Below, one piece after another: positions 1 to 64,000 of a DNA stretch of 64,000 nucleotides. The translations under genes and the position numbers were made by a program. The stretch spans positions 1 to 64,000 of the forward strand of contig NZ_JAEPPI010000001.1 of NCBI RefSeq assembly GCF_017641085.1. The letters are read 5' to 3'. The notes beneath the pieces were generated by a model that searched no databases, was not told the DNA's origin, and was given only the letters and a program-made list of their open reading frames with translations. This DNA comes from Gracilimonas sp. (GTDB lineage: Bacteria; Bacteroidota; Rhodothermia; Balneolales; Balneolaceae). Position 1 is the stretch's first letter, and the number at the start of each line of letters is the position of its first letter.

Positions 1-272
1 CTGTGGGCGTAGGAATATTGCGGAGAGCTGCTCCTAGTACGAGAGGACCGGAGTGGACGCACCGCTAGTGTACCTGTTGTGTGGTCGCATGCATCGCAGG
101 GTAGCTATGTGCGGAAGTGATAAGCCGCTGAATGCATCTAAGCGCGAAGCACGCTCCAAGATAAGTATTCCCTAAGAGCCTCCTGGAAGACGACCAGGTA
201 GATAGGTAGCAGGTGTACCCATGGTAACATGGTTAGCCGAGCTATACTAATTAGGCCACTGGCTTCGGTTAT
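1..272 (+). rRNA. rrl: 23S ribosomal RNA, 3' end (partial)
   Basis: The window opens inside a 23S rRNA gene. The universally conserved sarcin-ricin loop (AGTACGAGAGGACCGG) is at 36-51, followed by the usual domain VI sequence and a 3' end close to AACATGGTTAGCCGAGCTAT. The 5' part lies outside the window. The exact 3' end was estimated from its position relative to the final helix and could be off by about ten bases. No protein is encoded here despite open frames on either strand. Confidence 0.95.
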
Positions 273-278
273 ATGGTT

Positions 279-296
279 TGCACGGGTCCCCGTGCA
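279..296 (+). other. Hairpin in the 23S-5S spacer
   Basis: A perfect 8-bp stem (TGCACGGG / CCCGTGCA) with a 2-base loop directly follows the 23S end. It could be part of a processing signal in the rRNA precursor; that role is inferred from position only. The rest of the 23S-5S spacer (to 395) has no tRNA and no other clear structure. Confidence 0.5.
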
Positions 297-395
297 TTCC
301 CCTGTAATCAGCTAAGTTTATAAACCCCGTTACTATTGCTGGCCTCATCATGTCAAAGAACGTTTTTTTAGACAGTATACATACTGATTTTATTG

Positions 396-502
396 AAGGT
401 GACTCTAGCGCAGGGGTCCCACCCGTTCCCATCCCGAACACGGACGTTAAGCCCTGCAGCGCCGATGGTACTCCCGCAAGGGGTAGAGTAGGTCGTCGCC
501 TT
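396..502 (+). rRNA. rrf: 5S ribosomal RNA
   Basis: The conserved core CCCATCCCGAACACGG is present, and the ends AAGGTGAC (396-403) and GTCGCCTT (495-502) pair to form helix I. At about 107 nt it has the expected size. It lies about 125 bases after the 23S end, in the same rRNA operon. No tRNA separates the two. Confidence 0.95.
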
Positions 503-520
503 CTTCCTTTTTTTCCCAAA

Positions 521-551
521 GCCTCTTCCACTCAACGAAGAGGCTTTTTTT
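521..551 (+). terminator. rRNA operon intrinsic terminator
   Basis: An 8-bp stem (GCCTCTTC / GAAGAGGC) is followed by a run of seven T, 18 bases past the 5S end. This is a textbook rho-independent terminator for the rRNA operon. Confidence 0.9.
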
Positions 552-730
552 ATGTCGTTAATTTATTTTTTGATTTAATTTACCTACCTGATCTTTTTCC
601 TTAAGTTATTAGCACTGAATAATTTCAAACATCAAATCAGGCATCATAGAAAACAGCTACGGTTAGTGACCATCTGCGAGCAACTGCTTGCATTCAATTA
701 CTTTAAGAAACCGACATCTAATTGGTTGAT

Positions 731-3040
731 ATGATTAAGAAATTATTCTTTCTATCTATTCTCTGTAGCCTTCCTTTTGTAACCCTATCGCAAGGTCTTG
801 AAAGCTGGAACGCTTATCCTTCATATTCTACGGTAAATTCCATCACGGTAAATAAGGGCGAAATATTTAGTGCTACTTTAGGGGGTATATTCAGCGTAGA
901 CAATGGAGAGATCAGTCACCAATTAACGACCCTCGACGGGCTGTATCGATCTAACCCCACTTCGATTATTGCCGACACAGCCAACAATCGTTTGATCGCC
1001 GGATATATCGACGGAAATTTGGATGTTATTGTTCTTGAAACTAATGAAATAGAAAGAATAGAAGACATCAAAAGAGTTTCGAGATTTAATTCAAAAAGCA
1101 TTAATGCGTTTCAGGTATATGAAAATCGGCTTTATGTAGCCACCAGTTTTGGTATTGTGGTATATAACCTTCAAAACCTGTTTGTCGAGAACAGTTTTCT
1201 TCAGCTGGGTGATTTTGATATCGGTGTTCAAGTAAATGATCTCGATATCGTTTCAGATACCATTTATGCTGCTACAGTTCAGGGGGTAGCTTACGGAAGT
1301 TTAAATACTAACCTGGTTGAAAGCGATAATTGGGTTAACTACACGGAAGCAGAGGGACTCCCGGCCAATAGTGTGCAGGAGATTAACTTTTTTAATTCCC
1401 AAATTAACGTTCTGATTGACGGTAGCATTTATTCGGAGGAGAATAGCGCTACATGGTCCTTACATCCTGAATTTCCGGCAAATGGTATCCGCAGTTTCCA
1501 AAAAAGCATGAGCAGTCAGGAATTGGGAGCTGCTTCAGCATCAAGACTTACGATTATAGACACAGAACAGAATTCTGAAAGCATTAACCTGAACCTGGAA
1601 AGTTCAATTACGGAATTGCGCTTTGATAGTGAGCGAATTTTTTTAGGGACAACCAATGAAGGACTTGTAGTGCTGGAGAACAGGAACAGCAATGCCGATT
1701 TTTATCTTCCCAGTGGGCCTTACCTCAATTTTTTTGGTAATCTACAAGTGGAGGATAATATATTGATTGGTACTTCAACCACCTCATTCCCAAGTGCAGA
1801 CGCATTCGCTTTTCTAAGAGGGTATTATATTTTCGAAGACGGATTATGGAATAACTTTAACAGAAACACGAATCCCGCATTAAATAATACAGCCTATGCG
1901 TTTTCGGTAGGCTCAAACGATTCTTCCTATTTTTTTGGAAGCTGGGGCGACGGTATTATTAAGCATCAGAAATCAACAAACGAAATCACTCAATATGACA
2001 GGTCTAATTCGAGCCTGGTGGGGATTGATGAAAACCCCAATTATGTGGTGATTTCCGGACTGGGTGATGACAGCGAAAATAATATGTGGGCTGTTTCATA
2101 TTGGGCTGAGTTCCCGCTATACGTTCAACTGAATGAAACAGAAGAGTGGATTCCTTTTAGAGGACGAGCCGGAAGCAGCTTATACTTTAATTTATTTATA
2201 GACTCTTTTGATCAGAAATGGATTTCGCTGGTTAATAGTGACAATGTAGGGCAAGGCTTGTTGATTTTAGAAACCGGGGAACCTACGGACCCCAATGATG
2301 ACCGTTCGGTGCGATTATCATCAGCAATATCAAATGGAAATCTTCCTGATGATAAAATTAATGCCTTTATTCAGGATAAAAACGGAGAAGTTTGGATTGG
2401 CACCGGAAGGGGAATTGCCCGGTTCATCTTCCCGGAGCTAATTGTTGAAGGAGGTCCGGAAGAGCGGCAGGCTCAATGGCTGATTAATGAAGATACTACA
2501 GCTGCATCCCGCTTTTTACTGCGAGATGTAAATGTAAGCACCATGGCGGTTAATGATGCCAACCAGAAGTGGATTGGCAGTGTGAACCAGGGAATATGGG
2601 TATTAAATGACGAAGGCAGCCGGATCATAAAACGGTTTACCACAGAGAACAGTAACCTGATCTCAAATAATATTGAATCTATTTCCATAAACAATGAAAC
2701 GGGTGAGGTGTTTGTAGCTACTGATTTGGGATTGGTGAGTTATCTCGATATTCCAAAAGCTCCGGTTAAATCAATGGATAAACTTAAAGTGTTTCCAAAC
2801 CCATTTAACTATGCTAAACATAGCCGGATTGTGGTAGAGGGATTGAGCGAATCAACCCAGATAAAAGTGTTGGGCATAGATGGCATTGTGGTGAACGAAC
2901 TTACGGCCCAAGGTGGAAGAATAAGCTGGGATGGATTTGATTACAGTGGCAACCGATTGGGAACCGGCGTTTATTTCCTGATTGCTTTTGAAGACAGTGG
3001 CCGGGAGACCGGAGTTGGGAAAGTAGTCATCGTAAAATAA
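731..3040 (+). CDS. porZ: Type IX secretion system protein PorZ-like, two-propeller surface protein
   Basis: The product is about 769 residues. It has a signal peptide (IKKLFFLSILCSLPF... ending near TLSQG), then beta-propeller blades typical of the PorZ N-terminal domain; the stretch EDIKRVSRFNSKSIN followed by a VATSFGIVVYNL blade matches my memory of the family. At the C-terminus is a type IX sorting-like domain starting FPNPFNY and ending in GVYFLIAFEDSG...VVIVK. In Porphyromonas, PorZ works with the PorU sortase and delivers anionic LPS for attachment to cargo. A TTG three codons upstream (722) is possible, but ATG at 731 gives a cleaner signal peptide. It stands alone after the rRNA operon. 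A generic two-component-type propeller protein is the alternative. Confidence 0.75.
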   Translation: MIKKLFFLSILCSLPFVTLSQGLESWNAYPSYSTVNSITVNKGEIFSATLGGIFSVDNGEISHQLTTLDGLYRSNPTSIIADTANNRLIAGYIDGNLDVIVLETNEIERIEDIKRVSRFNSKSINAFQVYENRLYVATSFGIVVYNLQNLFVENSFLQLGDFDIGVQVNDLDIVSDTIYAATVQGVAYGSLNTNLVESDNWVNYTEAEGLPANSVQEINFFNSQINVLIDGSIYSEENSATWSLHPEFPANGIRSFQKSMSSQELGAASASRLTIIDTEQNSESINLNLESSITELRFDSERIFLGTTNEGLVVLENRNSNADFYLPSGPYLNFFGNLQVEDNILIGTSTTSFPSADAFAFLRGYYIFEDGLWNNFNRNTNPALNNTAYAFSVGSNDSSYFFGSWGDGIIKHQKSTNEITQYDRSNSSLVGIDENPNYVVISGLGDDSENNMWAVSYWAEFPLYVQLNETEEWIPFRGRAGSSLYFNLFIDSFDQKWISLVNSDNVGQGLLILETGEPTDPNDDRSVRLSSAISNGNLPDDKINAFIQDKNGEVWIGTGRGIARFIFPELIVEGGPEERQAQWLINEDTTAASRFLLRDVNVSTMAVNDANQKWIGSVNQGIWVLNDEGSRIIKRFTTENSNLISNNIESISINNETGEVFVATDLGLVSYLDIPKAPVKSMDKLKVFPNPFNYAKHSRIVVEGLSESTQIKVLGIDGIVVNELTAQGGRISWDGFDYSGNRLGTGVYFLIAFEDSGRETGVGKVVIVK

Positions 3041-3102
3041 GGGGGGGATATGTGTTGGAATAAAATATTGACTATCACCCCAAGAACTTAGGATTTTAAA
3101 GC

Positions 3103-5178
3103 GTGCAAAATGCAGCTCCTCATATCTCGGTGGTTATTGTTAACTATAAGGTTAAAGAGTATATAGCCAATCTCCTTAACTCTTTAAAAAAAGCACAGCA
3201 CGACTTTGCCCTGGAAATATTTGTTGTGGACAATGACTCCGGCGATGATTCCGTTTCCTACCTCAAAGAGCGATATCCGGAAGTTAATTACATAGCCAAT
3301 GAGGAGAATGTCGGTTTTGGGAAGGCGAACAACCAGGCCATCAGGCAGGCAAAAGGGGAGTTTACGCTGATCATTAACCCGGATACGCTGGTAAGTGAAG
3401 ATACGCTTGATGTATTGGTGAACCACATGAATGAAAACCCGGAGTGTGGGGCGGCGGGGTGCAAAATTTTAAATCCGGATGGTACTTTTGCTCCGGAATC
3501 CCGGCGTTCGATCCCTACTATTTGGTCAGCTTCGTGCAAAGTTTTTGGGCTGAATACGTTATTCCCGGAAAGTAAACTGTTTAGCCAATACTACCTGAGC
3601 TGGATGGGTGAAGATGAGGCCAGTGAAATCCCAGTGCTTTCCGGATCCTTTATGTTCTGGCGAACCGATTTACTCAAAGAGCTGGACGGTTTCGATGAGC
3701 GCTTTTTTATGTATGGGGAAGATATCGATTTGTGCTACCGCGTTCAGAAAACAGATTTTCGAATTGATTACGTGCCCGATACCTCTATCATTCACTATAA
3801 AGGAGAGAGCACCAAGAAAGGTGATCTGCGGTACATCCGAATCTTTAATAAAGCGCTGTATCAATTTTTTGACAAGCACTATAGCGCCCGGTACAGTTTA
3901 TTTTTTCGGATATTTATCTATCTGGCTATTTGGTTGAAAACGGCTCTTTCTTTTATCTCAACCAATCTGAAAAAACTGAAGCCCGTATTTGCCGACCTGA
4001 TATTACTGAATTTGTCGGTGGCTTTAGGGTTTTTGATCCGCTACGGAATAAAGGGCACAAACATATTGACCCCGGAAGGAACCAAATACCTTTGGATAAA
4101 CCTGTTGATGACGCTCTTATTCCTCTTTAGCGGAAGCTTGCTGGGGATGTTTAAAAAGAATAAGGAATCAATTTCAACGGCTCTTAAAGCGTTAAGTATT
4201 ACTTATTCCGGAGTGGTAATAATCACGTTTTTTGTAAGGAATCTTGCTTACTCGCGGTTGGGGCTGATATTTGGATTTATTTTGGGAGTGATTTTTTTCG
4301 TCACCTTTAAACTCATCAGAGCAAACAGGAAGGATGCTGGAAACATGAACAGGGGCAGACTGAGGAATTCACGGGTAATTCTGGTTGGTGATGCCGGGCA
4401 GTCGGCTGATATCATTTCAAAAATACACACGCGTCCCGACTGGAGTTATGAAGTGGTAGGCTATGTGAATGTGGATGAAGATGATGAAAAAGCATTGGGA
4501 GGGCTGACTCAGCTTCGTGATCTGGTAAAAGCCTATCAGGTAGATCAGGTGTTTTTTGCGTTGAATTCCATCAGCTATAAGCAGATGCTGAAGGAAATAT
4601 CCAATCTTCAGAAAGAAGAAATTGTATTTAAGCTGATCCCGGACTCCATGGATTTCATTTTGGGGAAATCTAATGTGGAATACCTCGAAGTTATTCCCCT
4701 GGTTGAAGTAGAGTTTGAATATTCCAAGCCCATAAATCGGTTGCTGAAAAGATTGCTGGATCTTGGGTTATCGGTTCCTTTGTTCGTGTTGCTGTTGTTG
4801 GTCTGCTGGCCGGCCGTGCTGTTTTCGAGACGAGACTGGGTTTTTGTGGATGGCATAAAACTGTACCGGCAGATAGAGCAAAATAAGTGGAAAAACCGGC
4901 TCCGGTTATTGTGGTATGTGATTTCAGGTAAGCTGAGTTTAGTCGGGGCGCCCATCAGTGAATCAGTAATGGAGCAATCAAGCACCGCCAAAAAGGGGGT
5001 TACGGGCCTCATTCAAATCAGCAAAAACCGGATTCAGCAGGAAGAGGAAGCCGAAAGCTTTGGCTTGTATTACCTGCAAAACTATTCGCTGTGGATGGAT
5101 ATTGATATCCTGATAAAAACCATATTTAATGGTCCGCATCCTTTAGAAATATTATCAGAAACAGAGAAAAAGGACTAA
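3103..5178 (+). CDS. GT2 glycosyltransferase fused to a degenerate phosphoglycosyl transferase-like module
   Basis: The 691-residue product starts with GTG. Residues 1-270 form a rhamnosyltransferase-type GT2 domain (VVIVNYKVKEY, VVDNDSGDDS, INPDT, GEDIDLCYR). Next come several membrane helices (about 290-425), a nucleotide-binding-like CoA-fold region (VILVGDAGQSAD) as in WbaP/WcaJ-type proteins, and a C-terminal sugar-transferase-like domain (GKLSLVGAP). Compared with the intact enzyme encoded at 6395, the catalytic Asp-Glu pair is replaced by Asn598-Arg599, and the GxxGKxFxxYKFRTM region is missing. The second half therefore looks catalytically dead. Inference: it may act as a membrane anchor or scaffold that brings the GT2 domain to lipid-linked sugar. 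Its stop overlaps that of tgt by 4 bases on the opposite strand. Confidence 0.8.
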   Translation: MQNAAPHISVVIVNYKVKEYIANLLNSLKKAQHDFALEIFVVDNDSGDDSVSYLKERYPEVNYIANEENVGFGKANNQAIRQAKGEFTLIINPDTLVSEDTLDVLVNHMNENPECGAAGCKILNPDGTFAPESRRSIPTIWSASCKVFGLNTLFPESKLFSQYYLSWMGEDEASEIPVLSGSFMFWRTDLLKELDGFDERFFMYGEDIDLCYRVQKTDFRIDYVPDTSIIHYKGESTKKGDLRYIRIFNKALYQFFDKHYSARYSLFFRIFIYLAIWLKTALSFISTNLKKLKPVFADLILLNLSVALGFLIRYGIKGTNILTPEGTKYLWINLLMTLLFLFSGSLLGMFKKNKESISTALKALSITYSGVVIITFFVRNLAYSRLGLIFGFILGVIFFVTFKLIRANRKDAGNMNRGRLRNSRVILVGDAGQSADIISKIHTRPDWSYEVVGYVNVDEDDEKALGGLTQLRDLVKAYQVDQVFFALNSISYKQMLKEISNLQKEEIVFKLIPDSMDFILGKSNVEYLEVIPLVEVEFEYSKPINRLLKRLLDLGLSVPLFVLLLLVCWPAVLFSRRDWVFVDGIKLYRQIEQNKWKNRLRLLWYVISGKLSLVGAPISESVMEQSSTAKKGVTGLIQISKNRIQQEEEAESFGLYYLQNYSLWMDIDILIKTIFNGPHPLEILSETEKKD

Positions 5179-6302
5179 ATCCTATTCTCCAGTCTTTCAA
5201 CCATTCCCGGATACCATTCGCCAAAAGTGTCATCTGCTATTCGCTCCCGCACTTCTTCCATCAGCCATAAATAGAATGTCAGGTTATGGATAGATGCCAG
5301 CACCATCCCAAAAATCTCGTTATTCCGAATCAGGTGGTGGATATAAGCCATCGTGTATTTGCTGCACAAATCGCTGGGAAAATCAGGATCGAGATAATCG
5401 TGATGTTCTTTCCATTGCGCATTCCGGATATTCACTCTTCCGTTTCGGGTAAAAATGGTCCCGTTTCTGGCATTCCGAGTGGGCATCACGCAGTCGAACA
5501 TATCCACGCCGCGGGCCACTCCTTCCAGCAAGTTGGCTGGAGTTCCAACACCCATCAGGTAGCGTGCTTTTTCTTTGGGGAGATAATCGGTGTTCAAATC
5601 GGTAAATTCGTACATCATGTCAATGGGTTCCCCTACACTCAGTCCACCAATGGCAATACCTTCAAAATCCTGATCGGCCATAAATTTGGAAGACTCAATC
5701 CGTAAATCCTTATACGTTCCTCCCTGGACAATACCGAACTGAGCCTGTTCGTGACCATACAGAGGTTCCGTTTCAAGAAATGCTTTTCTGCCGCGTTTGG
5801 CCCAGCGGTGTGTTAGTTCCATGGAGTTTTTGGCGTAGTCATACGAACTGGGATAGGGCGGACATTCATCAAGTAGCATCATAATATCGGACCCAAGAAT
5901 ACGCTGGGTTTCCACCACATTTTCCGGAGTAAACGTATGTCGGGAGCCGTCAATATGGCTTTGGAAGTGAGCTCCTTCCTCGTCCAGCTCCCGGTTATCG
6001 GAAAGGGAAAAAATCTGGTATCCGCCGGAGTCGGTAAGAATAGGCAGATCCCAGTTCATAAATTTATGCAATCCACCCGCTTCTTTGATTATATCACACC
6101 CCGGCCGCAAATACAGGTGATAGGTATTGCCAAGAATTATCTGTGCTTTAATCTGATCTACCAGGGTATCCTGTGAAACTCCTTTTACGGTTCCCAGGGT
6201 GCCAACGGGCATAAAAATGGGAGTCTGAATAGTACCATGTGCCGTTTGTAGTTCGCCAAGCCGTGCTTTTGTGGTAGATGCTGTCTTTTTAAGTGTGTAC
6301 AA
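5175..6302 (-). CDS. tgt: Queuine/preQ1 tRNA-guanine transglycosylase
   Basis: The 375-residue enzyme exchanges guanine 34 of GUN-anticodon tRNAs for a queuosine precursor. Visible motifs are the general acid/base region ILTDSGGYQIFSL (Asp91), the base-binding region GIVQGG and GGLSVGE, and the nucleophile region MFDCVMPTRNARNG (Asp270). The usual C-x-C-x2-C zinc site is eroded: only Cys313 (DLCSKYT) and His339 (SIHN) remain, while the first two cysteines are replaced by Phe and Ser. I recall similar loss in other Bacteroidota Tgt proteins. The start is TTG, directly before the YTLKKTAS reading. It is flanked by polysaccharide genes on the other strand with no operon partner. Confidence 0.95.
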   Translation of the reverse strand: MYTLKKTASTTKARLGELQTAHGTIQTPIFMPVGTLGTVKGVSQDTLVDQIKAQIILGNTYHLYLRPGCDIIKEAGGLHKFMNWDLPILTDSGGYQIFSLSDNRELDEEGAHFQSHIDGSRHTFTPENVVETQRILGSDIMMLLDECPPYPSSYDYAKNSMELTHRWAKRGRKAFLETEPLYGHEQAQFGIVQGGTYKDLRIESSKFMADQDFEGIAIGGLSVGEPIDMMYEFTDLNTDYLPKEKARYLMGVGTPANLLEGVARGVDMFDCVMPTRNARNGTIFTRNGRVNIRNAQWKEHHDYLDPDFPSDLCSKYTMAYIHHLIRNNEIFGMVLASIHNLTFYLWLMEEVRERIADDTFGEWYPGMVERLENRI

Positions 6303-6394
6303 TCTAAATTAAATTTAAGTTTTAGAAGTTATGCAGCCTATCTAAAATTGCTTATTTTGGCAATCTTAAAAATGAAAGGCCTCATATAAATATA

Positions 6395-7804
6395 GTGCTG
6401 AAGTTAAAAAGATATCGGGAAGTAATTTTTACCAGTATTCTGGATTTCCTCATCGTATTGGCCAGTTGGTTTGTATTTCATTCCTTCTATCCGAATACGA
6501 TGAATATTCTGATTCAGGATTTTAACCTGGATTTTATTTCCGGCGGTATCATTATAAGCTTTTATTGGCTGGCTATTTTTGTGGTGATGGGGTCATATAA
6601 AAAGCTATATCTCGTATCCCGCCTCGATGAGTTTATAAAAGTACTGAAAGCCAGTGTGCTTGGGGCGCTCATCTTATACTTCATCATTAATATCAACGAG
6701 AGTATATCCATCAGCGAACAGCGGATGATTATCATCACCTATTGGGCTACCATTTTTGTGCTGTTGGCGTTAAACCGGTTTATCGTTCGTACCATCCAGA
6801 AATACTATGCGCAAAGAGGAAAAGGACTGCACCGTACGGTGATTATCGGTACCGGCCAAACTGCCAAAGCGGCCTACGATGATTTGAACCGTAATAAAAT
6901 ACTGGGGATGCAGGTGCTCGGGTTTATACAGGTGAATGGAAAAGCACCCGACCCCGAAACAGGTATTACCGAAGAGGACGTAATCGGTAACCTCGATCAG
7001 ATTAAAGAAATACTGGAAGAACGGCAGGTTCAGGATATTTTAGTAGCCCTGGAGCCTGACCGCCGGCAGGATTTGGTGGATGTTATTTCTAAAGTGGATG
7101 CTCCCGAGATCTCACTCAAATTATTACCCGATTTTTATCAGCTGGTGAGCGGACTCAGTAAAACCAACCAGATTTTTGGAATGCCGCTGGTTGAAATTTC
7201 CCCGGAACCGATGCCTCTTTGGGAAAAAACGATTAAAAGAGCATTTGATATCATTGTCTCTGCGGTTGTTTTACTGCTCACCTTCCCCTTCTTGATTTTG
7301 ATAGGTTTGGCCGTTCGCCTTACATCACCGGGGCCGGCTATTTACCGGCAGAGAAGAGTGGGGAGAAACGGTAAGATTTTCACCATCTATAAATTCCGCA
7401 CCATGCTGGATAATGCGGAAAAGCACAGCGGACCCACCTGGGCAAAGAAAGATGATCCTCGCGTAACCAAGCTTGGCTACTGGTTAAGAAAGCTGCGGGT
7501 TGACGAAGTACCACAGTTTATAAATGTATTGAAAGGCGATATGAGTTTGGTAGGCCCCCGGCCGGAACGCCCTCATTTTGTGGAGCAATTCAGTAAACAA
7601 ATTCCCCTATACACTCGCAGGCTGAGAGTTCGACCAGGGATAACCGGCTGGGCTCAGGTAAAATGGAAATACGATGCATCACTCGATGATGTAAAAGAGA
7701 AAACAAAATTCGACCTGTTTTATATTGAAAACGCATCACTAAGAATGGATGCGAAAATCCTGATTAACACTATGATTACCGTCATAAAAGGAAAGGGACA
7801 GTAG
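6395..7804 (+). CDS. Polyprenyl-phosphate hexose-1-phosphate transferase (WcaJ/WbaP-like)
   Basis: The 469-residue membrane enzyme transfers a sugar-1-phosphate from a nucleotide sugar to undecaprenyl phosphate, the first step of an exopolysaccharide or O-antigen unit. The N-terminal half has about four to five membrane helices and a CoA-binding-like fold (VIIGTGQTAKAA). The C-terminal catalytic domain is complete: re-entrant helix IKRAFDIIVSAVVLLL, GRNGKIFTIYKFRTM, catalytic Asp370-Glu371 (LRVDEVPQF), and LVGPRPERP. The start is GTG. The next gene follows after one base, so they are likely co-transcribed. The sugar specificity cannot be read from the sequence. Confidence 0.9.
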   Translation: MLKLKRYREVIFTSILDFLIVLASWFVFHSFYPNTMNILIQDFNLDFISGGIIISFYWLAIFVVMGSYKKLYLVSRLDEFIKVLKASVLGALILYFIININESISISEQRMIIITYWATIFVLLALNRFIVRTIQKYYAQRGKGLHRTVIIGTGQTAKAAYDDLNRNKILGMQVLGFIQVNGKAPDPETGITEEDVIGNLDQIKEILEERQVQDILVALEPDRRQDLVDVISKVDAPEISLKLLPDFYQLVSGLSKTNQIFGMPLVEISPEPMPLWEKTIKRAFDIIVSAVVLLLTFPFLILIGLAVRLTSPGPAIYRQRRVGRNGKIFTIYKFRTMLDNAEKHSGPTWAKKDDPRVTKLGYWLRKLRVDEVPQFINVLKGDMSLVGPRPERPHFVEQFSKQIPLYTRRLRVRPGITGWAQVKWKYDASLDDVKEKTKFDLFYIENASLRMDAKILINTMITVIKGKGQ

Positions 7805-7805
7805 C

Positions 7806-8534
7806 ATGGCTTCAGATACCTTAATTATTGTCCCCACATACAACGAAGCGCACAACATAACCAGACTGATTGAGCGCGTGATGAATCTTGAAAACCAGGT
7901 GGATATTCTTGTGATTGATGACGGTTCACCGGATGGAACCGCTGATTTTGTACGGAAAGCCCAGAAAGAATATTCCAGTCGGGTGGCACTTATCGAACGT
8001 TCCGGTAAACTGGGGTTGGGCACGGCTTACGTAAAAGGTTTTGAGTACGCCCTGGATAAAGGCTACGATTATGTATGTGAAATGGACGCCGATTTCTCCC
8101 ACGATCCTGATGATGCCGAGAGGCTGATTAACGAGGTGAAATCGGGTAAGGCTGATGTAGCCGTAGGCTCCCGGTATGCAAACGGAATTAGTATTATAAA
8201 CTGGCCGTTAAGCCGTTTGATATTATCCTACTGTGCCAACATTTATGCCCGCACCATTACAGGGCTGCCCATTTTTGATACTACCGCCGGTTTTAAATGT
8301 ATTCACCGGAAGGTACTGGAGTCTATTTCTATTGAGCGGATAAAATCGAACGGGTATGCTTTTCAGATTGAGCTACACTTCAGAGCCTGGAAAGCCGGTT
8401 TTAAACTGAAAGAAGTTTCGATTGTATTCCGGGAGCGGGAAGAAGGGGTTTCTAAGATGTCGAAGGCCATTGTGAGAGAAGCCATCTGGCGCGTTTGGGC
8501 GCTTAAATTCCGCAGTATTTTTGGTGCTCTGTAA
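7806..8534 (+). CDS. DPM1-like polyprenol-phosphate mannosyl/glycosyl transferase (GT2)
   Basis: The 242-residue protein resembles dolichyl-phosphate mannose synthase. It shows IIVPTYNEAHNI at the N-terminus, DDGSPDGTADF, the metal-binding EMDADFSHDP, and GSRYANG. It lacks the C-terminal membrane anchor found in some relatives, so it is probably a peripheral enzyme that loads a sugar onto polyprenyl phosphate for use outside the membrane. It begins one base after the stop of the phosphoglycosyl transferase gene, which suggests one operon. The sugar is unknown. Confidence 0.85.
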   Translation: MASDTLIIVPTYNEAHNITRLIERVMNLENQVDILVIDDGSPDGTADFVRKAQKEYSSRVALIERSGKLGLGTAYVKGFEYALDKGYDYVCEMDADFSHDPDDAERLINEVKSGKADVAVGSRYANGISIINWPLSRLILSYCANIYARTITGLPIFDTTAGFKCIHRKVLESISIERIKSNGYAFQIELHFRAWKAGFKLKEVSIVFREREEGVSKMSKAIVREAIWRVWALKFRSIFGAL

Positions 8535-8549
8535 CTCCTAATTGAAACT

Positions 8550-8564
8550 CTCACCTCAGGTGAG
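8550..8564. other. Short perfect palindrome upstream of accA
   Basis: CTCACCTCAGGTGAG is a 15-base palindrome with a 3-base centre, 16 bases after the preceding stop and 41 bases before the accA start. It may be an operator or a weak hairpin; no T-run follows, so it is not a typical terminator. Confidence 0.35.
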
Positions 8565-8605
8565 GATTCCTTATATTATTGCTGATAAAAAATTAAAAAT
8601 CAGAT

Positions 8606-9562
8606 ATGCAGTATTTAGATTTTGAACAACCCATTGCCGAACTCGAAGGTAAAATTGAAGAACTCAAAGAACTTTCAAATGTAAGTGATGGCGTATTGGA
8701 TAAAGAGATTCAAAGCCTGAAAAAAAGGGTTGATAAGCTCAGAGAATCTATCTTTAGTAATCTCACCCGCTGGCAAAGAGTACAGCTGGCCCGCCACCCG
8801 GATCGGCCTTACACACTGGATTACATCTACAAAATCACGGAGAATTTTGTAGAGCTCCATGGAGACCGCTACCATGCTGATGATAAAGCTATTGTTGGCG
8901 GACTGGCTACCATTGACGGGCAGTCGGTTATGATTATCGGACACCAAAAAGGTCGGGATACCAACAGCCGTAAATACCGCAATTTTGGAATGGCCAATCC
9001 GGAGGGATATCGGAAAGCCCACCGGCTGATGAAGCTTGCCGAAAAGTTCGATATTCCCATCATCACGCTGTTGGATACACCCGGTGCTTACCCCGGCCTG
9101 GAAGCCGAAGAACGCGGTCAGGCTGAAGCCATCGCTAAAAACCTGAAAATGATGGCGATGCTGAAAGTGCCTTTCGTGACCATTGTAATTGGTGAAGGAG
9201 CAAGTGGCGGAGCGATTGGTATAGGCATGGGGAATGAAGTTTATATGATGGAGAATACCTGGTATTCGGTTATTTCTCCGGAATCCTGTTCTTCCATTTT
9301 ATGGAAAACCTGGGACTACAAAGAGCAGGCTGCAGCAGTTTTAAAACTGACAGCCGTTGACCTTGAAGAACTTGATGTGATTGACGGTGTGATACCCGAG
9401 CCTATGGGCGGAGCTCACCGTGATCATGATGAAGCCGCTTCCGCTCTCAAAAAACAAATTCTGCAGAGCCTCAAGCGTCTCAAAAAACTTAAACCTGAGA
9501 AACTCATCGAACAACGCATCGACAAGTACGCTGCCATGGGTGAGTGGAAGGTAGTTAAGTAA
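8606..9562 (+). CDS. accA: Acetyl-CoA carboxylase carboxyltransferase subunit alpha
   Basis: This 318-residue protein has the normal family length. It forms the carboxyltransferase with AccD and makes malonyl-CoA for fatty-acid synthesis. The sequence shows the N-terminal helical region ([17 protein letters not shown]), RPYTLDYI, the crotonase-like core ([21 protein letters not shown]), [10 protein letters not shown], and the oxyanion-type [12 protein letters not shown]. No accD is present in this window. The thioesterase gene follows 5 bases after the stop. Confidence 0.97.
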
Positions 9563-9567
9563 CGATT

Positions 9568-10005
9568 GTGGAATTCCCGGACAAGCAGCCTATCATTGAA
9601 TATACGCACCGACTCCGAAGCCGGTATGGTGAGACCGATAGGATGGGATACGCGTATTATGGTCGTTACCTGGAATATTTTGAAGTAGCCCGTACTGAGA
9701 TGATTCGCTCATACGGGCTTTCATATCGGGAGATGGAAGATTCCGGTGTGATGTTGCCAGTGATTCATGCCGAGCTGGAATATAAAATGCCCATCACCTA
9801 TGACGAGGAAATGCATATTAAAGTGATGGTATATGATATGCCCACCGTTCGGCTTCAAACTTTTTATGAAGTAAGAACTTCAGCATCCGATAAGGTGCAT
9901 GTGTTTGGGGAAGTCAGTCTTTGTTTTATGGATCGTGAATCCCGAAAACCTCTGCGCGCACCCGAATCTTTTCTTCAGGGTATTAAAGGTCAGCTAAACG
10001 GGTAA
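9568..10005 (+). CDS. Acyl-CoA thioesterase, YbgC/4-hydroxybenzoyl-CoA type hotdog fold
   Basis: The 145-residue protein has the 4HBT signature: RYGETDRMGYAYYGRYLEYFE with the active-site Asp in the ETDRMG segment, then the hotdog helix VARTEMIRSYG and strand LEYKMPITYDEE. Start is GTG, 5 bases after accA. It could hydrolyse acyl-CoA or acyl-ACP thioesters; the link to accA suggests lipid metabolism, but no Tol-Pal genes are adjacent, so a YbgC-Tol role is not supported here. Confidence 0.85.
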   Translation: MEFPDKQPIIEYTHRLRSRYGETDRMGYAYYGRYLEYFEVARTEMIRSYGLSYREMEDSGVMLPVIHAELEYKMPITYDEEMHIKVMVYDMPTVRLQTFYEVRTSASDKVHVFGEVSLCFMDRESRKPLRAPESFLQGIKGQLNG

Positions 10006-10008
10006 AAT

Positions 10009-10479
10009 GTGTGGAGCCTGCAGGCACATAACAAGACATTGTACTGGAGTTTGCTGTCGGCACTGTTGTTTCTGGATATTGCAGCCCTGGGCCCCGGTCT
10101 GTTTTCATCTTCATCAATAGCTATAAACAGCTGGCAATTTGCCATATTTGATGTGCTATGCCATCAGGATCCTGCCCGCTCATATACTCTTTCCGGGGTT
10201 CAAATGGCCGTTTGTGCAAGATGTTTTGGTATTTATGGGGCATTGTTGGCCGGCTGGATTTTACTGCCTGTGTATGCCCTGTTAAAAAAGCGGGGACAAA
10301 ACATAGAAAAGGGCTGGTTAATTGCTGCTATTCTGTTAAATTTAGTTGATGTTTCGGGAAACTATTTCGGCCTTTGGACGAATACCCTTACCTCAAGATT
10401 TATTATGGGTGCCTTATTTGGATTACCGCTCGCATTTATCTTGGTACATGAATTTTTCACACTTAATAATTCGGAGTAA
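10009..10479 (+). CDS. DUF2085 integral membrane protein
   Basis: The 156-residue product has about four membrane helices. The DUF2085 hallmark is clear: a CHQDPARSY motif followed by a CARCFGIYGALLAGW segment, giving a Cys-His pair and a C-x2-C pair that could bind a metal. The start is GTG, 3 bases after the thioesterase stop; an ATG two bases earlier is in another frame. The function is unknown. It belongs to a string of small membrane-protein genes leading to cdsA. Confidence 0.8.
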   Translation: MWSLQAHNKTLYWSLLSALLFLDIAALGPGLFSSSSIAINSWQFAIFDVLCHQDPARSYTLSGVQMAVCARCFGIYGALLAGWILLPVYALLKKRGQNIEKGWLIAAILLNLVDVSGNYFGLWTNTLTSRFIMGALFGLPLAFILVHEFFTLNNSE

Positions 10480-10481
10480 CA

Positions 10482-11039
10482 ATGGATATGGAAAACGAAC
10501 AGATACAAGAAAACCCAAGTTATTGGAATTCAGTAATAATAGCCTCACTGGTAGTAGGGATTGTAGTTACAGCCTTTGCAATTATCGGCGGGTATATGAC
10601 TTTAGGTTCTGAGCCATCAGGATCATTTTTTAGTTCAGCTCAACTTCTTGGTACCATAGGGTGTTTGGTCGGGGCCATTGGTGGAGTGCTTGCAAACTGG
10701 CACTACACTAAAGAGTATGACATTACCTACAAAATCGGCAAAGGTGCATTAATTGGACTTTTCGTTGGTCTGGGTGCTACCATTGTTTCTGTTATTTTAG
10801 GACAAATCTGGAATATTATTGATCCAAGTTTTCAGCAAGCTCTTGTAGACTGGAACATTCAGAATATTGAAGCCATGCAAATGCCGGCCGAAGCAAAAGA
10901 GCAAGCTATTTCCGGGATGGAAAATCCCAATTCCGCTAAAAACATAGGTCTTCAGGCTTTGTTTACTTTTATTGGTCTTGGTGTTATGAACGTAATCTCG
11001 GGCTTAATCGGCGCTAAAATTTTCGCATCAGAAGAGTAA
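10482..11039 (+). CDS. DUF4199 membrane protein
   Basis: The 185-residue protein has four predicted membrane helices in the DUF4199 arrangement: helix 1 SVIIASLVVGIVVTAFAII, a pair around residues 45-65 and 85-105, then a soluble segment, then a last helix near the C-terminus. The family is common in Bacteroidota and has no assigned role. The start codon lies 2 bases after the previous stop, and a CPBP protease-like gene follows 9 bases later, so it is part of the same operon. Confidence 0.75.
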   Translation: MDMENEQIQENPSYWNSVIIASLVVGIVVTAFAIIGGYMTLGSEPSGSFFSSAQLLGTIGCLVGAIGGVLANWHYTKEYDITYKIGKGALIGLFVGLGATIVSVILGQIWNIIDPSFQQALVDWNIQNIEAMQMPAEAKEQAISGMENPNSAKNIGLQALFTFIGLGVMNVISGLIGAKIFASEE

Positions 11040-11048
11040 AAGAAGTTA

Positions 11049-12005
11049 ATGAATCAGGAAAAAGAGACGGCATCTTCGCACAGTGAGTATCAGCAAGTAT
11101 ATGAAAACAGTAAGCCAACCCCGTGGGTAGAACGTAATGGTTTTGCCCACTGGGGAATGGCTATTGCCTGGGTTTTTGTAGCACTAATCGCGTTTAACGT
11201 TGTTGGAATAATTGTTGGGTTCGTAGGAGTTTTAGCTACAGCTGAAAGCCTGGATGTGCAAACCATACTGGACGAGCTTTCCACCAACTTTGACATCCTT
11301 TTTCTGGCAAACTCCTCGGGTCAAATTCTCATCATGGCCCTTGCTACACTGCTGGTTGTCAAACTTCACGCAGTAAAGGGAGACCGGAAAGAATTTCTCA
11401 GAATGAAGCTTTCCGGGAATGTGTGGCAGGTAACCGCTTTGGCCGCCGTTCTTTTTGTTGTTGCTCAGCCCACTATTCTCTTTTTAGGATGGCTGAATTC
11501 CTTTCTGCCGGTTCCGGAAGCCATGGCTCAAATGCAGGAGACCATGGCCGAAATGATTTCAAACTTTCTGAAATCAGATAATGCCCTGCTTTTGGGAGTA
11601 TTTCATATTGGTTTGGTACCGGCGGTGTGCGAAGAGATTATGTATCGGGGATATGTGCAGCGGGCTTTTGAAAAAAGCTGGGGCATAACGGCTGCTATCT
11701 TAATATCAGGGGCTATCTTCGGAGCCTATCACCTTCAAATTTCAAACTTTTTACCGCTGGCCACTTTAGGTGTTTTCCTGGCCTATGTTACCTACATCTC
11801 TGATAGTCTGATTCCGGCTATGGTTGCTCACTTTGTAAATAACGGCGGACAAGTAGTAGCCAGCAGCTTTTACCCGGAAATGCTGGATGAGAAAATTACC
11901 CCGGAAATGGACATCCCTGTTCTTTTGGTAATTGGCAGTGTCGTTTTAACCACAGGTTTGCTTTATTACCTGTACACGTTGAAACCAAAAGAGCAGGAAT
12001 CATGA
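11049..12005 (+). CDS. CPBP family intramembrane glutamic protease (Abi/Rce1-like)
   Basis: The 318-residue polytopic membrane protein contains the CPBP motifs: EEIMYRGYVQRAF (catalytic Glu pair and Arg), GAIFGAYHL with the histidine of motif 2, and a final MVAHFVNNGG with the conserved His-x3-Asn. Relatives process prenylated proteins, bacteriocin-related peptides or regulators; the substrate here is unknown. Its stop overlaps the next gene's ATG by four bases (ATGA), which indicates translational coupling. Confidence 0.9.
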   Translation: MNQEKETASSHSEYQQVYENSKPTPWVERNGFAHWGMAIAWVFVALIAFNVVGIIVGFVGVLATAESLDVQTILDELSTNFDILFLANSSGQILIMALATLLVVKLHAVKGDRKEFLRMKLSGNVWQVTALAAVLFVVAQPTILFLGWLNSFLPVPEAMAQMQETMAEMISNFLKSDNALLLGVFHIGLVPAVCEEIMYRGYVQRAFEKSWGITAAILISGAIFGAYHLQISNFLPLATLGVFLAYVTYISDSLIPAMVAHFVNNGGQVVASSFYPEMLDEKITPEMDIPVLLVIGSVVLTTGLLYYLYTLKPKEQES

Positions 12006-12283
12006 GTTTTTTCTCCAAATCCCCCAAGCCAAACGATATCGATAATTGGGTTTGTGTGCTTGAAGGCAGCACAGACCTCGAAATCGAAATGGCGAAGAAC
12101 TACCTGTCTAACCTGAAGATTCCTTCCAATATCTTGTCCAAGCGCGATTCGGCCTACAGCCTGAATGTAAGTGAGATGGCGATGGTCTATTTATACGTGC
12201 CCAAAGAGTTTGAAAAAAAAGCCCGTAAGGCACTGGAAGATCTTGAAGAAGAAAATCCCGATTTCAATCCTGACACCGAATAA
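12002..12283 (+). CDS. DUF2007-like small protein
   Basis: The 93-residue soluble protein matches the DUF2007 pattern: a strand WVCVLEGSTDLEIEMAKNYL, then a turn and strand IPSNILSKRD, and a strand VYLYVPKEFEKKARKAL, a ferredoxin-like small fold sometimes described as a putative signalling domain. It is translationally coupled to the CPBP protease gene and is followed 12 bases later by cdsA. Its function is unknown. Confidence 0.7.
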   Translation: MSFFSKSPKPNDIDNWVCVLEGSTDLEIEMAKNYLSNLKIPSNILSKRDSAYSLNVSEMAMVYLYVPKEFEKKARKALEDLEEENPDFNPDTE

Positions 12284-12295
12284 CCGGAGCCTGAC

Positions 12296-13117
12296 TTGAG
12301 TGAACTTGTAAAACGCATTCTTTTTGCGGTACCTGCAGCAATTTTATTCATTTTCTTGACATGGATGGGAGGCTGGTACTTCAAAGGCTTCATCATTTTT
12401 ATAGGATTTTTTATTCAGCAGGAAGTGATGCGGTTGATGAGCAGTGCGGGCAATCCCACCGATCAATACTTTCCCTACACCATAGGTTTGTGGATTATGC
12501 TGTTCCCGGTACTTCCTTATGCTTTTGAAATAGGACTGGGCATTCTACTCCTCTTCATTGCCATTCAAACTTTTGATGTGTCCGAAGAGAGTATCACTAA
12601 ATTGAGCACTTCTTTTTTTGCGGGATTGTATGCTCCCCTTGGTCTTCTTTGCCTGATGCTGATTCGGGATCTTGGCACCAACGAAACCGGCTTCCTGCTA
12701 ACCCTGGCTGCCGTACTAATGGTGTGGGGCGGGGATGTGTTTGCCTACTTCGGTGGACGTTCATTCGGGAAAAGAAAACTGGCTCCTTCCATCAGTCCCA
12801 ATAAAACCTGGGAAGGTTTTATATCGGGTTATTTTGGGTGCTTTGTGGGGTTGGCCATTGCCTTATATGCCATCCCATTTGAAACGAGTGTAACGATGAC
12901 TCTGACTCTTCCGTTAATTTTGTTGGTGGGCACCTTTGGTCCCGTCGGGGATTTAATTGAAAGCAAAATCAAAAGAAAAGCCGGTGTAAAAGATTCTTCT
13001 GATTTACTTCCGGGGCACGGAGGATTCTTTGATCGTTTTGATGCACTGCTACTGGTAGCACCCGCCGTTTATATTTATTTACAGCTCATTCAGGAATTTG
13101 GATATGTCTCATTTTAA
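12296..13117 (+). CDS. cdsA: Phosphatidate cytidylyltransferase
   Basis: The 273-residue membrane enzyme makes CDP-diacylglycerol from phosphatidic acid and CTP, the branch point to all phospholipids. It has about eight membrane helices. The C-terminal signature is complete: SKIKRKAGVKDSSDLLPGHG followed by GFFDRFD, plus the upstream KLAPSISPNKTWEG. The start is TTG. The last 14 bases overlap the next gene, pointing to co-expression with the dipeptide epimerase. Confidence 0.95.
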   Translation: MSELVKRILFAVPAAILFIFLTWMGGWYFKGFIIFIGFFIQQEVMRLMSSAGNPTDQYFPYTIGLWIMLFPVLPYAFEIGLGILLLFIAIQTFDVSEESITKLSTSFFAGLYAPLGLLCLMLIRDLGTNETGFLLTLAAVLMVWGGDVFAYFGGRSFGKRKLAPSISPNKTWEGFISGYFGCFVGLAIALYAIPFETSVTMTLTLPLILLVGTFGPVGDLIESKIKRKAGVKDSSDLLPGHGGFFDRFDALLLVAPAVYIYLQLIQEFGYVSF

Positions 13118-14129
13118 GGTCGATTGGGAAGTATTCCCGCTTAAGCTAAAAGAAGTTTTCACCATCTCAAGAGGATCAAAATCTCAGGTACCCAATGTAT
13201 TTCTGTCTATAACCAAAGATGGATTTACCGGTTATGGAGAGGCCGGTCCTAATACGCGATACAATGAGACTCCGGAAAAAGTAAAAGAGTACTTTGATTC
13301 GCTACCCGATGACTTTTTTGATGAAATTGAACATGCGGAAGAAATAACTGAAAAGCTGGAAGGCCTGAATCTATCCTCCATTCAGTCAGCAAAATGCGCA
13401 ATCGAAATGGCATGGCTGGATTGGTGGGCCAAATCCCAGGATCAACCATTGTGGAGGTTATGGGGTATAGGTTCTCCAACAGGCCCGGTGACCTCCTACA
13501 CCATCGGCTTGGATAAGCCTGAAAGAATGCAGAAGAAAATTCAGGAAGCCGGTCAGTATCCGGTTTACAAGATCAAGCTGGGAACGGACAGGGACAGAGA
13601 GATTATTCAGGCTATCAGAGAAGTCACAGACAAACCCCTTCGGGTGGATGCCAATGAAGGCTGGACAAACCTTGACCAGGCCAAAAGAGAGATCGAGTTT
13701 TTAGCCACCCAAAATGTAGAATTGATTGAACAACCCATGCCTGCTGATGAGTTTGAGCTCATGAAAAAATTGAAGCAATGGTCACCATTGCCACTGGCTG
13801 CTGATGAAAGCTTTCGGGGAAATGAAGACCTCCGGGAAATAGCAGAAGCTTTCCATGTGATTAACATCAAACTGATGAAAATAGGAAGCTTGGTTAAAGC
13901 GAGACAGGTTCTGAAAGAAGCCCGTTCTTTGGGAATGGAGGTCATGATAGGGTGCATGATCGAAAGCTCTTTGGCGAACGCTGCAGGAACACTATTGGCC
14001 CTTGAAGCAGACTACGCCGACCTGGACGGCCACCTTTTGATAGGGAATGATCCGTTTAGTGGTTTAACAGTGCTGGAATCACGAGAAATTGAATTATCGG
14101 AGAAACCGGGTTTCGGGGTTAGTAAGTGA
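13104..14129 (+). CDS. Dipeptide (L-Ala-D/L-Glu) epimerase, enolase superfamily
   Basis: The 341-residue enzyme belongs to the muconate-lactonizing subgroup of the enolase superfamily. The catalytic lysine pair is visible as YKIKLG (Lys158) and NIKLMKIG (Lys256), and the Mg ligands are Asp182 (VDANEGW), Glu209 (LIEQPMP) and Asp234 (AADESF). Ala-Glu epimerases act in recycling of murein peptides; related members accept other dipeptides, so the exact substrate is inferred. ATG at 13104 was chosen over TTG at 13098. It overlaps cdsA by 14 bases. Confidence 0.8.
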   Translation: MSHFKVDWEVFPLKLKEVFTISRGSKSQVPNVFLSITKDGFTGYGEAGPNTRYNETPEKVKEYFDSLPDDFFDEIEHAEEITEKLEGLNLSSIQSAKCAIEMAWLDWWAKSQDQPLWRLWGIGSPTGPVTSYTIGLDKPERMQKKIQEAGQYPVYKIKLGTDRDREIIQAIREVTDKPLRVDANEGWTNLDQAKREIEFLATQNVELIEQPMPADEFELMKKLKQWSPLPLAADESFRGNEDLREIAEAFHVINIKLMKIGSLVKARQVLKEARSLGMEVMIGCMIESSLANAAGTLLALEADYADLDGHLLIGNDPFSGLTVLESREIELSEKPGFGVSK

Positions 14130-14180
14130 ATGTTTTTGTAGCCGGATGTGGTTTGGTATGAAAACAAAGAAACCAAGATT

Positions 14181-15077
14181 ATGAATATTCTTATTACGGG
14201 CGGAACAGGTTTTATTGGCGAAGAATTGAGAACTATGCTTCTCAAACAAGGTCATAACCTGGTAATTGTGAGTCGCAGCCCCAAAAAATATGAAGACGAA
14301 GCGGCCAAAAACCAGCGGTTTATTGGGTGGGATGATGATCTTGCCACCGAGATGAATGAAATAGATGGGGTGATAAACCTTGCGGGAGAAAACCTGTTCG
14401 GCCAACGCTGGACCGATGAAGTGAAGACGAGAATTATGGATAGCCGGGTTCGATCCACACAACAGTTGGTGGATGCCATGCGGGAAGCCGATCAAAAGCC
14501 GGATGTTTTTATATCCGCCTCGGCTTCAGGAATCTATGGAAACCGTGGTGATGATATTTTGGATGAAGAAGAAGCTCATGGAAGTGATTTTTTAGCTGAC
14601 GTATGTGAGGCGTGGGAGGCGGAGTCTCAAAAGGCAGCCGGGTTTGGGGTTCGGGTAGTCAACCCGCGTATCGGAATTGTATTGGAGAAAGGGGGCGGAG
14701 CTCTTGGAAAAATGGTCCCGCCCTTTCAGTTTTTGGTAGGCGGACCCGTTGGCAGCGGTGAGCAATACATGAGTTGGATTCACAGAACGGATCTATGTAA
14801 AGCACTTACTTTTCCATTAGTGAATGAAGAGTTTACCGGTGCTTATAATGTATGTTCCCCTAATCCGGTTACGATGAATGAGTTTGCCGAGACTCTGGGT
14901 AACGTTATGAATCGTCCGTCCATATTCCGGGTACCTAAGTTTGCTCTGGATATTGTATTGGGTGAAGCCGCCAAGCCGGTAACCGACAGTATCCGCATGC
15001 AACCAAAGAAGCTGCAAGTTGCGGATTTTGAGTTTCATTTTGAGTATTTGGAAGAAGCCCTCGCTGACATTGTGTAG
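14181..15077 (+). CDS. TIGR01777 family epimerase-like NAD-binding protein (YfcH-type)
   Basis: The 298-residue protein begins with the Rossmann motif MNILITGGTGFIGEEL and contains SASASGIYGNRG (the Ser/Tyr region), WEAES, and SWIHRTDLC followed by the conserved C-terminal DUF1731-type region. It is an extended short-chain dehydrogenase relative of the YfcH/SulA type with no known substrate. A GTG 33 bases upstream would add an unrelated leader; the ATG puts the nucleotide-binding motif at the N-terminus as expected. The stop TAG lies at the edge of the inverted repeat that follows. Confidence 0.85.
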   Translation: MNILITGGTGFIGEELRTMLLKQGHNLVIVSRSPKKYEDEAAKNQRFIGWDDDLATEMNEIDGVINLAGENLFGQRWTDEVKTRIMDSRVRSTQQLVDAMREADQKPDVFISASASGIYGNRGDDILDEEEAHGSDFLADVCEAWEAESQKAAGFGVRVVNPRIGIVLEKGGGALGKMVPPFQFLVGGPVGSGEQYMSWIHRTDLCKALTFPLVNEEFTGAYNVCSPNPVTMNEFAETLGNVMNRPSIFRVPKFALDIVLGEAAKPVTDSIRMQPKKLQVADFEFHFEYLEEALADIV

Positions 15078-15078
15078 G

Positions 15079-15240
15079 AGGTGTTAGGGGCAAGGTTTTA
15101 GTTGTTAGGTTTTAGTGGTTCTTTAAATTGCCTTGACACTGCTAAAAGATTAGTACTAGAAAGTTAATGTGAAGACTTTTCGCTTACGATCCACATGCTC
15201 CACTAAAACCTAACACCTTGTCCCTAAAACCTATAACCTA
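15079..15240. repeat. Intergenic inverted repeat, GTTAGGTTTTAG word family, copy 1
   Basis: This fills the gap between two convergent genes. The left arm (to 15118) and right arm (15200-15240) share a perfect 16-base inverted match (TGTTAGGTTTTAGTGG at 15103-15118; complement at 15200-15215). Both arms continue with slight variants of the same 8-base word (GGTTTTAG, GGTGTTAG, GGTTATAG). The spacer is about 80 bases. The right arm holds the complete 17-mer shared with the copies at 32624, 54938 and 55378. Confidence 0.85.
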
Positions 15241-15244
15241 TAAC

Positions 15245-17878
15245 CTAATTCTCCCTGTTAATCGTCCAGCAGCGAAGGCCTTCTCTTGTTTGAGCAATCA
15301 GTTCTTTTTGTCCATCACCGTTTAAATCTGTAATAATCGGATACTTCATTCCGGATGTGGGTATTCCAAATAAACGTTCTCCGGTCAGCACTTCCCAGGC
15401 ATAAAGCCGGCCGAACTCAGCCAATGCAACCAGCTCAAGAGTGTTATCCGAATTTATATCGATAAGTTGCGGAGCAAATGTTGTGGAAGCAGGCTGACCG
15501 AGACTTTTTGTAAACCGGAGCTCTCCTTCCTTGTTGTATAAGAACAACGACCCATTTAAACTTTGGGTAATCAGTAAGTCATTCCGATAAAACCCGGTGC
15601 TGTCTCTGAGCAAAATGTTCTCCCGATAGTCAACGGATGAAAGCTCATTATTGGCTATGTAGAGTGAACGTATGGAAACGGAATCTTCAGAAATAGTAGT
15701 TGCCAGAGAATCACTGAAAACCGGATTAATCCCTAACGAATAAAGATAGCCATCAGCTGCACTGGCGGTTACCTGGTTTTCGAAAACGAGTGGGGAGTGG
15801 GTGAATCGAGCATTCACAAATTGTGGATATCCCGGGCGCGTGTTTCCACTTCTCAACCAGCTATGTAAGGCATTTTCAGAAAAAGCCCAGACCGACCAAA
15901 CATCATCCAGAAGTGAAAATACCGGTTGTGACTGAACAGTTGCATTGGTGTTTTGAGGCCATCCGCGTACGTTTTCACCTCTCCCGTCCAGAACATGAAC
16001 TTTCCTATCTTCGGTGGCTACGACAATTTCAGGGACACCGTTTCTAAGAACATCCTGAACTAAAATAGGAGCTGTAATTGGCTCGTTCATTTCAAGCGGG
16101 AAACGCGGAAGCAGGTTTCCGTTCTCGTTCCAGGCAAAGATTTTAGAGCCGGCCGCCAGGAAAATGATTTGTTGCCCGTTTCCGTACCAATCGTATAATT
16201 GAGGACCTCCAATGGGTGCGAGTCCATCGGTTGATGTTTGCATAGCAATGGTGCCGTCCAAAGCAAGAGCCATCACCCGGCCGTCCTGAGTTGAGAAAAT
16301 GATTTCATCCGTACTGCTTCCAACTAAATCACCTAACACCGGTTTGCCGCTTAGCTCAAAATTGGATAGCGGCATGACCCATAATTCTTCATATGGCAGG
16401 CTCGACCCTTCTTTTGAGTAGGTGTTCAGCGTCAGGTTTATTGCATTGTTTTGGGTAGTCATCGTCATCGTTGTGATGTCGAAGCGACTGAGTAAACCGG
16501 CAACAGAAGTCTCCGTTTTCACATAGGGCCGGATGAATTGGAGAAAGTCGTTTGAGGCCGACCATACAAATCCACTCACTTCCTCAGGCAGGTTATCTCG
16601 TACATTTGAATAGGTTTCATCATAATAGATAACCCGCCGGCGGATTCGATCTGCATTCACGCTTTCAGCCAGTCCTTTTCGCTTTGCGATAACCACTATA
16701 TCATTTGAAAAGGCAAGGTAAAAATCCCGCAGCGTGCTCATTTCAGATCCGATCAGCTTACCCATCACGCTGCTGCTGATTTGATACGTATTATCCTGAA
16801 AATTAATCAGTCCATCGCGTACCAACCTATTGAGTTGGCTCCGGAAAGAATTTCGGTCTTTAAGCTTTCGCATAACCAAAAACTCGCCGGTTGAGAGTAG
16901 CCCGGATTCCGGGAAAGCCTCGAAAGCAAATTCTGATGCCAGAGTGTTAGCCAGGTTTTGGTACAGGCTGATATTCTGAAGCAATACCGAATCAAGTTTA
17001 GTGGTGATGGTATTGGTTGGCTCTACAGGAACCGAAACGGGAGGTAGCCTAAACAGGGCAAAAGCTGCAGCGTTGCTTGCTATATGCCGATCGAGAGTGA
17101 TGGGTTTGTTCTCATAAGAGAAAGCGTCCACTAAAATAGAATGCCGGTCTTCGGCCAGTTCGATATTTCCGGAAAGCTGGATATTATTGGTAGAGTCTGA
17201 ATAGGAATCGAAAGTAAAGGCTGCGGGTTGAGTGCCCGAGAAAGAAGACATTACGGCCGGGCGATTAATGACCGTTGCAAACTGTTCAACCCAATGATCT
17301 AATTGCGGGGTATTCAACACAAGCGTGGAAGCCGGAGGGTTTTGCTGAAGCTGAATCGAAGGTTTATCACCGAGAAAAGCACGTAATGAGTTTTCTATAA
17401 TCAGGCTCGATTCCGACAAAATAAGATAGTCATTTACCTGTGCTGCATAAATTTCCGTCTTATTGAAGAATAATTTATGAATGATGAACCCTTTAAATTC
17501 GTAATTATTCTGAGTGAACGGCTGATAAAACCTGGATGCCCATTGGCTCAAATCTGAGGAAGATGAACCCGTAATCCACAAAAAATTGGAGTGGAGGGAG
17601 GTAGCCGGATACAGAGCCACCGCTTTTATACTTAAGGGGTTATCCATTTCAGCATCGATGCCGGCCACTTGCTGCAGGGCCGATGGCGTTAAATCATCAA
17701 GGTAAGTGGCATACTCTTTGGTAATGATTTCTTGTACATTCAGTCCATCCTCGGGTACTACCAAAAAAGTGGCTTCCTCAGGAATTAATGCAAACCATTC
17801 ATTATCCGGTGCGGATGAGCAGGCAGCTATAAGGCTAATGGAAAAAAAAGTAATTAAGAGTTGAAAAAGGCGTTGCAT
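15245..17878 (-). CDS. Lipoprotein with C-terminal beta-propeller (PQQ/FG-GAP-like)
   Basis: The 877-residue product carries a lipoprotein signal (LFQLLITFFSISLIAAC, lipobox cysteine followed by SSAPDNEW). Residues to about 500 form an unrecognised region that resembles DUF3352-like surface proteins. The last 370 residues hold propeller-like blades (DEIIFSTQDGRVMALAL, PEIVVATEDRKVHVLDG, LELVALAEFGRLYAWEV, DLNGDGQKELIAQ) with FG-GAP-type DLNGDGQ loops. It is probably anchored in the outer membrane or periplasm. ATG at 17878 is preferred to the TTG just before it. The gene is divergent from the BatA-like gene; its role is unknown. Confidence 0.65.
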   Translation of the reverse strand: MQRLFQLLITFFSISLIAACSSAPDNEWFALIPEEATFLVVPEDGLNVQEIITKEYATYLDDLTPSALQQVAGIDAEMDNPLSIKAVALYPATSLHSNFLWITGSSSSDLSQWASRFYQPFTQNNYEFKGFIIHKLFFNKTEIYAAQVNDYLILSESSLIIENSLRAFLGDKPSIQLQQNPPASTLVLNTPQLDHWVEQFATVINRPAVMSSFSGTQPAAFTFDSYSDSTNNIQLSGNIELAEDRHSILVDAFSYENKPITLDRHIASNAAAFALFRLPPVSVPVEPTNTITTKLDSVLLQNISLYQNLANTLASEFAFEAFPESGLLSTGEFLVMRKLKDRNSFRSQLNRLVRDGLINFQDNTYQISSSVMGKLIGSEMSTLRDFYLAFSNDIVVIAKRKGLAESVNADRIRRRVIYYDETYSNVRDNLPEEVSGFVWSASNDFLQFIRPYVKTETSVAGLLSRFDITTMTMTTQNNAINLTLNTYSKEGSSLPYEELWVMPLSNFELSGKPVLGDLVGSSTDEIIFSTQDGRVMALALDGTIAMQTSTDGLAPIGGPQLYDWYGNGQQIIFLAAGSKIFAWNENGNLLPRFPLEMNEPITAPILVQDVLRNGVPEIVVATEDRKVHVLDGRGENVRGWPQNTNATVQSQPVFSLLDDVWSVWAFSENALHSWLRSGNTRPGYPQFVNARFTHSPLVFENQVTASAADGYLYSLGINPVFSDSLATTISEDSVSIRSLYIANNELSSVDYRENILLRDSTGFYRNDLLITQSLNGSLFLYNKEGELRFTKSLGQPASTTFAPQLIDINSDNTLELVALAEFGRLYAWEVLTGERLFGIPTSGMKYPIITDLNGDGQKELIAQTREGLRCWTINREN

Positions 17879-17986
17879 CAATAAGAAATAATAAGCTGTT
17901 TAGGTCTTGGTTCTGTATTGGCTAATTTCCGGGACTATAAAAAGTTCCGTATCAAAGAAATAAAGGTAACATTTTTTGAGCGCTAA

Positions 17987-20089
17987 ATGAGTTTTCTAAA
18001 TCCAATTTTTTTATTTGCGTTAATTGCGGTGGGTTTGCCCCTGCTCATTCATCTGCTTAACCTTAAGCGTCCGCAAAAAATAGCCTTTTCTACACTGGCA
18101 TTTTTTCAGGAACTGAAGAACACCACCATCCGGCGAATCCGTATCAAGCGTTACCTTCTTTTGATATTGCGATTACTGGCTATTGCCTGCCTGGCGCTGG
18201 TGCTGGCACGTCCTTTTTTACCGCCCGGATTATCGGGTGGAGGAACTACCCAAGCCCCGGCATTAAACGCAATTTTGCTGGACAATAGTATAAGCATGTC
18301 GAGAATTGGGAAGCAAGGTCCCTTATTTGAATACGCCCGGGAAATTATCGGCGATATCGAAAGTTCTGCCAAAGATGAGGACCGGTTTATGCTGCAGCTT
18401 ACAAACGGAGAAGGAGAATACAGCAATATTCTGAGCTGGGCCAACCTGCTTAGAACCGTGGATGAAGTTGAGATTAAATCCTCCGGCAATTTTACGCTGA
18501 ACAGGCTGACGGGATTGATTGAGTCAGTCAAAGAAGCCCCCTATCAGAACAAGAATATTTTTGTGATTACGGATGGGCAGCTGAGTCAGCTGGATGACCT
18601 GCGTGACCTGGACATGGAAGATGTTTCTGTGAGTATTATTGATGTGGGAGAAGTAGAGGTTCAAAACACGATGATTTCTGATATTTCTACGTCCACCAAT
18701 ATGATTGGTACCAATATCCCATTTACCCTGAATGTGGAGCTGGCGAATGAAAGTGATGTGGCGGCGGTAAATCAATTTGTGTCGCTGGAATTTGAAGAGC
18801 AAAATGCCGGTCAGTACTCCATTGCTTTGGCTCCCAACGAGAGAAAAACCTACACTTTTGAAATCACTCCATCCCAAACAGGTTCATCCAAAGGAAAGCT
18901 GATTATTGAAGGAGATGAGTTTCAACCTGATAATGAGTATTATTTTACCGTTCAGGTTCCGGAAACGCGAAATGTATTGTGGGTAAGTGAGGAGAACCGA
19001 AATCCGCAGTTTATTTCTTATACCGGGGCTATGCTCCGTGTGGCAGGAGAAAATGACGCCCAGCTTTCTTATCAGGAAGCAACACCGGACATATTTGAAA
19101 CCGCAAACCTCAGCGAATTTGATGCGGTGCTGCTGGATGGAGTAGAATCGATCCCCGAATACAGCTTTCAAGCCCTGCAAGAGTATGTGCAAAATGGCGG
19201 GGGAGTGATGTTTTTCCCTTCTGAAAACGGAAATATCAATAATTATAATAATCTGTTTGCTCAGTTCAATGCCGGAAGGTTTGCGGGTATTCAGGGAGAA
19301 TATGCCTCCTTTAGCGCTGTGGCAACTGCAGATGAATTGCTGGAAGATCATCCCGCATTTACCGGACTGTTTGAACGGGAGCAAAATGAACAGCTTCGGT
19401 TCACCAATCCCGATATTTATTATTACCTGAAGTTAGTAACAAACTCTTCGGGCACCGGATTCGATTTATTGAGCATGAACAACGGGGATGTTCTGGTTCA
19501 TGAAAAACGATTTGGCGAGGGAAGTCTGCTTATTGCAACCATAGGAAACGATCCGGGCTGGTCTAATTTTCCGGTCAAGCCTCTTTTTGCCCCTTTCTAC
19601 TATCGCATACTGCTGTATTCGGCTTCATCCGACCAGGGTGGGTTTGCTAATCATCAATTGGGGAACACTTTTAGCTGGAGAGGAAACATTGACGGAGAAA
19701 ATGCCGTTATTAAAGTAGGTGAAGACGAAATTAAGCCGACCGTAGATGTAGTTTCATCGGGCATCCGGCTCCGGTACCCTGCCGAAGAATGGACACCCGG
19801 CTGGGTTACGGTTACCGATGGTGAAAAACAATACGTATTGTCGGCAAACCTCAGCGCCGATGAATCTGATTTTTCAGAAACCAATGAGCAGCAGCTTGAA
19901 AATTTGATTGAAGACGCAGAAATAAGCTGGGTTCAAACAACCGAGCTCAATGAGGAAGAATTACAGAATGAAATTATGGCCTCAGGATTCGGTAAAGAAA
20001 TATGGAGCTGGTTTATGTTGGCAGGCTTGTTATTTTTAATACTGGAATCGTTAGTGTCTATATGGTATAAAGCTGAAACCGTAAGTTAA
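17987..20089 (+). CDS. BatA-domain / von Willebrand A-type membrane protein
   Basis: The 700-residue protein starts with the BatA N-terminal domain (FLNPIFLFALIAVGLPLLIH, then KRYLLLILRLLAIACLALVLARP, two membrane helices). A VWA-like domain follows with an intact MIDAS-type DNSISMS motif near residue 97. The centre resembles a CARDB/glutamine-amidotransferase-like region (LDGVESIPEY, GGGVMFFPSENG), and a C-terminal helix closes it (WFMLAGLLFLILESLVSIWY). Such proteins are frequent in Bacteroidota beside MoxR genes, but none is seen here. The stop overlaps the next ATG by one base. Confidence 0.8.
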   Translation: MSFLNPIFLFALIAVGLPLLIHLLNLKRPQKIAFSTLAFFQELKNTTIRRIRIKRYLLLILRLLAIACLALVLARPFLPPGLSGGGTTQAPALNAILLDNSISMSRIGKQGPLFEYAREIIGDIESSAKDEDRFMLQLTNGEGEYSNILSWANLLRTVDEVEIKSSGNFTLNRLTGLIESVKEAPYQNKNIFVITDGQLSQLDDLRDLDMEDVSVSIIDVGEVEVQNTMISDISTSTNMIGTNIPFTLNVELANESDVAAVNQFVSLEFEEQNAGQYSIALAPNERKTYTFEITPSQTGSSKGKLIIEGDEFQPDNEYYFTVQVPETRNVLWVSEENRNPQFISYTGAMLRVAGENDAQLSYQEATPDIFETANLSEFDAVLLDGVESIPEYSFQALQEYVQNGGGVMFFPSENGNINNYNNLFAQFNAGRFAGIQGEYASFSAVATADELLEDHPAFTGLFEREQNEQLRFTNPDIYYYLKLVTNSSGTGFDLLSMNNGDVLVHEKRFGEGSLLIATIGNDPGWSNFPVKPLFAPFYYRILLYSASSDQGGFANHQLGNTFSWRGNIDGENAVIKVGEDEIKPTVDVVSSGIRLRYPAEEWTPGWVTVTDGEKQYVLSANLSADESDFSETNEQQLENLIEDAEISWVQTTELNEEELQNEIMASGFGKEIWSWFMLAGLLFLILESLVSIWYKAETVS

Positions 20090-20673
20090 TGGAAGAGATA
20101 CTCTCACTTTTTTTTCGCGGTGTGATTGTGATGTTTACCATTGCATCCACTTTGCTGGCCGGATATTCTTTTCAGAATAAACTTCGGTTACGGAAAGTGC
20201 GCCTGAGCTGGCGGGCCGGGAAGCTGCAGGGGTATCCGCTGTTTGCCACTGTATTTCTGGGAATTGTACTGGGGCTGTCGGCCATTGTGGTATTTACCGG
20301 CGACATTGCCCGGTTCCCGATTTTCTTTGCCTACGCCTGGATCGGCACGATGTGGTTTATTTCCAGTTATCTGGCTTCCAAGTATTATATCACCGACTAC
20401 GGCATTGTGAAGAACATAAATGAACCCTCTCAAACTATTCCCTGGTTTCAAATTCTGGATTATGTGGAAAGGCCGGAAAAAAACGGGGTTGAATACCTGT
20501 TTAACTACTCAGAAATGGACAAATCGCTGATTGAAGGGTATAAACAGCTAAAACTATTTGTGCCACGGAACCGATATAAAGCAGTGAAAAAAATTGTATC
20601 TTTAAAACTGGAAAATAAGATTGAAGGACAAGCGATACCCGATATCGACCTCAAGAGAATTCAGGAAGACTAA
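20089..20673 (+). CDS. Membrane protein with a PH-like C-terminal part, unrecognised
   Basis: The 194-residue protein has three or four membrane helices (IVMFTIASTLLAGYSF; FATVFLGIVLGLSAIVVF; FFAYAWIGTMWFISSYLA) followed by about 80 residues with a pattern like a bacterial PH domain (YYITDYGIVKNI, IPWFQILDYVE, LKLFVPRNRYKAVKKI). I do not recognise a named family with certainty. It shares one base with the stop of the BatA-like gene (TAATG), so it is translationally coupled to it and may work with it. Confidence 0.6.
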   Translation: MEEILSLFFRGVIVMFTIASTLLAGYSFQNKLRLRKVRLSWRAGKLQGYPLFATVFLGIVLGLSAIVVFTGDIARFPIFFAYAWIGTMWFISSYLASKYYITDYGIVKNINEPSQTIPWFQILDYVERPEKNGVEYLFNYSEMDKSLIEGYKQLKLFVPRNRYKAVKKIVSLKLENKIEGQAIPDIDLKRIQED

Positions 20674-20689
20674 TTAAGAAAACACCCAT

Positions 20690-21979
20690 TTGTTAGACGA
20701 CGTTAAAAATTCCGATATAGAACGAGAACGAGTTGTATTGGTAGGTTTGTATGGACCTGAAACCACGAGATTTCAGGCGGAAGAATATTTAGACGAGCTT
20801 GAACTACTTGCCGATACAGCCGGGGGAATTACGGTAGAAAAAGTACTTCAGAACAAAACGCACCCCGACCCTTCCACGTATGTAGGTAAAGGTAAACTTA
20901 GTGAGTTGAAGCGCATCATGGGAGAGGAGCGCATTGATACCGTAATTTTTGATGATGACCTTTCTCCCACGCAAATACGAAATGTAGAAAAAGGCACGGA
21001 TGCTAAAGTACTGGATCGAAGTTCACTGATTCTTGACATTTTTGCAGCCCGTGCTAAAACAGCTGCAGCTAAAACACAGGTGGAACTTGCCCAGCTGGAA
21101 TACCTGCTCCCGCGACTTACCCGATACTGGACTCACCTTTCCCGACAAAAAGGAGGGATTGGAACAAAAGGTCCGGGTGAAACCCAGATTGAGACCGATA
21201 GAAGGCTGATTGGCCGGCGCATTTCTGTGCTAAAAGATAAGCTTGAAAAGCTGAGCAAGCAGCGAACCACGCAGCGTAAAGGTCGTGAGGGAATGAACAG
21301 AGTATCGCTGGTTGGATATACCAATGCCGGTAAATCCACCCTGATGAATGCCCTGACTGAAACAGGAGTGTTTGCCGAAGACCGGCTTTTTGCTACTCTT
21401 GATTCCACTGTTCGCCGTCATGAGCTTGAAAACCATTCGGTACTTCTGTCTGATACTGTAGGATTTATCCGAAAGCTGCCCCATAATCTGGTAGAGAGTT
21501 TTAAATCTACTTTAGATGAAGTTCGGGAAGCCGATATACTGTTACATGTAGTGGATGCATCTTCCAAAATGGCTCAGGAGTATATTGAAGTGGTGGAAGA
21601 GACCCTGGAAGAGATTGAAGCCACGAACAAAAAAACCATTTTAGTATTCAATAAAGTGGATAAAATGGATGCAAACCAGGTTGCAGATATGAAAAGGATG
21701 TATCCGAATGCAGTGTTTGTGTCTGCTGAACAGCGAATTGGCCTTAAAGAGCTGGAAAACAGTATCGAGGAGATGATTGAGCTCGATTATAGCCGTCATA
21801 CACTGCAAATTCCGGTTTCAAAATACAAAGCAGTTGCTTTTATTCATGAAAACGCCAACGTTGAAGAGGAAACATACGATGGTACCGATGTTGAATTAAC
21901 GTTCAGTATCGCCAAAAAAGATTTTAAGCAATTATCCCATTTGTTGGATACTATTGGTGCTAACGGCGAAGTTGTATAG
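20690..21979 (+). CDS. hflX: Ribosome-associated GTPase HflX
   Basis: The 429-residue protein has the N-terminal HflX domain (THPDPSTYVGKGKLSEL, FDDDLSPTQIRNVEK), the linker GTKGPGETQIETDRRLI, and a G domain with G1 GYTNAGKST, G3 DTVGFI and G4 NKVDKM. HflX binds the 50S subunit and splits stalled ribosomes under stress. Start TTG, 16 bases after the previous stop. A CBS-domain gene follows 6 bases later. Confidence 0.95.
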   Translation: MLDDVKNSDIERERVVLVGLYGPETTRFQAEEYLDELELLADTAGGITVEKVLQNKTHPDPSTYVGKGKLSELKRIMGEERIDTVIFDDDLSPTQIRNVEKGTDAKVLDRSSLILDIFAARAKTAAAKTQVELAQLEYLLPRLTRYWTHLSRQKGGIGTKGPGETQIETDRRLIGRRISVLKDKLEKLSKQRTTQRKGREGMNRVSLVGYTNAGKSTLMNALTETGVFAEDRLFATLDSTVRRHELENHSVLLSDTVGFIRKLPHNLVESFKSTLDEVREADILLHVVDASSKMAQEYIEVVEETLEEIEATNKKTILVFNKVDKMDANQVADMKRMYPNAVFVSAEQRIGLKELENSIEEMIELDYSRHTLQIPVSKYKAVAFIHENANVEEETYDGTDVELTFSIAKKDFKQLSHLLDTIGANGEVV

Positions 21980-21985
21980 TCACTT

Positions 21986-22651
21986 ATGTTAATAAACGAA
22001 ATCCTGAATACAGACATATCACCCCTTCATATCGAAGACACGGTAGCTACGGCACTGATGAAAATCGATTTGTTGCACACCACAAAGTTTGCCGTTGTGG
22101 ATGCCGACAACAAGGTGGTGGGCATGGCTTCGCTGGACAAGCTGATTGAAGTAGTAGATGAAAATTCCCAGCTTTCGGATGTAGAGTTGGAAGACCCTAT
22201 TTTTGTACCGTACAATCAGCATTTATTTGAAGCCTCCCGAATTATGCTGGCTAAAGAGTTATTTCTGCTTCCCGTCACTGATGAGGAGATGAAATTCCAG
22301 GGCATGATTAAAAAACGGGATGTATTGAGCGCTCTGGGTGATGTATTCAACCTTTCAAGTTTTGGATCTGTTATAACCGTGGAACTGGACCAGGTAGATT
22401 TTACCCTTTCAGATTTGGTTCGCATCATCGAAATGGAAGGGGCAAAGATATTGGGAGTGGCTGTTCAACAACCCAATGCCAAAAATCAGGCCTACCGCGT
22501 ATCCTTTAAATTAAACCTCGAAGACTCTTCCGTAGTAAGCGCAGGATTGCGCCGCTTTGGATACACAATTACATCTGAAGCCAATAGCGAGGTGCTGGAG
22601 CATAATTTTTCTGACCGCGCGGATGAACTTATTCGCTATCTTGACATATAA
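21986..22651 (+). CDS. CBS-domain protein
   Basis: The 221-residue protein has two CBS motifs (TVATALMKIDLLHTTKFAVV and HLFEASRIMLAKELFLLPV) followed by an ACT-like C-terminal domain (VITVELDQVDFTLSDLVRIIE). CBS pairs usually sense adenosyl ligands. It is probably in one operon with hflX and the downstream TPR gene. The partner it controls is not evident. Confidence 0.8.
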   Translation: MLINEILNTDISPLHIEDTVATALMKIDLLHTTKFAVVDADNKVVGMASLDKLIEVVDENSQLSDVELEDPIFVPYNQHLFEASRIMLAKELFLLPVTDEEMKFQGMIKKRDVLSALGDVFNLSSFGSVITVELDQVDFTLSDLVRIIEMEGAKILGVAVQQPNAKNQAYRVSFKLNLEDSSVVSAGLRRFGYTITSEANSEVLEHNFSDRADELIRYLDI

Positions 22652-22687
22652 GAAGTAACAATTAACCTTATTTATTCTGACGAGTTC

Positions 22688-25684
22688 ATGCACGTCGTCC
22701 CCAAAAGCAGCCTTCTTACTTTTCTTATTACAATAATTCTGGTGAATGTGCTCCCCGCACAAGATATACCCTCACCGTCAACCCAATTATATGAAAGAGG
22801 GATTAACCTGTACGAGAATGGTTTTTTTGAGGAGGCCATTGAACGATTTGAGCAGTTTAGCTCCGAATATCCCAATCATGAAATGCGCATTTCGGCGGAC
22901 TATTATTTAGCGAGAGCTAAAACCGGTGTCGATTCTTCCGGCATAGAAACCTACTACAAACAATTTGTGCAAGAATATCCCGGAAGTGATCTCTCCGAAA
23001 AGCTGCTTAAAGATCTGGGGCATCGCTTTACGGATACGGGGCGGTATGAGGAAGCCATCGGCTATTATCAGCAGGCTATTGAATCATGGATGAAAGACAC
23101 CGAGTCTGCAAAAACGAAATACTGGATAGCGGAAGCAGCGGCTGAAAACAAAGATTATGCCGATTCCCGTGTTTATTTCATGGAATTGGCCAATGATTTT
23201 CCGGATTCTGAATGGGCACCAAAGGCCTTGTACGCCCGGGGAAGGCTCTACCTGTCACAACAGCAGTATAATGCCTCTTCTATTGCTTTTGAAGTGCTCA
23301 AAGAGCGTTATCCCAATAACGAGATAACCCGAAGAGTGGGTACTGCTTTGGGTGAGTCATATTACATGCAGGGCAAATATGAAGATGCTATCGAAGCATT
23401 AAACAGCGCTTTACCGTACCTGGAAGGGGAGTCTCAGCAAAAAGCTGTATTCCTGATTGCTGAAAGTCAGAATTTCCTGGGACTATATGATGCAGCATCG
23501 AAATCATATCTGCGCTACATCAATATGACAAAGGGAACACCGCAGGAGCGTATCGCCCATTATGGATTGGGATGGGTGTATAACAAACAGGAGATTTATC
23601 ACTGGGCGGCAGAGTCGTTTGGAAAAGCAGCCGTTGGAGACGATGAAATAGCTCGAAAGGCTCAATACTATAAAGCGGCAAATGAAAAACTTGGCGGGCA
23701 GTATCGCAAATCCATCAATTCATTCCGGGAATTTGGAGAACGTTATAAAGACGGACTTTGGGTTGAAAGGGCTTATTATGAATGGTCGGTGTCGGCTTTT
23801 CAGGCGTCACTTTACGGAGAGGCCATTGAAGTGTTGTTAGATTTGGTGCGCAGTGATGTAGAACTTGAGGAGCCGGCCAAAATTTATACCATGCTTGGGG
23901 AAGCCTTTTTTGCTAATGCGGAATATACTCGTGCCATTCAGGCTTTTGAAGAAGCAGAGAAAGTAGGGAATATCGATCCCGCACTTAAGCGACAGGCGCG
24001 ATTTCAGAAAGCCTGGATTTTATATAGAAATCAGGCTTATCAGCAGGCACAGCCTATATTTGAGTCGGTTTATGCAGAAACGCCCGATTCTGAGGTAGGG
24101 CGGGAAGCCTTGTTCTGGAGTGCCGACAGCTATTACAAAATGAACCAGTTTAGCAGCGCCGCTCAACGCTTCCGGATGTACACCCAAAACTACCCTGACA
24201 ATGAAATGATGGGCCCGGCGCTGTATTCACTGGGCTGGAGTTATTTTGAAATGGGTCAATACGAAAATGCCGTTGGCCCGCTGGAAGATTTCCTCGAGAA
24301 TTACGAAAAGCCGGAAACAGCTCTGTTCCCATATGACACGGATACTCAGCTTCGTGTCGGTGATGCCTATTATGCTTTGGGCCAGTACCGGCAGGCAATT
24401 GCCAGTTACAATCAGGCCATTGGTGCAGAGCCGGGTGGCGATTATGCCATGTTCCAGATAGCAAACAGTTATTACCGGGCAGGACGTACCTTTGAGGCAG
24501 TTTCTAACTTCCGGAAGATGCTGAGGATTTATCCTTTCAGCCGACTGAGAGAACAGGCTCAATATAATGTGGCCTACATCTACCTGAACACGAATAATTA
24601 CTCGCAGGCGGTCGAAGAGTTTCAAACGGTGATTAACAAATATCCGGGCACCGATTGGGCGGCACGTTCACAATACAACATCGGGGATGCCTACTACAAT
24701 GCAGGTGAATATGAGCGAGCCATAGCTGCCTACCAAAAAGTATTGGACGATTACCCGAGAAGCAGTTACATCATTGAGGCGATTAATGGTATTCAGTATG
24801 CGCAATTATCAGCCGGAAGATCAGACAGCAGTTCGGTGATTTTGGAAGAATTCCTGAGCGATAACCCAACCAGTTCCACTGCCGACCAACTGCGATACCG
24901 ACAGGCATTGAATGTGTTTCAGTCAGGCGATTACGAAAATGCGATAAAAGAATTCCGGCAGTACCTGAGGGTTACGAATTCAGAAAGACTCATGTCCGAA
25001 GCCTATTCAAATCTTGGTGAAGCCTATCGTCAACTGGGTCAGATTGATAATGCCATCAATGCGTACCAAACCATAGTGGATGAATTTCCGAATGATGATT
25101 TGGCATCCTCGGCACTTACATCACTTGGAACGCTGAATTTTGAGCGGGGTGAGTACGACCTATCCCACGCAAACTATGCACAGCTGTTGGAGTCCGCTCC
25201 ACGGTTCAGACAGGAAGCTTATGTTGGAATGGGTAACGCCAGTCTGGCCCAAGAAAAAATTGATCAGGCGAAAGAAGAATATGAGTCGGCCCTGCAGGTG
25301 AATGCGAACAACGAAGCTGCCAAAGTGGGACTGGGCAAAGTAGCGCTGGCAAATGATAATTATGACGAAGCCCGCGACCTGCTCTTCCCAATTGCCGAAA
25401 GAAGTACTACCGAAATTGGCGCTGAAGCCCAATATTATCTCGGTAAAATTCTTCAGGAACAAAACGACTTTAACACTGCCATTGAAGAATATGCCAAAGT
25501 GAAGGTTCTATTTGAGGCTTTTGATTACTGGGTTTCTGAGTCGATGTACGCCACGGCGGAATGCCATATTCGCCTGGGCAACCGCGGAGAAGCTATGACC
25601 GTTCTTAATTCCATTATCAATAATTACCCGGGTACCGAAGCAGAGCAAAAAGCTCAGAGATTGCTAAGCCAAACAGATTCATGA
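22688..25684 (+). CDS. Exported tetratricopeptide-repeat protein
   Basis: The 998-residue product has a signal peptide (SSLLTFLITIILVNVLPAQD) followed by at least twenty TPR-like units through its whole length, recognisable by repeated Y..G.Y..A...Y......P patterns (for example GRYEEAIGYYQQAIESW, GQYRQAIASYNQAIG, GEYERAIAAYQKVLDDYP). Likely a periplasmic or outer-membrane-associated scaffold. Its stop overlaps the aroA start by four bases (ATGA), so the two are coupled. Such long TPR proteins are common in this phylum; a specific partner cannot be named. Confidence 0.85.
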   Translation: MHVVPKSSLLTFLITIILVNVLPAQDIPSPSTQLYERGINLYENGFFEEAIERFEQFSSEYPNHEMRISADYYLARAKTGVDSSGIETYYKQFVQEYPGSDLSEKLLKDLGHRFTDTGRYEEAIGYYQQAIESWMKDTESAKTKYWIAEAAAENKDYADSRVYFMELANDFPDSEWAPKALYARGRLYLSQQQYNASSIAFEVLKERYPNNEITRRVGTALGESYYMQGKYEDAIEALNSALPYLEGESQQKAVFLIAESQNFLGLYDAASKSYLRYINMTKGTPQERIAHYGLGWVYNKQEIYHWAAESFGKAAVGDDEIARKAQYYKAANEKLGGQYRKSINSFREFGERYKDGLWVERAYYEWSVSAFQASLYGEAIEVLLDLVRSDVELEEPAKIYTMLGEAFFANAEYTRAIQAFEEAEKVGNIDPALKRQARFQKAWILYRNQAYQQAQPIFESVYAETPDSEVGREALFWSADSYYKMNQFSSAAQRFRMYTQNYPDNEMMGPALYSLGWSYFEMGQYENAVGPLEDFLENYEKPETALFPYDTDTQLRVGDAYYALGQYRQAIASYNQAIGAEPGGDYAMFQIANSYYRAGRTFEAVSNFRKMLRIYPFSRLREQAQYNVAYIYLNTNNYSQAVEEFQTVINKYPGTDWAARSQYNIGDAYYNAGEYERAIAAYQKVLDDYPRSSYIIEAINGIQYAQLSAGRSDSSSVILEEFLSDNPTSSTADQLRYRQALNVFQSGDYENAIKEFRQYLRVTNSERLMSEAYSNLGEAYRQLGQIDNAINAYQTIVDEFPNDDLASSALTSLGTLNFERGEYDLSHANYAQLLESAPRFRQEAYVGMGNASLAQEKIDQAKEEYESALQVNANNEAAKVGLGKVALANDNYDEARDLLFPIAERSTTEIGAEAQYYLGKILQEQNDFNTAIEEYAKVKVLFEAFDYWVSESMYATAECHIRLGNRGEAMTVLNSIINNYPGTEAEQKAQRLLSQTDS

Positions 25685-26970
25685 TTAAAAAGATTACTCC
25701 GGCTTCATCCTTAAAAGGTGAACTCACATTACCTCCAGACAAATCAATCTCTCAACGCGCTGCCATTTTTTCGCTATTGCATGATGGCGTTTCGGAGGTG
25801 AAAAATTATTCACGGGCCCAGGATCCACAAAGCACATTAAGCTGCGTCCAGCAACTTGGAGCTGAAGTGAAAGAGGAAAACGGCACTCTCATTATAAAAG
25901 GAACAGGAAGAAAGAACATCAAAACCCCGGTTAAAGATCTTGATTGTGGTAATTCGGGTACAGCCATGCGCTTGCTTTCGGGAGTATTAGTTGGAGCCAA
26001 AATTTCAGCGAAGCTGGTAGGGGATGAATCCCTTTGCGGGCGCACTATGACACGAATTATCAAACCGCTGGAGAAAATGGGGGCACATATCCTGGCTCGG
26101 AACGGTGCTTATGCTCCGCTTTTCATTAACAGGAATGAACCGCTGAAGCCCTTGCAGTTTGAACTTCCGATTCCGAGTGCCCAGTTAAAGTCGTGTGTGT
26201 TATTAGCCGGTTTATTTGGAGAAGAGTTAACGCAGGTTATTGAAATTTTGCCAAGTCGTGATCATACTGAAAGGTTACTGAATCTCGACCAAAAAGTGGT
26301 TCAGGATCGCAAAATCATTTCGGCAAGTCTGGCGGATGAGATTCCCAATCAAAGCTACACCATACCGGGAGATTTTTCTGCCGCGGCTTTCTGGCTGGTT
26401 GCCGGCGCTATTCAAAATGATGCGGAAATTAAGATCGGGAACGTGGGACTGAACCCTTCCCGAAATGCCCTGCTGGATATTTTAGATGAGATGGGCGCAG
26501 ACATCACCATAGAAAATGAGCGTATGGAAGGTGCCGAACCGGCCGGGGATATTATCGTGAAAGGTTCGGATTTGAAAGCGATTGAGATCGACCCAAAGAT
26601 GATCCCCAACTGTATCGATGAACTGCCCATACTATCGGTGGCTATGCTTTTTGCAGAAGGTACTTCCACTATATCGGGCGCGGAAGAACTTCGCCACAAA
26701 GAAACCGACCGTATCATGGCAATGGCTAACATGCTGAATGCCGTGGGGGCCAACTTCGAGGAAAAAGAAGATGGTTTAATTATTCATGGAGACCCGGATT
26801 TTTCATTTTCCTCCGCGAATTTTGAATCCTATCATGACCATCGTATTGCCATGGCTGCTGCTGTTCTATCACTTAAAGGAAGTCAAGAGAGCTCAATCAA
26901 AGATGCCGAAAGTGCGGCCGTTTCCTATCCCGGCTTTTGGGAAGATCTTGGTGATTTGGTGATAGAGTGA
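25681..26970 (+). CDS. aroA: 3-phosphoshikimate 1-carboxyvinyltransferase (EPSP synthase)
   Basis: The 429-residue enzyme joins shikimate-3-phosphate and phosphoenolpyruvate in the chorismate pathway. Family motifs are present: LPPDKSISQRAAIFSLL, LDCGNSGTAMRLLSG, SLCGRTMTRII, PNCIDELPILSV, ELRHKETDRI, and DHRIAMAAAVL. Length is typical. It begins inside the end of the TPR gene. The last codons (GTGATTTGGTGATAGAGTGA) already belong to the GTGAT word repeat that fills the following gap. Confidence 0.97.
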   Translation: MIKKITPASSLKGELTLPPDKSISQRAAIFSLLHDGVSEVKNYSRAQDPQSTLSCVQQLGAEVKEENGTLIIKGTGRKNIKTPVKDLDCGNSGTAMRLLSGVLVGAKISAKLVGDESLCGRTMTRIIKPLEKMGAHILARNGAYAPLFINRNEPLKPLQFELPIPSAQLKSCVLLAGLFGEELTQVIEILPSRDHTERLLNLDQKVVQDRKIISASLADEIPNQSYTIPGDFSAAAFWLVAGAIQNDAEIKIGNVGLNPSRNALLDILDEMGADITIENERMEGAEPAGDIIVKGSDLKAIEIDPKMIPNCIDELPILSVAMLFAEGTSTISGAEELRHKETDRIMAMANMLNAVGANFEEKEDGLIIHGDPDFSFSSANFESYHDHRIAMAAAVLSLKGSQESSIKDAESAAVSYPGFWEDLGDLVIE

Positions 26971-27103
26971 TAAAGTGATGAGTGATGAGTGAGTTTTGAC
27001 TTATCACAGTTCAATTCAAATCATTAAAATAGAATGACCTGAAACAAGCTTCATTGTTTGAATGATCTACTTCATCACCTAATCACCAAATCACTTTATC
27101 ACT
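26950..27103. repeat. Intergenic inverted repeat, GTGAT word family, copy 1
   Basis: Starting inside the end of aroA, the left arm repeats a 7-8 base word (GGTGATTT, GGTGATAG, AGTGATAA, AGTGATG, AGTGATG). The right arm (27071-27103) carries the complement (ATCACC, AATCACCA, AATCACTT, TATCACT). AGTGATAAAGTGAT (26966-26979) is perfectly inverted at 27090-27103. A second copy of the same type follows the methyltransferase gene at 53374. The gap between arms includes an ATGACCTGAAACAAG stretch like the CCTGAAACAAG motif at 32724. Confidence 0.8.
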
Positions 27104-27167
27104 AAACCAACCCCACTCCTGACAATACGTCCGTCAATACGTCAGTTTTCCCACCGCCCTCCCTGAT

Positions 27168-27183
27168 TGGCATTGCTATTGCT
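27168..27183 (+). promoter_or_regulatory. Sigma-54 (-24/-12) type promoter of hsp20
   Basis: TGGCATTGCTATTGCT fits the RpoN consensus TGGCAYN5TTGCW with the GG and GC exactly 10 bases apart. It would start transcription about 25 bases before the hsp20 ATG. Upstream, at about 27119-27145, the element GACAATACGTC / GTCAATACGTC is directly repeated and flanked by CTGAC...GTCAG, a candidate activator site. Confidence 0.65.
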
Positions 27184-27218
27184 TACTTAAGGGTGAACAA
27201 GAATAAATCGGCAAGCAC

Positions 27219-27653
27219 ATGGGAGATTTTACAGAATTTGGTATCGAAATTGAGAGACATCTCTCAAAGCTGGGTAAGGATATTCAGCAATTTGTAGAGA
27301 AAGTTGTGCCGCTGGCCAACGACGACAAAGATTTTGCTCCTGACTGTGATATCGTAGAGAGTGAAGAAGAATTTAAAATTCTGTTGGATCTTCCGGGACT
27401 ATCCAAAAAAGAGATTGGAATTTCCCTTAAGAACAATGTGCTGACGGTTAAAGGCGAGCGTGAAATCACTGCCGGAGATGGCGAAGAATTTAAGCGACAG
27501 GAACGACGTCGCGGGGCTTTTGCCCGGGCATTTGCGGTACCGCAAAATGTGAATGCGGCCGAAGTGTCAGCCAGCTTCAGAAACGGTGTTTTGACCATCG
27601 CCATGCCTAAATCGGAGGCGTTAAAGGACTCACAATCCATACCGGTTAAATAG
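27219..27653 (+). CDS. Small heat-shock protein, Hsp20/alpha-crystallin family
   Basis: The 144-residue chaperone holds a complete alpha-crystallin domain (EFKILLDLPGLSKKEIGISLKN, LTVKGERE, FARAFAVPQNV, ASFRNGVLTIAMPK) and the N-terminal variable part. It holds unfolding proteins for refolding, probably handing them to DnaK encoded next door. A sigma-54-type promoter sits 36-51 bases upstream, so it may be stress-induced by an enhancer-binding activator rather than by a heat-shock sigma factor. Confidence 0.93.
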   Translation: MGDFTEFGIEIERHLSKLGKDIQQFVEKVVPLANDDKDFAPDCDIVESEEEFKILLDLPGLSKKEIGISLKNNVLTVKGEREITAGDGEEFKRQERRRGAFARAFAVPQNVNAAEVSASFRNGVLTIAMPKSEALKDSQSIPVK

Positions 27654-27659
27654 AATAGG

Positions 27660-27719
27660 GCCACGAAAGCTCTAAACCACGAAAGAAAAATTAATTTCGT
27701 GTTTTAGAGTTTTTGTGGC
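27660..27719. repeat. Intergenic hairpin, CACGAAA word family
   Basis: Between hsp20 and dnaK a 60-base near-perfect inverted repeat runs from GCCAC (27660) to GTGGC (27719). The inner arms CTCTAAACCACGAAA and TTTCGTGTTTTAGAG pair except for a single mismatch. A related single copy (GCGCTTTCGTGCTTTAGTGG) is at about 32840-32860. It may separate hsp20 transcription from dnaK, but there is no T-run. Confidence 0.8.
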
Positions 27720-27767
27720 GAACAAAAGAATATTAAATCAAACAAATAAAACTCAGATTTTAGACCA

Positions 27768-29723
27768 ATGGGAAAAATCATAGGAATTGACTTAGGAACT
27801 ACCAATTCGTGCGTAGCCGTAATGGAAGGCAACGAGCCGGTGGTGATTCAGAACAGTGAGGGTGGGCGAACTACTCCTTCTGTTGTTGCTTTCACCAAAG
27901 ACGGTGAACGACTGGTTGGAGCGCCTGCAAAACGTCAGGCCATTACTAATCCGGACAAAACTGTTGCTTCCGTAAAACGATTTATGGGCCGCATGTTTGA
28001 CGAGGTTAAGGATGAAACCAAGCAGGTTAACTACAAAATTGTAAAAGGCGATGACAACACGGCACGTGTTGAAATTGAAGATCGCAAATACGCGCCTCAG
28101 GAAATCTCGGCAATGGTGCTTCAAAAAATGAAGCAAACTGCGGAAGAATATCTGGGCGAGAAAGTAACGGAAGCTGTAATTACAGTTCCTGCTTACTTTA
28201 ACGATGCCCAGCGTAAGGCAACACAGGAAGCCGGGAAAATTGCCGGACTGGAAGTGAAACGTATTATTAACGAGCCAACAGCCGCTTCCCTGGCTTATGG
28301 ACTGGACAAAAAAGATGATGACCAAACCATCGTAGTGTATGACCTCGGTGGCGGTACTTTTGATGTGTCCATCCTGGAATTAGGTGACGGTGTGTTTGAA
28401 GTGAAATCTACTAACGGTGATACACATCTTGGTGGTGATGACTTTGACCAACGCATCATCGACTTCCTGGCCGATGAGTTTAAGAAAGATGAAGGTATTG
28501 ACCTTCGCAAAGATCCAATGGCCATGCAGCGACTGAAAGATGCTGCTGAGAAAGCTAAGATCGAACTTTCAAGCTCTCAAAAAACGAACATCAACCTGCC
28601 ATTTGTGACGGCAACCGATTCAGGACCTAAGCACCTGAACATTGACCTGAGTCGTGCCAAGTTTGAGCAGCTGGCTGATGACCTGATCAAACGGTCTATC
28701 GACCCTTGCAAGAAAGCACTGGACGATGCAGGGTTTACCAAGAATGATATCGACCAGGTAATTCTGGTGGGTGGTTCAACCCGAATTCCGAAAATTCAGG
28801 AAGCGGTTAAAGAATTCTTTGGTAAAGACCCAAGCAAAGGCGTAAATCCTGATGAAGTAGTCGCAGTTGGTGCAGCTATTCAGGGTGGTGTAATGTCGGG
28901 TGATGTGGAAGATGTTGTTCTTCTGGATGTGACCCCGCTTACCCTCGGAATTGAGACCATGGGCGGTGTAATGACACCTCTTATCGAAGCCAACAGCACC
29001 ATTCCAACCAGCAAGTCACAGACATTCTCAACAGCTGCCGATAATCAGAGCAGCGTAGAGATTCATGTGTTGCAGGGTGAACGAGCTAAGGCGCAGGACA
29101 ACAGAACGCTCGGTCGTTTCCACTTAGATGGAATTCCGCCGGCACCACGCGGAGTTCCTCAAATCGAGGTTTCCTTTGATATGGATGCCAACGGTGTACT
29201 GAACATTAAGGCACAGGATAAAGGAACCGGTAAAGAGCAAAGTATCCGTATTGAATCTTCTTCAGGATTGTCTGATGAGGAAATCGAAAAAATGAAGAAA
29301 GCTGCTGAAGAACACGCAGAAGAAGACAAGAAGATTAAAGAGCGTGTTGAGAAACTTAATGAGGCTGACAGTCTTGTATTCTCTACCCGCAAGCAGCTTG
29401 ACGAATACGGCGACAAGATCTCCGATGACAATAAGAAAGCCATTGAAGATGCTCTTGAAACCCTCGAAAAAGCACATAAAGAAGAAAACATGGACGAGAT
29501 TGATTCAGCGATTGAAGCTGTAAATCAGGCTTGGTCCGGTGCTTCTGAAGAAATCTACAAAGCTACTCAGGAAGAAGTTGCTGCAGGTGGTGCAGCCGGA
29601 GCCGGAGCTGCCGGAGGTCCAACTCCCGGCGCTGATAGTGCATCCGCTTCCGAAGAATCTGATGAAGGCGATGACGCCGTAGATGCAGATTACGAAGTAG
29701 TTGACGATGAAGATAAGAAGTAA
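27768..29723 (+). CDS. dnaK: Molecular chaperone DnaK (Hsp70)
   Basis: The 651-residue protein is full-length. The ATPase domain shows [26 protein letters not shown] and the [14 protein letters not shown] phosphate loop. The substrate-binding domain has [16 protein letters not shown] and [12 protein letters not shown], followed by the helical lid. The Gly/Ala-rich linker and acidic tail end [13 protein letters not shown], close to the usual EEVDD-type end. dnaJ and grpE are not adjacent. It is preceded by a hairpin gap after hsp20 and followed by a strong terminator. Confidence 0.98.
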
Positions 29724-29759
29724 GTAAAGTATAGCTCACTTACTCACGCAGATAAATCT

Positions 29760-29792
29760 AATCCCGGCGGGTTTTCCCGTTGGGATTTTTTT
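29760..29792 (+). terminator. Intrinsic terminator of dnaK
   Basis: AATCCCGGCGGG pairs with CCCGTTGGGATT around a short TTTT loop, followed by seven T. It lies 36 bases after the dnaK stop. Confidence 0.9.
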
Positions 29793-29897
29793 GTTTGTGG
29801 TAATGATGCTTTGTGGAGTGAGCACGGGTAAGGTAGGTGTGATGGGTGATCTTGATATAAAGAGAATATTACATCAGTGAGGGTCGGTCAGATTCAA

Positions 29898-30181
29898 CTC
29901 CATCACCCGGCTCTTTTTGAAAGTGCTATATGAACACGCTCCGGCAGAGCCGAATGATGGAGTTTGCTTTTATTTATAGTCCATCATTCCGCTCAGGTAA
30001 TTAAGTTGATTTAGTTTGACCAAAAGGGAGCGGGGTGATGGATGGGGTTGATTCGATGTATTCGTTAATAATGCTTTTTGATGGGACACGAATGAGACAG
30101 ATCGAGCTGATTTTCACCGATGTAGAATATTCTTATTCCGTGGTCATCCAACGTATCCATGTCATCCGTGTTCCATCAAAA
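29898..30181. repeat. Three stacked intergenic hairpins between dnaK and tsaD
   Basis: This 490-base gap carries no credible gene. Hairpin 1: CTCCATCACCCGGCTCT (29898-29914) with AGAGCCGAATGATGGAG (29946-29962), 15 of 17 paired. Hairpin 2: CCATCATTCCGCTC (29981-29994) with GAGCGGGGTGATGG (30028-30041); its arms are relatives of those of hairpin 1. Hairpin 3: arms 30076-30102 and 30155-30181, 22 of 27 positions complementary, starting TTTTGATGG and containing the ATCCGTG/ATCCATG word. The 29793-29897 stretch shows nothing recognisable. Confidence 0.75.
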
Positions 30182-30216
30182 GTGTCTTTCAAGCCCAACA
30201 TTCGTATCTTTGAGGC

Positions 30217-31200
30217 ATGAATATTCTCGGAATTGAATCCTCTTGTGATGATACTTCAGCAGCGGTTTTAACAGCTGAAGGAATAAAATCGAATGTTATT
30301 GCTTCGCAGTCTATACACCTCAAATTCGGGGGAGTGGTGCCGGAGCTGGCATCGCGGGCTCATCAAAAAACTATTACACAAACTGTAAACCAGGCGCTGC
30401 AAGAAGCAGACGTTTCATTGGATGAAATGGATGCCATTGCCGTAACCCAGGGCCCCGGATTGCTGGGCTCACTGTTGGTTGGAACCTGTTTTGCCAAAGG
30501 ACTTTCCCTTTCCCGAAACATCCCGCTGATTGGGATTAACCATATGGATGCCCACATCTATGCTAACTTCATCGACCACAGCCCTGAGTTTCCCTTAGTG
30601 GCGCTTACGGTGTCGGGCGGGCATACACAGCTGGTGCATGTGCAGTCGGCCTTTGAGCACGAAATTATCGGGCAGACACGGGATGATGCTGCCGGAGAGG
30701 CTTTCGATAAAATCGGTAAGCTGCTCAGGCTGCCCTATCCGGCCGGGCCTCACATGGATCGTTTGGCTAAAGACGGGGACCCTAAGTTCCATAAATTTCC
30801 GCAGGCTTTGCTTCAGGAGGGATTGGATTTCAGCTTCTCGGGTTTAAAAACCAGTGTATTGTATTACCTGCAGGATAAAGAAGAGGACTGGATTCAGGAG
30901 CACATGAATGATATATGCGCCAGCGTTTCCTTTGCGATTGCTGAAGTGTTGGTGAAAAAGTTAAAACGCGCAATTAAAAAAACCGGGGTTAAAACAGTGC
31001 TGTTGGCCGGCGGAGTGTCGGCGAATTCCATGCTGAGAGAGAAATCAGAAAAAATGGCCAAAGAAATGGGTGTTCAGCTGTTCTCCCCAAAAATTAGCTA
31101 TTGCACCGATAACGCAGCCATGATTGCCATCACCGGAAAAATGAAAGCCGAAGCCGGTCAGTTTGATGATCTGGATATGGTTCCCTACGCTTCGCTTTAG
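30217..31200 (+). CDS. tsaD: tRNA N6-threonylcarbamoyladenosine transferase TsaD
   Basis: The 327-residue enzyme transfers threonylcarbamoyl to A37 of ANN-reading tRNAs. It begins MNILGIESSCDDTSAAVL and carries the metal-binding NHMDAH motif, TVSGGHTQLV, DDAAGEAFDKIGKLL and AGGVSANSMLRE, all typical of the ASKHA fold. ATG follows directly after the stacked hairpins. It is convergent with rnhA. Confidence 0.97.
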   Translation: MNILGIESSCDDTSAAVLTAEGIKSNVIASQSIHLKFGGVVPELASRAHQKTITQTVNQALQEADVSLDEMDAIAVTQGPGLLGSLLVGTCFAKGLSLSRNIPLIGINHMDAHIYANFIDHSPEFPLVALTVSGGHTQLVHVQSAFEHEIIGQTRDDAAGEAFDKIGKLLRLPYPAGPHMDRLAKDGDPKFHKFPQALLQEGLDFSFSGLKTSVLYYLQDKEEDWIQEHMNDICASVSFAIAEVLVKKLKRAIKKTGVKTVLLAGGVSANSMLREKSEKMAKEMGVQLFSPKISYCTDNAAMIAITGKMKAEAGQFDDLDMVPYASL

Positions 31201-31218
31201 GGAATTAAAAATTTAAAG

Positions 31219-31267
31219 TGAAAAATTTAAAATTAGGGTGCATCCAATTTTAAATTTTGAATTTTTC
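31219..31267. repeat. Intergenic hairpin, TTTAAAATT word family
   Basis: The A/T-rich gap between convergent tsaD and rnhA has arms TGAAAAATTTAAAATT and AATTTTAAATTTTG (then AATTTTTCA) around a central GGGTGCATCC, with further variants of AAATTTAAA on the left. It may act as a terminator for both strands. Confidence 0.6.
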
Positions 31268-31269
31268 AT

Positions 31270-31713
31270 TTAAAACTTCTTCGATTCGGCTACGGCGAGT
31301 TGGTCTGCCCGTTCATTTAGTTCAATGCCGGCATGGCCTTTTACCTTCACCCATTTTACATCGTGGGGTTTCATAGCTTCCAGCATATCCTGCCACAACT
31401 CTTTGTTCTCAACCGGTTTTTTGTCGGCTTTTCTCCATCCGCGTTTCTGCCAGCTGTCAATCCATCCCTGGGTAAAGGCGTTAATAATGAGGGCGCTGTC
31501 GCTGTGGATTATGACCGTGCAGGGTTTATTCAATGCGTTTAAGGCCTCAGTTACGGCCTGCATCTCCATTCGGTTATTGGTGGTTTGTGGATCTCCTCCC
31601 GACAGTTCTTTCTCTTTTCCATTCCAAATAAGGACGGCTCCCCATCCTCCCGGACCGGGATTTCCGCTACAGGCACCATCGGTGTAAACAATAACTTCCG
31701 GCTTCTTAGACAT
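31270..31713 (-). CDS. rnhA: Ribonuclease HI
   Basis: This 147-residue enzyme cuts RNA in RNA-DNA hybrids. The catalytic set is visible: Asp12 ([11 protein letters not shown]), Glu50 (NNRMEMQAV), Asp72 (IHSDSALI) and a C-terminal Asp in the NERADQLA motif. Its start overlaps the end of pyrF by 8 bases, so the two genes are coupled on the minus strand. Confidence 0.96.
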
Positions 31714-32545
31714 ATTTTTTCGTGATTGAACTTAATTTCTGTTTCATCGATTTGGCTTGTTCGGCTACATACTCAGGCCAGTCGCCTTCATCCTTTCCTG
31801 CGTAGATAATGCCCCGGCTGGAGTTAATAAGGGGAATTCCGGTATGATGAGTTAATGCTTTTTCAAGTTCCGAAATAGAACCGCCCTGAGCCCCGATGCC
31901 CGGAATAAGCAAAGCTCCTTCGGGGTGATACTTTAACACAGAAGAGGCCTCTTCCGCTTGCGTGGCGCCAATAACCATCCCTAAATGGGTATCTGAAAAA
32001 CGTGATTTTTTCGACAGCTGATCTGCAATGTACTCCGACATGGACTCGAAGTTTTTATAGGGCTGTTTGAGGAAGTCGGAAGCCCCGGAGTTTGAGGTCA
32101 AGGCCAGTACATACATACCTTTGGTTTCATCTTTGGAAAAAGCTTCCATCGTTTCGAAACCCATCAGCGGGTTTATAGTGATGGCATCCACATTAAACTC
32201 GTCGAAGTATGCTTTTTTGTAATGGTCGGCTGTTGAGCTGATATCGCCTCGCTTGGCATCGGCAATAATGATTTTATTTTCCGGGATGTGCCTGATCACT
32301 TCCTCAAATACAGACAATCCGTCTTTACCCAAAGCTTCAAAAAAAGCCAGATTGGGTTTAAAAGCAGCGGCGTGCTCAGCCGTGTAATCGATTACGAGTT
32401 TACAGAAATAGCTGACTTGCTCCTCACGAGATTCAAACTGCTGCTTAACAGGATCAGGAAGAAGATCTAGGTTGGGATCAAGTCCTACACATAAGGTAGA
32501 GCCGGTTTCTTGTACTGAGGCTCTTAGTTTTTCTGTAAATGTCAT
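31706..32545 (-). CDS. pyrF: Orotidine-5'-phosphate decarboxylase (type 2)
   Basis: The product (279 residues from ATG at 32545) makes UMP from OMP. It has [13 protein letters not shown], the catalytic [11 protein letters not shown] segment, [12 protein letters not shown], and [10 protein letters not shown] near the phosphate-binding loop, matching the longer type 2 PyrF family. A TTG extension to 32617 is open, but it would run into the repeat word; [14 protein letters not shown] is the natural N-terminus. It lies upstream of rnhA. Confidence 0.93.
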
Positions 32546-32615
32546 GCCATGAAAATTTTTGCTGAAGATAACATTTCTGAAACCCAATGTTTTATTTGAA
32601 ATGACTGTTAGTGAC

Positions 32616-32700
32616 AAGGTATTAGGTGTTAGGTTTTAGTTTGTTCTTTTAGATAAAAAAGGCAAAAACTAAAACCTAACACCTTGGAACTAAAACCTTT
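32616..32700. repeat. Intergenic inverted repeat, GTTAGGTTTTAG word family, copy 2
   Basis: A perfect 19-base inverted pair (AGGTGTTAGGTTTTAGTTT at 32624-32642; complement at 32666-32684) encloses a 23-base loop, in the divergent gap upstream of pyrF. The left flank ACAAGGTATT and right flank ACCTTGGAACTAAAACCT add further word variants. It contains the 17-mer common to four loci. Confidence 0.88.
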
Positions 32701-32721
32701 CCTATAAATCATTCTTCTCAG

Positions 32722-32763
32722 ACCCTGAAACAAGCCTGCCTGTCGGCAGACAGGTTCAGGGGT
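32722..32763. repeat. Intergenic hairpin with CCTGAA...TTCAGG ends
   Basis: Outer arms CCTGAA (724-729) and TTCAGG (755-760) flank a perfect inner hairpin CCTGTC / GACAGG with a 4-base loop GGCA. It is in the divergent gap between pyrF and the amidohydrolase gene, which also has a CACGAAA-family relative at about 32840-32865. Confidence 0.6.
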
Positions 32764-32958
32764 GACAACTTACTTACCGATACACAAAGTGGAAAAACTC
32801 TCAATTTTTTATAATCGAACTCAGATGAACAACTTTTTTGCGCTTTCGTGCTTTAGTGGCAAAAACAGAAGCGTTACTTGTATATACTTGTAAAACGATT
32901 GGGCTGGTTCGCTAAATTTTTTAGCTTCTTTCACTTCAAATTAAATAAGCCGAATACT

Positions 32959-35900
32959 ATGGAAAAGCACACGTTTGTAAATAAATGGATCAAATTATTG
33001 TTCGCCGGGTTGCTGGTAATTTCAATACCTCAGTTGTCAGCTGCTCAGGATGGTGAAGCCGAAGCAGATAGTACCGAAGAAGAGAAGAATAATGATTTAC
33101 CACTGGAACCCGGTCGTGAATTTTCTTTCAACCTGAATGAAGGATCCTGGATAGCCCTTGATGTGAGCCCGGATGGCAAAACCATAGTATTTGACTACCT
33201 CGGTGATCTCTATACCATCCCGATGGAAGGTGGGGAAGCTACCCAATTAACCGAAGGCATGCAGTTCGATAGTCAGCCACGGTTCAGCCCGGATGGGAAA
33301 AAGATTGCTTTTATATCGGATGCTTCCGGTGGAGAAGGTGTGTGGATCTATGACTTCGAAACCGAGGAGAAAGAACAGCTTACAAAAGGAAAAGATGATG
33401 AGTATCAGTCTCCGGAGTGGATGCCTGATGGCAAGTATGTAATTGCCTCGAAAGATGACCCCGGCAACCACAAGATTTGGATGTATCACATTGACGGAGG
33501 CTCCGGTGTGGCTTTGACTGATGAGCCCGGCAACCTGCGTATGTTGGAAGGAGCTTTCGGCGCGGATGACCGTTACATATGGTTTTCGAGACGATTCGGA
33601 ACCTGGAATTACAATGCCAGTTTGCCCCAATATCAGATTGCTACTTATGATCGTGAAACAGGGGATATTACGGTACAGTCCAATCGCTATGGTTCTTCAT
33701 TCCGCCCCACACTTTCAAGCGATGGCAAGTGGCTGGTGTATGGTACCCGCCATGATGAGTATACAGGATTGGTAAAAAGAGATCTGGTGACCGGAGACGA
33801 AAGCTGGCTGGCCTACCCGGTTCAGCATGATGATCAGGAATCACGGGCTTCCAGAGATGTACTGCCCGGGATGTCGTTCACCCCGGATAACAAGTTTGTG
33901 GTTGCCTCTTATGGAGGTAAAATCTGGAAGCTGCCCATTGATGGTGGAGATGCCATTGAGATTCCGTTTTCAGTAAACTCAACCATAGAGCTTGGCCCTG
34001 AGCTGGATTTCGACTATCCCATTGAAGATACGCCCCAGTTTGAAATCACACAGATTCGGGATGCTGTTCCTTCTCCGGATGGACGAAAAATTGCCTTCAC
34101 TGCATTGAATGAAATTTACACCATGGTGCTTCCCGATGGAGAGCCTAAGAAATTGGTGGACCTGGACGAAACTCAGGCTCAACCCGTTTGGTCACCCGAT
34201 GGAGAATGGATTGCGTTTGTTACCTGGACGCCCGAAACAGGAAAGGTTTATAAAGTTCGGCCAAATGGACGCCGGCTGCAACAACTTAATGAAGAGGAAG
34301 GGGTATTCCAGGATCCCGTTTGGAATAACGATGGCAGCCGCATTGTGTTGATCAAAGGTCAGCCTCAGGATTTTCGCAATGCAACTCGAAGGACGGCTTT
34401 TCAGGGAACCAGCGATTTAATATGGATTGATGCAGATGGAAGCGAAAACAATTTTATTACCTATACAAATGGTCGGGGAAATCCTCATTTTGTAAAAGGA
34501 TCAGACCGGATTTATCTGTCGAGCTGGGGAGGGCTTTCCTCCATTCGCTGGGATGGAACTAATGAAAAAGAACACCTGGAAGTAAGCAGGAGCGGAGGAG
34601 GTACAGCTTCCTGGATCAGGATGGCTCCCGAAGGAGATCAGGCGCTGGCTCAGGTTCGTAACGACCTGTTTGTGGTGACTGTGCCAAAAGTAGGTGGTGA
34701 AGCCCCGGAAATTCGTGTGGGCGGTTCATCCAGTCAATTCCCGAGTAAACAACTTACTGATATTGGAGGGCAGTTCCCTGCATGGAGCTGGGATGCCAAT
34801 CGTGTACACTGGTCGATCGGGAATGCACACGTTATTTATGACTTTGATGACGAGCAGGCCTATGAAGACAGTGTAAAAGCTGCCAAAGAAATGGAAGAAG
34901 AGAAGGCAGAAGATGAAGCCGGGGAGGCTGAATCAGAAGAAGAATCTGACGAAGAAGAGGAGAAAGAAGAAGACAAAGCATACCAACCTCAGGAAATAGA
35001 GATTACCGTAATGGCCAACCGTGATATTCCGGAAGGTATTCTGGTGCTTCGCGGTGCAAGACTCATTACTATGAACGGGGACGAAATTATTGAGAATGCC
35101 GATTTGGTTATTCAGGATAACCGGATTATTGGGGTTGGCAAACGGGGGGAAGTTACTATCCCGGAGGGTGCTGAGATCATGGAAATGAATGGCAAGACTA
35201 TTATTCCCGGGTTTGTGGATACACACGCCCATTTCCGGCATCCGGTGAACTTGCACCGGGGTGAGTTTTGGTCGTACCTGACGAATCTGGCCTATGGTGT
35301 TATCACCACGCGAGATCCGCAAACAGCTACCACCGATGTACTCACCTATCAGGATTTGGTGCATGCAGGGAAGCTGTTAGGTCCAAGAGTTTACTCTACA
35401 GGTCCGGGTGTTTTCAGTAGCGAAGATATCAGTGATTTGGATCATGCCCGGGACGTGTTAACCCGATACAGTAAATATTATGATACCAAGACCATAAAAA
35501 TGTACGGTGCCGGAAACCGTGAACAACGGCAGTGGATTATTCAGGCTGCGAAAGAGCAGGAGCTGATGCCAACTACAGAGGGTTCACTCGATTTCAAGGA
35601 AAACCTGACGCAGGTAATTGACGGTTATCCGGGGCATGAGCACTCTTTTCCGGTGTTCCCCCTGTATAAAGATGTGATTGATCTGGTTGCATTTTCCAGA
35701 ACGGTTTACACGCCCACCTTGCTGGTTGCTTATGGCGGCCCGTGGGCAGAAAATTACTTTTATGCTATCGAACGTCCACATGATGAACCCAAACTTCAGC
35801 GGTTTATGCCCCATCAAAACCTGGACGAGCGTACACGACGCCGAAATGCCGGTTGGTTTATGGAAGAAGAGCATGTATTTGAAGAGCTTTCTGTTTTTGT

Positions 35901-36294
35901 AAAAGACCTGGTTGAAGCGGGCGGACGTGCCGGAGTTGGAAGTCATGGTCAGCTTCAGGGACTTGGATACCATTGGGAGCTCTGGGCTATGCAGGCCGGA
36001 GGAATTTCCGAACACGATATTCTGAAAGTAGCCACCATTCAGGGAGCTGATGGCATTGGGTTGGATCAGGATTTAGGATCTATAGAAGAAGGAAAGCTAG
36101 CCGATCTTGTGATACTGAACAGCAATCCGCTGGATAACATCAGAAGTACGGCTGATATCTCACATATTATGAAAAACGGGTATATGTACGAAGCTGAAAC
36201 GCTGGACGAAGTATTTCCGAATCAGCAAGAGCTACCAACCTTCTGGTGGCAAAATAATGAACCAAGTAATGTTCCCGGTGTCGAAAAGGAATAA
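32959..36294 (+). CDS. WD40-like propeller / amidohydrolase fusion, exported
   Basis: From the ATG at 32959 the product is 1111 residues. A signal peptide (WIKLLFAGLLVISIPQLSAAQ) leads into TolB/WD40-like beta-propeller repeats with PDG motifs (LDVSPDGKTIVFD, PRFSPDGKKIAFISD, PVWSPDGEWIAFVT) to about residue 620. A very acidic linker rich in Glu/Asp follows (about 34870-34980), then an amidohydrolase domain: GKTIIPGFVDTHAHFRHP with the HxH zinc motif, and SIEEGKLADLVILNSNPLD at the end. The family is widespread in Bacteroidota and of uncertain substrate; peptides or cyclic amides are possible. A TTG 81 bases upstream was rejected because it precedes the signal peptide. Confidence 0.85.
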   Translation: MEKHTFVNKWIKLLFAGLLVISIPQLSAAQDGEAEADSTEEEKNNDLPLEPGREFSFNLNEGSWIALDVSPDGKTIVFDYLGDLYTIPMEGGEATQLTEGMQFDSQPRFSPDGKKIAFISDASGGEGVWIYDFETEEKEQLTKGKDDEYQSPEWMPDGKYVIASKDDPGNHKIWMYHIDGGSGVALTDEPGNLRMLEGAFGADDRYIWFSRRFGTWNYNASLPQYQIATYDRETGDITVQSNRYGSSFRPTLSSDGKWLVYGTRHDEYTGLVKRDLVTGDESWLAYPVQHDDQESRASRDVLPGMSFTPDNKFVVASYGGKIWKLPIDGGDAIEIPFSVNSTIELGPELDFDYPIEDTPQFEITQIRDAVPSPDGRKIAFTALNEIYTMVLPDGEPKKLVDLDETQAQPVWSPDGEWIAFVTWTPETGKVYKVRPNGRRLQQLNEEEGVFQDPVWNNDGSRIVLIKGQPQDFRNATRRTAFQGTSDLIWIDADGSENNFITYTNGRGNPHFVKGSDRIYLSSWGGLSSIRWDGTNEKEHLEVSRSGGGTASWIRMAPEGDQALAQVRNDLFVVTVPKVGGEAPEIRVGGSSSQFPSKQLTDIGGQFPAWSWDANRVHWSIGNAHVIYDFDDEQAYEDSVKAAKEMEEEKAEDEAGEAESEEESDEEEEKEEDKAYQPQEIEITVMANRDIPEGILVLRGARLITMNGDEIIENADLVIQDNRIIGVGKRGEVTIPEGAEIMEMNGKTIIPGFVDTHAHFRHPVNLHRGEFWSYLTNLAYGVITTRDPQTATTDVLTYQDLVHAGKLLGPRVYSTGPGVFSSEDISDLDHARDVLTRYSKYYDTKTIKMYGAGNREQRQWIIQAAKEQELMPTTEGSLDFKENLTQVIDGYPGHEHSFPVFPLYKDVIDLVAFSRTVYTPTLLVAYGGPWAENYFYAIERPHDEPKLQRFMPHQNLDERTRRRNAGWFMEEEHVFEELSVFVKDLVEAGGRAGVGSHGQLQGLGYHWELWAMQAGGISEHDILKVATIQGADGIGLDQDLGSIEEGKLADLVILNSNPLDNIRSTADISHIMKNGYMYEAETLDEVFPNQQELPTFWWQNNEPSNVPGVEKE

Positions 36295-36296
36295 TG

Positions 36297-36358
36297 TGTT
36301 TAAGTGTTAACGTGTTTAAGATCAAACTACTCTTTAACACGTTAACACACTAACACTT
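36297..36358. repeat. Intergenic hairpin, GTGTTAAC word family
   Basis: GTGTTAACGTGTTTAAGA (36304-36321) pairs with TCTTTAACACGTTAACAC (36331-36348) with one bulge. More variants (TGTGTTTA, ACACTAACAC) continue on both sides. It fills the gap between convergent genes and may terminate both. Confidence 0.8.
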
Positions 36359-36363
36359 TTCAA

Positions 36364-37038
36364 TTATAGAACTGACTCTTTAAATACCTCTTCAAATCCG
36401 TGGGGAGGCCGGTCGAGTGTCCAGGTTTCGAAATAGAAGTGCCGTTCAGATCTGAATTTCTTGCCGTTAATGCTGAAAAAGCGGAAAGTTTCCGGTACCA
36501 ATTCCTGCAGCGGATAGAACATCTCCGTGTACACGTTCTCCTTTGAGAATATGTGTAGGTCAAATCCGTCTTTCGCCTGCTCTTTGTACACAACGATATG
36601 CCCATCCTCCAGGGCTTCTTTCAGCTCCTCCTTCAGATGCCCTACGTTGGAGTTGATATCAATGTGCAGGCTTTCGATGTCCAGGTCTGTTGTTTCTGCA
36701 GCCGAAAGCACACATACTTCACCTAATTCCAGCGCAGAGACTGCGTTAGAAATTGAAGCAGCCTTCCCATTTGCTGTGAACACGTTCTTGTCAGGAAATG
36801 CCTTCTCAAGGGCAGTTATTACTTTTTCATACCCGGAAATCATGTTCAACCCAAATCGCTCTTGAGCCAAATCGGTTCCCGTTAAGTAGAACTTTGAATA
36901 GGTGGGGTCAGGCTTCATGAAATCTTCGAGGGTCGATTCCATCTCATCCGACTTTTTGTTGGGCGTTCGTTCGGCAAGTTTATCCAGCCGCTGGTCGTGA
37001 TGAAAAAAGAGTTTGAAGATGTCGGTCGAAGTATTCAT
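36364..37038 (-). CDS. Unrecognised protein, 224 residues
   Basis: I do not recognise this protein. It is soluble, without a signal peptide or membrane helix, with an acidic helical part (NVGHLKEELKEALEDG) and motifs such as VFTANGKAASISNAVSALELG and EVCVLSAAETTDLDIESLHI. It ends ETWTLDRPPHGFEEVF. Codon use looks like that of its neighbours. It lies between hairpins on both sides: a convergent hairpin at its end and a long inverted repeat before its start, so it is probably monocistronic. Confidence 0.55.
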   Translation of the reverse strand: MNTSTDIFKLFFHHDQRLDKLAERTPNKKSDEMESTLEDFMKPDPTYSKFYLTGTDLAQERFGLNMISGYEKVITALEKAFPDKNVFTANGKAASISNAVSALELGEVCVLSAAETTDLDIESLHIDINSNVGHLKEELKEALEDGHIVVYKEQAKDGFDLHIFSKENVYTEMFYPLQELVPETFRFFSINGKKFRSERHFYFETWTLDRPPHGFEEVFKESVL

Positions 37039-37065
37039 TGATTAGGGTAACATTCTTTAATAATT

Positions 37066-37176
37066 GAGTCATTCTGAGGCTTTGCCGAAGAATCTTCAAG
37101 AGTCTGATAGTACATCACAATCACTTTATGCAGTTGAAGATCCTTCCCCCGATTCTCGGGATCAGGATGACTTGAG
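37066..37176. repeat. Long imperfect inverted repeat, GTCATTCTGA...GAAGAATCTTC type
   Basis: The left arm (37066-37100) and right arm (37133-37176) pair in two blocks: GAGTCATTCTGA with TCAGGATGACTTG, and GAAGAATCTTCAAG with GTTGAAGATCCTTC. The word GTCATTCTGA with GAAGAATCT is one I have seen dispersed in other Bacteroidota genomes. The copy lies 5' of the 36364 gene and 3' of hppA. Confidence 0.7.
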
Positions 37177-37205
37177 AAAACAAATTGTTTGATTCAAATA
37201 ACAAA

Positions 37206-37238
37206 AAAGCCCCGCCCATAATTTATGGGCGGGGCTTT
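37206..37238 (-). terminator. Intrinsic terminator downstream of hppA
   Basis: A perfect 15-bp GC-rich stem (AAAGCCCCGCCCATA / TATGGGCGGGGCTTT) with a 3-base loop lies just past the hppA stop on the minus strand. It is followed by more T on that strand (AAAAAA before 37206 on the plus strand), giving a classic terminator that could work on both strands. Confidence 0.92.
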
Positions 37239-37258
37239 AAAATACGTGCTTTTTAAGC

Positions 37259-39442
37259 TTAAATCATGGTTGCAATAACAAGGGCTACTACTGACATCAG
37301 CTTAAGCAGGATGTTCAGTGAAGGACCGGATGTATCCTTGAAAGGATCACCAACCGTATCACCAACAACACCGGCTTTATGAGGCTCAGAGCCTTTTCCA
37401 TACTCAACACCGTCGATGGTCACGCCTTCTTCAATCATCTTCTTGGCGTTATCCCATGCACCGCCGGCGTTAGACTGGAAGAGGGCCATAAGTACACCTG
37501 CAGAAGTAACACCTGCAAGAAGTCCACCCAGCATCTCCGGTCCGCCAACAAAGCCAAAGAGTACAGGAACGATCACGGCAAGAAGGCCGGGAAGTACCAT
37601 TTCACGAATGGAAGCTGTGGTTGAAATCTCAACACACTTCTCATATTCAGCTTTACCGTCTGCGGCTTCAAAAGTAGCGCGATCTTCATCTGACCAGTCA
37701 GCAAGTTTCTTGCCTTCATTTCTGTTCATCGCACTCAGAGCTTCAGTAAGCTCGGGAATATCTCTGAACTGACGACGAACTTCTTCAATCATACTCATTG
37801 CCGCGCGGCCTACAGCCTGCATGGAAAGAGCTGAGAAAAGGAATGGTAGCATGGCACCTACAAAAAGAGCAGCCATTACAGAAGGACGGGTAACGTCAAT
37901 TCCGGTAAGAGCTACTTCATGAGTTGCGTTATACGCTGTAATGAATGCAGCAAAAAGAGCAAGTGCGGTCAGAGCAGCAGAACCAATCGCAAACCCTTTA
38001 CCGATAGCAGCCGTAGTGTTTCCTACAGCATCAAGCTTATCAGTACGCTCACGTACTTCCGGCTCAAGCTCAGACATTTCAGCAATACCACCGGCGTTAT
38101 CAGAAATTGGGCCGTATGCATCAACAGCTAACTGAATACCTGTATTTGAAAGCATACCCACGGCAGCAATTGCGATACCGTAAAGTCCGGCAAATTCATA
38201 AGCTCCGATAATGGCAGTAGCAATAATGATAATTGGGATAGCTGTTGAGATCATACCAACACCTAAACCGGCAATAATATTTGTTGCAGATCCGGTTACG
38301 GACTGATTGACAATCGACCAAACAGGTTTTGTGCCTGTTCCGGTATAATGCTCGGTAATAAGTCCGATTAACAATCCGGCAGCCAATCCAAAAATAGTGG
38401 CCCAGAAAACACCCATAGAGGTAAGGGTTTGTCCACCGAATGTCCATTCAGCAGGAAGCATCCATTGGATGATAAAGAAAGATGCTACCAGCATAACTGC
38501 TGCAGAAGCAAATTCACCAATATTCAGTGCAGTTTGAGGATTTCCACCTTCTTTAACGCGTACAAAGAAAGTCCCCAGGATGGAAGTAATGATTCCTGTA
38601 CCTGCAAGAACCAGAGGAAGTAATACAGCGGAAAGACCGTTGAAGTTGTCACTCCACTCAGGAATAGTCATGAACGCAGCACCCAGTACCATAGAACCAA
38701 TAATCGATCCTACATAAGACTCAAAAAGGTCGGCTCCCATACCGGCAACATCACCTACGTTATCACCCACGTTGTCGGCAATAGTTGCTGGGTTTAACGG
38801 GTGATCTTCAGGAATGCCCGCTTCAACTTTACCTACAAGGTCGGCACCAACATCGGCTGCTTTGGTGTAAATACCACCACCCACACGTGCGAACAGGGCG
38901 ATAGAAGAAGCACCGAATGAAAATCCGGTTACAATAGCGAGTACTTTATTTACAGCAGCTGCGCCTTCAAGACCGAACAGGTTTCCAAAAAGGATGAACA
39001 ATCCACTCAATCCTAAAACTCCAAGGCCTACCACGCCAAGTCCCATTACGGAACCACCGGCGAAGGCAACTTCAAGTCCTTTACCAAGGCTGGTACGAGC
39101 AGCATTTGTTGTTCTTACATTTGCCTTAGTGGCAACTTTCATTCCAATAAAGCCTGCAAGACCTGAACACAGGGCACCAATTACAAATGAGATGGCAACC
39201 ATCCAGCTGGAAGTGGTTGGGTCGGCACTGAAAGCAAGAATTACAGCTACAACGGCTACAAAGATAGAAAGTACTTTGTATTCAGCTTTAAGGAAGGCCA
39301 TGGCGCCGCTCGCAATATGCTTGCTGATGCGTTCCATTTTTTCGGTCCCGATATCTTGTTTAGATACCCAGGAAGATTTAAATGCAGTGTACAAAAGTGC
39401 GAGCACCCCTGCCACCGGTATTAGATAGACTAAAGTATGCAT
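37259..39442 (-). CDS. hppA: Membrane-bound K+-dependent-type pyrophosphatase
   Basis: The 727-residue, roughly 16-helix ion pump couples pyrophosphate hydrolysis to H+ or Na+ export. The substrate site is shown by [19 protein letters not shown] and [22 protein letters not shown], and by [19 protein letters not shown] at the C-terminus. The potassium determinant is [12 protein letters not shown] (Ala478, Gly481); potassium-independent enzymes have Lys at the first position (GNTTKA). It is therefore probably K+-dependent. The transported ion cannot be assigned from this reading. It ends at a strong hairpin. Confidence 0.95.
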
Positions 39443-39502
39443 TGTTTCCCGTTACGTTAGTTTAAGTTCAATGTGCTGAAGTCTGGCTTCAGTCAACATT
39501 CA

Positions 39503-40060
39503 TTAATTAAAGTTGTTCATGGTTTTTGCGATGCCTTCCCGTGCAAAATGCAGGCAGGCATCATGGGCTTTTTGAATACCCTCTTCCAAATACTTTTGAT
39601 CTGAGTTGTTGAACGGCGAAAGTACAAAATCAACCTGCCGGCCTTTGGGAAAATCATTTCCGATGCCAAACCGAAGTCGCGGAAACTCACGTGTTCCCAA
39701 TAACTCAATGATGTTGGCAATCCCATTGTGACCGCCGGCGCTGCCTTGAGGCCTTAACCGAACGTCACCGACGTCAAGATTAAGGTCATCATATACAATA
39801 AGGCAGTCCTGTTTGTCTGTTTTGTACTCAGAAAGTGCTTTTCGTACCGCGACACCACTTTTATTCATATAAGTAGTTGGCTTAATTAACACCACCTTCC
39901 GCCCGCGATGCCTTCCTTCTGCAACCACAAAAGGCCCGTTTCCAGGCCTAAATGTGGTAGAAAGAGTTTCAGCTATCGCGTCAACAATTTCAAAACCGAT
40001 GTTGTGACGTGTTCCTTCATATTCTTGCCCGATATTTCCTAATCCAACAATAAGGGACAT
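39503..40060 (-). CDS. pth: Peptidyl-tRNA hydrolase
   Basis: The 185-residue enzyme releases tRNA from prematurely dropped peptidyl-tRNA. Motifs are IVGLGNIGQEYEGTRHNIGFE (His20-type catalytic residue), PTTYMNKSGVAV, VYDDLNLDVG and GSAGGHNGI. It lies 44 bases after rplY and is the last gene of the prs-rplY-pth group on the minus strand, a familiar arrangement in this phylum. Confidence 0.97.
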   Translation of the reverse strand: MSLIVGLGNIGQEYEGTRHNIGFEIVDAIAETLSTTFRPGNGPFVVAEGRHRGRKVVLIKPTTYMNKSGVAVRKALSEYKTDKQDCLIVYDDLNLDVGDVRLRPQGSAGGHNGIANIIELLGTREFPRLRFGIGNDFPKGRQVDFVLSPFNNSDQKYLEEGIQKAHDACLHFAREGIAKTMNNFN

Positions 40061-40104
40061 ATCAAGCAGGGATCACGTTACCGTTCTCGGGTATCAAATA
40101 AATG

Positions 40105-40824
40105 TTATTCTTCTGTTTTTTCTTCAGAAGAATCTTCTCCTTCCTCACCTTCAGGAGCTTCTTCGCCTTCAGCAAGTTCTTCACCTTCGGCCGCTTCGCC
40201 TTCAGCAACAACTTCTTCTTCGGTCTCGTCGGTAATACCGGCCACAAGATTTTCGAGGAAGTCGGCACCTTTCGGAGGACGAATGGTTACGATGGTTCGG
40301 CTGAGGTCATCCAAAGGAATAATACCTTCCAGATCCAAATCAGAAATATGGAAAGACTGGCCGATTTCGAGTGGAGAAATATCAATTTCAAATTCTGCAG
40401 GAATGTCAGAAGGGAGTACACGAATTCGCACAAAATTCATTGGTTTGAATACGCGACCACCATTTTCAACAACCCCTTTCGCATTTCCTGTAATCTTGAT
40501 AGGAACACGAAGTGTAACTTTTTGATCGTCAGCCAATACGTAAAAGTCGGCGTGGATCGGACGGTCAGTAACCGGGTCAAATTCCGTTCTTTTTAACAGA
40601 GTTTTGTAGGATTTGCCGTCAACAGTGAGTTCCTGAAGCTTGGTTTGAGGCTTTCTTAAAATCTTCTCTAATTCAAGTTCATCAATAGAAAAGTGAACAT
40701 TTTCCTCAACATCAGGACCATAGAGAACAGCGGGGACACGTAATTCTTCCCTGAGCGCTTTATTCGCCTTTTTGCTGGTCTCTCTGACCTTTCCTTCAAG
40801 TTTTACTAATTCTGGGTATGCCAT
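40105..40824 (-). CDS. rplY: 50S ribosomal protein L25 / general stress protein Ctc
   Basis: The 239-residue protein is a long-form L25 (TL5/Ctc). Residues 1-95 form the 5S rRNA-binding domain (VPAVLYGPDVEENVHF, FDPVTDRPIHADFYVL). Residues 100-185 are the TL5 C-terminal domain (LRVPIKITGNAKGV, EIDISPLEIGQS). A Glu/Gly-rich acidic tail follows (about 195-239), which is common in this branch. It is transcribed 20 bases after prs and before pth. Confidence 0.95.
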   Translation of the reverse strand: MAYPELVKLEGKVRETSKKANKALREELRVPAVLYGPDVEENVHFSIDELELEKILRKPQTKLQELTVDGKSYKTLLKRTEFDPVTDRPIHADFYVLADDQKVTLRVPIKITGNAKGVVENGGRVFKPMNFVRIRVLPSDIPAEFEIDISPLEIGQSFHISDLDLEGIIPLDDLSRTIVTIRPPKGADFLENLVAGITDETEEEVVAEGEAAEGEELAEGEEAPEGEEGEDSSEEKTEE

Positions 40825-40843
40825 AATGCGTTTACCTTAATCA

Positions 40844-41776
40844 TTAATTATCAAACAGTGCACTGATAGTGTCGTTAGTGTGAATGCGTTGTATAGCTTC
40901 AGCAAAAATATTCGCAATGCTCAGCACTTTAATCTTATCCGAAGGCTGGCGAAGCTGAACGGTATCCGTTACCAACAACTCATCAATAGGCGAATCTTCG
41001 ATTCGCTGAAATGCCGGACCCGACAAAATCGGGTGTGTACAAATTGCGATAATACTGAGCGCGCCTCGTTCTTTCAAAGCTGCTGCAGCATTCGTCAATG
41101 TTCCGGCCGTGTCGATCAAATCATCGACGATTAACACATTCTTTCCTTCTACTTCCCCAATCAGGTTCATGATTTCAGATTGGTTGGCCTTAGGCCTTCT
41201 CTTATCAATAAATGCCAGCGTAGCGCCCAATTTTTTGGAGTAGGCCCGTGCCATTTTAAGGCTGCCTACATCAGGAGCTACCACTACCAGGTTATCGATA
41301 GGGTTGGAAGTAAAGTGGTCAATAAAAGCCCGACTTGCATATAAATGGTCAAGCGGGATATCAAAAAATCCTTGTATCTGAGCTGCGTGCAAATCCATCG
41401 TTAAGATGCGATCGGCACCGGCTTTAACCAACAGGTTGGCCATTAATTTTGAACCTATTGACACCCGGGGCTGATCTTTACGATCCTGCCGGGCATATCC
41501 AAAATAGGGAATAACGGCGGTTACCCTTTTCACTGAAGCTCGTTTAGCAGCATCCAGCAATAACAAAAGTTCGATAATGTTATCACCGGGAGGAGGCGTA
41601 GATTGTATAACAAAAATATCCTCGCCCCGAATGCTTTGCTCGTACTTAACGTACTGCTCTCCATCTGAAAACTTTTTAATAGTCACATCACCTAATGATG
41701 TGCCGTATTCTTCAGCAATTGCTCTTGCCAAAGCCGGGTTACTTGTTCCGGAAAAAATCGCCAGAGGTGTGTCCAC
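40844..41776 (-). CDS. prs: Ribose-phosphate pyrophosphokinase
   Basis: The 310-residue enzyme makes PRPP from ribose-5-phosphate and ATP. Signatures are FSDGEQYVKYEQSIRG, YFGYARQDRKDQPRVSI with the flexible loop, MDLHAAQIQGFFDIP, and the PRPP-binding VLIVDDLIDTAGTL. The start is GTG (MDTPLAIFSGTSN). It heads the prs-rplY-pth operon, just downstream of tRNA-Gln. Confidence 0.97.
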   Translation of the reverse strand: MDTPLAIFSGTSNPALARAIAEEYGTSLGDVTIKKFSDGEQYVKYEQSIRGEDIFVIQSTPPPGDNIIELLLLLDAAKRASVKRVTAVIPYFGYARQDRKDQPRVSIGSKLMANLLVKAGADRILTMDLHAAQIQGFFDIPLDHLYASRAFIDHFTSNPIDNLVVVAPDVGSLKMARAYSKKLGATLAFIDKRRPKANQSEIMNLIGEVEGKNVLIVDDLIDTAGTLTNAAAALKERGALSIIAICTHPILSGPAFQRIEDSPIDELLVTDTVQLRQPSDKIKVLSIANIFAEAIQRIHTNDTISALFDN

Positions 41777-41840
41777 TTTGCGCGGGCTTTCAGTTCAGGT
41801 TAATGCTGTGGATTACTCATGTAAACAACAGCTAATAAAC

Positions 41841-41868
41841 AAAAAGGATGGCTTAACAGTCATCCTTT
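41841..41868 (-). terminator. Intrinsic terminator after tRNA-Gln
   Basis: On the minus strand AAAGGATG pairs with CATCCTTT around a 10-base loop, and the stem runs into a short T-run (CATCCTTTTTG). It lies between tRNA-Gln and prs, so it may end the tRNA transcript or reduce read-through into prs. Confidence 0.7.
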
Positions 41869-41879
41869 AGCTAAATATG

Positions 41880-41950
41880 TTGCCCGGGGAGGATTCGAAC
41901 CCCCACTGACTGGACCAAAACCAGCTGTCCTGCCATTAGACGACCGGGCA
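41880..41950 (-). tRNA. tRNA-Gln (anticodon UUG)
   Basis: A full cloverleaf is visible on the minus strand: acceptor stem TGCCCGG / CCGGGCA, D stem GTC / GAC, anticodon stem GCTGG / CCAGT with loop TTTTGGT (anticodon TTG), T-arm with loop TTCGAAT, and an A discriminator. No CCA is encoded. T1-A72 fits a glutamine tRNA. Confidence 0.95.
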
Positions 41951-41998
41951 ATTCATGTCATTGACAGACTCCAAAGATAGAAATCACTTTAAAAGCAA

Positions 41999-43168
41999 TC
42001 AAGACTGAATCGCTTTTTTTAGTACAAAACATTCAGAGCATCGGGAAGCTTTGCAATATGAATTCAATTGGTGGATTGAGCCCAGCTTTTTGCGATATCG
42101 TTTGTCCTGAAGATGGAAAGGGCGGAACTTTTTGAGCAAAGAGGCAGGTATCGGGGTTCTTAAATTTTTCCAGCTTGAGAGTGAAGCAGATTTCAGCGGG
42201 CCGGAAGCAAATAAATTTCCCAGCAAAAAGAGCGAGGGAAGATAGACCGTGCCAAATAAAATCTCGAAGCGGGCGGTTTGGTTGAGCGCGGCTTTCCGGA
42301 ACCATTGCTCCCAGAGGTGAATCGCTTCAGTAGCAAGAAAATGATTAAAAGGTTCCTGAAGAATAGCCGCACTTAATTCTACAGCCTGTTCAATCCGCTT
42401 TTTAGGGTGATTGGCGGGGCGGACTGATTTATAATTCCAGTTCAGATCTGAATCGGAGTTTGCAAACCCGGCAATTTCCAGGCTCATTGCCTTAGCTTCT
42501 ATTATATCCTGCCCATCCCATTTTTTTAACAGCTCTGCGGCAGTGGCAGCCATGGCTTCCCGATTGTGCGGAATGCCGAGCCCATCCCAAAGAGAAATAA
42601 TGAGGGCTTGTTTCCAGGCTTTGGATGGGAGCAGGTTAGGATCGAAAAAGGTGAGAAAATCATCGGATTTCTTTTCAAAATACTCCCGGTGTGCTTGTTC
42701 TATCTGCTGATAAAAAGCCTCTTCAGAAATAAAGTGAAAACCGGAGGTGCAGGGTAGCTCAGGGGAGTGTTCTTCAAAATTCTTTAAGAATACGTGTAAT
42801 TTTTCAGAGAGATAGGGTAGAATATTGAGCGTGTAAGGCCGGCTGCGATTTTGGGTCTGAACTTGTTCAGGATTTGAATCGGCTACAACATGCAGAACCA
42901 CGCTATTGAAATTAGGATCAGTGTGGTGGGCATGGGATTTCCAGTTGGAGCTTTTGGTGTGAAGCTCAATATCACCATGCCAGCGAAGCCCGTCAATTTC
43001 GAGTGTAGCCTGCTTGAAATCAGGCCCGTCTGAGACGTTTTTCTTCCCGGGATTCAGGATGGTAACAGCATGCCCGGACGTTGTTTGCAAGTCCGAAAAA
43101 TCAAAAAGCAGGTTTTCCCAAATCCATTGTAAAAAGGCTTCAGAATGTGCAAAGCCCGGTTTAGCCAT
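41999..43168 (-). CDS. DUF2851 family protein
   Basis: The 389-residue protein carries the DUF2851 N-terminal signature (FLQWIWENLLFD, NPGKKNVSDGPDFKQA, GDIELHTKSSNWKSHAHHTD, NSVVLHVV), a conserved domain of unknown function in Bacteroidota that has a nuclease-like pattern of acidic residues and histidines. The C-terminus carries a SYCKASRCSECFVLK cysteine cluster. Its first 8 bases overlap the end of the YtxH-like gene upstream, so the two are coupled. Confidence 0.85.
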   Translation of the reverse strand: MAKPGFAHSEAFLQWIWENLLFDFSDLQTTSGHAVTILNPGKKNVSDGPDFKQATLEIDGLRWHGDIELHTKSSNWKSHAHHTDPNFNSVVLHVVADSNPEQVQTQNRSRPYTLNILPYLSEKLHVFLKNFEEHSPELPCTSGFHFISEEAFYQQIEQAHREYFEKKSDDFLTFFDPNLLPSKAWKQALIISLWDGLGIPHNREAMAATAAELLKKWDGQDIIEAKAMSLEIAGFANSDSDLNWNYKSVRPANHPKKRIEQAVELSAAILQEPFNHFLATEAIHLWEQWFRKAALNQTARFEILFGTVYLPSLFLLGNLFASGPLKSASLSSWKNLRTPIPASLLKKFRPFHLQDKRYRKKLGSIHQLNSYCKASRCSECFVLKKAIQS

Positions 43169-43472
43169 GTCGGGTAATTTCTTCTACTTCTTCCCCCTCA
43201 GAAAAATGAAGATTTTCAGTGGCTTCGTATAAGTTTGGTACAGAATCTTTCAGCGTTCTTTTCACGCCTTTGGAAAAACGGTCAATCCTTTTCTCACTGT
43301 CTTCTTTCCATTTACGGCTTTTCTCTTCCAGAATGCCTTTGGTCTTTTTCCCCTGCTTGCTTACCCAGCGTCGGTTTACTTCGCCGCTTTTTGGGGATAG
43401 CAGTAAAGCGGTTACCATGCCTCCGGCAAAGGCGGTGGCACTTACTAATAATGTTCCAAGTACTCGTTTCAT
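43161..43472 (-). CDS. YtxH-like small membrane protein
   Basis: The 103-residue protein has one N-terminal membrane helix (LGTLLVSATAFAGGMVTALLL) followed by the SPKSGEVNRR motif and a charged helical tail (KWKEDSEKRIDRFSKG), as in YtxH/GvpP-type proteins. Their role is unknown; some respond to cell-envelope stress. It lies upstream of the DUF2851 gene. Confidence 0.75.
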   Translation of the reverse strand: MKRVLGTLLVSATAFAGGMVTALLLSPKSGEVNRRWVSKQGKKTKGILEEKSRKWKEDSEKRIDRFSKGVKRTLKDSVPNLYEATENLHFSEGEEVEEITRHG

Positions 43473-43595
43473 AGTTCTCTCTTTTGGGTTGAGGTTAACA
43501 CTGTTAAGATAACAATTTGTGTCATGTTTTTTATGTTATTTTTTAACACTAAGTAAAGAAAACGGTACATTTGTTTAAATTTTTAAAGTCAGGTT

Positions 43596-44099
43596 ATGAA
43601 AAAGCAGATTGTTTTAATGGATCGGGCGCGGATGGAGCGCACGCTTAAGCGAATGGCGATACAGGTTTGGGAGCGAATCAATAAAGAGAATGAAGGTGAA
43701 ATGGTATTGATTGGCTTGAATGAACGGGGAGAAGCAACGGCCCGTCTTCTTGGGGAGAGTCTCGAAGAATTAATGGGAGCAGATATAGCAGTTCACCGAT
43801 ATGATGTACAGGGGAAAGCGTCCAAAAGCAGTCTCCCGGATTGCAACGATAAGTTTGTACTGCTTGTTGACGATGTGATTTTTTCCGGTAAAACCATGTT
43901 TAGCGCACTCTCGGCAGTTTGCAGTGTATATGATCCTGAAAGCATCGAGATTGCCGCTTTGCTGGATCGGGGCCATCGTAAATACCCGTTACGTACAGAC
44001 CTGATGGGTATAACAGTGCCTACCAAACCCGGAGAGCATATTGAGGTAATGCTGAAAGACGGCAGCCTCAGCCAAGCCGTACTTTTCAAAAATAATTAA
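43596..44099 (+). CDS. PyrR-like phosphoribosyltransferase
   Basis: The 167-residue type I phosphoribosyltransferase has the PRPP loop VLLVDDVIFSGKTMFSAL and the PyrR-type segment LLDRGHRKYPLRTDLMGITVPT. PyrR proteins bind pyr-leader RNA to attenuate pyrimidine genes and can show uracil phosphoribosyltransferase activity. The nearest pyrimidine gene here, pyrF, is 11 kb away, so a regulatory role is unproven. A DUF3078 gene follows 17 bases after the stop. Confidence 0.8.
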   Translation: MKKQIVLMDRARMERTLKRMAIQVWERINKENEGEMVLIGLNERGEATARLLGESLEELMGADIAVHRYDVQGKASKSSLPDCNDKFVLLVDDVIFSGKTMFSALSAVCSVYDPESIEIAALLDRGHRKYPLRTDLMGITVPTKPGEHIEVMLKDGSLSQAVLFKNN

Positions 44100-44116
44100 C
44101 CAATCAAAATTGTAAA

Positions 44117-44992
44117 ATGACTATCAGAATTAAAGCTTTAACAGCCTTTCTTTTTTTAAGTTTTATTTCACTAACAGCTTCAGCCCAAACCATTACCATC
44201 CCTGATACACTAAGCGGGTGGGAGCAAAAATGGGTGGCCAGTTTCAACGGTTCACAAGCAACCTACAGTAACTGGTCTCAGGGTGGGGCAAGCTCGGTAA
44301 GCGGAACCGGTTCATCCGTCCTTAATTTACTTTACCGCCAGGATCAATTTGCCTATGGATTCAGAACCAACGTGAAGTATGGGCAGTCTCGAATTAAAAA
44401 CGAAGGGGTTCGCAAAACAGATGATCTTATTTCTATCCGAAACCGCTTTACTTATACCTTCAGAGAAGACGGTTCACTGGCTGCTTACGGAGTGGTAGGC
44501 TTTAAAACGCAGTTTGACAAAGGATATGAATATAGCAGCGAAGAGGGTGTTCCTGATGTGCTGATTTCTGATTTCATGGCACCGGCTTATATCAATGAAG
44601 GCGTTGGTTTGGCATACGAACCCGGAAATGCTTTTACCTTTGAGGCGGGTTTGGGACTTAAGCAAACCATTGTAAATGATGACAGCTTATCTGCCGTTTA
44701 TGGCCTTGATCCGGGCGATAACTTCCGGTCAGAAGGCGGTTTAACCACCGGCATCACATTTGAAAAACAAGTGGCTGAAAACATTATGTACAGCAGCAGC
44801 CTCGAAACCTTCACCAATTTCCTGATACCCATCAGTGAAACAGACGTAATGTGGGGAAATGAACTGGTAGGGCAAATCAACAGTATTGTGAGTGCCTCTT
44901 TTCAGTTTGAACTTCACTATGATAACGACTTCTCCAGCGAAATACAGCTTAAGCAGGTGCTGTCTGCCGGTGTTTCTGTAAATCTTTACTAA
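44117..44992 (+). CDS. DUF3078 outer-membrane-type protein
   Basis: The 291-residue protein has a signal peptide (ALTAFLFLSFISLTASAQ) and a DUF3078-like core: WEQKWVASFNGSQATYSNWSQ, GGASSVSGTGSSVL and many amphipathic beta-strands ending in an aromatic residue (AGVSVNLY). This suggests a small outer-membrane barrel. It shares its last base with the start of the decarboxylase gene (TAATG). Confidence 0.8.
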   Translation: MTIRIKALTAFLFLSFISLTASAQTITIPDTLSGWEQKWVASFNGSQATYSNWSQGGASSVSGTGSSVLNLLYRQDQFAYGFRTNVKYGQSRIKNEGVRKTDDLISIRNRFTYTFREDGSLAAYGVVGFKTQFDKGYEYSSEEGVPDVLISDFMAPAYINEGVGLAYEPGNAFTFEAGLGLKQTIVNDDSLSAVYGLDPGDNFRSEGGLTTGITFEKQVAENIMYSSSLETFTNFLIPISETDVMWGNELVGQINSIVSASFQFELHYDNDFSSEIQLKQVLSAGVSVNLY

Positions 44993-46332
44993 TGGATGAA
45001 AACTCACAAAAAGCGTTAGGCCGGGCTCTGGAACAGCTTTCAGAGTGGAAGTTCTCTTTTGGGGATTGGGAGCAGGACTCCACGCTTTCTGTTTCCGGAG
45101 AAAAAGAGCAGGAAGTTTTTAGGCGTTTGGTGCAGCGGCTAAAGTGCAATTTCCCATTCCATCATCCGGTTTATGCGGGGCAAATGCTGAAGCCTCCACA
45201 TCCGCTTACATGGGCGGCTTATGCGATGGCGATGTCCATCAACCCCAATAACCATGCGTTGGATGGTGGACCTCCATCCTCAGAAATGGAAAAAGAAGCT
45301 GTGGCTGAGCTGGCTCAGTTTTTTGGATATGGAGAAGAGTTTTTGGGACACCTCACGGCAAGCGGAACCATAGCGAACCTGGAAGCTCTTTGGGTGGCTC
45401 GGGAATCTCATCCCGACAAAAAAATTGCCTTCTCTGAAAATTCCCATTACACCCACCAGCGAATGTGTGGTGTGTTAAGAGTGGAAGGAGTGAAGGTGCC
45501 GGTTAAACATAATGGTTCTTTTGATTTAGAAGCTGTGAACCCTGAGGAAATAGGAACGATGGTGGTTACCCTGGGGACCACGGGACTGGGAGAGGTAGAA
45601 CCACTGGATGAAATTCTGCCCTGGGCAAAAAAGCATGGAATCCGGATTCACATCGATGCAGCCTATGGAGGCTTTTTCAGAACGCTCAAAGATTCCGGAA
45701 TCATAGACGGTACATCCTGGAAACGGATAGAAGAAGCCGACAGCATTGTGGTGGACCCACATAAACACGGGCTTCAGCCTTATGGTTGTGGATGCGTGCT
45801 TTTCAAAAACCCGGCTGTGGGGAAATTCTATAAACACGATTCTCCCTATACCTATTTCACTTCGAAAGACCTTCACCTTGGTGAAATCAGCCTGGAATGT
45901 TCCCGGGCCGGTGCTGCAGCGGTGGCTCTTTGGGCTACCTTGCAGATGTTTCCCCTGAAAGAAAACGAGGGCTTCGGACCTATCCTGAAAAAATGCCTGC
46001 AAGCTGCCCGGAATATGTATGATTTGATTGGCTCGTCCCAAAAACTTAAGGCATTCAAAAAACCGGATTTGGATATTCTGGGATACTTTCCTGCGCAAGC
46101 AAAAACGACTTCAGAGATCTCTGAAAAATCCAAGGCCGTGTTTGATGCGGGGATGAGAGAGCAGTCATTTTATCTTTCCCTGTATAAAATTCCGGCTAAC
46201 ACGTTTAATCGCCTTCACCCCGAATATAAAGTGGATACGGAGCAGGTGACCATTCTGAGGAGCGTGTTCATGAAGCCCGAGCAAGAAGAGTTTGTAAATG
46301 AGCTGTTTGAACGAATCAAAAATTACTGCTGA
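44992..46332 (+). CDS. Pyridoxal-phosphate-dependent (group II) decarboxylase
   Basis: The 446-residue enzyme has the fold-type I decarboxylase motifs: TASGTIANLEALWVARE, HIDAAYGGFFR with the PLP-pairing Asp, VVDPHKHGLQPYGCGC with the PLP lysine, and SRAGAAAVALWATLQ. Glutamate or aromatic amino acids (tyrosine, DOPA-like) are possible substrates; the sequence does not decide. Its 3' end overlaps the end of the opposite-strand small gene by 10 bases. Confidence 0.85.
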   Translation: MDENSQKALGRALEQLSEWKFSFGDWEQDSTLSVSGEKEQEVFRRLVQRLKCNFPFHHPVYAGQMLKPPHPLTWAAYAMAMSINPNNHALDGGPPSSEMEKEAVAELAQFFGYGEEFLGHLTASGTIANLEALWVARESHPDKKIAFSENSHYTHQRMCGVLRVEGVKVPVKHNGSFDLEAVNPEEIGTMVVTLGTTGLGEVEPLDEILPWAKKHGIRIHIDAAYGGFFRTLKDSGIIDGTSWKRIEEADSIVVDPHKHGLQPYGCGCVLFKNPAVGKFYKHDSPYTYFTSKDLHLGEISLECSRAGAAAVALWATLQMFPLKENEGFGPILKKCLQAARNMYDLIGSSQKLKAFKKPDLDILGYFPAQAKTTSEISEKSKAVFDAGMREQSFYLSLYKIPANTFNRLHPEYKVDTEQVTILRSVFMKPEQEEFVNELFERIKNYC

Positions 46333-46538
46333 GTGCTTTTGTTAGGAAACCAAGCTTTCCAGAACTCGTTTGGAAACTTCATGGACACATAGCCAAATAA
46401 TAAAATTCCAGCTGCTATTCCCGATAAAAAGGTGAGAGACCTTTCACCCATAATCCCGGCATCACTAAACCAAAGAATAAAGGCAAAAAAAGTGGCTCCC
46501 AGAACACAACCTCGCATGAACAAAATTAACTTTTGCAT
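46323..46538 (-). CDS. Small membrane protein, unrecognised
   Basis: A 71-residue product with two membrane helices (LFMRGCVLGATFFAFILWF; LSGIAAGILLFGYVSM) and a short basic tail. The reading frame is intact and the codon use is ordinary, but I recognise no family. It overlaps the decarboxylase gene tail-to-tail by 10 bases. It could be a real small protein or a chance frame. Confidence 0.5.
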   Translation of the reverse strand: MQKLILFMRGCVLGATFFAFILWFSDAGIMGERSLTFLSGIAAGILLFGYVSMKFPNEFWKAWFPNKSTQQ

Positions 46539-46547
46539 AGTGATAGT

Positions 46548-46589
46548 TTTAAGCTTGTTTCAAGAATAGTGCAAAAAACAAAGCTTAAA
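46548..46589. repeat. Short inverted repeat TTTAAGCTT...AAGCTTAAA
   Basis: TTTAAGCTTGTTT (46548-46560) is inverted at AAACAAAGCTTAAA (46576-46589) with one bulge. It lies in the 238-base divergent gap upstream of the DUF3667 gene. The rest of the gap shows no gene or recognised signal. Confidence 0.5.
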
Positions 46590-46776
46590 TAAAAGTTAGA
46601 AATAAGGGTAATTTTTATGGGTGAGGCGCGCTATAAGTTATTATTGAATGGAAGATTGAAGATTTAGTGTAAAGAAATGTTCGTTCACTTAGTCCAAATA
46701 TTTATGAAATTAAATCGGTAAAAAAGCTTTCACAAAGCAGTTGCTCCAAAGGATTGAAAAAGCTATATAGTCAACC

Positions 46777-47643
46777 ATGTCGGAATTGGTTGATATACAT
46801 GAATGTCCCAACTGTGGCTATGAGCCTTTCACTACTTCGTATTGCCCCAAATGCGGACAGCGAAAATTATCGGAGAAAGACCACAGGGTTACAGTTCTCT
46901 TTAATGAATTTATAAGCGGCTGGCTGAATTTCGAAAACAGCTTCTTGAATACCCTAAAAGTATTTCTGAGTAAGCCCCACACGTATGTAAGGGAGTATCT
47001 ATCCGGGGCACGGAAAAAATATATTTCTCCGATTAAGCTTTTCATATTGGCAAATGCCTTTTACTTCATATTTCCTGCAGTAGATACCTTTAAAACCACT
47101 TTGCATACTCAGCTGAATCGCCTTCCTTACAGCGAGTATACCGAAAATTTTATTAACTCCTTTATCGCTGCTTCCGGGATGAGTTATTCAGAGTTTGCTC
47201 CGGAATACAATGAGCTGACACAAGTTCTTTCAAAAGCACTGCTTGTAATTCTTCCCTTGCTTTTTTCTGTGGCCACGTGGGTGCTTAATCTGAGTGAAAG
47301 GGAGAAAAAGCCATTACTTTATCATATCAATTACAGCCTGGTTTTAAGTGCTTTTTTGGTTTTTATATTGTGTTCTGTGCTTCCGGGGTCGTATAAGCTG
47401 ATCGCAGTATATTTTGAGATTGACGGGATGATGGAATTAGTTACTGAGATGAGCTTATCAGTTACCGTATTGTTGATTCTGAATGTGTATGGCTATTTCC
47501 TGTACAGGAATTTTTTTGCCGGAAATTTGCTGATAAAAGGATTTAAAGTGGTTCTGTTGAATGTGGCGTTCGTGCCCTTGATTCAATCTTACCGCCTCAT
47601 CTTATTGTTTGTCACCTTAGGCTGGATGAAATTTTTTGGTTAG
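46777..47643 (+). CDS. DUF3667 membrane protein with zinc-ribbon start
   Basis: The 288-residue protein starts with a double CxxC zinc-ribbon-like segment (HECPNCGYEP, SYCPKCGQRKL), then NEFISGWLNFENSFLNTL and ARKKYISPIKLFILANAFYFI, which are DUF3667 hallmarks, and five or six membrane helices at the C-terminus. The function is unknown. It stands alone between two gaps. Confidence 0.8.
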   Translation: MSELVDIHECPNCGYEPFTTSYCPKCGQRKLSEKDHRVTVLFNEFISGWLNFENSFLNTLKVFLSKPHTYVREYLSGARKKYISPIKLFILANAFYFIFPAVDTFKTTLHTQLNRLPYSEYTENFINSFIAASGMSYSEFAPEYNELTQVLSKALLVILPLLFSVATWVLNLSEREKKPLLYHINYSLVLSAFLVFILCSVLPGSYKLIAVYFEIDGMMELVTEMSLSVTVLLILNVYGYFLYRNFFAGNLLIKGFKVVLLNVAFVPLIQSYRLILLFVTLGWMKFFG

Positions 47644-47744
47644 AGTACCCCCGGCAGGGATAAATCTTATTACATTTTATTTCACACCTTTTTTCTCAAA
47701 AGGCCTTTAATTGCAGGCCGTAAAATGTCAATAGCTTTATCAAA

Positions 47745-50303
47745 ATGTACCGAGCCTATTTTCTAAAATCAGTCGCATTTCTAATCATCATTTGTTCTGT
47801 AGGTAAGGTGCAGGCTCAAAATGAAATCCATATTACCGACAGCGGCTTCTATTCAGATTCAGTGATTGTTCAAATTGAGGGTGTGTCCGATTCTTCATCC
47901 ATTTTCTATACACTTGACGGAGCCTTCCCGGATACTGCAAGTGCGCTTTTTCAGGATTCATTGTCTATTACCGAGACTTCCGCTTTACGGGTCATGATTT
48001 TATCCGATGATCGTGCAGACACCTCGTTCTTTTTCAGATCATATTTTATAGATGAACCGACCGAAATGCCCATTCTATCCGTAACTACCAATCCTGCTGG
48101 ATTTTTCTCAGACAGTGCCGGTATCTATGTGGAAGGTACTAATGGCATTCCCGGATACTGCAGAAGCACCCCAAAAAACTGGAATCAAGATTGGGAGCGT
48201 CCGGTCCACCTGGCTTTCTTCGAAAAAGATCACACTCCCGGTTTCAGCGTAAACGCCGGGGTGAAAATTGGAGGAGGTTGTACCCGGCTGTACGATCAAA
48301 AATCACTGGATATCTATTTCCGGGGAGAGTATGGTCTCAAGAAGCTGAATTATCCCCTTTTTGAGGATAAACCCTTTACTGAGTTTGACCGGCTGGCCCT
48401 GAGAAGTGGCGGGCAGGATTGGTACAGAGCTATGATCAGGAATGCTTCCATCCAGGCAATGATGAAAGATCGGATGGATTTAGGATACCAGGCTTTTAAG
48501 CCGGTTGTCGTTTTCTTAAATGGTGAATACTGGGGAATTCACATCCTGCGTGAAAAGCAAAATGAAGATTTCATTGAATCGAATTACGGCTATGATGAAG
48601 ACGAACTCGATATCCTCACAGGAAATGCAAATGTGAAAGAAGGATCAGACACGCATTACCAGGCCATGATTAACTTCATGAAGAATAACGACCTGTCGGT
48701 ACAGGAAAATTACGAGTGGGTTAGCCGCCAAATGGATATCGACCAGTATATCGATTATGTGCTTACTGAAATCTATATGGCGAATGGAGATTGGCCGGCT
48801 AATAACATTCGATTCTGGAGGCCTCAGGTTCCTGGAGGAAAGTGGCGCTGGATAATGTATGACATGGACATGACGATGAACAGCCACACTTTTGGACAGG
48901 ATGATACCAACAGCCTGGAGCTGGTGGCTACAACCAACAACATCTATTATGCAAACCCGGGATGGTCGACGTTTCTATTCAGAAGTTTGCTAAGCAATGA
49001 ACGTTTTCGGAATAAATTTATTCAGCGGTATAGTATTCACATACAGGCATCTTTCTCGCCGGGGCGGCTTTTGGGTGTTATTGACAGTACGGCCGCACTT
49101 ATAGAATCTGAAATTCCCCGGCATATGGACCGATGGGATAAGTCATTCCGGTTGGGTTCGGGCATGAATTGGGAAAAACATCTGGAAAGAATGAAGGTTT
49201 TTGTGAGGAGCAGGCAAACTAAAGCGCGGACACATCTTCAGAATTTCTTTGAGGTTTCGGGGGTTACTAAACTGGAAGTCTCTTCAAGCCCTGCCGAGGG
49301 TGGCGCAGTGACTGTTGAAACGGTTCGTTCGGATACTACCGATTGGGTTTTGATTTATAAATCGATACCAACCACTATTAAAGCGATTCCGGCTCCGGGC
49401 TACTCTTTTGTGGGCTGGAGTGTTGAGGCTTCCGGCACCGACACTGAAGCAGATATTACCATTGAAAGTGAGGCATCTTTAACAGCGGTATTCAAAAGAA
49501 ATGATCTATCCGATGATACTCCGGTTGTTATCAATGAGATAAACTATAACTCAGCTGAAGATTTTGATCCCGAAGATTGGATTGAATTTTATAATAATAC
49601 CGAATCAAATATTGATTTAGGAGGCTGGTACTTTTCCGATTCCGACGATGAGCACATTTACACTTTTGCTGATGGCACTATAGTAGAAAGTGGCGGGTTT
49701 TTAGTGCTTACCAGAGACAGCACCCTGTTTACTTCACTATTTCCTGAAGTGAATAATTATGTAGGAGACCTCGATTTTGGATTTGCCGGAAGCGGTGAAC
49801 TTGTTCGCCTTTTCAACAATACCGGAGATATCGTAGACCAGCTAACCTACAGTGATGATCCGCCCTGGCCGGCAGAGGCTGATGGAGAAGGGGCAACTCT
49901 TTCCCTGACCCATCCAAGGCTGGATAACTCAAAAGCGGAAAACTGGGCGGCTTCGGTGGGCCATGGAACCCCGGGAGCAGAAAACAGTGGAGTGCTGGTG
50001 GGAACCGAAGAGGAGCAAGACGAAGAAATTGCCAAAGGCTTTGAGCTGTATCAAAATTATCCAAATCCCTTTAACCCTACGACCACCATTTCTTACCGGT
50101 TAGATAAACCGGGCAGGGTAAAGATCGCGGTTTATGATATAATGGGGAGAGAAGTAGCGGTCTTGGAGAATGGAGTCAAGTCACAGGGAATTCATTCATT
50201 AAGGTGGGATGCCTCGCCCGGAAAATTTTCGAGCGGGGTTTATTTGTATAAACTGGATACCGGTAATCAATCACTGATTCGCAAGCTTACCCTTATCAAA
50301 TAA
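47745..50303 (+). CDS. Secreted CotH kinase-like protein with lamin-tail domain and type IX sorting signal
   Basis: The 852-residue protein has a signal peptide (SVAFLIIICSVGKVQAQ), a chitobiase-like domain (IFYTLDGAFPDTASALF), then a CotH domain (AGVKIGGGCTRLYDQKSLDIY, VVFLNGEYWGIHILREKQ, WRWIMYDMDMTMNSH with the DMD metal motif). A beta-repeat (YSFVGWSVEASGTD), a lamin-tail domain (VVINEINYNSAEDFD) and a C-terminal sorting domain (YQNYPNPFNPTTTISYRL, GVYLYKLDTGN) follow. CotH kinases phosphorylate surface proteins in spore formers; here the target is unknown. It is presumably exported by the type IX system. Confidence 0.88.
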   Translation: MYRAYFLKSVAFLIIICSVGKVQAQNEIHITDSGFYSDSVIVQIEGVSDSSSIFYTLDGAFPDTASALFQDSLSITETSALRVMILSDDRADTSFFFRSYFIDEPTEMPILSVTTNPAGFFSDSAGIYVEGTNGIPGYCRSTPKNWNQDWERPVHLAFFEKDHTPGFSVNAGVKIGGGCTRLYDQKSLDIYFRGEYGLKKLNYPLFEDKPFTEFDRLALRSGGQDWYRAMIRNASIQAMMKDRMDLGYQAFKPVVVFLNGEYWGIHILREKQNEDFIESNYGYDEDELDILTGNANVKEGSDTHYQAMINFMKNNDLSVQENYEWVSRQMDIDQYIDYVLTEIYMANGDWPANNIRFWRPQVPGGKWRWIMYDMDMTMNSHTFGQDDTNSLELVATTNNIYYANPGWSTFLFRSLLSNERFRNKFIQRYSIHIQASFSPGRLLGVIDSTAALIESEIPRHMDRWDKSFRLGSGMNWEKHLERMKVFVRSRQTKARTHLQNFFEVSGVTKLEVSSSPAEGGAVTVETVRSDTTDWVLIYKSIPTTIKAIPAPGYSFVGWSVEASGTDTEADITIESEASLTAVFKRNDLSDDTPVVINEINYNSAEDFDPEDWIEFYNNTESNIDLGGWYFSDSDDEHIYTFADGTIVESGGFLVLTRDSTLFTSLFPEVNNYVGDLDFGFAGSGELVRLFNNTGDIVDQLTYSDDPPWPAEADGEGATLSLTHPRLDNSKAENWAASVGHGTPGAENSGVLVGTEEEQDEEIAKGFELYQNYPNPFNPTTTISYRLDKPGRVKIAVYDIMGREVAVLENGVKSQGIHSLRWDASPGKFSSGVYLYKLDTGNQSLIRKLTLIK

Positions 50304-50315
50304 TTAATAAGGGAT

Positions 50316-50819
50316 CTACCCTCGGGTAAGACGGGAAATCAGGTCTTTATGTTTGGAGAACTTACGGCTTAAACTTTCTTCTGCAGCCAATTCAAAATCT
50401 TGGAAATCAAAGCCGGGAGAAACGGTGCAGCCCACAAATGAATAGCTGTCCGCTTGGTTAACTTCAGCTGCAAACCAATACTCTTTGGGTACGGTGAATT
50501 GAGGAAGTTCTCCGTTGTCAAAATCCGACCCAACCACTTGCTTAGAGTAGTTTCCATCCGGACTGATCATGTGAATAGTAAGCGGCGAACCCTGATAAAA
50601 GTGCCACATCTCATCCTGCCTGATTCTGTGAAAAGCAGAGAAAGTATCTGAGGTCAAAAGAAAATAAATGCCGGTGCAGTAGTTGCGGCTTCCCTCAAAC
50701 AAATCCGGGAAAACGGTTTCGGGAATAACACCCTCACTACGATACGTCTCTTTGAAATACCCGCCTTCCGGATGTTTTTGAAGGTCGAAGCGGGTGATTA
50801 ATTTTTCTATTGTGGACAT
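50316..50819 (-). CDS. Cupin DUF985 family protein
   Basis: The 167-residue protein has the DUF985/cupin_5 pattern: LQKHPEGGYFKETYRSE, CTGIYFLLTSDTFSAFHRIRQDEMWHFY with a metal-site His and Glu, LTIHMISPDGNYS and VGCTVSPGFDFQDFEL. The function is not established; some members are annotated as sugar or metal-binding proteins. It is 12 bases from the tail of the CotH gene, on the opposite strand. Confidence 0.85.
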   Translation of the reverse strand: MSTIEKLITRFDLQKHPEGGYFKETYRSEGVIPETVFPDLFEGSRNYCTGIYFLLTSDTFSAFHRIRQDEMWHFYQGSPLTIHMISPDGNYSKQVVGSDFDNGELPQFTVPKEYWFAAEVNQADSYSFVGCTVSPGFDFQDFELAAEESLSRKFSKHKDLISRLTRG

Positions 50820-50836
50820 TATGTTTATTAGAATAC

Positions 50837-50870
50837 CACGTAGAGATACAAAACCTTGTGGCTCTGCGTG
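50837..50870. repeat. Intergenic hairpin, CACGTAGAG...CTCTGCGTG
   Basis: CACGTAGAG (50837-50845) pairs with CTCTGCGTG (50862-50870), 9 bp with one wobble, between the cupin gene and the aldehyde dehydrogenase gene. It has the same layout as the other word-type hairpins. Confidence 0.6.
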
Positions 50871-50887
50871 TTTTCAATAGGAAAATA

Positions 50888-52396
50888 TTACACATCAAAA
50901 TCGATGCCTTGTGCCAGTGGTAGAGAATCTCCCCAGTTCATGGTGTTGGTCTGGCGGCGCATGTACGCTTTCCAGGCATCAGAACCGGATTCCCGTCCAC
51001 CGCCTGTTTCTTTCTCTCCACCAAAGGCACCACCAATTTCAGCCCCGCTGGTACCAATATTGATGTTGGCAATTCCACAATCCGAACCTCGGGCACTCAG
51101 GAAGTTTTCAGCTTCCCGCATGTTCAGGGTAAACATAGCCGAACTGAGTCCCTGTTTCACACCGTTGTGCAGCTCGATGGCTTCATCCAGCGTTTTGTAT
51201 TTGATGAGGTAAAGGATAGGCGCAAAAGTCTCTTCCTGAACAATATCATAATGATTTTTAACTTCAGCGATCGCTGGTTTCACATAAAAACCATCTTCGT
51301 CCAGAGGCTCGCCACCGGTTATAACTTTGCCACCTTCTTTTTCAATTTCCTTCAGGGCATTCTGCATTTGGTCAACGGCGCCCTGATCAATCATCGGCCC
51401 AACCAGCGTGTTTTCGTCAAGCGGATCGCCAATGGAGATATTTTCATAAATACTGAGCAGTCGTTCTTTTACCTGATCATAAACTGATTCCTGAACGATA
51501 AGCCGGCGTGTGCTTGTGCAGCGCTGGCCGCAAGTTCCAACGGCTCCAAAAACGGTAGCCCGGATCGCCATTTCAATATCAGCATCCTCGGAAATGATGA
51601 TGGCATTGTTTCCTCCCAGCTCAAGAATGCTTTTTCCTAAACGTCCGCCCACGGTTTTGGCTACTTCTTTACCCATTCGGATAGAACCGGTTGCTGAAAT
51701 AAGTGGGATTCGTTCGTCTTCGGTCATCCATTCGCCTACTTCGCGGTCTCCGGTAACCAGGTTAAAGATCCCTTCAGGCAGGTTATTTTCTTTGAGCACT
51801 TTGGCTACAATCTTTTGTACGGCAACTCCGCAAAGGGGCGTTTTTTCGGAGCCTTTCCAAATCATTACGTTTCCGCACACGGCAGCAATCATGGCGTTCC
51901 AGCTCCACACGGCAACCGGAAAGTTGAACGCGGAGATAATAGCCACAATCCCCAGCGGATGCCATTGCTCATACATACGGTGCTGAGGGCGCTCGCTGTG
52001 CATGGTTTTACCGTACAGCATGCGCGACTGCCCCACTGCAAAATCACAGATATCAATCATTTCCTGGACTTCACCGAGCCCTTCCTGGTAGATTTTACCC
52101 ATTTCGTAAGTAACCAGTTTGCCAAGTGGTTCTTTGTACTCACGTAATTTCTGGCCAATCTGGCGCACGATCTCACCGCGCTGAGGAGCCGGCATTTGAC
52201 TCCAAACTTTATATGCTTTCTGAGCTTCTTCCACAACCTGATCGTATTGCTCGCGGGTAGTTACCCCCACAGTAGCTATTTTATCACCATTGGTTGGCGT
52301 GAAGCTGCTGATGGTTTCTTTGCTCTCGTGATGTTTACGTCCGGTACTGGTTCCGGGATTAATACCTTCAATGCCTAATGTCTTCAGAAATTCCAT
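50888..52396 (-). CDS. Aldehyde dehydrogenase of the ALDH7 (aminoadipate-semialdehyde) type
   Basis: The 502-residue NAD-dependent enzyme matches antiquitin-like ALDH7: VWSWNAMIAAVCGNVMIWKG, ELGGNNAIIISEDADIEMAI, GAVGTCGQRCTSTRRL with the catalytic Cys, and ANINIGTSGAEIGGAFGGEKETG near the C-terminus. The usual substrate is alpha-aminoadipate or piperideine-6-carboxylate semialdehyde in lysine breakdown. No lysine pathway genes are next to it. ATG at 52396. Confidence 0.9.
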   Translation of the reverse strand: MEFLKTLGIEGINPGTSTGRKHHESKETISSFTPTNGDKIATVGVTTREQYDQVVEEAQKAYKVWSQMPAPQRGEIVRQIGQKLREYKEPLGKLVTYEMGKIYQEGLGEVQEMIDICDFAVGQSRMLYGKTMHSERPQHRMYEQWHPLGIVAIISAFNFPVAVWSWNAMIAAVCGNVMIWKGSEKTPLCGVAVQKIVAKVLKENNLPEGIFNLVTGDREVGEWMTEDERIPLISATGSIRMGKEVAKTVGGRLGKSILELGGNNAIIISEDADIEMAIRATVFGAVGTCGQRCTSTRRLIVQESVYDQVKERLLSIYENISIGDPLDENTLVGPMIDQGAVDQMQNALKEIEKEGGKVITGGEPLDEDGFYVKPAIAEVKNHYDIVQEETFAPILYLIKYKTLDEAIELHNGVKQGLSSAMFTLNMREAENFLSARGSDCGIANINIGTSGAEIGGAFGGEKETGGGRESGSDAWKAYMRRQTNTMNWGDSLPLAQGIDFDV

Positions 52397-52452
52397 AACG
52401 ATATTTTAGCTCTTATTTTTGGGTGAAGATAGGGAAGTGAGTAGTCAGAAAA

Positions 52453-52604
52453 CAGAACTCAGAATTCAGGAGGAGAAAATCTAAAAAGTCTTTCTCCATT
52501 AAACCTTTCCAGGGTTACTACACTTTCCCGGAATCAGGCTCATTTGGTTTAACCCTGGAAAGGTTGACTATAAGGGAAGACTGTATTCTAACTGCTGAGT
52601 TCTG
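52453..52604. repeat. Nested double inverted repeat in the divergent gap upstream of the methyltransferase gene
   Basis: Inner pair: AACCTTTCCAGGGTT (52502-52516) with its perfect complement AACCCTGGAAAGGTT (52551-52565). Outer pair: CAGAACTCAG (52453-52462) with CTGAGTTCTG (52595-52604), inside the larger GGGAAG...CTTCCC ends. It ends only 12 bases before the methyltransferase ATG. Confidence 0.75.
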
Positions 52605-52616
52605 TATTCTTCCCGC

Positions 52617-53390
52617 ATGAGAAACGCATCAAATAATGAAATTAAATTACTTCGGAAGTTAGCCCGCAAAAAGTATCGCGAGAAAGAGCAGCGGTTCGTG
52701 GTTGAGGGAGAGCGCGCCGTTGAGCAGGTGCTTGAAAATGGGTTGGTGGAAGTGGAGACTGTGTTTGTGGTTGAAGGAAAAGCTGTCAGTGATGAATGGT
52801 CAGCTTTCAGTGCTTCTATAGAAGCGGATGTGTTTGATGAAGTGGCAGATACCGAAAATCCACAGGGGATTCTGGCGGTTTGTAAGATGGCGGATGAAAT
52901 CAGTACCAATGAATTGAGAGAGAAAAGCGGAATCATCGTTGCAACTGATGCAATCCAGGACCCGGGAAATATGGGGACGATTCTGCGCACAGCAGCCTGG
53001 TTCGGAGCAAAAGCATTGATCGCCGGAAAGGGAAGCGTAGATGTGTATCACCCCAAAGTAGTGCGAAGTACGGCCGGAGCCACCGGAAGCATTCCGGTAT
53101 TATCAGGCGAACTGGAAGAAATATTCACAGAACTTGAAGCAAACGGATGGCAAATTTTGCTGCTTGATGGTGGGGCAGAAAGTGTAAACCTGAGATCGGT
53201 TCAACCCGCAGAAAAAACAATCATTGTTGTTGGGAATGAAGGGAATGGAATCAGTGAAAGCTTATTGCATTCCAAAAGAAAGAAAGTAAGGATAGAGTCG
53301 GCACCAGGGCAGGATAAGGTTGAGAGCCTGAATGCAGCTATTGCAGTTAGTATTGCCTTGTGGGGGTTAAGTGATATGGTGATAAAGTGA
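52617..53390 (+). CDS. TrmH/SpoU family RNA 2'-O-methyltransferase
   Basis: The 257-residue protein shows the SpoU knot motifs NPGNMGTILRTAAWFG-type (PGNMGTILRTAAWFGAKA), IVVGNEGNGISE and VESLNAAIAVSIAL. The N-terminal substrate-binding part (EKEQRFVVEGERAVEQ) is of the RlmB/YsgA class. The target (23S rRNA or tRNA) is not evident. Its last codons (GTGATATGGTGATAAAGTGA) form part of the GTGAT-type repeat. Confidence 0.9.
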   Translation: MRNASNNEIKLLRKLARKKYREKEQRFVVEGERAVEQVLENGLVEVETVFVVEGKAVSDEWSAFSASIEADVFDEVADTENPQGILAVCKMADEISTNELREKSGIIVATDAIQDPGNMGTILRTAAWFGAKALIAGKGSVDVYHPKVVRSTAGATGSIPVLSGELEEIFTELEANGWQILLLDGGAESVNLRSVQPAEKTIIVVGNEGNGISESLLHSKRKKVRIESAPGQDKVESLNAAIAVSIALWGLSDMVIK

Positions 53391-53455
53391 TGAAGTGGAG
53401 CTTTTTAAAAAATCACCGTATCACTTTAACACCCTATCACCCTATCACCAAACCC
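53374..53455. repeat. Intergenic inverted repeat, GTGAT word family, copy 2
   Basis: Left arm AGTGATATGGTGATAAAGTG (continuing GATGAAG) starts inside the stop region of the methyltransferase gene. The right arm (53411-53455) has ATCACCG, TATCACTTT, AACACCC, TATCACCC and TATCACCA, the complement of the same words. It is the same design as the element after aroA at 26950. Confidence 0.75.
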
Positions 53456-53587
53456 ATCCATTAAAATTCCATTAAATAAGGGCTGTATATTGCAAATGGT
53501 GTGGGCTTTAGCTTTATTATAAAAGCCGCTCATACAATCATCTACCCGGCTGGTACATATGGCAAGACTAATCAAACATCCTCATCT

Positions 53588-54919
53588 ATGCCTAAGAAGA
53601 AATCGAAGAAGATCTTCGTCCTCGACACCTCCGTTCTACTTTACGATTATGAAGCTGTCCGAAACTTTGAAAAAAACGATGTAGCCATCCCCATCACGGT
53701 TCTTGAAGAGCTGGATACTTTTAAAAAGGGGAACAACGTCATTAACCTGCATGCGCGTGAATTTATCCGGTACCTGGATGGGATTTCGGATGCCAATATG
53801 CTGCAAAACTGGATTCCGCTAAACGGAAGGTCGCATGGAAATCTCAGGGTGATAACGAACGGTGAAAACTCCATGGATGCCACCAAAGTGTACGGCTCCG
53901 ATAAGAATGACCACCGGATTATTAATGCGGCGCTCCACCTGAAAGAAGAAAATCCAAGCCAGCGGGTGATATTGGTTTCCAAGGATATCAACCTGCGTCT
54001 GAAAGCCCGGGCATTGAACCTGGAGTCGGAAGATTATGAGACCATTCGGATTCAGGATATTGAGCATTTGTATAAAGGCAAAACGTCTCTCGAAATTGAA
54101 GATCCTTCAGTGGTCAGTAAGTTTTATGAAAAAGGGAAGATAAAGCCTGAAGAACTTATGGAAGCCGACCCGATTTGTAACCATTATTACATAATGAAAA
54201 GTCACGGTTCTTCGGGGCTTGGATGGTATAATGCGAAGAGCAAAAAAGTAGAAGTGGTGGAAAAGAACAATGCCTATGGCATTCAGCCAAAAAATGCAGA
54301 ACAGACTTTTGCTATGCATGCCCTTCAGAACCCGAATATTATGTGTTGTACCATTACCGGAGCTGCCGGAACGGGAAAAACACTGTTGGCTTTGGCAAGT
54401 GCACTGGAGCAGCGGAGCAATTTCAAGCAAATTTATCTGGCCCGGCCCATTGTTCCCCTAAGTAATAAGGACATTGGCTTTCTTCCCGGCGATGCCAATG
54501 CCAAAATTGACCCCTACATGCAGCCGCTTTGGGATAACCTGAGCTTCATTAAAAATCAGTATAAGGAAACGAGTAAGCCATTTAAGAAGATTGATGAAAT
54601 GCTGCAGACTGAGAAGCTGCGCATTGTGCCGCTGGCTTATATCCGGGGACGAAGTTTATCCAACGTGATTTTTATCATTGATGAGGCTCAGAATTTAACC
54701 CCTCATGAAGTGAAAACCATCATCACCCGGGCGGGCGAAAACACCAAAGTCGTGTTTACCGGGGATATCTTTCAAATCGATACGCCTTACCTGGATGCTC
54801 AAAGTAACGGACTCAGTTACCTCGTGGACCGCATGAATAACAATGAAATGTATGCCCACATCAACCTGGAGAAAGGGGAGCGCTCGGAACTGGCTAACCT
54901 GGCTTCAAAACTGTTGTAG
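53588..54919 (+). CDS. PhoH-like ATPase with N-terminal PIN domain
   Basis: From ATG at 53588 the product is 443 residues. The N-terminal PIN/NYN-like RNase domain begins KIFVLDTSVLLYDYEA and contains a conserved VLVSKDINLRLKARAL-like part. The C-terminal PhoH domain has Walker A GAAGTGKTLLAL, the LARPIVPLSNKDIGFLPGD segment and Walker B VIFIIDEAQNLTP. Such PIN-PhoH proteins are probable RNA helicase/RNases. A GTG upstream (53501) was rejected because the leader carries no family sequence. Confidence 0.92.
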   Translation: MPKKKSKKIFVLDTSVLLYDYEAVRNFEKNDVAIPITVLEELDTFKKGNNVINLHAREFIRYLDGISDANMLQNWIPLNGRSHGNLRVITNGENSMDATKVYGSDKNDHRIINAALHLKEENPSQRVILVSKDINLRLKARALNLESEDYETIRIQDIEHLYKGKTSLEIEDPSVVSKFYEKGKIKPEELMEADPICNHYYIMKSHGSSGLGWYNAKSKKVEVVEKNNAYGIQPKNAEQTFAMHALQNPNIMCCTITGAAGTGKTLLALASALEQRSNFKQIYLARPIVPLSNKDIGFLPGDANAKIDPYMQPLWDNLSFIKNQYKETSKPFKKIDEMLQTEKLRIVPLAYIRGRSLSNVIFIIDEAQNLTPHEVKTIITRAGENTKVVFTGDIFQIDTPYLDAQSNGLSYLVDRMNNNEMYAHINLEKGERSELANLASKLL

Positions 54920-55000
54920 GTGTTAGGGGAAGTTTTTAGGTGTTAGGTTTTAGTGTTTTGTTCAAGAACAACTAAAACCTAACACCTTGCCCCAAAAACT
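54918..55000. repeat. Intergenic inverted repeat, GTTAGGTTTTAG word family, copy 3
   Basis: AGGTGTTAGGTTTTAGT (54938-54954) is inverted exactly at 54971-54987 around a 16-base loop that itself contains TGTTC / GAACA. Flanks repeat the words (GTGTTAGGGGAAG, ACACCTTGCCCC). It fills the gap between convergent genes. Confidence 0.88.
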
Positions 55001-55002
55001 AC

Positions 55003-55245
55003 CTACTTCTCCGGACTTAGCAGCTCTACGTGAAAACGAAACTTCTCGCTTTCCAGAGACATGGTGTCGTAAAGATCTTCGATTACTTCAAAAACCGTTT
55101 TGGGAGCTCCGATAATGGTTGTAGATAAATAGCCAACCTCTATTTCTACATCATATTGAGCCAGGTGCTCCAGCAATTCCTGTACTTTTTCTCGGGGATC
55201 ATCTTCAGATAATGGGATGTACGTAAGCTGGGCAATAGTTTTCAT
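55003..55245 (-). CDS. Small thiamine-binding-like (DUF77/YkoF-type) protein
   Basis: The 80-residue protein shows the DUF77/MTH1187 pattern: AQLTYIPLSEDDPREKVQEL, YDVEIEVGYLSTTIIGAP and a C-terminal strand KFRFHVELLS. Members bind thiamine or its pyrimidine part. The match is weak in length and key residues, so the call is tentative. It is flanked by repeat copies 3 and 4 on either side. Confidence 0.5.
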   Translation of the reverse strand: MKTIAQLTYIPLSEDDPREKVQELLEHLAQYDVEIEVGYLSTTIIGAPKTVFEVIEDLYDTMSLESEKFRFHVELLSPEK

Positions 55246-55375
55246 AAATGAACTAATGATTTTATTTCAAAGTAAACGTTCACCTGAAAATAACGCAGAT
55301 TTGGGTAAGAGGCTAACGAAACCTCCGATAATACATTCGTGGGAGTAAAATAAGTTTGTGCGTATTAAGAAAATT

Positions 55376-55443
55376 TTAGGTGTTAGGTTTTAGTTGTTTT
55401 TTAATGAAAACACTAAATCCTAAAACCTTGCACCTAACACCTA
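55376..55443. repeat. Intergenic inverted repeat, GTTAGGTTTTAG word family, copy 4
   Basis: The left arm AGGTGTTAGGTTTTAGTTG (from 55378) contains the exact 17-mer. The right arm (55407-55443) is less exact: CACTAAATCCTAAAACCTTG then CACCTAACACCT, so two word variants pair in a shifted register. It is in the divergent gap before the OPT transporter gene. Confidence 0.82.
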
Positions 55444-55528
55444 TCAACTCACTCGCATCAAACATTATGCATAGAAGGTGAAAAATCGTTATTTACGGCA
55501 AACCCAATTTTTAGCCTAAATCGAACCT

Positions 55529-57577
55529 ATGAGTAAGAAAGGATTTACCCCGTTTGTTTCTGCCGAAGACGACCTTCCCCAAATTACCGTCAAAGCCGTT
55601 GTGCTTGGTTTTGTTTTATCAGCAATCCTGGCCGGCGCCAATGCTTATTTGGGCCTAAAAGTAGGAATGACGGTGTCCGCTTCCATTCCCGCAGCCGTTA
55701 TTTCGATGGCAGTGTTGAAGCTGTTTAAAGAGTCTAATATCCTCGAAAACAATATCGTGCAAACGGCAGCATCGGCAGGGGAATCGCTGGCGGCAGGGGT
55801 TATTTTTACCCTTCCGGCACTTATTCTACTAAAGTACTGGCTGGATTTTCCATTTATGGAAACGGCGGCCATCGCGATGTTTGGCGGGATTTTGGGGGTT
55901 CTGTTCACCATTCCATTACGGCGAGCTTTAATTGTGGAAAGCGAACTACAGTTTCCGGAAGGGGTAGCTACGGGTGAGGTTCTGAAGGCAGGAACCGAAG
56001 GCGGAGCCGGAATTAAAACGATTATTCAAGCGGGTGTTGCCGCTGCATTGTTTAAGCTTAGTCAGACCGGGTTAAAGGTTTTTGCAGGATCTGTAGGTGG
56101 TTCGGTCAAGGCCGGAAAGTCTATTTTTGGGATGGGTGCCGATTTATCGGTGGCGCTCTTAGCGGTGGGTTATATCGTTGGACTGAATATTGCGGTGCTG
56201 ATTTTTGCAGGAGGTTTGATTTCCTGGCTGTTTGGAATCCCGATTTATATGGCAGTTACAAGCCCGGAAGAAATTTCAGCTATTGTGGGCGCTGCTGAAG
56301 GCTATGATGCCGCTCTTGCCATTTGGAGTCAGAAAATCCGTTACTTGGGTGTGGGCGCTATGGTTGTTGGTGGTGTATGGGCTCTTATTTCTCTGGCCAA
56401 GCCACTGGTGGACGGGATTAAATCTTCCATGGCAGCAGTGAAGGAGTTAAAAAACAACGGAAGCGGTAATATTCCCCGCACAGAACTGGATACTCCAATC
56501 AATATTGTTGTGTGGGGAATTTTAGGGTTATCTATCCCGATTTTTATCGTGTTTACCTACGTGATTGATATCGAGCATCTGGCTGTGAGCGGGGGAGCTT
56601 ATTGGACGGCCATTACATTCGGAGTGGTGTTTTCGCTGTTTGCAGGATTTTTGTTTTCATCGGTCGCCGGGTACATGGCCGGTTTGGTGGGCTCATCCAA
56701 TAACCCGATTTCAGGGGTGACTATAGCTACTGTGCTTGCTACGTCTCTGTGTTTGCTGGCGATTTTGGGAAGTCAGGTTGACTTCACCGCTGATATGGAA
56801 AAAGCAACCACAGCTGCTGCGGCAGCAATTATTGTTGGAGCCATGATTGCCTGTGCTGCGGCCCTTGCCGGGGATAACCTTCAGGATTTAAAAGCCGGAC
56901 AGCTGGTGGGAGCTACTCCTTACAAACAGCAGATTATGCAGGTTGTGGGTGTGGTAGCTGCTGCTTTGGTGATTGCACCTATACTCAGCCTTTTATTTAA
57001 TGCCTATGGCCTGGGCGGTGTTTTCCCGCGGGAGGGGATGAATCCCGAAGAAATGCTGACAGCTCCACAGGCCACGCTGATGCAGTCGGTAGCTGAAGGC
57101 GTGTTTGCGCGAAACCTGGAATGGGGGATGATTATCATTGGAGGTCTGATCGCTGTTGCGATTATCATTCTGGATCAGATCCTGAAACGAAAAGGAACGG
57201 AATTCAGAACGCCGGTTTTGGCCGTGGCGGTTGGTATTTATCTGCCGGTAGAGTTATCGGTTCCTATTTTTTTAGGAGGAATGATTGCCTGGACGGCAGC
57301 CCGCTTTGTCAAAAATCGTGCTATTGAAAATGGGGAAAGTCCCGAAGAGGCAGAAACTACAGCCGAGCGTAAAGGCTTGTTGTTTTCATCCGGGTTGATC
57401 ACAGGTGAGGCTTTGATTGGTATTATTCTGGCTATCCCCTTTGCTTTATTCGAAAGCACGGACGCCCTGCGCATTATGCCGGAAGGTTTTGGCTGGTTAA
57501 CGGATGTGTTAGGTGTGGGAGCGGCTGTCTGCTTCATGATCTGGCTGTACAAAGTGGCCGTGAAGAAAGGAGAATAG
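55529..57577 (+). CDS. OPT family oligopeptide transporter
   Basis: The 682-residue protein has about 14-16 membrane helices and OPT motifs: NAYLGLKVGMTVSASIPAAV near the N-terminus, SELQFPEGVATGEVL, and internal SSNNPISGVTIATVL. It probably imports small peptides by proton symport; the substrate cannot be predicted. It is convergent with murI. Confidence 0.9.
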   Translation: MSKKGFTPFVSAEDDLPQITVKAVVLGFVLSAILAGANAYLGLKVGMTVSASIPAAVISMAVLKLFKESNILENNIVQTAASAGESLAAGVIFTLPALILLKYWLDFPFMETAAIAMFGGILGVLFTIPLRRALIVESELQFPEGVATGEVLKAGTEGGAGIKTIIQAGVAAALFKLSQTGLKVFAGSVGGSVKAGKSIFGMGADLSVALLAVGYIVGLNIAVLIFAGGLISWLFGIPIYMAVTSPEEISAIVGAAEGYDAALAIWSQKIRYLGVGAMVVGGVWALISLAKPLVDGIKSSMAAVKELKNNGSGNIPRTELDTPINIVVWGILGLSIPIFIVFTYVIDIEHLAVSGGAYWTAITFGVVFSLFAGFLFSSVAGYMAGLVGSSNNPISGVTIATVLATSLCLLAILGSQVDFTADMEKATTAAAAAIIVGAMIACAAALAGDNLQDLKAGQLVGATPYKQQIMQVVGVVAAALVIAPILSLLFNAYGLGGVFPREGMNPEEMLTAPQATLMQSVAEGVFARNLEWGMIIIGGLIAVAIIILDQILKRKGTEFRTPVLAVAVGIYLPVELSVPIFLGGMIAWTAARFVKNRAIENGESPEEAETTAERKGLLFSSGLITGEALIGIILAIPFALFESTDALRIMPEGFGWLTDVLGVGAAVCFMIWLYKVAVKKGE

Positions 57578-57591
57578 TTAGCTATAAATGA

Positions 57592-57629
57592 TCAGCTGTC
57601 AGTTTCGGGGATAGAAAATTGACAGCTGA
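57592..57629. repeat. Intergenic hairpin, TCAGCTGTC word family
   Basis: TCAGCTGTCAGTTT pairs with AAATTGACAGCTGA (9 perfect pairs, then 5 with one wobble). It fills the gap between convergent OPT and murI genes, so it may terminate both. Further variant words (CTGTAAGCTGAGAGC) follow. Confidence 0.75.
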
Positions 57630-57650
57630 ATCCTGTAAGCTGAGAGCTTT

Positions 57651-58460
57651 TCACCCCAAACTTACAACTTCAACACCGTTCAGGCTGCGGCCTAAAAACC
57701 GTTCGGCCAGTTCATGAAAACGCTGGGGGCGATCGCTCACGTAGCAACGGAACTCTCCACCGGATTCATTCAGCAAACCTAATTCATCCAGTTTGGCTTT
57801 TGCGGATTCTGCGATGGATTCTGCCGAGTCAATAATTTCAATGTTTCCATCCTTCAGAACCTTAGGAATAATGTCCTTAAACAGCGGGTAATGTGTGCAT
57901 CCCAAAATAAGAGATTGGATTCCGCTTTCATCAAAATGATCCAGGTAATGATGTAAAGTCTGCAGGGCCACATCGTTATCAATCCAGCCTTCCTCGGCCA
58001 ATGGGACTAAAATAGGGCAAGCTTGTTGCGTTACCGTTATGGTTGGGTCATAAGCATGAATGGACTTGGAATACGCCTGAGAGTTAACGGTGGCTAAGGT
58101 GCCAATCACCCCAACATGATCATGATTTGGCAGAGAAACCGCATTTTTAGTTCCGGCAGTTATTACGTCTAAAACAGGAATGTCGCCGGCAGCCTGTATA
58201 ATCTCTTCCTTGGCCGAGGCCGAAACTGTATTACAGGCAATCAGAATCATCTTTACGCCACGCTTCAATAAAAAATGGGTAATTTCAAGAGCATAGGAAC
58301 GCACGGTTTCTTCCGATTTGATACCATAAGGAACCCGGGCTGTATCACCGAAATAAATGATATCTTCGTTGGGTAAAGCATCAATCACGGCCTTGGCTAC
58401 GGTAAGTCCGCCAATACCTGAGTCAAAAATTCCAATGGGTGCGTTCTTTAAATCTTGCAA
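57651..58460 (-). CDS. murI: Glutamate racemase
   Basis: The 269-residue enzyme makes D-glutamate for peptidoglycan. It shows IGIFDSGIGGLTVAKAV, ACNTVSASA with one catalytic Cys and LGCTHYPLF with the second. The start is TTG (QDLKNAPIGIF). It is convergent with the OPT gene; a toxin-antitoxin pair lies upstream on the other strand. Confidence 0.95.
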   Translation of the reverse strand: MQDLKNAPIGIFDSGIGGLTVAKAVIDALPNEDIIYFGDTARVPYGIKSEETVRSYALEITHFLLKRGVKMILIACNTVSASAKEEIIQAAGDIPVLDVITAGTKNAVSLPNHDHVGVIGTLATVNSQAYSKSIHAYDPTITVTQQACPILVPLAEEGWIDNDVALQTLHHYLDHFDESGIQSLILGCTHYPLFKDIIPKVLKDGNIEIIDSAESIAESAKAKLDELGLLNESGGEFRCYVSDRPQRFHELAERFLGRSLNGVEVVSLG

Positions 58461-58569
58461 ATGAGTACCTGGTAGTGAATTATTTGTTGCCAGAAGGTAT
58501 TCAATTCTTAAATCTTAATACAAGGATTCGTAGATTGTTCCGAACAAATACCAAAGTAGTTATCAAATA

Positions 58570-58872
58570 ATGAAAATCGAAGAAATCCAAAATGATGAGC
58601 TCAAATCCGCCTGCGAAAAGTTTGGCGTACTCAGGCTCTATGTATTTGGGTCGGTTGCAGCAGGGCTGTCTGAGGACAATAGCGATATTGATTTTCTTGT
58701 TGAATTTAAAAGATCTGACTTTGCCGGAGCATTTGATCAGTTTATGGGATTGAAAAATAGACTTGAAGAAATCTACAACTGCCCTGTGGATTTGCTGACT
58801 ATGAAGAAGTTTCGAAATCCTGTATTTCATAAAGAAATTGATCGATCGAAATCATTGGTTTATGCCTCATAG
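58570..58872 (+). CDS. MntA-like minimal nucleotidyltransferase (antitoxin)
   Basis: The 100-residue protein has the polymerase-beta-type nucleotidyltransferase motif GS-x10-D-x-D: VFGSVAAGLSEDNSDIDFLV. In type VII toxin-antitoxin systems MntA transfers AMP to a tyrosine of HepT. It overlaps the next gene, consistent with a two-gene pair. It is a small mobile-type unit between housekeeping genes. Confidence 0.88.
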   Translation: MKIEEIQNDELKSACEKFGVLRLYVFGSVAAGLSEDNSDIDFLVEFKRSDFAGAFDQFMGLKNRLEEIYNCPVDLLTMKKFRNPVFHKEIDRSKSLVYAS

Positions 58873-59194
58873 TATCAGAAAGCTACTTATCGATATCGTT
58901 CTTTCCTGTGAAGAAATTACAGAATTCACGGAAGGCAAAAGGTTGGAAGATTTTCAAAACAACAGGATGCTACAGCTTGCTTTAGAAAGAGAGTTTGAAA
59001 TCATTGGCGAAGCCTTGTCGCGATTGTCAAGAATTGATGAAGATAATCTGGAACAGAAAATTCCTGAATATAGAAAAATCATTGATTTCAGGAATATTAT
59101 ATCCCACGGATATGATGTAATTGACGAATTGGCACTATGGGATTTTGTAAAGAATAAAGTTCCCGAACTGCTTGAGAAGACCAGAAATTATTAG
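58862..59194 (+). CDS. HepT-like (DUF86) ribonuclease toxin
   Basis: The 110-residue helical protein has the HepT signature R-x4-H-x-Y (RNIISHGY) near its C-terminus, the likely RNase active site and AMPylation tyrosine. The start ATG at 58862 overlaps mntA by 11 bases; an earlier TTG at 58838 is unlikely. The toxin acts on tRNA or other RNA in related systems. Confidence 0.88.
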   Translation: MPHSIRKLLIDIVLSCEEITEFTEGKRLEDFQNNRMLQLALEREFEIIGEALSRLSRIDEDNLEQKIPEYRKIIDFRNIISHGYDVIDELALWDFVKNKVPELLEKTRNY

Positions 59195-59210
59195 ACCCAA
59201 AACCTGTTTA

Positions 59211-61283
59211 ATGACATTACTTAGAATATTATTTCTGGCATTAATTCTTATCAACCCCGTTTTTGCTCAGGATATAGACACTCTCAAAGCCGATCTCGGA
59301 GATATTGTGGTAGTTGGTTATGAGGGGAACCGAAGCCTGATGGAGACACCCGGCGCCATCACCAATGTGAAGCCCGAACTTATCGGTGGATTTGATGAGG
59401 GATCTTTGCTGTATGGTTTGAATACAGTGCCCGGCGTTCGTATTGAACAGCGCGCCCCGGGAAGTTACCGGGTAGCCATACGCGGAAGTTCTCTGCGTGC
59501 TCCTTTTGGAGTCCGGAATGTGAAAATCTACTGGAATGGTATTCCATTTACGGAGCCTTCCGGAAGCACTTTCCTGAATCTTTTGGATGTGATTAATATG
59601 CAGGAAGTGGAAGTGATTAAAGGTCCGGCCGGTAGTATTTACGGAGCTGGAAACGGGGGAGCTCTTTTGCTGGAAAGCCGGCAGTCGAATCAAAATGAGG
59701 TGGGAGCAGGTTTGATGCTGGGTTCATACGGCATGCAGCGTTATACGGCTTATGCCCAAAATCAATTTGATGAAGGAAGCCTTCGGTTCAACTATTCCAA
59801 CCAGCATGCCGATGGATACCGGGATCAAACATTTTTCAACCGGCAGACGGCTGAGCTTTCCGGACGGTTTCAGCTGAATGACAGGCAGATCATTAAGACC
59901 AGTTTCCTGTATTCGGATCTGAACTACGGAATTCCGGGAGGTTTGACGCTGGAGCAATATCAAAATGATCCGAGTCAGGCACGGCCGGGAAACCCCTTTG
60001 TTCTGGGGAGCGTGGAATCGAATGCGAGTATTGATCAGCAATCTTTTTTAGCGGGCATTAGTCATGATGTGCAGATCACCGATGACATTTCAAATCTGAC
60101 TAATGTATATGGAACCTTCAGTGCCTTTGAAAATCCCTTCAATCTGGATTACAAAAAAGACAGCCGGAAATCGGGCGGTGGACGAACCCGCTTTTACTTT
60201 GACACGGATATCGGGGAGGTGAGAACGCGGTTTACGGTTGGGGGTGAATTTCAGGCGGCTAATTATGCGGCCCGAAATTTTGAAAATGACACCAGCAAAG
60301 TGGGCGCGTTAAACTTTGACGATGAAATTAAGATTGAATCTTCGTTGCTGTTCTTCAATACTGAAATGGACCTGCCCGCTGACTTTTATCTCACGGCCGG
60401 ACTCAGTTACAACCGGCTGGAATACAGTTTGAACCGCCTGGTTACGAATCTTCCCGGTGATACAACCGGGCTTGCGCGCAAAACTTTTGATCCGGAAATC
60501 ATCCCAAGAATTGGGTTGCTGAAGAAATTCAGCCCGGCGCTTTCCCTGCATGGGAGTATCAGCTATGGATTTTCACCCCCAACCATCGAAGAGTTCAGAA
60601 CCAATGAAGGCAGTATCGCTTTAGATTTAGAAGCGGAACAGGGAACCAATTTTGAAGTTGGGGCCCGTGGTACCGTTGTTAGCGCGCACTTTACTTACGA
60701 TGTTACAGCTTTCTATTTCAAGCTGGAAGAAACCATTGTACAGCAGCAGTCGGATCGTAATTCGACCGTTATTTTCAGAAATGCCGGGGCCACCGATCAG
60801 TATGGGGTGGAGCTGGCTGCCAACTGGCAAATGATTCGAAATCCGGCGGCCTTTCTCCAGCAACTTGATTGGAGCCTGTCGTACACCTACCACGATTTTG
60901 AATTTGTGAATTACGTGAAAGACGGAAATGATTATTCCGGCAATAAACTGACGGGCGTTGCTCCTCATACCGTTGTGTCAACGATTACAGCCCGAACGGA
61001 ACCCGGATTCTACGGGAACCTGTCCTATAACTTCACCGATGAAATTCCCCTGAATGATGCCAATTCCGTGTATTCCAACCCTTATCACCTGGTGCAGACC
61101 AAAGTGGGACTCAGAAAGGAACTCATCGACAACTGGACCTTCGATTTCTTTGTGGGGATAGACAACCTGCTGGATGAAAAGTACAGCCTGGGTAACGACC
61201 TGAATGCTTTTGGTGAACGCTACTACCAGCCGGCCGCTCCCCGAAACTGGTTTGGCGGGGTGAAGGTGAATGTTGAATTTTAA
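59211..61283 (+). CDS. TonB-dependent outer-membrane receptor
   Basis: The 690-residue protein has a signal peptide (TLLRILFLALILINPVFAQ), a plug domain (GDIVVVGYEGNRSLMETPGA, NTVPGVRIEQRAPGSYRVAI, VEVIKGPAGSIYGAGNGGAL) and a beta-barrel with an FGERYYQPAAPRNWFGGV end and final Phe. It has no N-terminal carboxypeptidase-like domain. The substrate may be a siderophore, vitamin or sugar; the sequence does not tell. ATG at 59211 is preferred to an upstream TTG that overlaps hepT. Confidence 0.92.
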   Translation: MTLLRILFLALILINPVFAQDIDTLKADLGDIVVVGYEGNRSLMETPGAITNVKPELIGGFDEGSLLYGLNTVPGVRIEQRAPGSYRVAIRGSSLRAPFGVRNVKIYWNGIPFTEPSGSTFLNLLDVINMQEVEVIKGPAGSIYGAGNGGALLLESRQSNQNEVGAGLMLGSYGMQRYTAYAQNQFDEGSLRFNYSNQHADGYRDQTFFNRQTAELSGRFQLNDRQIIKTSFLYSDLNYGIPGGLTLEQYQNDPSQARPGNPFVLGSVESNASIDQQSFLAGISHDVQITDDISNLTNVYGTFSAFENPFNLDYKKDSRKSGGGRTRFYFDTDIGEVRTRFTVGGEFQAANYAARNFENDTSKVGALNFDDEIKIESSLLFFNTEMDLPADFYLTAGLSYNRLEYSLNRLVTNLPGDTTGLARKTFDPEIIPRIGLLKKFSPALSLHGSISYGFSPPTIEEFRTNEGSIALDLEAEQGTNFEVGARGTVVSAHFTYDVTAFYFKLEETIVQQQSDRNSTVIFRNAGATDQYGVELAANWQMIRNPAAFLQQLDWSLSYTYHDFEFVNYVKDGNDYSGNKLTGVAPHTVVSTITARTEPGFYGNLSYNFTDEIPLNDANSVYSNPYHLVQTKVGLRKELIDNWTFDFFVGIDNLLDEKYSLGNDLNAFGERYYQPAAPRNWFGGVKVNVEF

Positions 61284-61343
61284 ATGATGAATGTTAAATG
61301 GAGCTTGCTCAAGCCCAATTTAACATTCAAAATTCATCATTTA
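61282..61343. repeat. Intergenic hairpin between convergent genes, AATGTTAAAT word family
   Basis: GAATGTTAAATGGAGCTT (61289-61306) pairs with AAGCCCAATTTAACATTC (61311-61328), 16 of 18 bases, with further matching flanks (AAATGATGA, TCATCATTT). It spans from the TonB receptor stop to the stop of the lamin-tail gene. Confidence 0.75.
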
Positions 61344-64000
61344 GAATTTTTTTGCTAACACCACCGTCTTCTTAAACGTCTTATTCTTTCCTTCAGCACT
61401 ATTGTAGGCTTCAAAGAGTACAATGTATATACCCACCCGGTTTTTGGAGCCGTTGTCTTTTAACCCATCCCAAATCAGGGAGCCTTCGAAGCCTGCTTGC
61501 TTGCCATCGGCCAGCTTGCGGACTTCCCGCCCATAACGATCAAAAATGCGGACGCGTAACAGGTAGTCCGGTTCTTCCAGTTTATAGTTAATGAAGAGGT
61601 TATCCTCGAAGCCATCATCATCCGGAGAAAAGGGATTTGGGGAGAAGGTGATACCGGTATTATCCGGGCCGGCTCCGGCTTGCTGAAAGATGGAGTTCTG
61701 TCGCCCCGGTGTTCCGCCACTTACAGCGGTGCTGGAGCTCCAGTTGGTTGCATCATTACTTGGTCCGTCAGGATCAATACGTTCCAGGGCCACACCGTCA
61801 ACGTCATATAGATTCGGGTTGTGCCAGCTTTCATTATAAAACACCGAGTCGATGACCGCTCCGGTACTATCTGCCAGGTAAATGGCATCCCCAGAAGAAG
61901 CCAGGCTTAAATTCGACCGGTCGGCCCGGATAAAGAACGATTCACTTTCATCTTCCAGCTCAAAATATTTGGCCAGCCGACTTTCACTGAAAACCGAGGT
62001 TTGATCTTCAGCATAAAACACAACGGTTCCGCTAGCCGGAATCCATCGGAACTCAGAAGAGAAAGGATGCACAGACCGGATCTCGTTATTCTCGTCCGGT
62101 TTATCGTGAATAAAAAACCCTTCCAGAGAAACGGCGTAATCCGCCCGATTGTAGAATTCCACATATTCGGTTTGATCGGGGAGGTTGTCATCTGAATTAG
62201 CCAGAGGGTCGAACAGAATTTCGTTAATCACCACGTTGCCTTTGGAAAGAGGCTGAGACACTTCAATTGACAGCTCCCCGGACGCATTCCCCCGGAAATC
62301 AGTTGCCTGCCCAAAAGAAATGGTCAAAGGCTCTCCGGTTGGGTAGGCAACATCCCCGATGATGAGGATATTCGCATTTTCTTCATTGTATTCAGTGATG
62401 GTGGCGGGCTCATCATTTACAGTTATTGGTCCCGTACCGGAGGAGCGAACAAATTCTGAAAAAGCCACATAGATTTTACCGTCAGTCTGCAGCCTGGCAA
62501 AAACAATTTCAGGTGGGGTTTGGTCGGGTTGATAGATCGAACTTTGTGCACCGGCGCTGCTGCCTGATTCAGAAGTGCTGGAAGCCCAGTTGCCGGCATC
62601 GTTCGATGCCGATTCAGGATCTTTTCGTTCCAGTGAAACACCGGGTTCATTTCCTCCCCAGGTCTCCTTGTAAAACAAACTGTCAACAATCATCCCGTTT
62701 TCGTCTTTGATGACTATGGCATCTTCATCATCATTCAGGGAAGGAAATCCTGAAAGATAAACCACATTTCCATCTGCTTTAGCTTTGGCAAGGGCGCTGC
62801 CTGTGGCAAAATCTTCAGAATCGGTAAGCACCACATACTCATTACTTTTGATAATGGTTCCTTCCGGAATAGTGGCGGAACCGGTGGCATCAGAAAAAAT
62901 CCAGCCGGTGAGGTTGAAATTATTGGCCGTTCGGTTGTAGAGCTCGATAAACTCTGCTGATTCTGCACTCGCCCTGCGGTATAGGATTTCATTAATAATG
63001 ACATCCCTTCGGGTAACCGGAGAAAAAACCGTGTACTCAAGATCTGCTGAAGCTGAAGTCATGGTGTTTCCGAAAATATCCCGTTGATTCTGAACGGTAA
63101 TGGTGAACGAGTCGCCACTGGATAAAGAAGTGCTCAGGACTAAGGTCACCCTGTCTCCACCATAGTTTGTCACTTCAGCAATCGATAAAGGTGAGGAGAT
63201 GGTATAGTTGAAAATATCTGTGGCTAAAGCAGAATCAATCCGTTCATTAAAAATCAGTCGAACGGAGTCAGCCGAAGCGATAAACGCACTTTCAAGTACA
63301 GGCGCTTCAGTATCCTGTTCAATCTCGTTAGCGAACCCGGGGGTGGCTTTTACTTCGGAAGGAGAGTCGCCCCAGTTTTCTTTATAAATCGACGGGAAAT
63401 CGGGACTTCTGCGCTCCAACGAAACTCCTTCTCCACCCCAGTCGGATGTATAGGTTAAAGAGTCGATCAATTCTCCGGCAGCGTTGCGGATTACAATGGC
63501 ATCGGTGCTATTATTCAATGAAGGAAACCGGCTGCCGAGAATGATAGTTGGCCGGTTCGGGAAAAGTTCGAGAAAGGAACTGTCCGGGGCAAGAATGAGG
63601 TAGGAGTTAAGGGTGAGTTCAAGGCCGGAAGCGGTAATTTCCCTGCGATTTCCCGTATTGTCATTCACCGTCCAGTTACGCAGGTCGTAGTTTTTGTTGG
63701 TTGGATTATACAGTTCAATAAACTCGGTGTAATTTTCTTCCGGTTCATACATAAACTCGTTTATAACTACATCATCCCTTCCGGCTTCGGCCAGATCGAT
63801 AAGGAAAAATTCAGCTACCAAATCCTCGGAGGTATTTCCAAACACGTCCATTTGACTGCCAACCCTGAGCTGATAGGCAGTTCCGGTTTCTGCTCTGGGG
63901 ATTTTAGCCGGGAAAGAAATTATTACCGTGTCAGGTGCAAGGTAGTTAAATGAATCAGGGCTGACTAAATTACCGGTAGTATTTGAAACGGCGGAGAAAT
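61341..64000 (-). CDS. Large secreted protein with tandem lamin-tail domains (5' end outside the window)
   Basis: The frame is open from the window end to its stop, giving 885 visible residues. It holds three lamin-tail domains (VVINEFMYEPEENYTEFIEL, VIINEILYRRASAESAEF, VVINEILFDPLANSDDN), separated by SbsA-type Ig-like domains (PVLESAFIASADSVRLIFNE; PPEIVFARLQTDGKIYVAFS). The C-terminus is an FlgD/type IX-like sorting domain (FSPNPFSPDDDGFEDN, RVRIFDRYGREVRKL, ending VVLAKKF). It is probably surface-exposed or secreted, and its ligand is unknown. Codons upstream of the visible in-frame ATG at 63851 are open and continue the Ig-like fold, so that ATG is not the start. Confidence 0.85.
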   Translation of the reverse strand, partial: FSAVSNTTGNLVSPDSFNYLAPDTVIISFPAKIPRAETGTAYQLRVGSQMDVFGNTSEDLVAEFFLIDLAEAGRDDVVINEFMYEPEENYTEFIELYNPTNKNYDLRNWTVNDNTGNRREITASGLELTLNSYLILAPDSSFLELFPNRPTIILGSRFPSLNNSTDAIVIRNAAGELIDSLTYTSDWGGEGVSLERRSPDFPSIYKENWGDSPSEVKATPGFANEIEQDTEAPVLESAFIASADSVRLIFNERIDSALATDIFNYTISSPLSIAEVTNYGGDRVTLVLSTSLSSGDSFTITVQNQRDIFGNTMTSASADLEYTVFSPVTRRDVIINEILYRRASAESAEFIELYNRTANNFNLTGWIFSDATGSATIPEGTIIKSNEYVVLTDSEDFATGSALAKAKADGNVVYLSGFPSLNDDEDAIVIKDENGMIVDSLFYKETWGGNEPGVSLERKDPESASNDAGNWASSTSESGSSAGAQSSIYQPDQTPPEIVFARLQTDGKIYVAFSEFVRSSGTGPITVNDEPATITEYNEENANILIIGDVAYPTGEPLTISFGQATDFRGNASGELSIEVSQPLSKGNVVINEILFDPLANSDDNLPDQTEYVEFYNRADYAVSLEGFFIHDKPDENNEIRSVHPFSSEFRWIPASGTVVFYAEDQTSVFSESRLAKYFELEDESESFFIRADRSNLSLASSGDAIYLADSTGAVIDSVFYNESWHNPNLYDVDGVALERIDPDGPSNDATNWSSSTAVSGGTPGRQNSIFQQAGAGPDNTGITFSPNPFSPDDDGFEDNLFINYKLEEPDYLLRVRIFDRYGREVRKLADGKQAGFEGSLIWDGLKDNGSKNRVGIYIVLFEAYNSAEGKNKTFKKTVVLAKKF

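Follow-up and report, generated by a model that had tools for sequence, protein, structure and literature searches.

The window analysed here is a 64-kb stretch of DNA (45% GC) lying on one contig of its source genome, a Gracilimonas assembly of 3.49 Mb in 7 contigs. It carries the 3' part of a 23S rRNA gene (1-271), 5S rRNA and one tRNA, which were the only Rfam matches in the window at gathering score; nothing was matched at the hairpins described below, which are located elsewhere, in gaps between genes. Their arms are imperfect inverted repeats largely made of short words. S23, a four-helix-bundle protein (PF05635), is the protein of the intervening sequences (IVS) of 23S rRNA, and GxxExxY is PF13366. 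We scored 15 window hairpins against a set of arms from S23 loci and a set from GxxExxY loci, with 40 shuffles each, and list the hairpins in window coordinates, with no strand assigned, giving the score against the shuffle maximum.

15079-15246: TAGGT heptad hairpin, convergent gap; S23-type arms, period 7 (S23 24 against a shuffle maximum of 19)
26951-27106: GTGAT hairpin, period 8, co-directional gap; S23-type arms (17 against 13)
27660-27719: CACGAAA hairpin, period 8, co-directional gap; GxxExxY-type arms (12 against 10; S23 7 against 12)
30076-30181: ATCCGTG hairpin, co-directional gap; both sets, GxxExxY better (15 against 12) than S23 (13 against 12)
31203-31278: AATTTAAA heptad hairpin, convergent gap; neither set (S23 12 against a shuffle maximum of 17)
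32610-32700: TAGGT heptad hairpin, divergent gap; S23-type arms (20 against 14)
36293-36359: GTGTTAAC hairpin, period 8, convergent gap; neither arm set (10 against 14)
37068-37175: GTCATTCTGA hairpin, co-directional gap; no period, neither set; not a word array and set apart
52440-52612: CAGAA heptad hairpin, divergent gap; S23-type arms, narrowly (15 against 14)
53371-53452: GTGAT hairpin, period 8, co-directional gap; S23-type arms, narrowly (15 against 14)
54917-55004: TAGGT heptad hairpin, convergent gap; S23-type arms (20 against 17)
55376-55446: TAGGT heptad hairpin, divergent gap; S23-type arms (22 against 16)
57590-57645: CAGCTG heptad hairpin, convergent gap, pyrimidine-first arms; S23-type arms (14 against 11)
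61268-61348: GAATTTT heptad hairpin, convergent gap; S23-type arms, narrowly (12 against 11)
26970, 53390, 54919 and 61283, and 15245 on the minus strand: ends of genes whose stop codon is supplied by a hairpin arm, by reading

We found that the window hairpins are real and above chance. When the best inverted repeat was taken in every gap of at least 30 nt (n = 28 gaps, 8 dinucleotide shuffles each), the score reached at least 12 in 12 of the 28 gaps, whereas no shuffle scored above 11.5. All six convergent gaps scored carried an inverted repeat (11.5-17.5); the 57.6 kb hairpin obtained a gap score of 11.5, and the 53.4 kb hairpin 9.0, rising to 16.0 with wider flanks. Across 464 kb of the source genome, repeats scoring at least 12 were found in 13/37 of the convergent, 23/139 of the co-directional and 7/49 of the divergent gaps, where shuffles gave approximately 1%, and the same count in two relatives gave 13/35, 24/142 and 7/50, and 8/25, 19/151 and 9/55, respectively, all of these figures taking in ordinary GC terminators. 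The first-pass annotation had claimed such repeats for at least fifteen gaps; they are present at the places it named, about 14 gaps were counted, and their excess over the shuffle rate speaks against chance matches. The RNA folding of ten window hairpins (15.1 kb left out) yielded z-scores of -3.7 to -8.8.

The window hairpins are not all of one kind. A word period of 7 fits best for eight of the 15 (15.1, 31.2, 32.6, 52.45, 54.9, 55.4, 57.6 and 61.3 kb) and one of 8 for four (27.0, 27.7, 36.3 and 53.4 kb), the period being unclear in three (30.1, 37.1 and 52.5 kb), so that the single layout first described for all of them is not common to all, the 37.1 kb hairpin having no word array. The description of the arms as arrays of a drifting word is borne out by a lag-7 identity of 0.46 against 0.31 across 90 inverted repeats from three genomes of the genus. 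The CAGAA hairpin at 52440-52612 surrounds an unrelated perfect palindrome (52502-52565). Canonical GC terminators adjoin word hairpins, and in the 37.1 kb gap the strongest repeat is such an ordinary terminator (37206-37238); a terminator scan of 44000-63900, which allows loops of 3-8 only, listed no T run after the stem at word hairpins. At the five gene ends listed above, the hairpin arm reaches or enters the coding end. The left arm of the GTGAT hairpin at 26951-27106 extends into a coding end, and that of 53371-53452 encodes the last residues and stop codon of the gene ending at 53390, a SpoU-family gene (Pfam) whose final codons and stop are, by reading, word-derived and species-specific. 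This is a warning that such elements contribute some coding ends and stop codons. Stop codons were considered as the driver of word choice and dismissed as not general, the CAGAA and CAGCTG words being stopless in the inward reading (by eye).

Upon taking the orthologous region from seven same-genus genomes and comparing it gap by gap with G000, we observe that the words turn over while the slots mostly stay. The convergent gap 36295-36363 holds five word variants across six genomes, namely GTGTTAA in G000 and G003, ATTCGTTA in G004, GTGATTTG in G005, GGTGTTA in G001 and GTGATGA in G006; G008 and G009 have none or a short gap. In gap 26971, GTGATAAA in G000 stands against GTGTTTAA in its near relative G003, the downstream sequence being almost identical. 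The 31.2 kb gap keeps a length of 69 nt in five genomes with differing heptads, and the word class of the 52440-52612 gap is unchanged across the seven compared genomes. G009 is without hairpins at 15.1 and 36.3 kb, where its gaps measure 16 and 15 nt, and the hairpins are therefore dispensable. Over a longer stretch, 76/225 gaps were pairable with G003. Such sister genomes are natural experiments for word arms.

Next, we investigated the flanks of S23 and GxxExxY genes, scoring inward inverted repeats of at least 15 in 350-nt flanks, with displaced intervals in the same loci and shuffles as controls. Arms called solitary by the word scan turn out to flank S23 genes in the source genome. Among the scorable S23 loci from many phyla, 47/71 carried such a repeat, compared to 1/142 displaced intervals and 2/710 shuffles. 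By set, this was the case in 7/14 loci of the source genome itself, in 16/30 of an unbiased phylum sample and in 24/27 from other phyla, the last set being biased towards genomes picked for holding the TAGGT 22-mer described below. GxxExxY loci behaved similarly (14/25; displaced intervals 0/50; shuffles 0/250). Ordinary genes of 90-200 aa had arms in 4/269 cases as run, three of the four being S23 or GxxExxY genes themselves, and in 1/265 after the four S23/GxxExxY genes in the control were taken out. S23 is present in 116/148 genomes of the phylum, and because it is so common there its presence alone says little; the co-occurrence of S23 with the 22-mer (32/36 genomes) was for this reason dropped as evidence. 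In a sample too small to decide on a difference in density, three heptad repeats (one of low complexity) were found in 400 kb from five S23-rich genomes and none in 320 kb from four S23-lacking genomes, with one in 80 kb of G000.

The S23 arms have a median length of 32 nt and a clear heptad structure, with identities of 0.62, 0.60 and 0.56 at lags 7, 14 and 21, against 0.30 when shuffled, whereas GxxExxY arms show weak periods of 8-9 (identity 0.37 vs 0.27-0.28). The 5' arm of S23 loci is G-rich, its GC skew being positive in 42/47, negative in 3 and zero in 2. At least three AG dinucleotides stand in register in 31/47 S23 left arms, against 5.1 in shuffles; this count is the test of the AG register, rather than the profile TNAGNNN obtained from an AG alignment of 36 arms, in which A and G are high by construction. 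Furthermore, the identity of S23 proteins tracks the similarity of their words (rho = 0.21, Mantel p = 0.002, 47 loci), with a reversed-strand control of 0.00.

Comparing the window hairpins with these arms, S23 arms exceeded all 40 shuffles in nine of 15 (the four TAGGT, two GTGAT, CAGAA, CAGCTG and 61.3 kb hairpins), and in these nine the opposite strand always scores lower. The window hairpins have the complementary termini and stem of IVS / S23 elements, with no S23 ORF and no PF13366 ORF in the loop. In sister genomes, forms with and without an ORF occupy the same slots. An S23 element at 383.8 kb in G003 corresponds to an ORF-less CAGCT hairpin at 301.7 kb in G000 with identical boundaries, and in G008 a TIGR02436 four-helix-bundle gene of the S23 family occupies the slot of the 53.4 kb hairpin. 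An S23 match in G009 shares its slot with an 87-nt hairpin gap in G003, the repeats being weak on both sides (9.0 and 9.5). At the site matching 262 kb of G003, G009 retains one-arm-like sequence, which looks like a remnant, and at the G003 112 kb site it has a 27-nt word-like gap; neither of these two compared sites showed a clean empty site or a target duplication. An S23 element with GAACA arms is common to G000, G003 and G009.

The handedness of the main words is fixed. By hand count, the AGGTGTTAGGTTTTAG matches listed form 28 plus-then-minus (inward) pairs within 200 nt and no minus-then-plus pair; these matches cover G000 to G006 among ten genomes, sister genomes being non-independent, with ten pairs in G003, nine in G000 (in part), three each in G004 and G005 and one each in G001, G002 and G006. 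A strict GTGAT hairpin was inward in 4/296 genomes, all four of one family, and outward in 0/296. CAGCTG words are an exception to fixed handedness; the TTTGAACC family, found both ways (3 inward, 5 outward), was kept out of the claim. Word-class totals from regular expressions, in which some rows were misassigned (52397 as TAGGT), were not used.

The genome collection contains at least 110 stretches with the TAGGT 22-mer GGTTTTAGGTGTTAGGTTTTAG, against a chance expectation of approximately 0.03 under uniform base composition, which is higher in low-complexity DNA. By record titles, the carriers include Cyanobacteria, Planctomycetota, Patescibacteria, Cloacimonadota, Acidobacteria, Bacteroidota, Clostridiales and others, many being metagenome-assembled genomes. 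The 80 loci fetched (568 kb) held 62 inverted repeats scoring at least 16, several of which are hairpins of other words. Within the phylum of the source genome, a three-unit TAGGT array was found in 5/148 genomes only. Carriage by phages or plasmids was also considered and rejected: the 22-mer was found in 6 viral contigs, and plasmid matches to two hairpins were short (25 records with E = 0.06 and 47% covered; one record with E = 3e-4 and 29% covered).

We propose, with a probability of roughly 60%, that most of the hairpins belong, as ORF-less forms, to a family of small elements that resemble IVS but reside outside rRNA genes. The proposal draws on the association of arms with ORFs in many phyla, the heptad period of S23 arms and the register of their AG, the fixed handedness, the slots that hold an ORF in one species and none in another, and the turnover of words at fixed slots. 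A full element would consist of a word arm, a small S23 (four-helix-bundle) ORF and the inverted word arm, and a parallel class would carry a GxxExxY ORF in place of S23. Once transcribed, such an element would form a stem whose loop contains the ORF, like the 23S rRNA IVS already described, and ORF-less forms would retain the stem alone, probably descending from, or being moved or maintained with the help of, the ORF-bearing elements. The S23 protein may recognise the word. The elements turn over fast on this account, and may also act as 3'-end hairpins, the stem at gene ends putatively working as a bidirectional terminator or 3'-end stabiliser. Against the proposal, seven of the 14 S23 genes of the source genome score below 15; four window hairpins, AATTTAAA (31.2 kb) and GTGTTAAC (36.3 kb), which are word arrays, together with GTCATTCTGA (37.1 kb) and AACCTTTCC (52.5 kb), match neither arm set; and three of the S23 matches (52.45, 53.4 and 61.3 kb) exceed the shuffles by one point only.

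The strongest competing explanation, which we regard as unlikely, is that the arrays are made by the host through slippage and template switching, in the manner of cyanobacterial STRRs, and are retained at gene ends as hairpins that terminate or protect RNA, with S23 and GxxExxY genes merely landing in them or keeping them. The excess of repeats in convergent over divergent gaps, RNA folds far below shuffles, the persistence of slots under changing words and the quiet co-evolution of both arms within one gap of constant length in five species (69 nt) all speak for such arrays. Host-made arrays are less easily reconciled with a handedness of the main words that is fixed in divergent gaps too, with an identical word in distant phyla, with the loss of hairpins without replacement in G009, and with arms at 47 of 71 S23 genes when displaced intervals of the same loci have them in one case of 142. 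Repeated copying of one word, which the first-pass annotation had put forward as the origin, agrees with the drift seen along the arms, but plain slippage is not the whole story, given the fixed handedness, the 22-mer in many phyla and the flanking of two ORF families. It is highly improbable that Y1 transposases of the RAYT type mobilised the hairpins as REP-like palindromes. Four genes of the source genome match Y1_Tnp above the cut-off and nested palindromic families are present nearby, but eight palindrome patterns gave one match near those four genes (the AACCCTTTTAGGGTT palindrome, at locus L003) and no word arms. Synthesis of the arms by a reverse transcriptase copying a short template, in a telomerase- or DGR-like manner with S23 as a relative of Avd, is equally improbable: the match of S23 to the Avd model is weak (2.6e-7, under the cut-off) and PMC10053308 states the homology of PF05635 and Avd, but the source genome, which is 98% complete, has no RVT_1 match.

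Among known systems, IVS-like elements have several counterparts. ORF-less IVS are also known, and cyanobacterial STRRs are degenerate seven-base units in gaps. The first-pass annotation knew of no named family covering its hairpins, which needs amending, the nearest relatives being 23S rRNA IVS / S23 elements. According to PMC4990558, the Coxiella IVS has a terminal stem of 28 bp and, preceding its S23 ORF, GACAGAT heptamers in variable number, and the Discussion calls the function and origin of IVS unclear. The likeness therefore extends to complementary termini forming a long stem, to the S23 ORF in the loop and to the heptamers, whereas the present hairpins lie outside rRNA genes, are mostly ORF-less and use many words per genome. 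In CPR bacteria, 23S_rRNA_IVP ORFs lie in insertions of both 16S and 23S rRNA genes (PMC11270868), 23S rRNA IVP is named in a figure legend of a CRISPR-clustering study (PMC10910872), and GxxExxY receives a passing mention in PMC8934634 and PMC12085832. Heptamer repeats have been reported as TAACTGA (PMC4679880) and as GGGAATC and GGGGA(C/T)T (PMC4692102). STRRs and heptamer repeats resemble the window hairpins in their degenerate seven-base units in gaps, tandem heptamers being found in the eight of 15 with period 7, but they are described as direct repeats, and the sections available carry no link to S23 or GxxExxY. REP and BIME sequences (PMC3733652) are likewise intergenic, downstream of genes, often in inverted pairs and discussed as RNA hairpins; they differ in having no word period, a GTAG or CGTC tag and an association with RAYTs, which is not seen here. 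The pairing of ORF-less copies having paired arms with ORF-bearing elements recalls MITEs, yet there is no transposase, no target duplication was seen at two sites, and the ends have no fixed sequence. Intrinsic terminators also place a hairpin 3' of the stop codon, more commonly in convergent gaps, but the word arms are AT-rich and imperfect and occur in divergent gaps too. One of six exact word strings occurs in 53 papers in print, and the 15 among them that were listed looked unrelated, judging by title and the start of the abstract. The open-licence literature, outside which most subscription journals lie, yielded no paper that connects S23 or GxxExxY genes with word hairpins in gaps, a negative that is not proof of novelty.

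IVS and heptamer repeats have been reported for decades in separate literatures, and a link at the sequence level between S23 and the word arms provides a candidate protein partner for the two of them, together with a testable code, AG every seven bases with fixed handedness. It would also give context to the many genes annotated as "four helix bundle" or "GxxExxY". TRAP, which reads triplets, would offer a model for a putative reading of heptads by S23. The solved structure of S23 is a homopentamer, as cited in PMC4990558. By analogy, and more tentatively than the proposal of IVS-like elements itself, a ring-forming S23 might read an AG-bearing heptad, with about one heptad per subunit in each arm, through lineage-specific words and with ORF-less satellites; it is possible, though doubtful, that a pan-bacterial class of hairpins would then take in the IVS of rRNA, the STRRs of cyanobacteria and the scattered repeats of heptamers, and that GxxExxY elements would form a second class parallel to it. 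Upon examining individual arms, we observe GGGACTG-like arms in Omnitrophota, and one S23-flanking arm in Moorena contains two TCAGTTA units, the reverse of TAACTGA.

We observe a canonical terminator-like hairpin at positions 29750-29800 of the window, 3' of the gene ending at 29723, which together with its orthologs is kept in 8/8 genomes compared, whereas the hairpins located beyond it are not kept across these eight genomes. Within the gap orthologous to window 54920-55002, the same-genus relatives G009 and G004 carry a GTCATTCAGAGCGATAGCGAAGAATC-type palindromic element between the remains of TAGGT arms. Palindromes of the CGTAGAGACGCAA type are recurrent, being found in the organism's own genome at 270.7 and 428.3 kb of contig C1, with counterparts in the relatives G003 and G009; the gap at 68148-68222 holds such a palindrome in the own genome, whereas in G003 it holds a CCAAGTA word array. 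Additionally, a TTTGAACCATGATTT inverted-repeat family is present on contig C1 (254.9, 260.3, 266.2 and 348.6 kb), and occurs in both handednesses, in contrast to the word hairpins.

In the window region 58501-59194, the small ORFs located between 58460 and 59172 may represent a nucleotidyltransferase/HEPN pair; comparison with the stretches retrieved from nine relatives gave no match to them.

Upon examining S23 loci in other phyla, we find three S23 genes within approximately 19 kb on one contig of the Cloacimonadota genome that contains locus L112 (G309 contig C4; 70.7, 84.2 and 89.4 kb), which suggests that S23 genes form local clusters. In the Moorena locus L233, the S23-flanking arm at position 1326 contains the unit TCAGTTA twice; this is the reverse of TAACTGA, a heptamer described from Beggiatoaceae and Cyanobacteria (PMC4679880).
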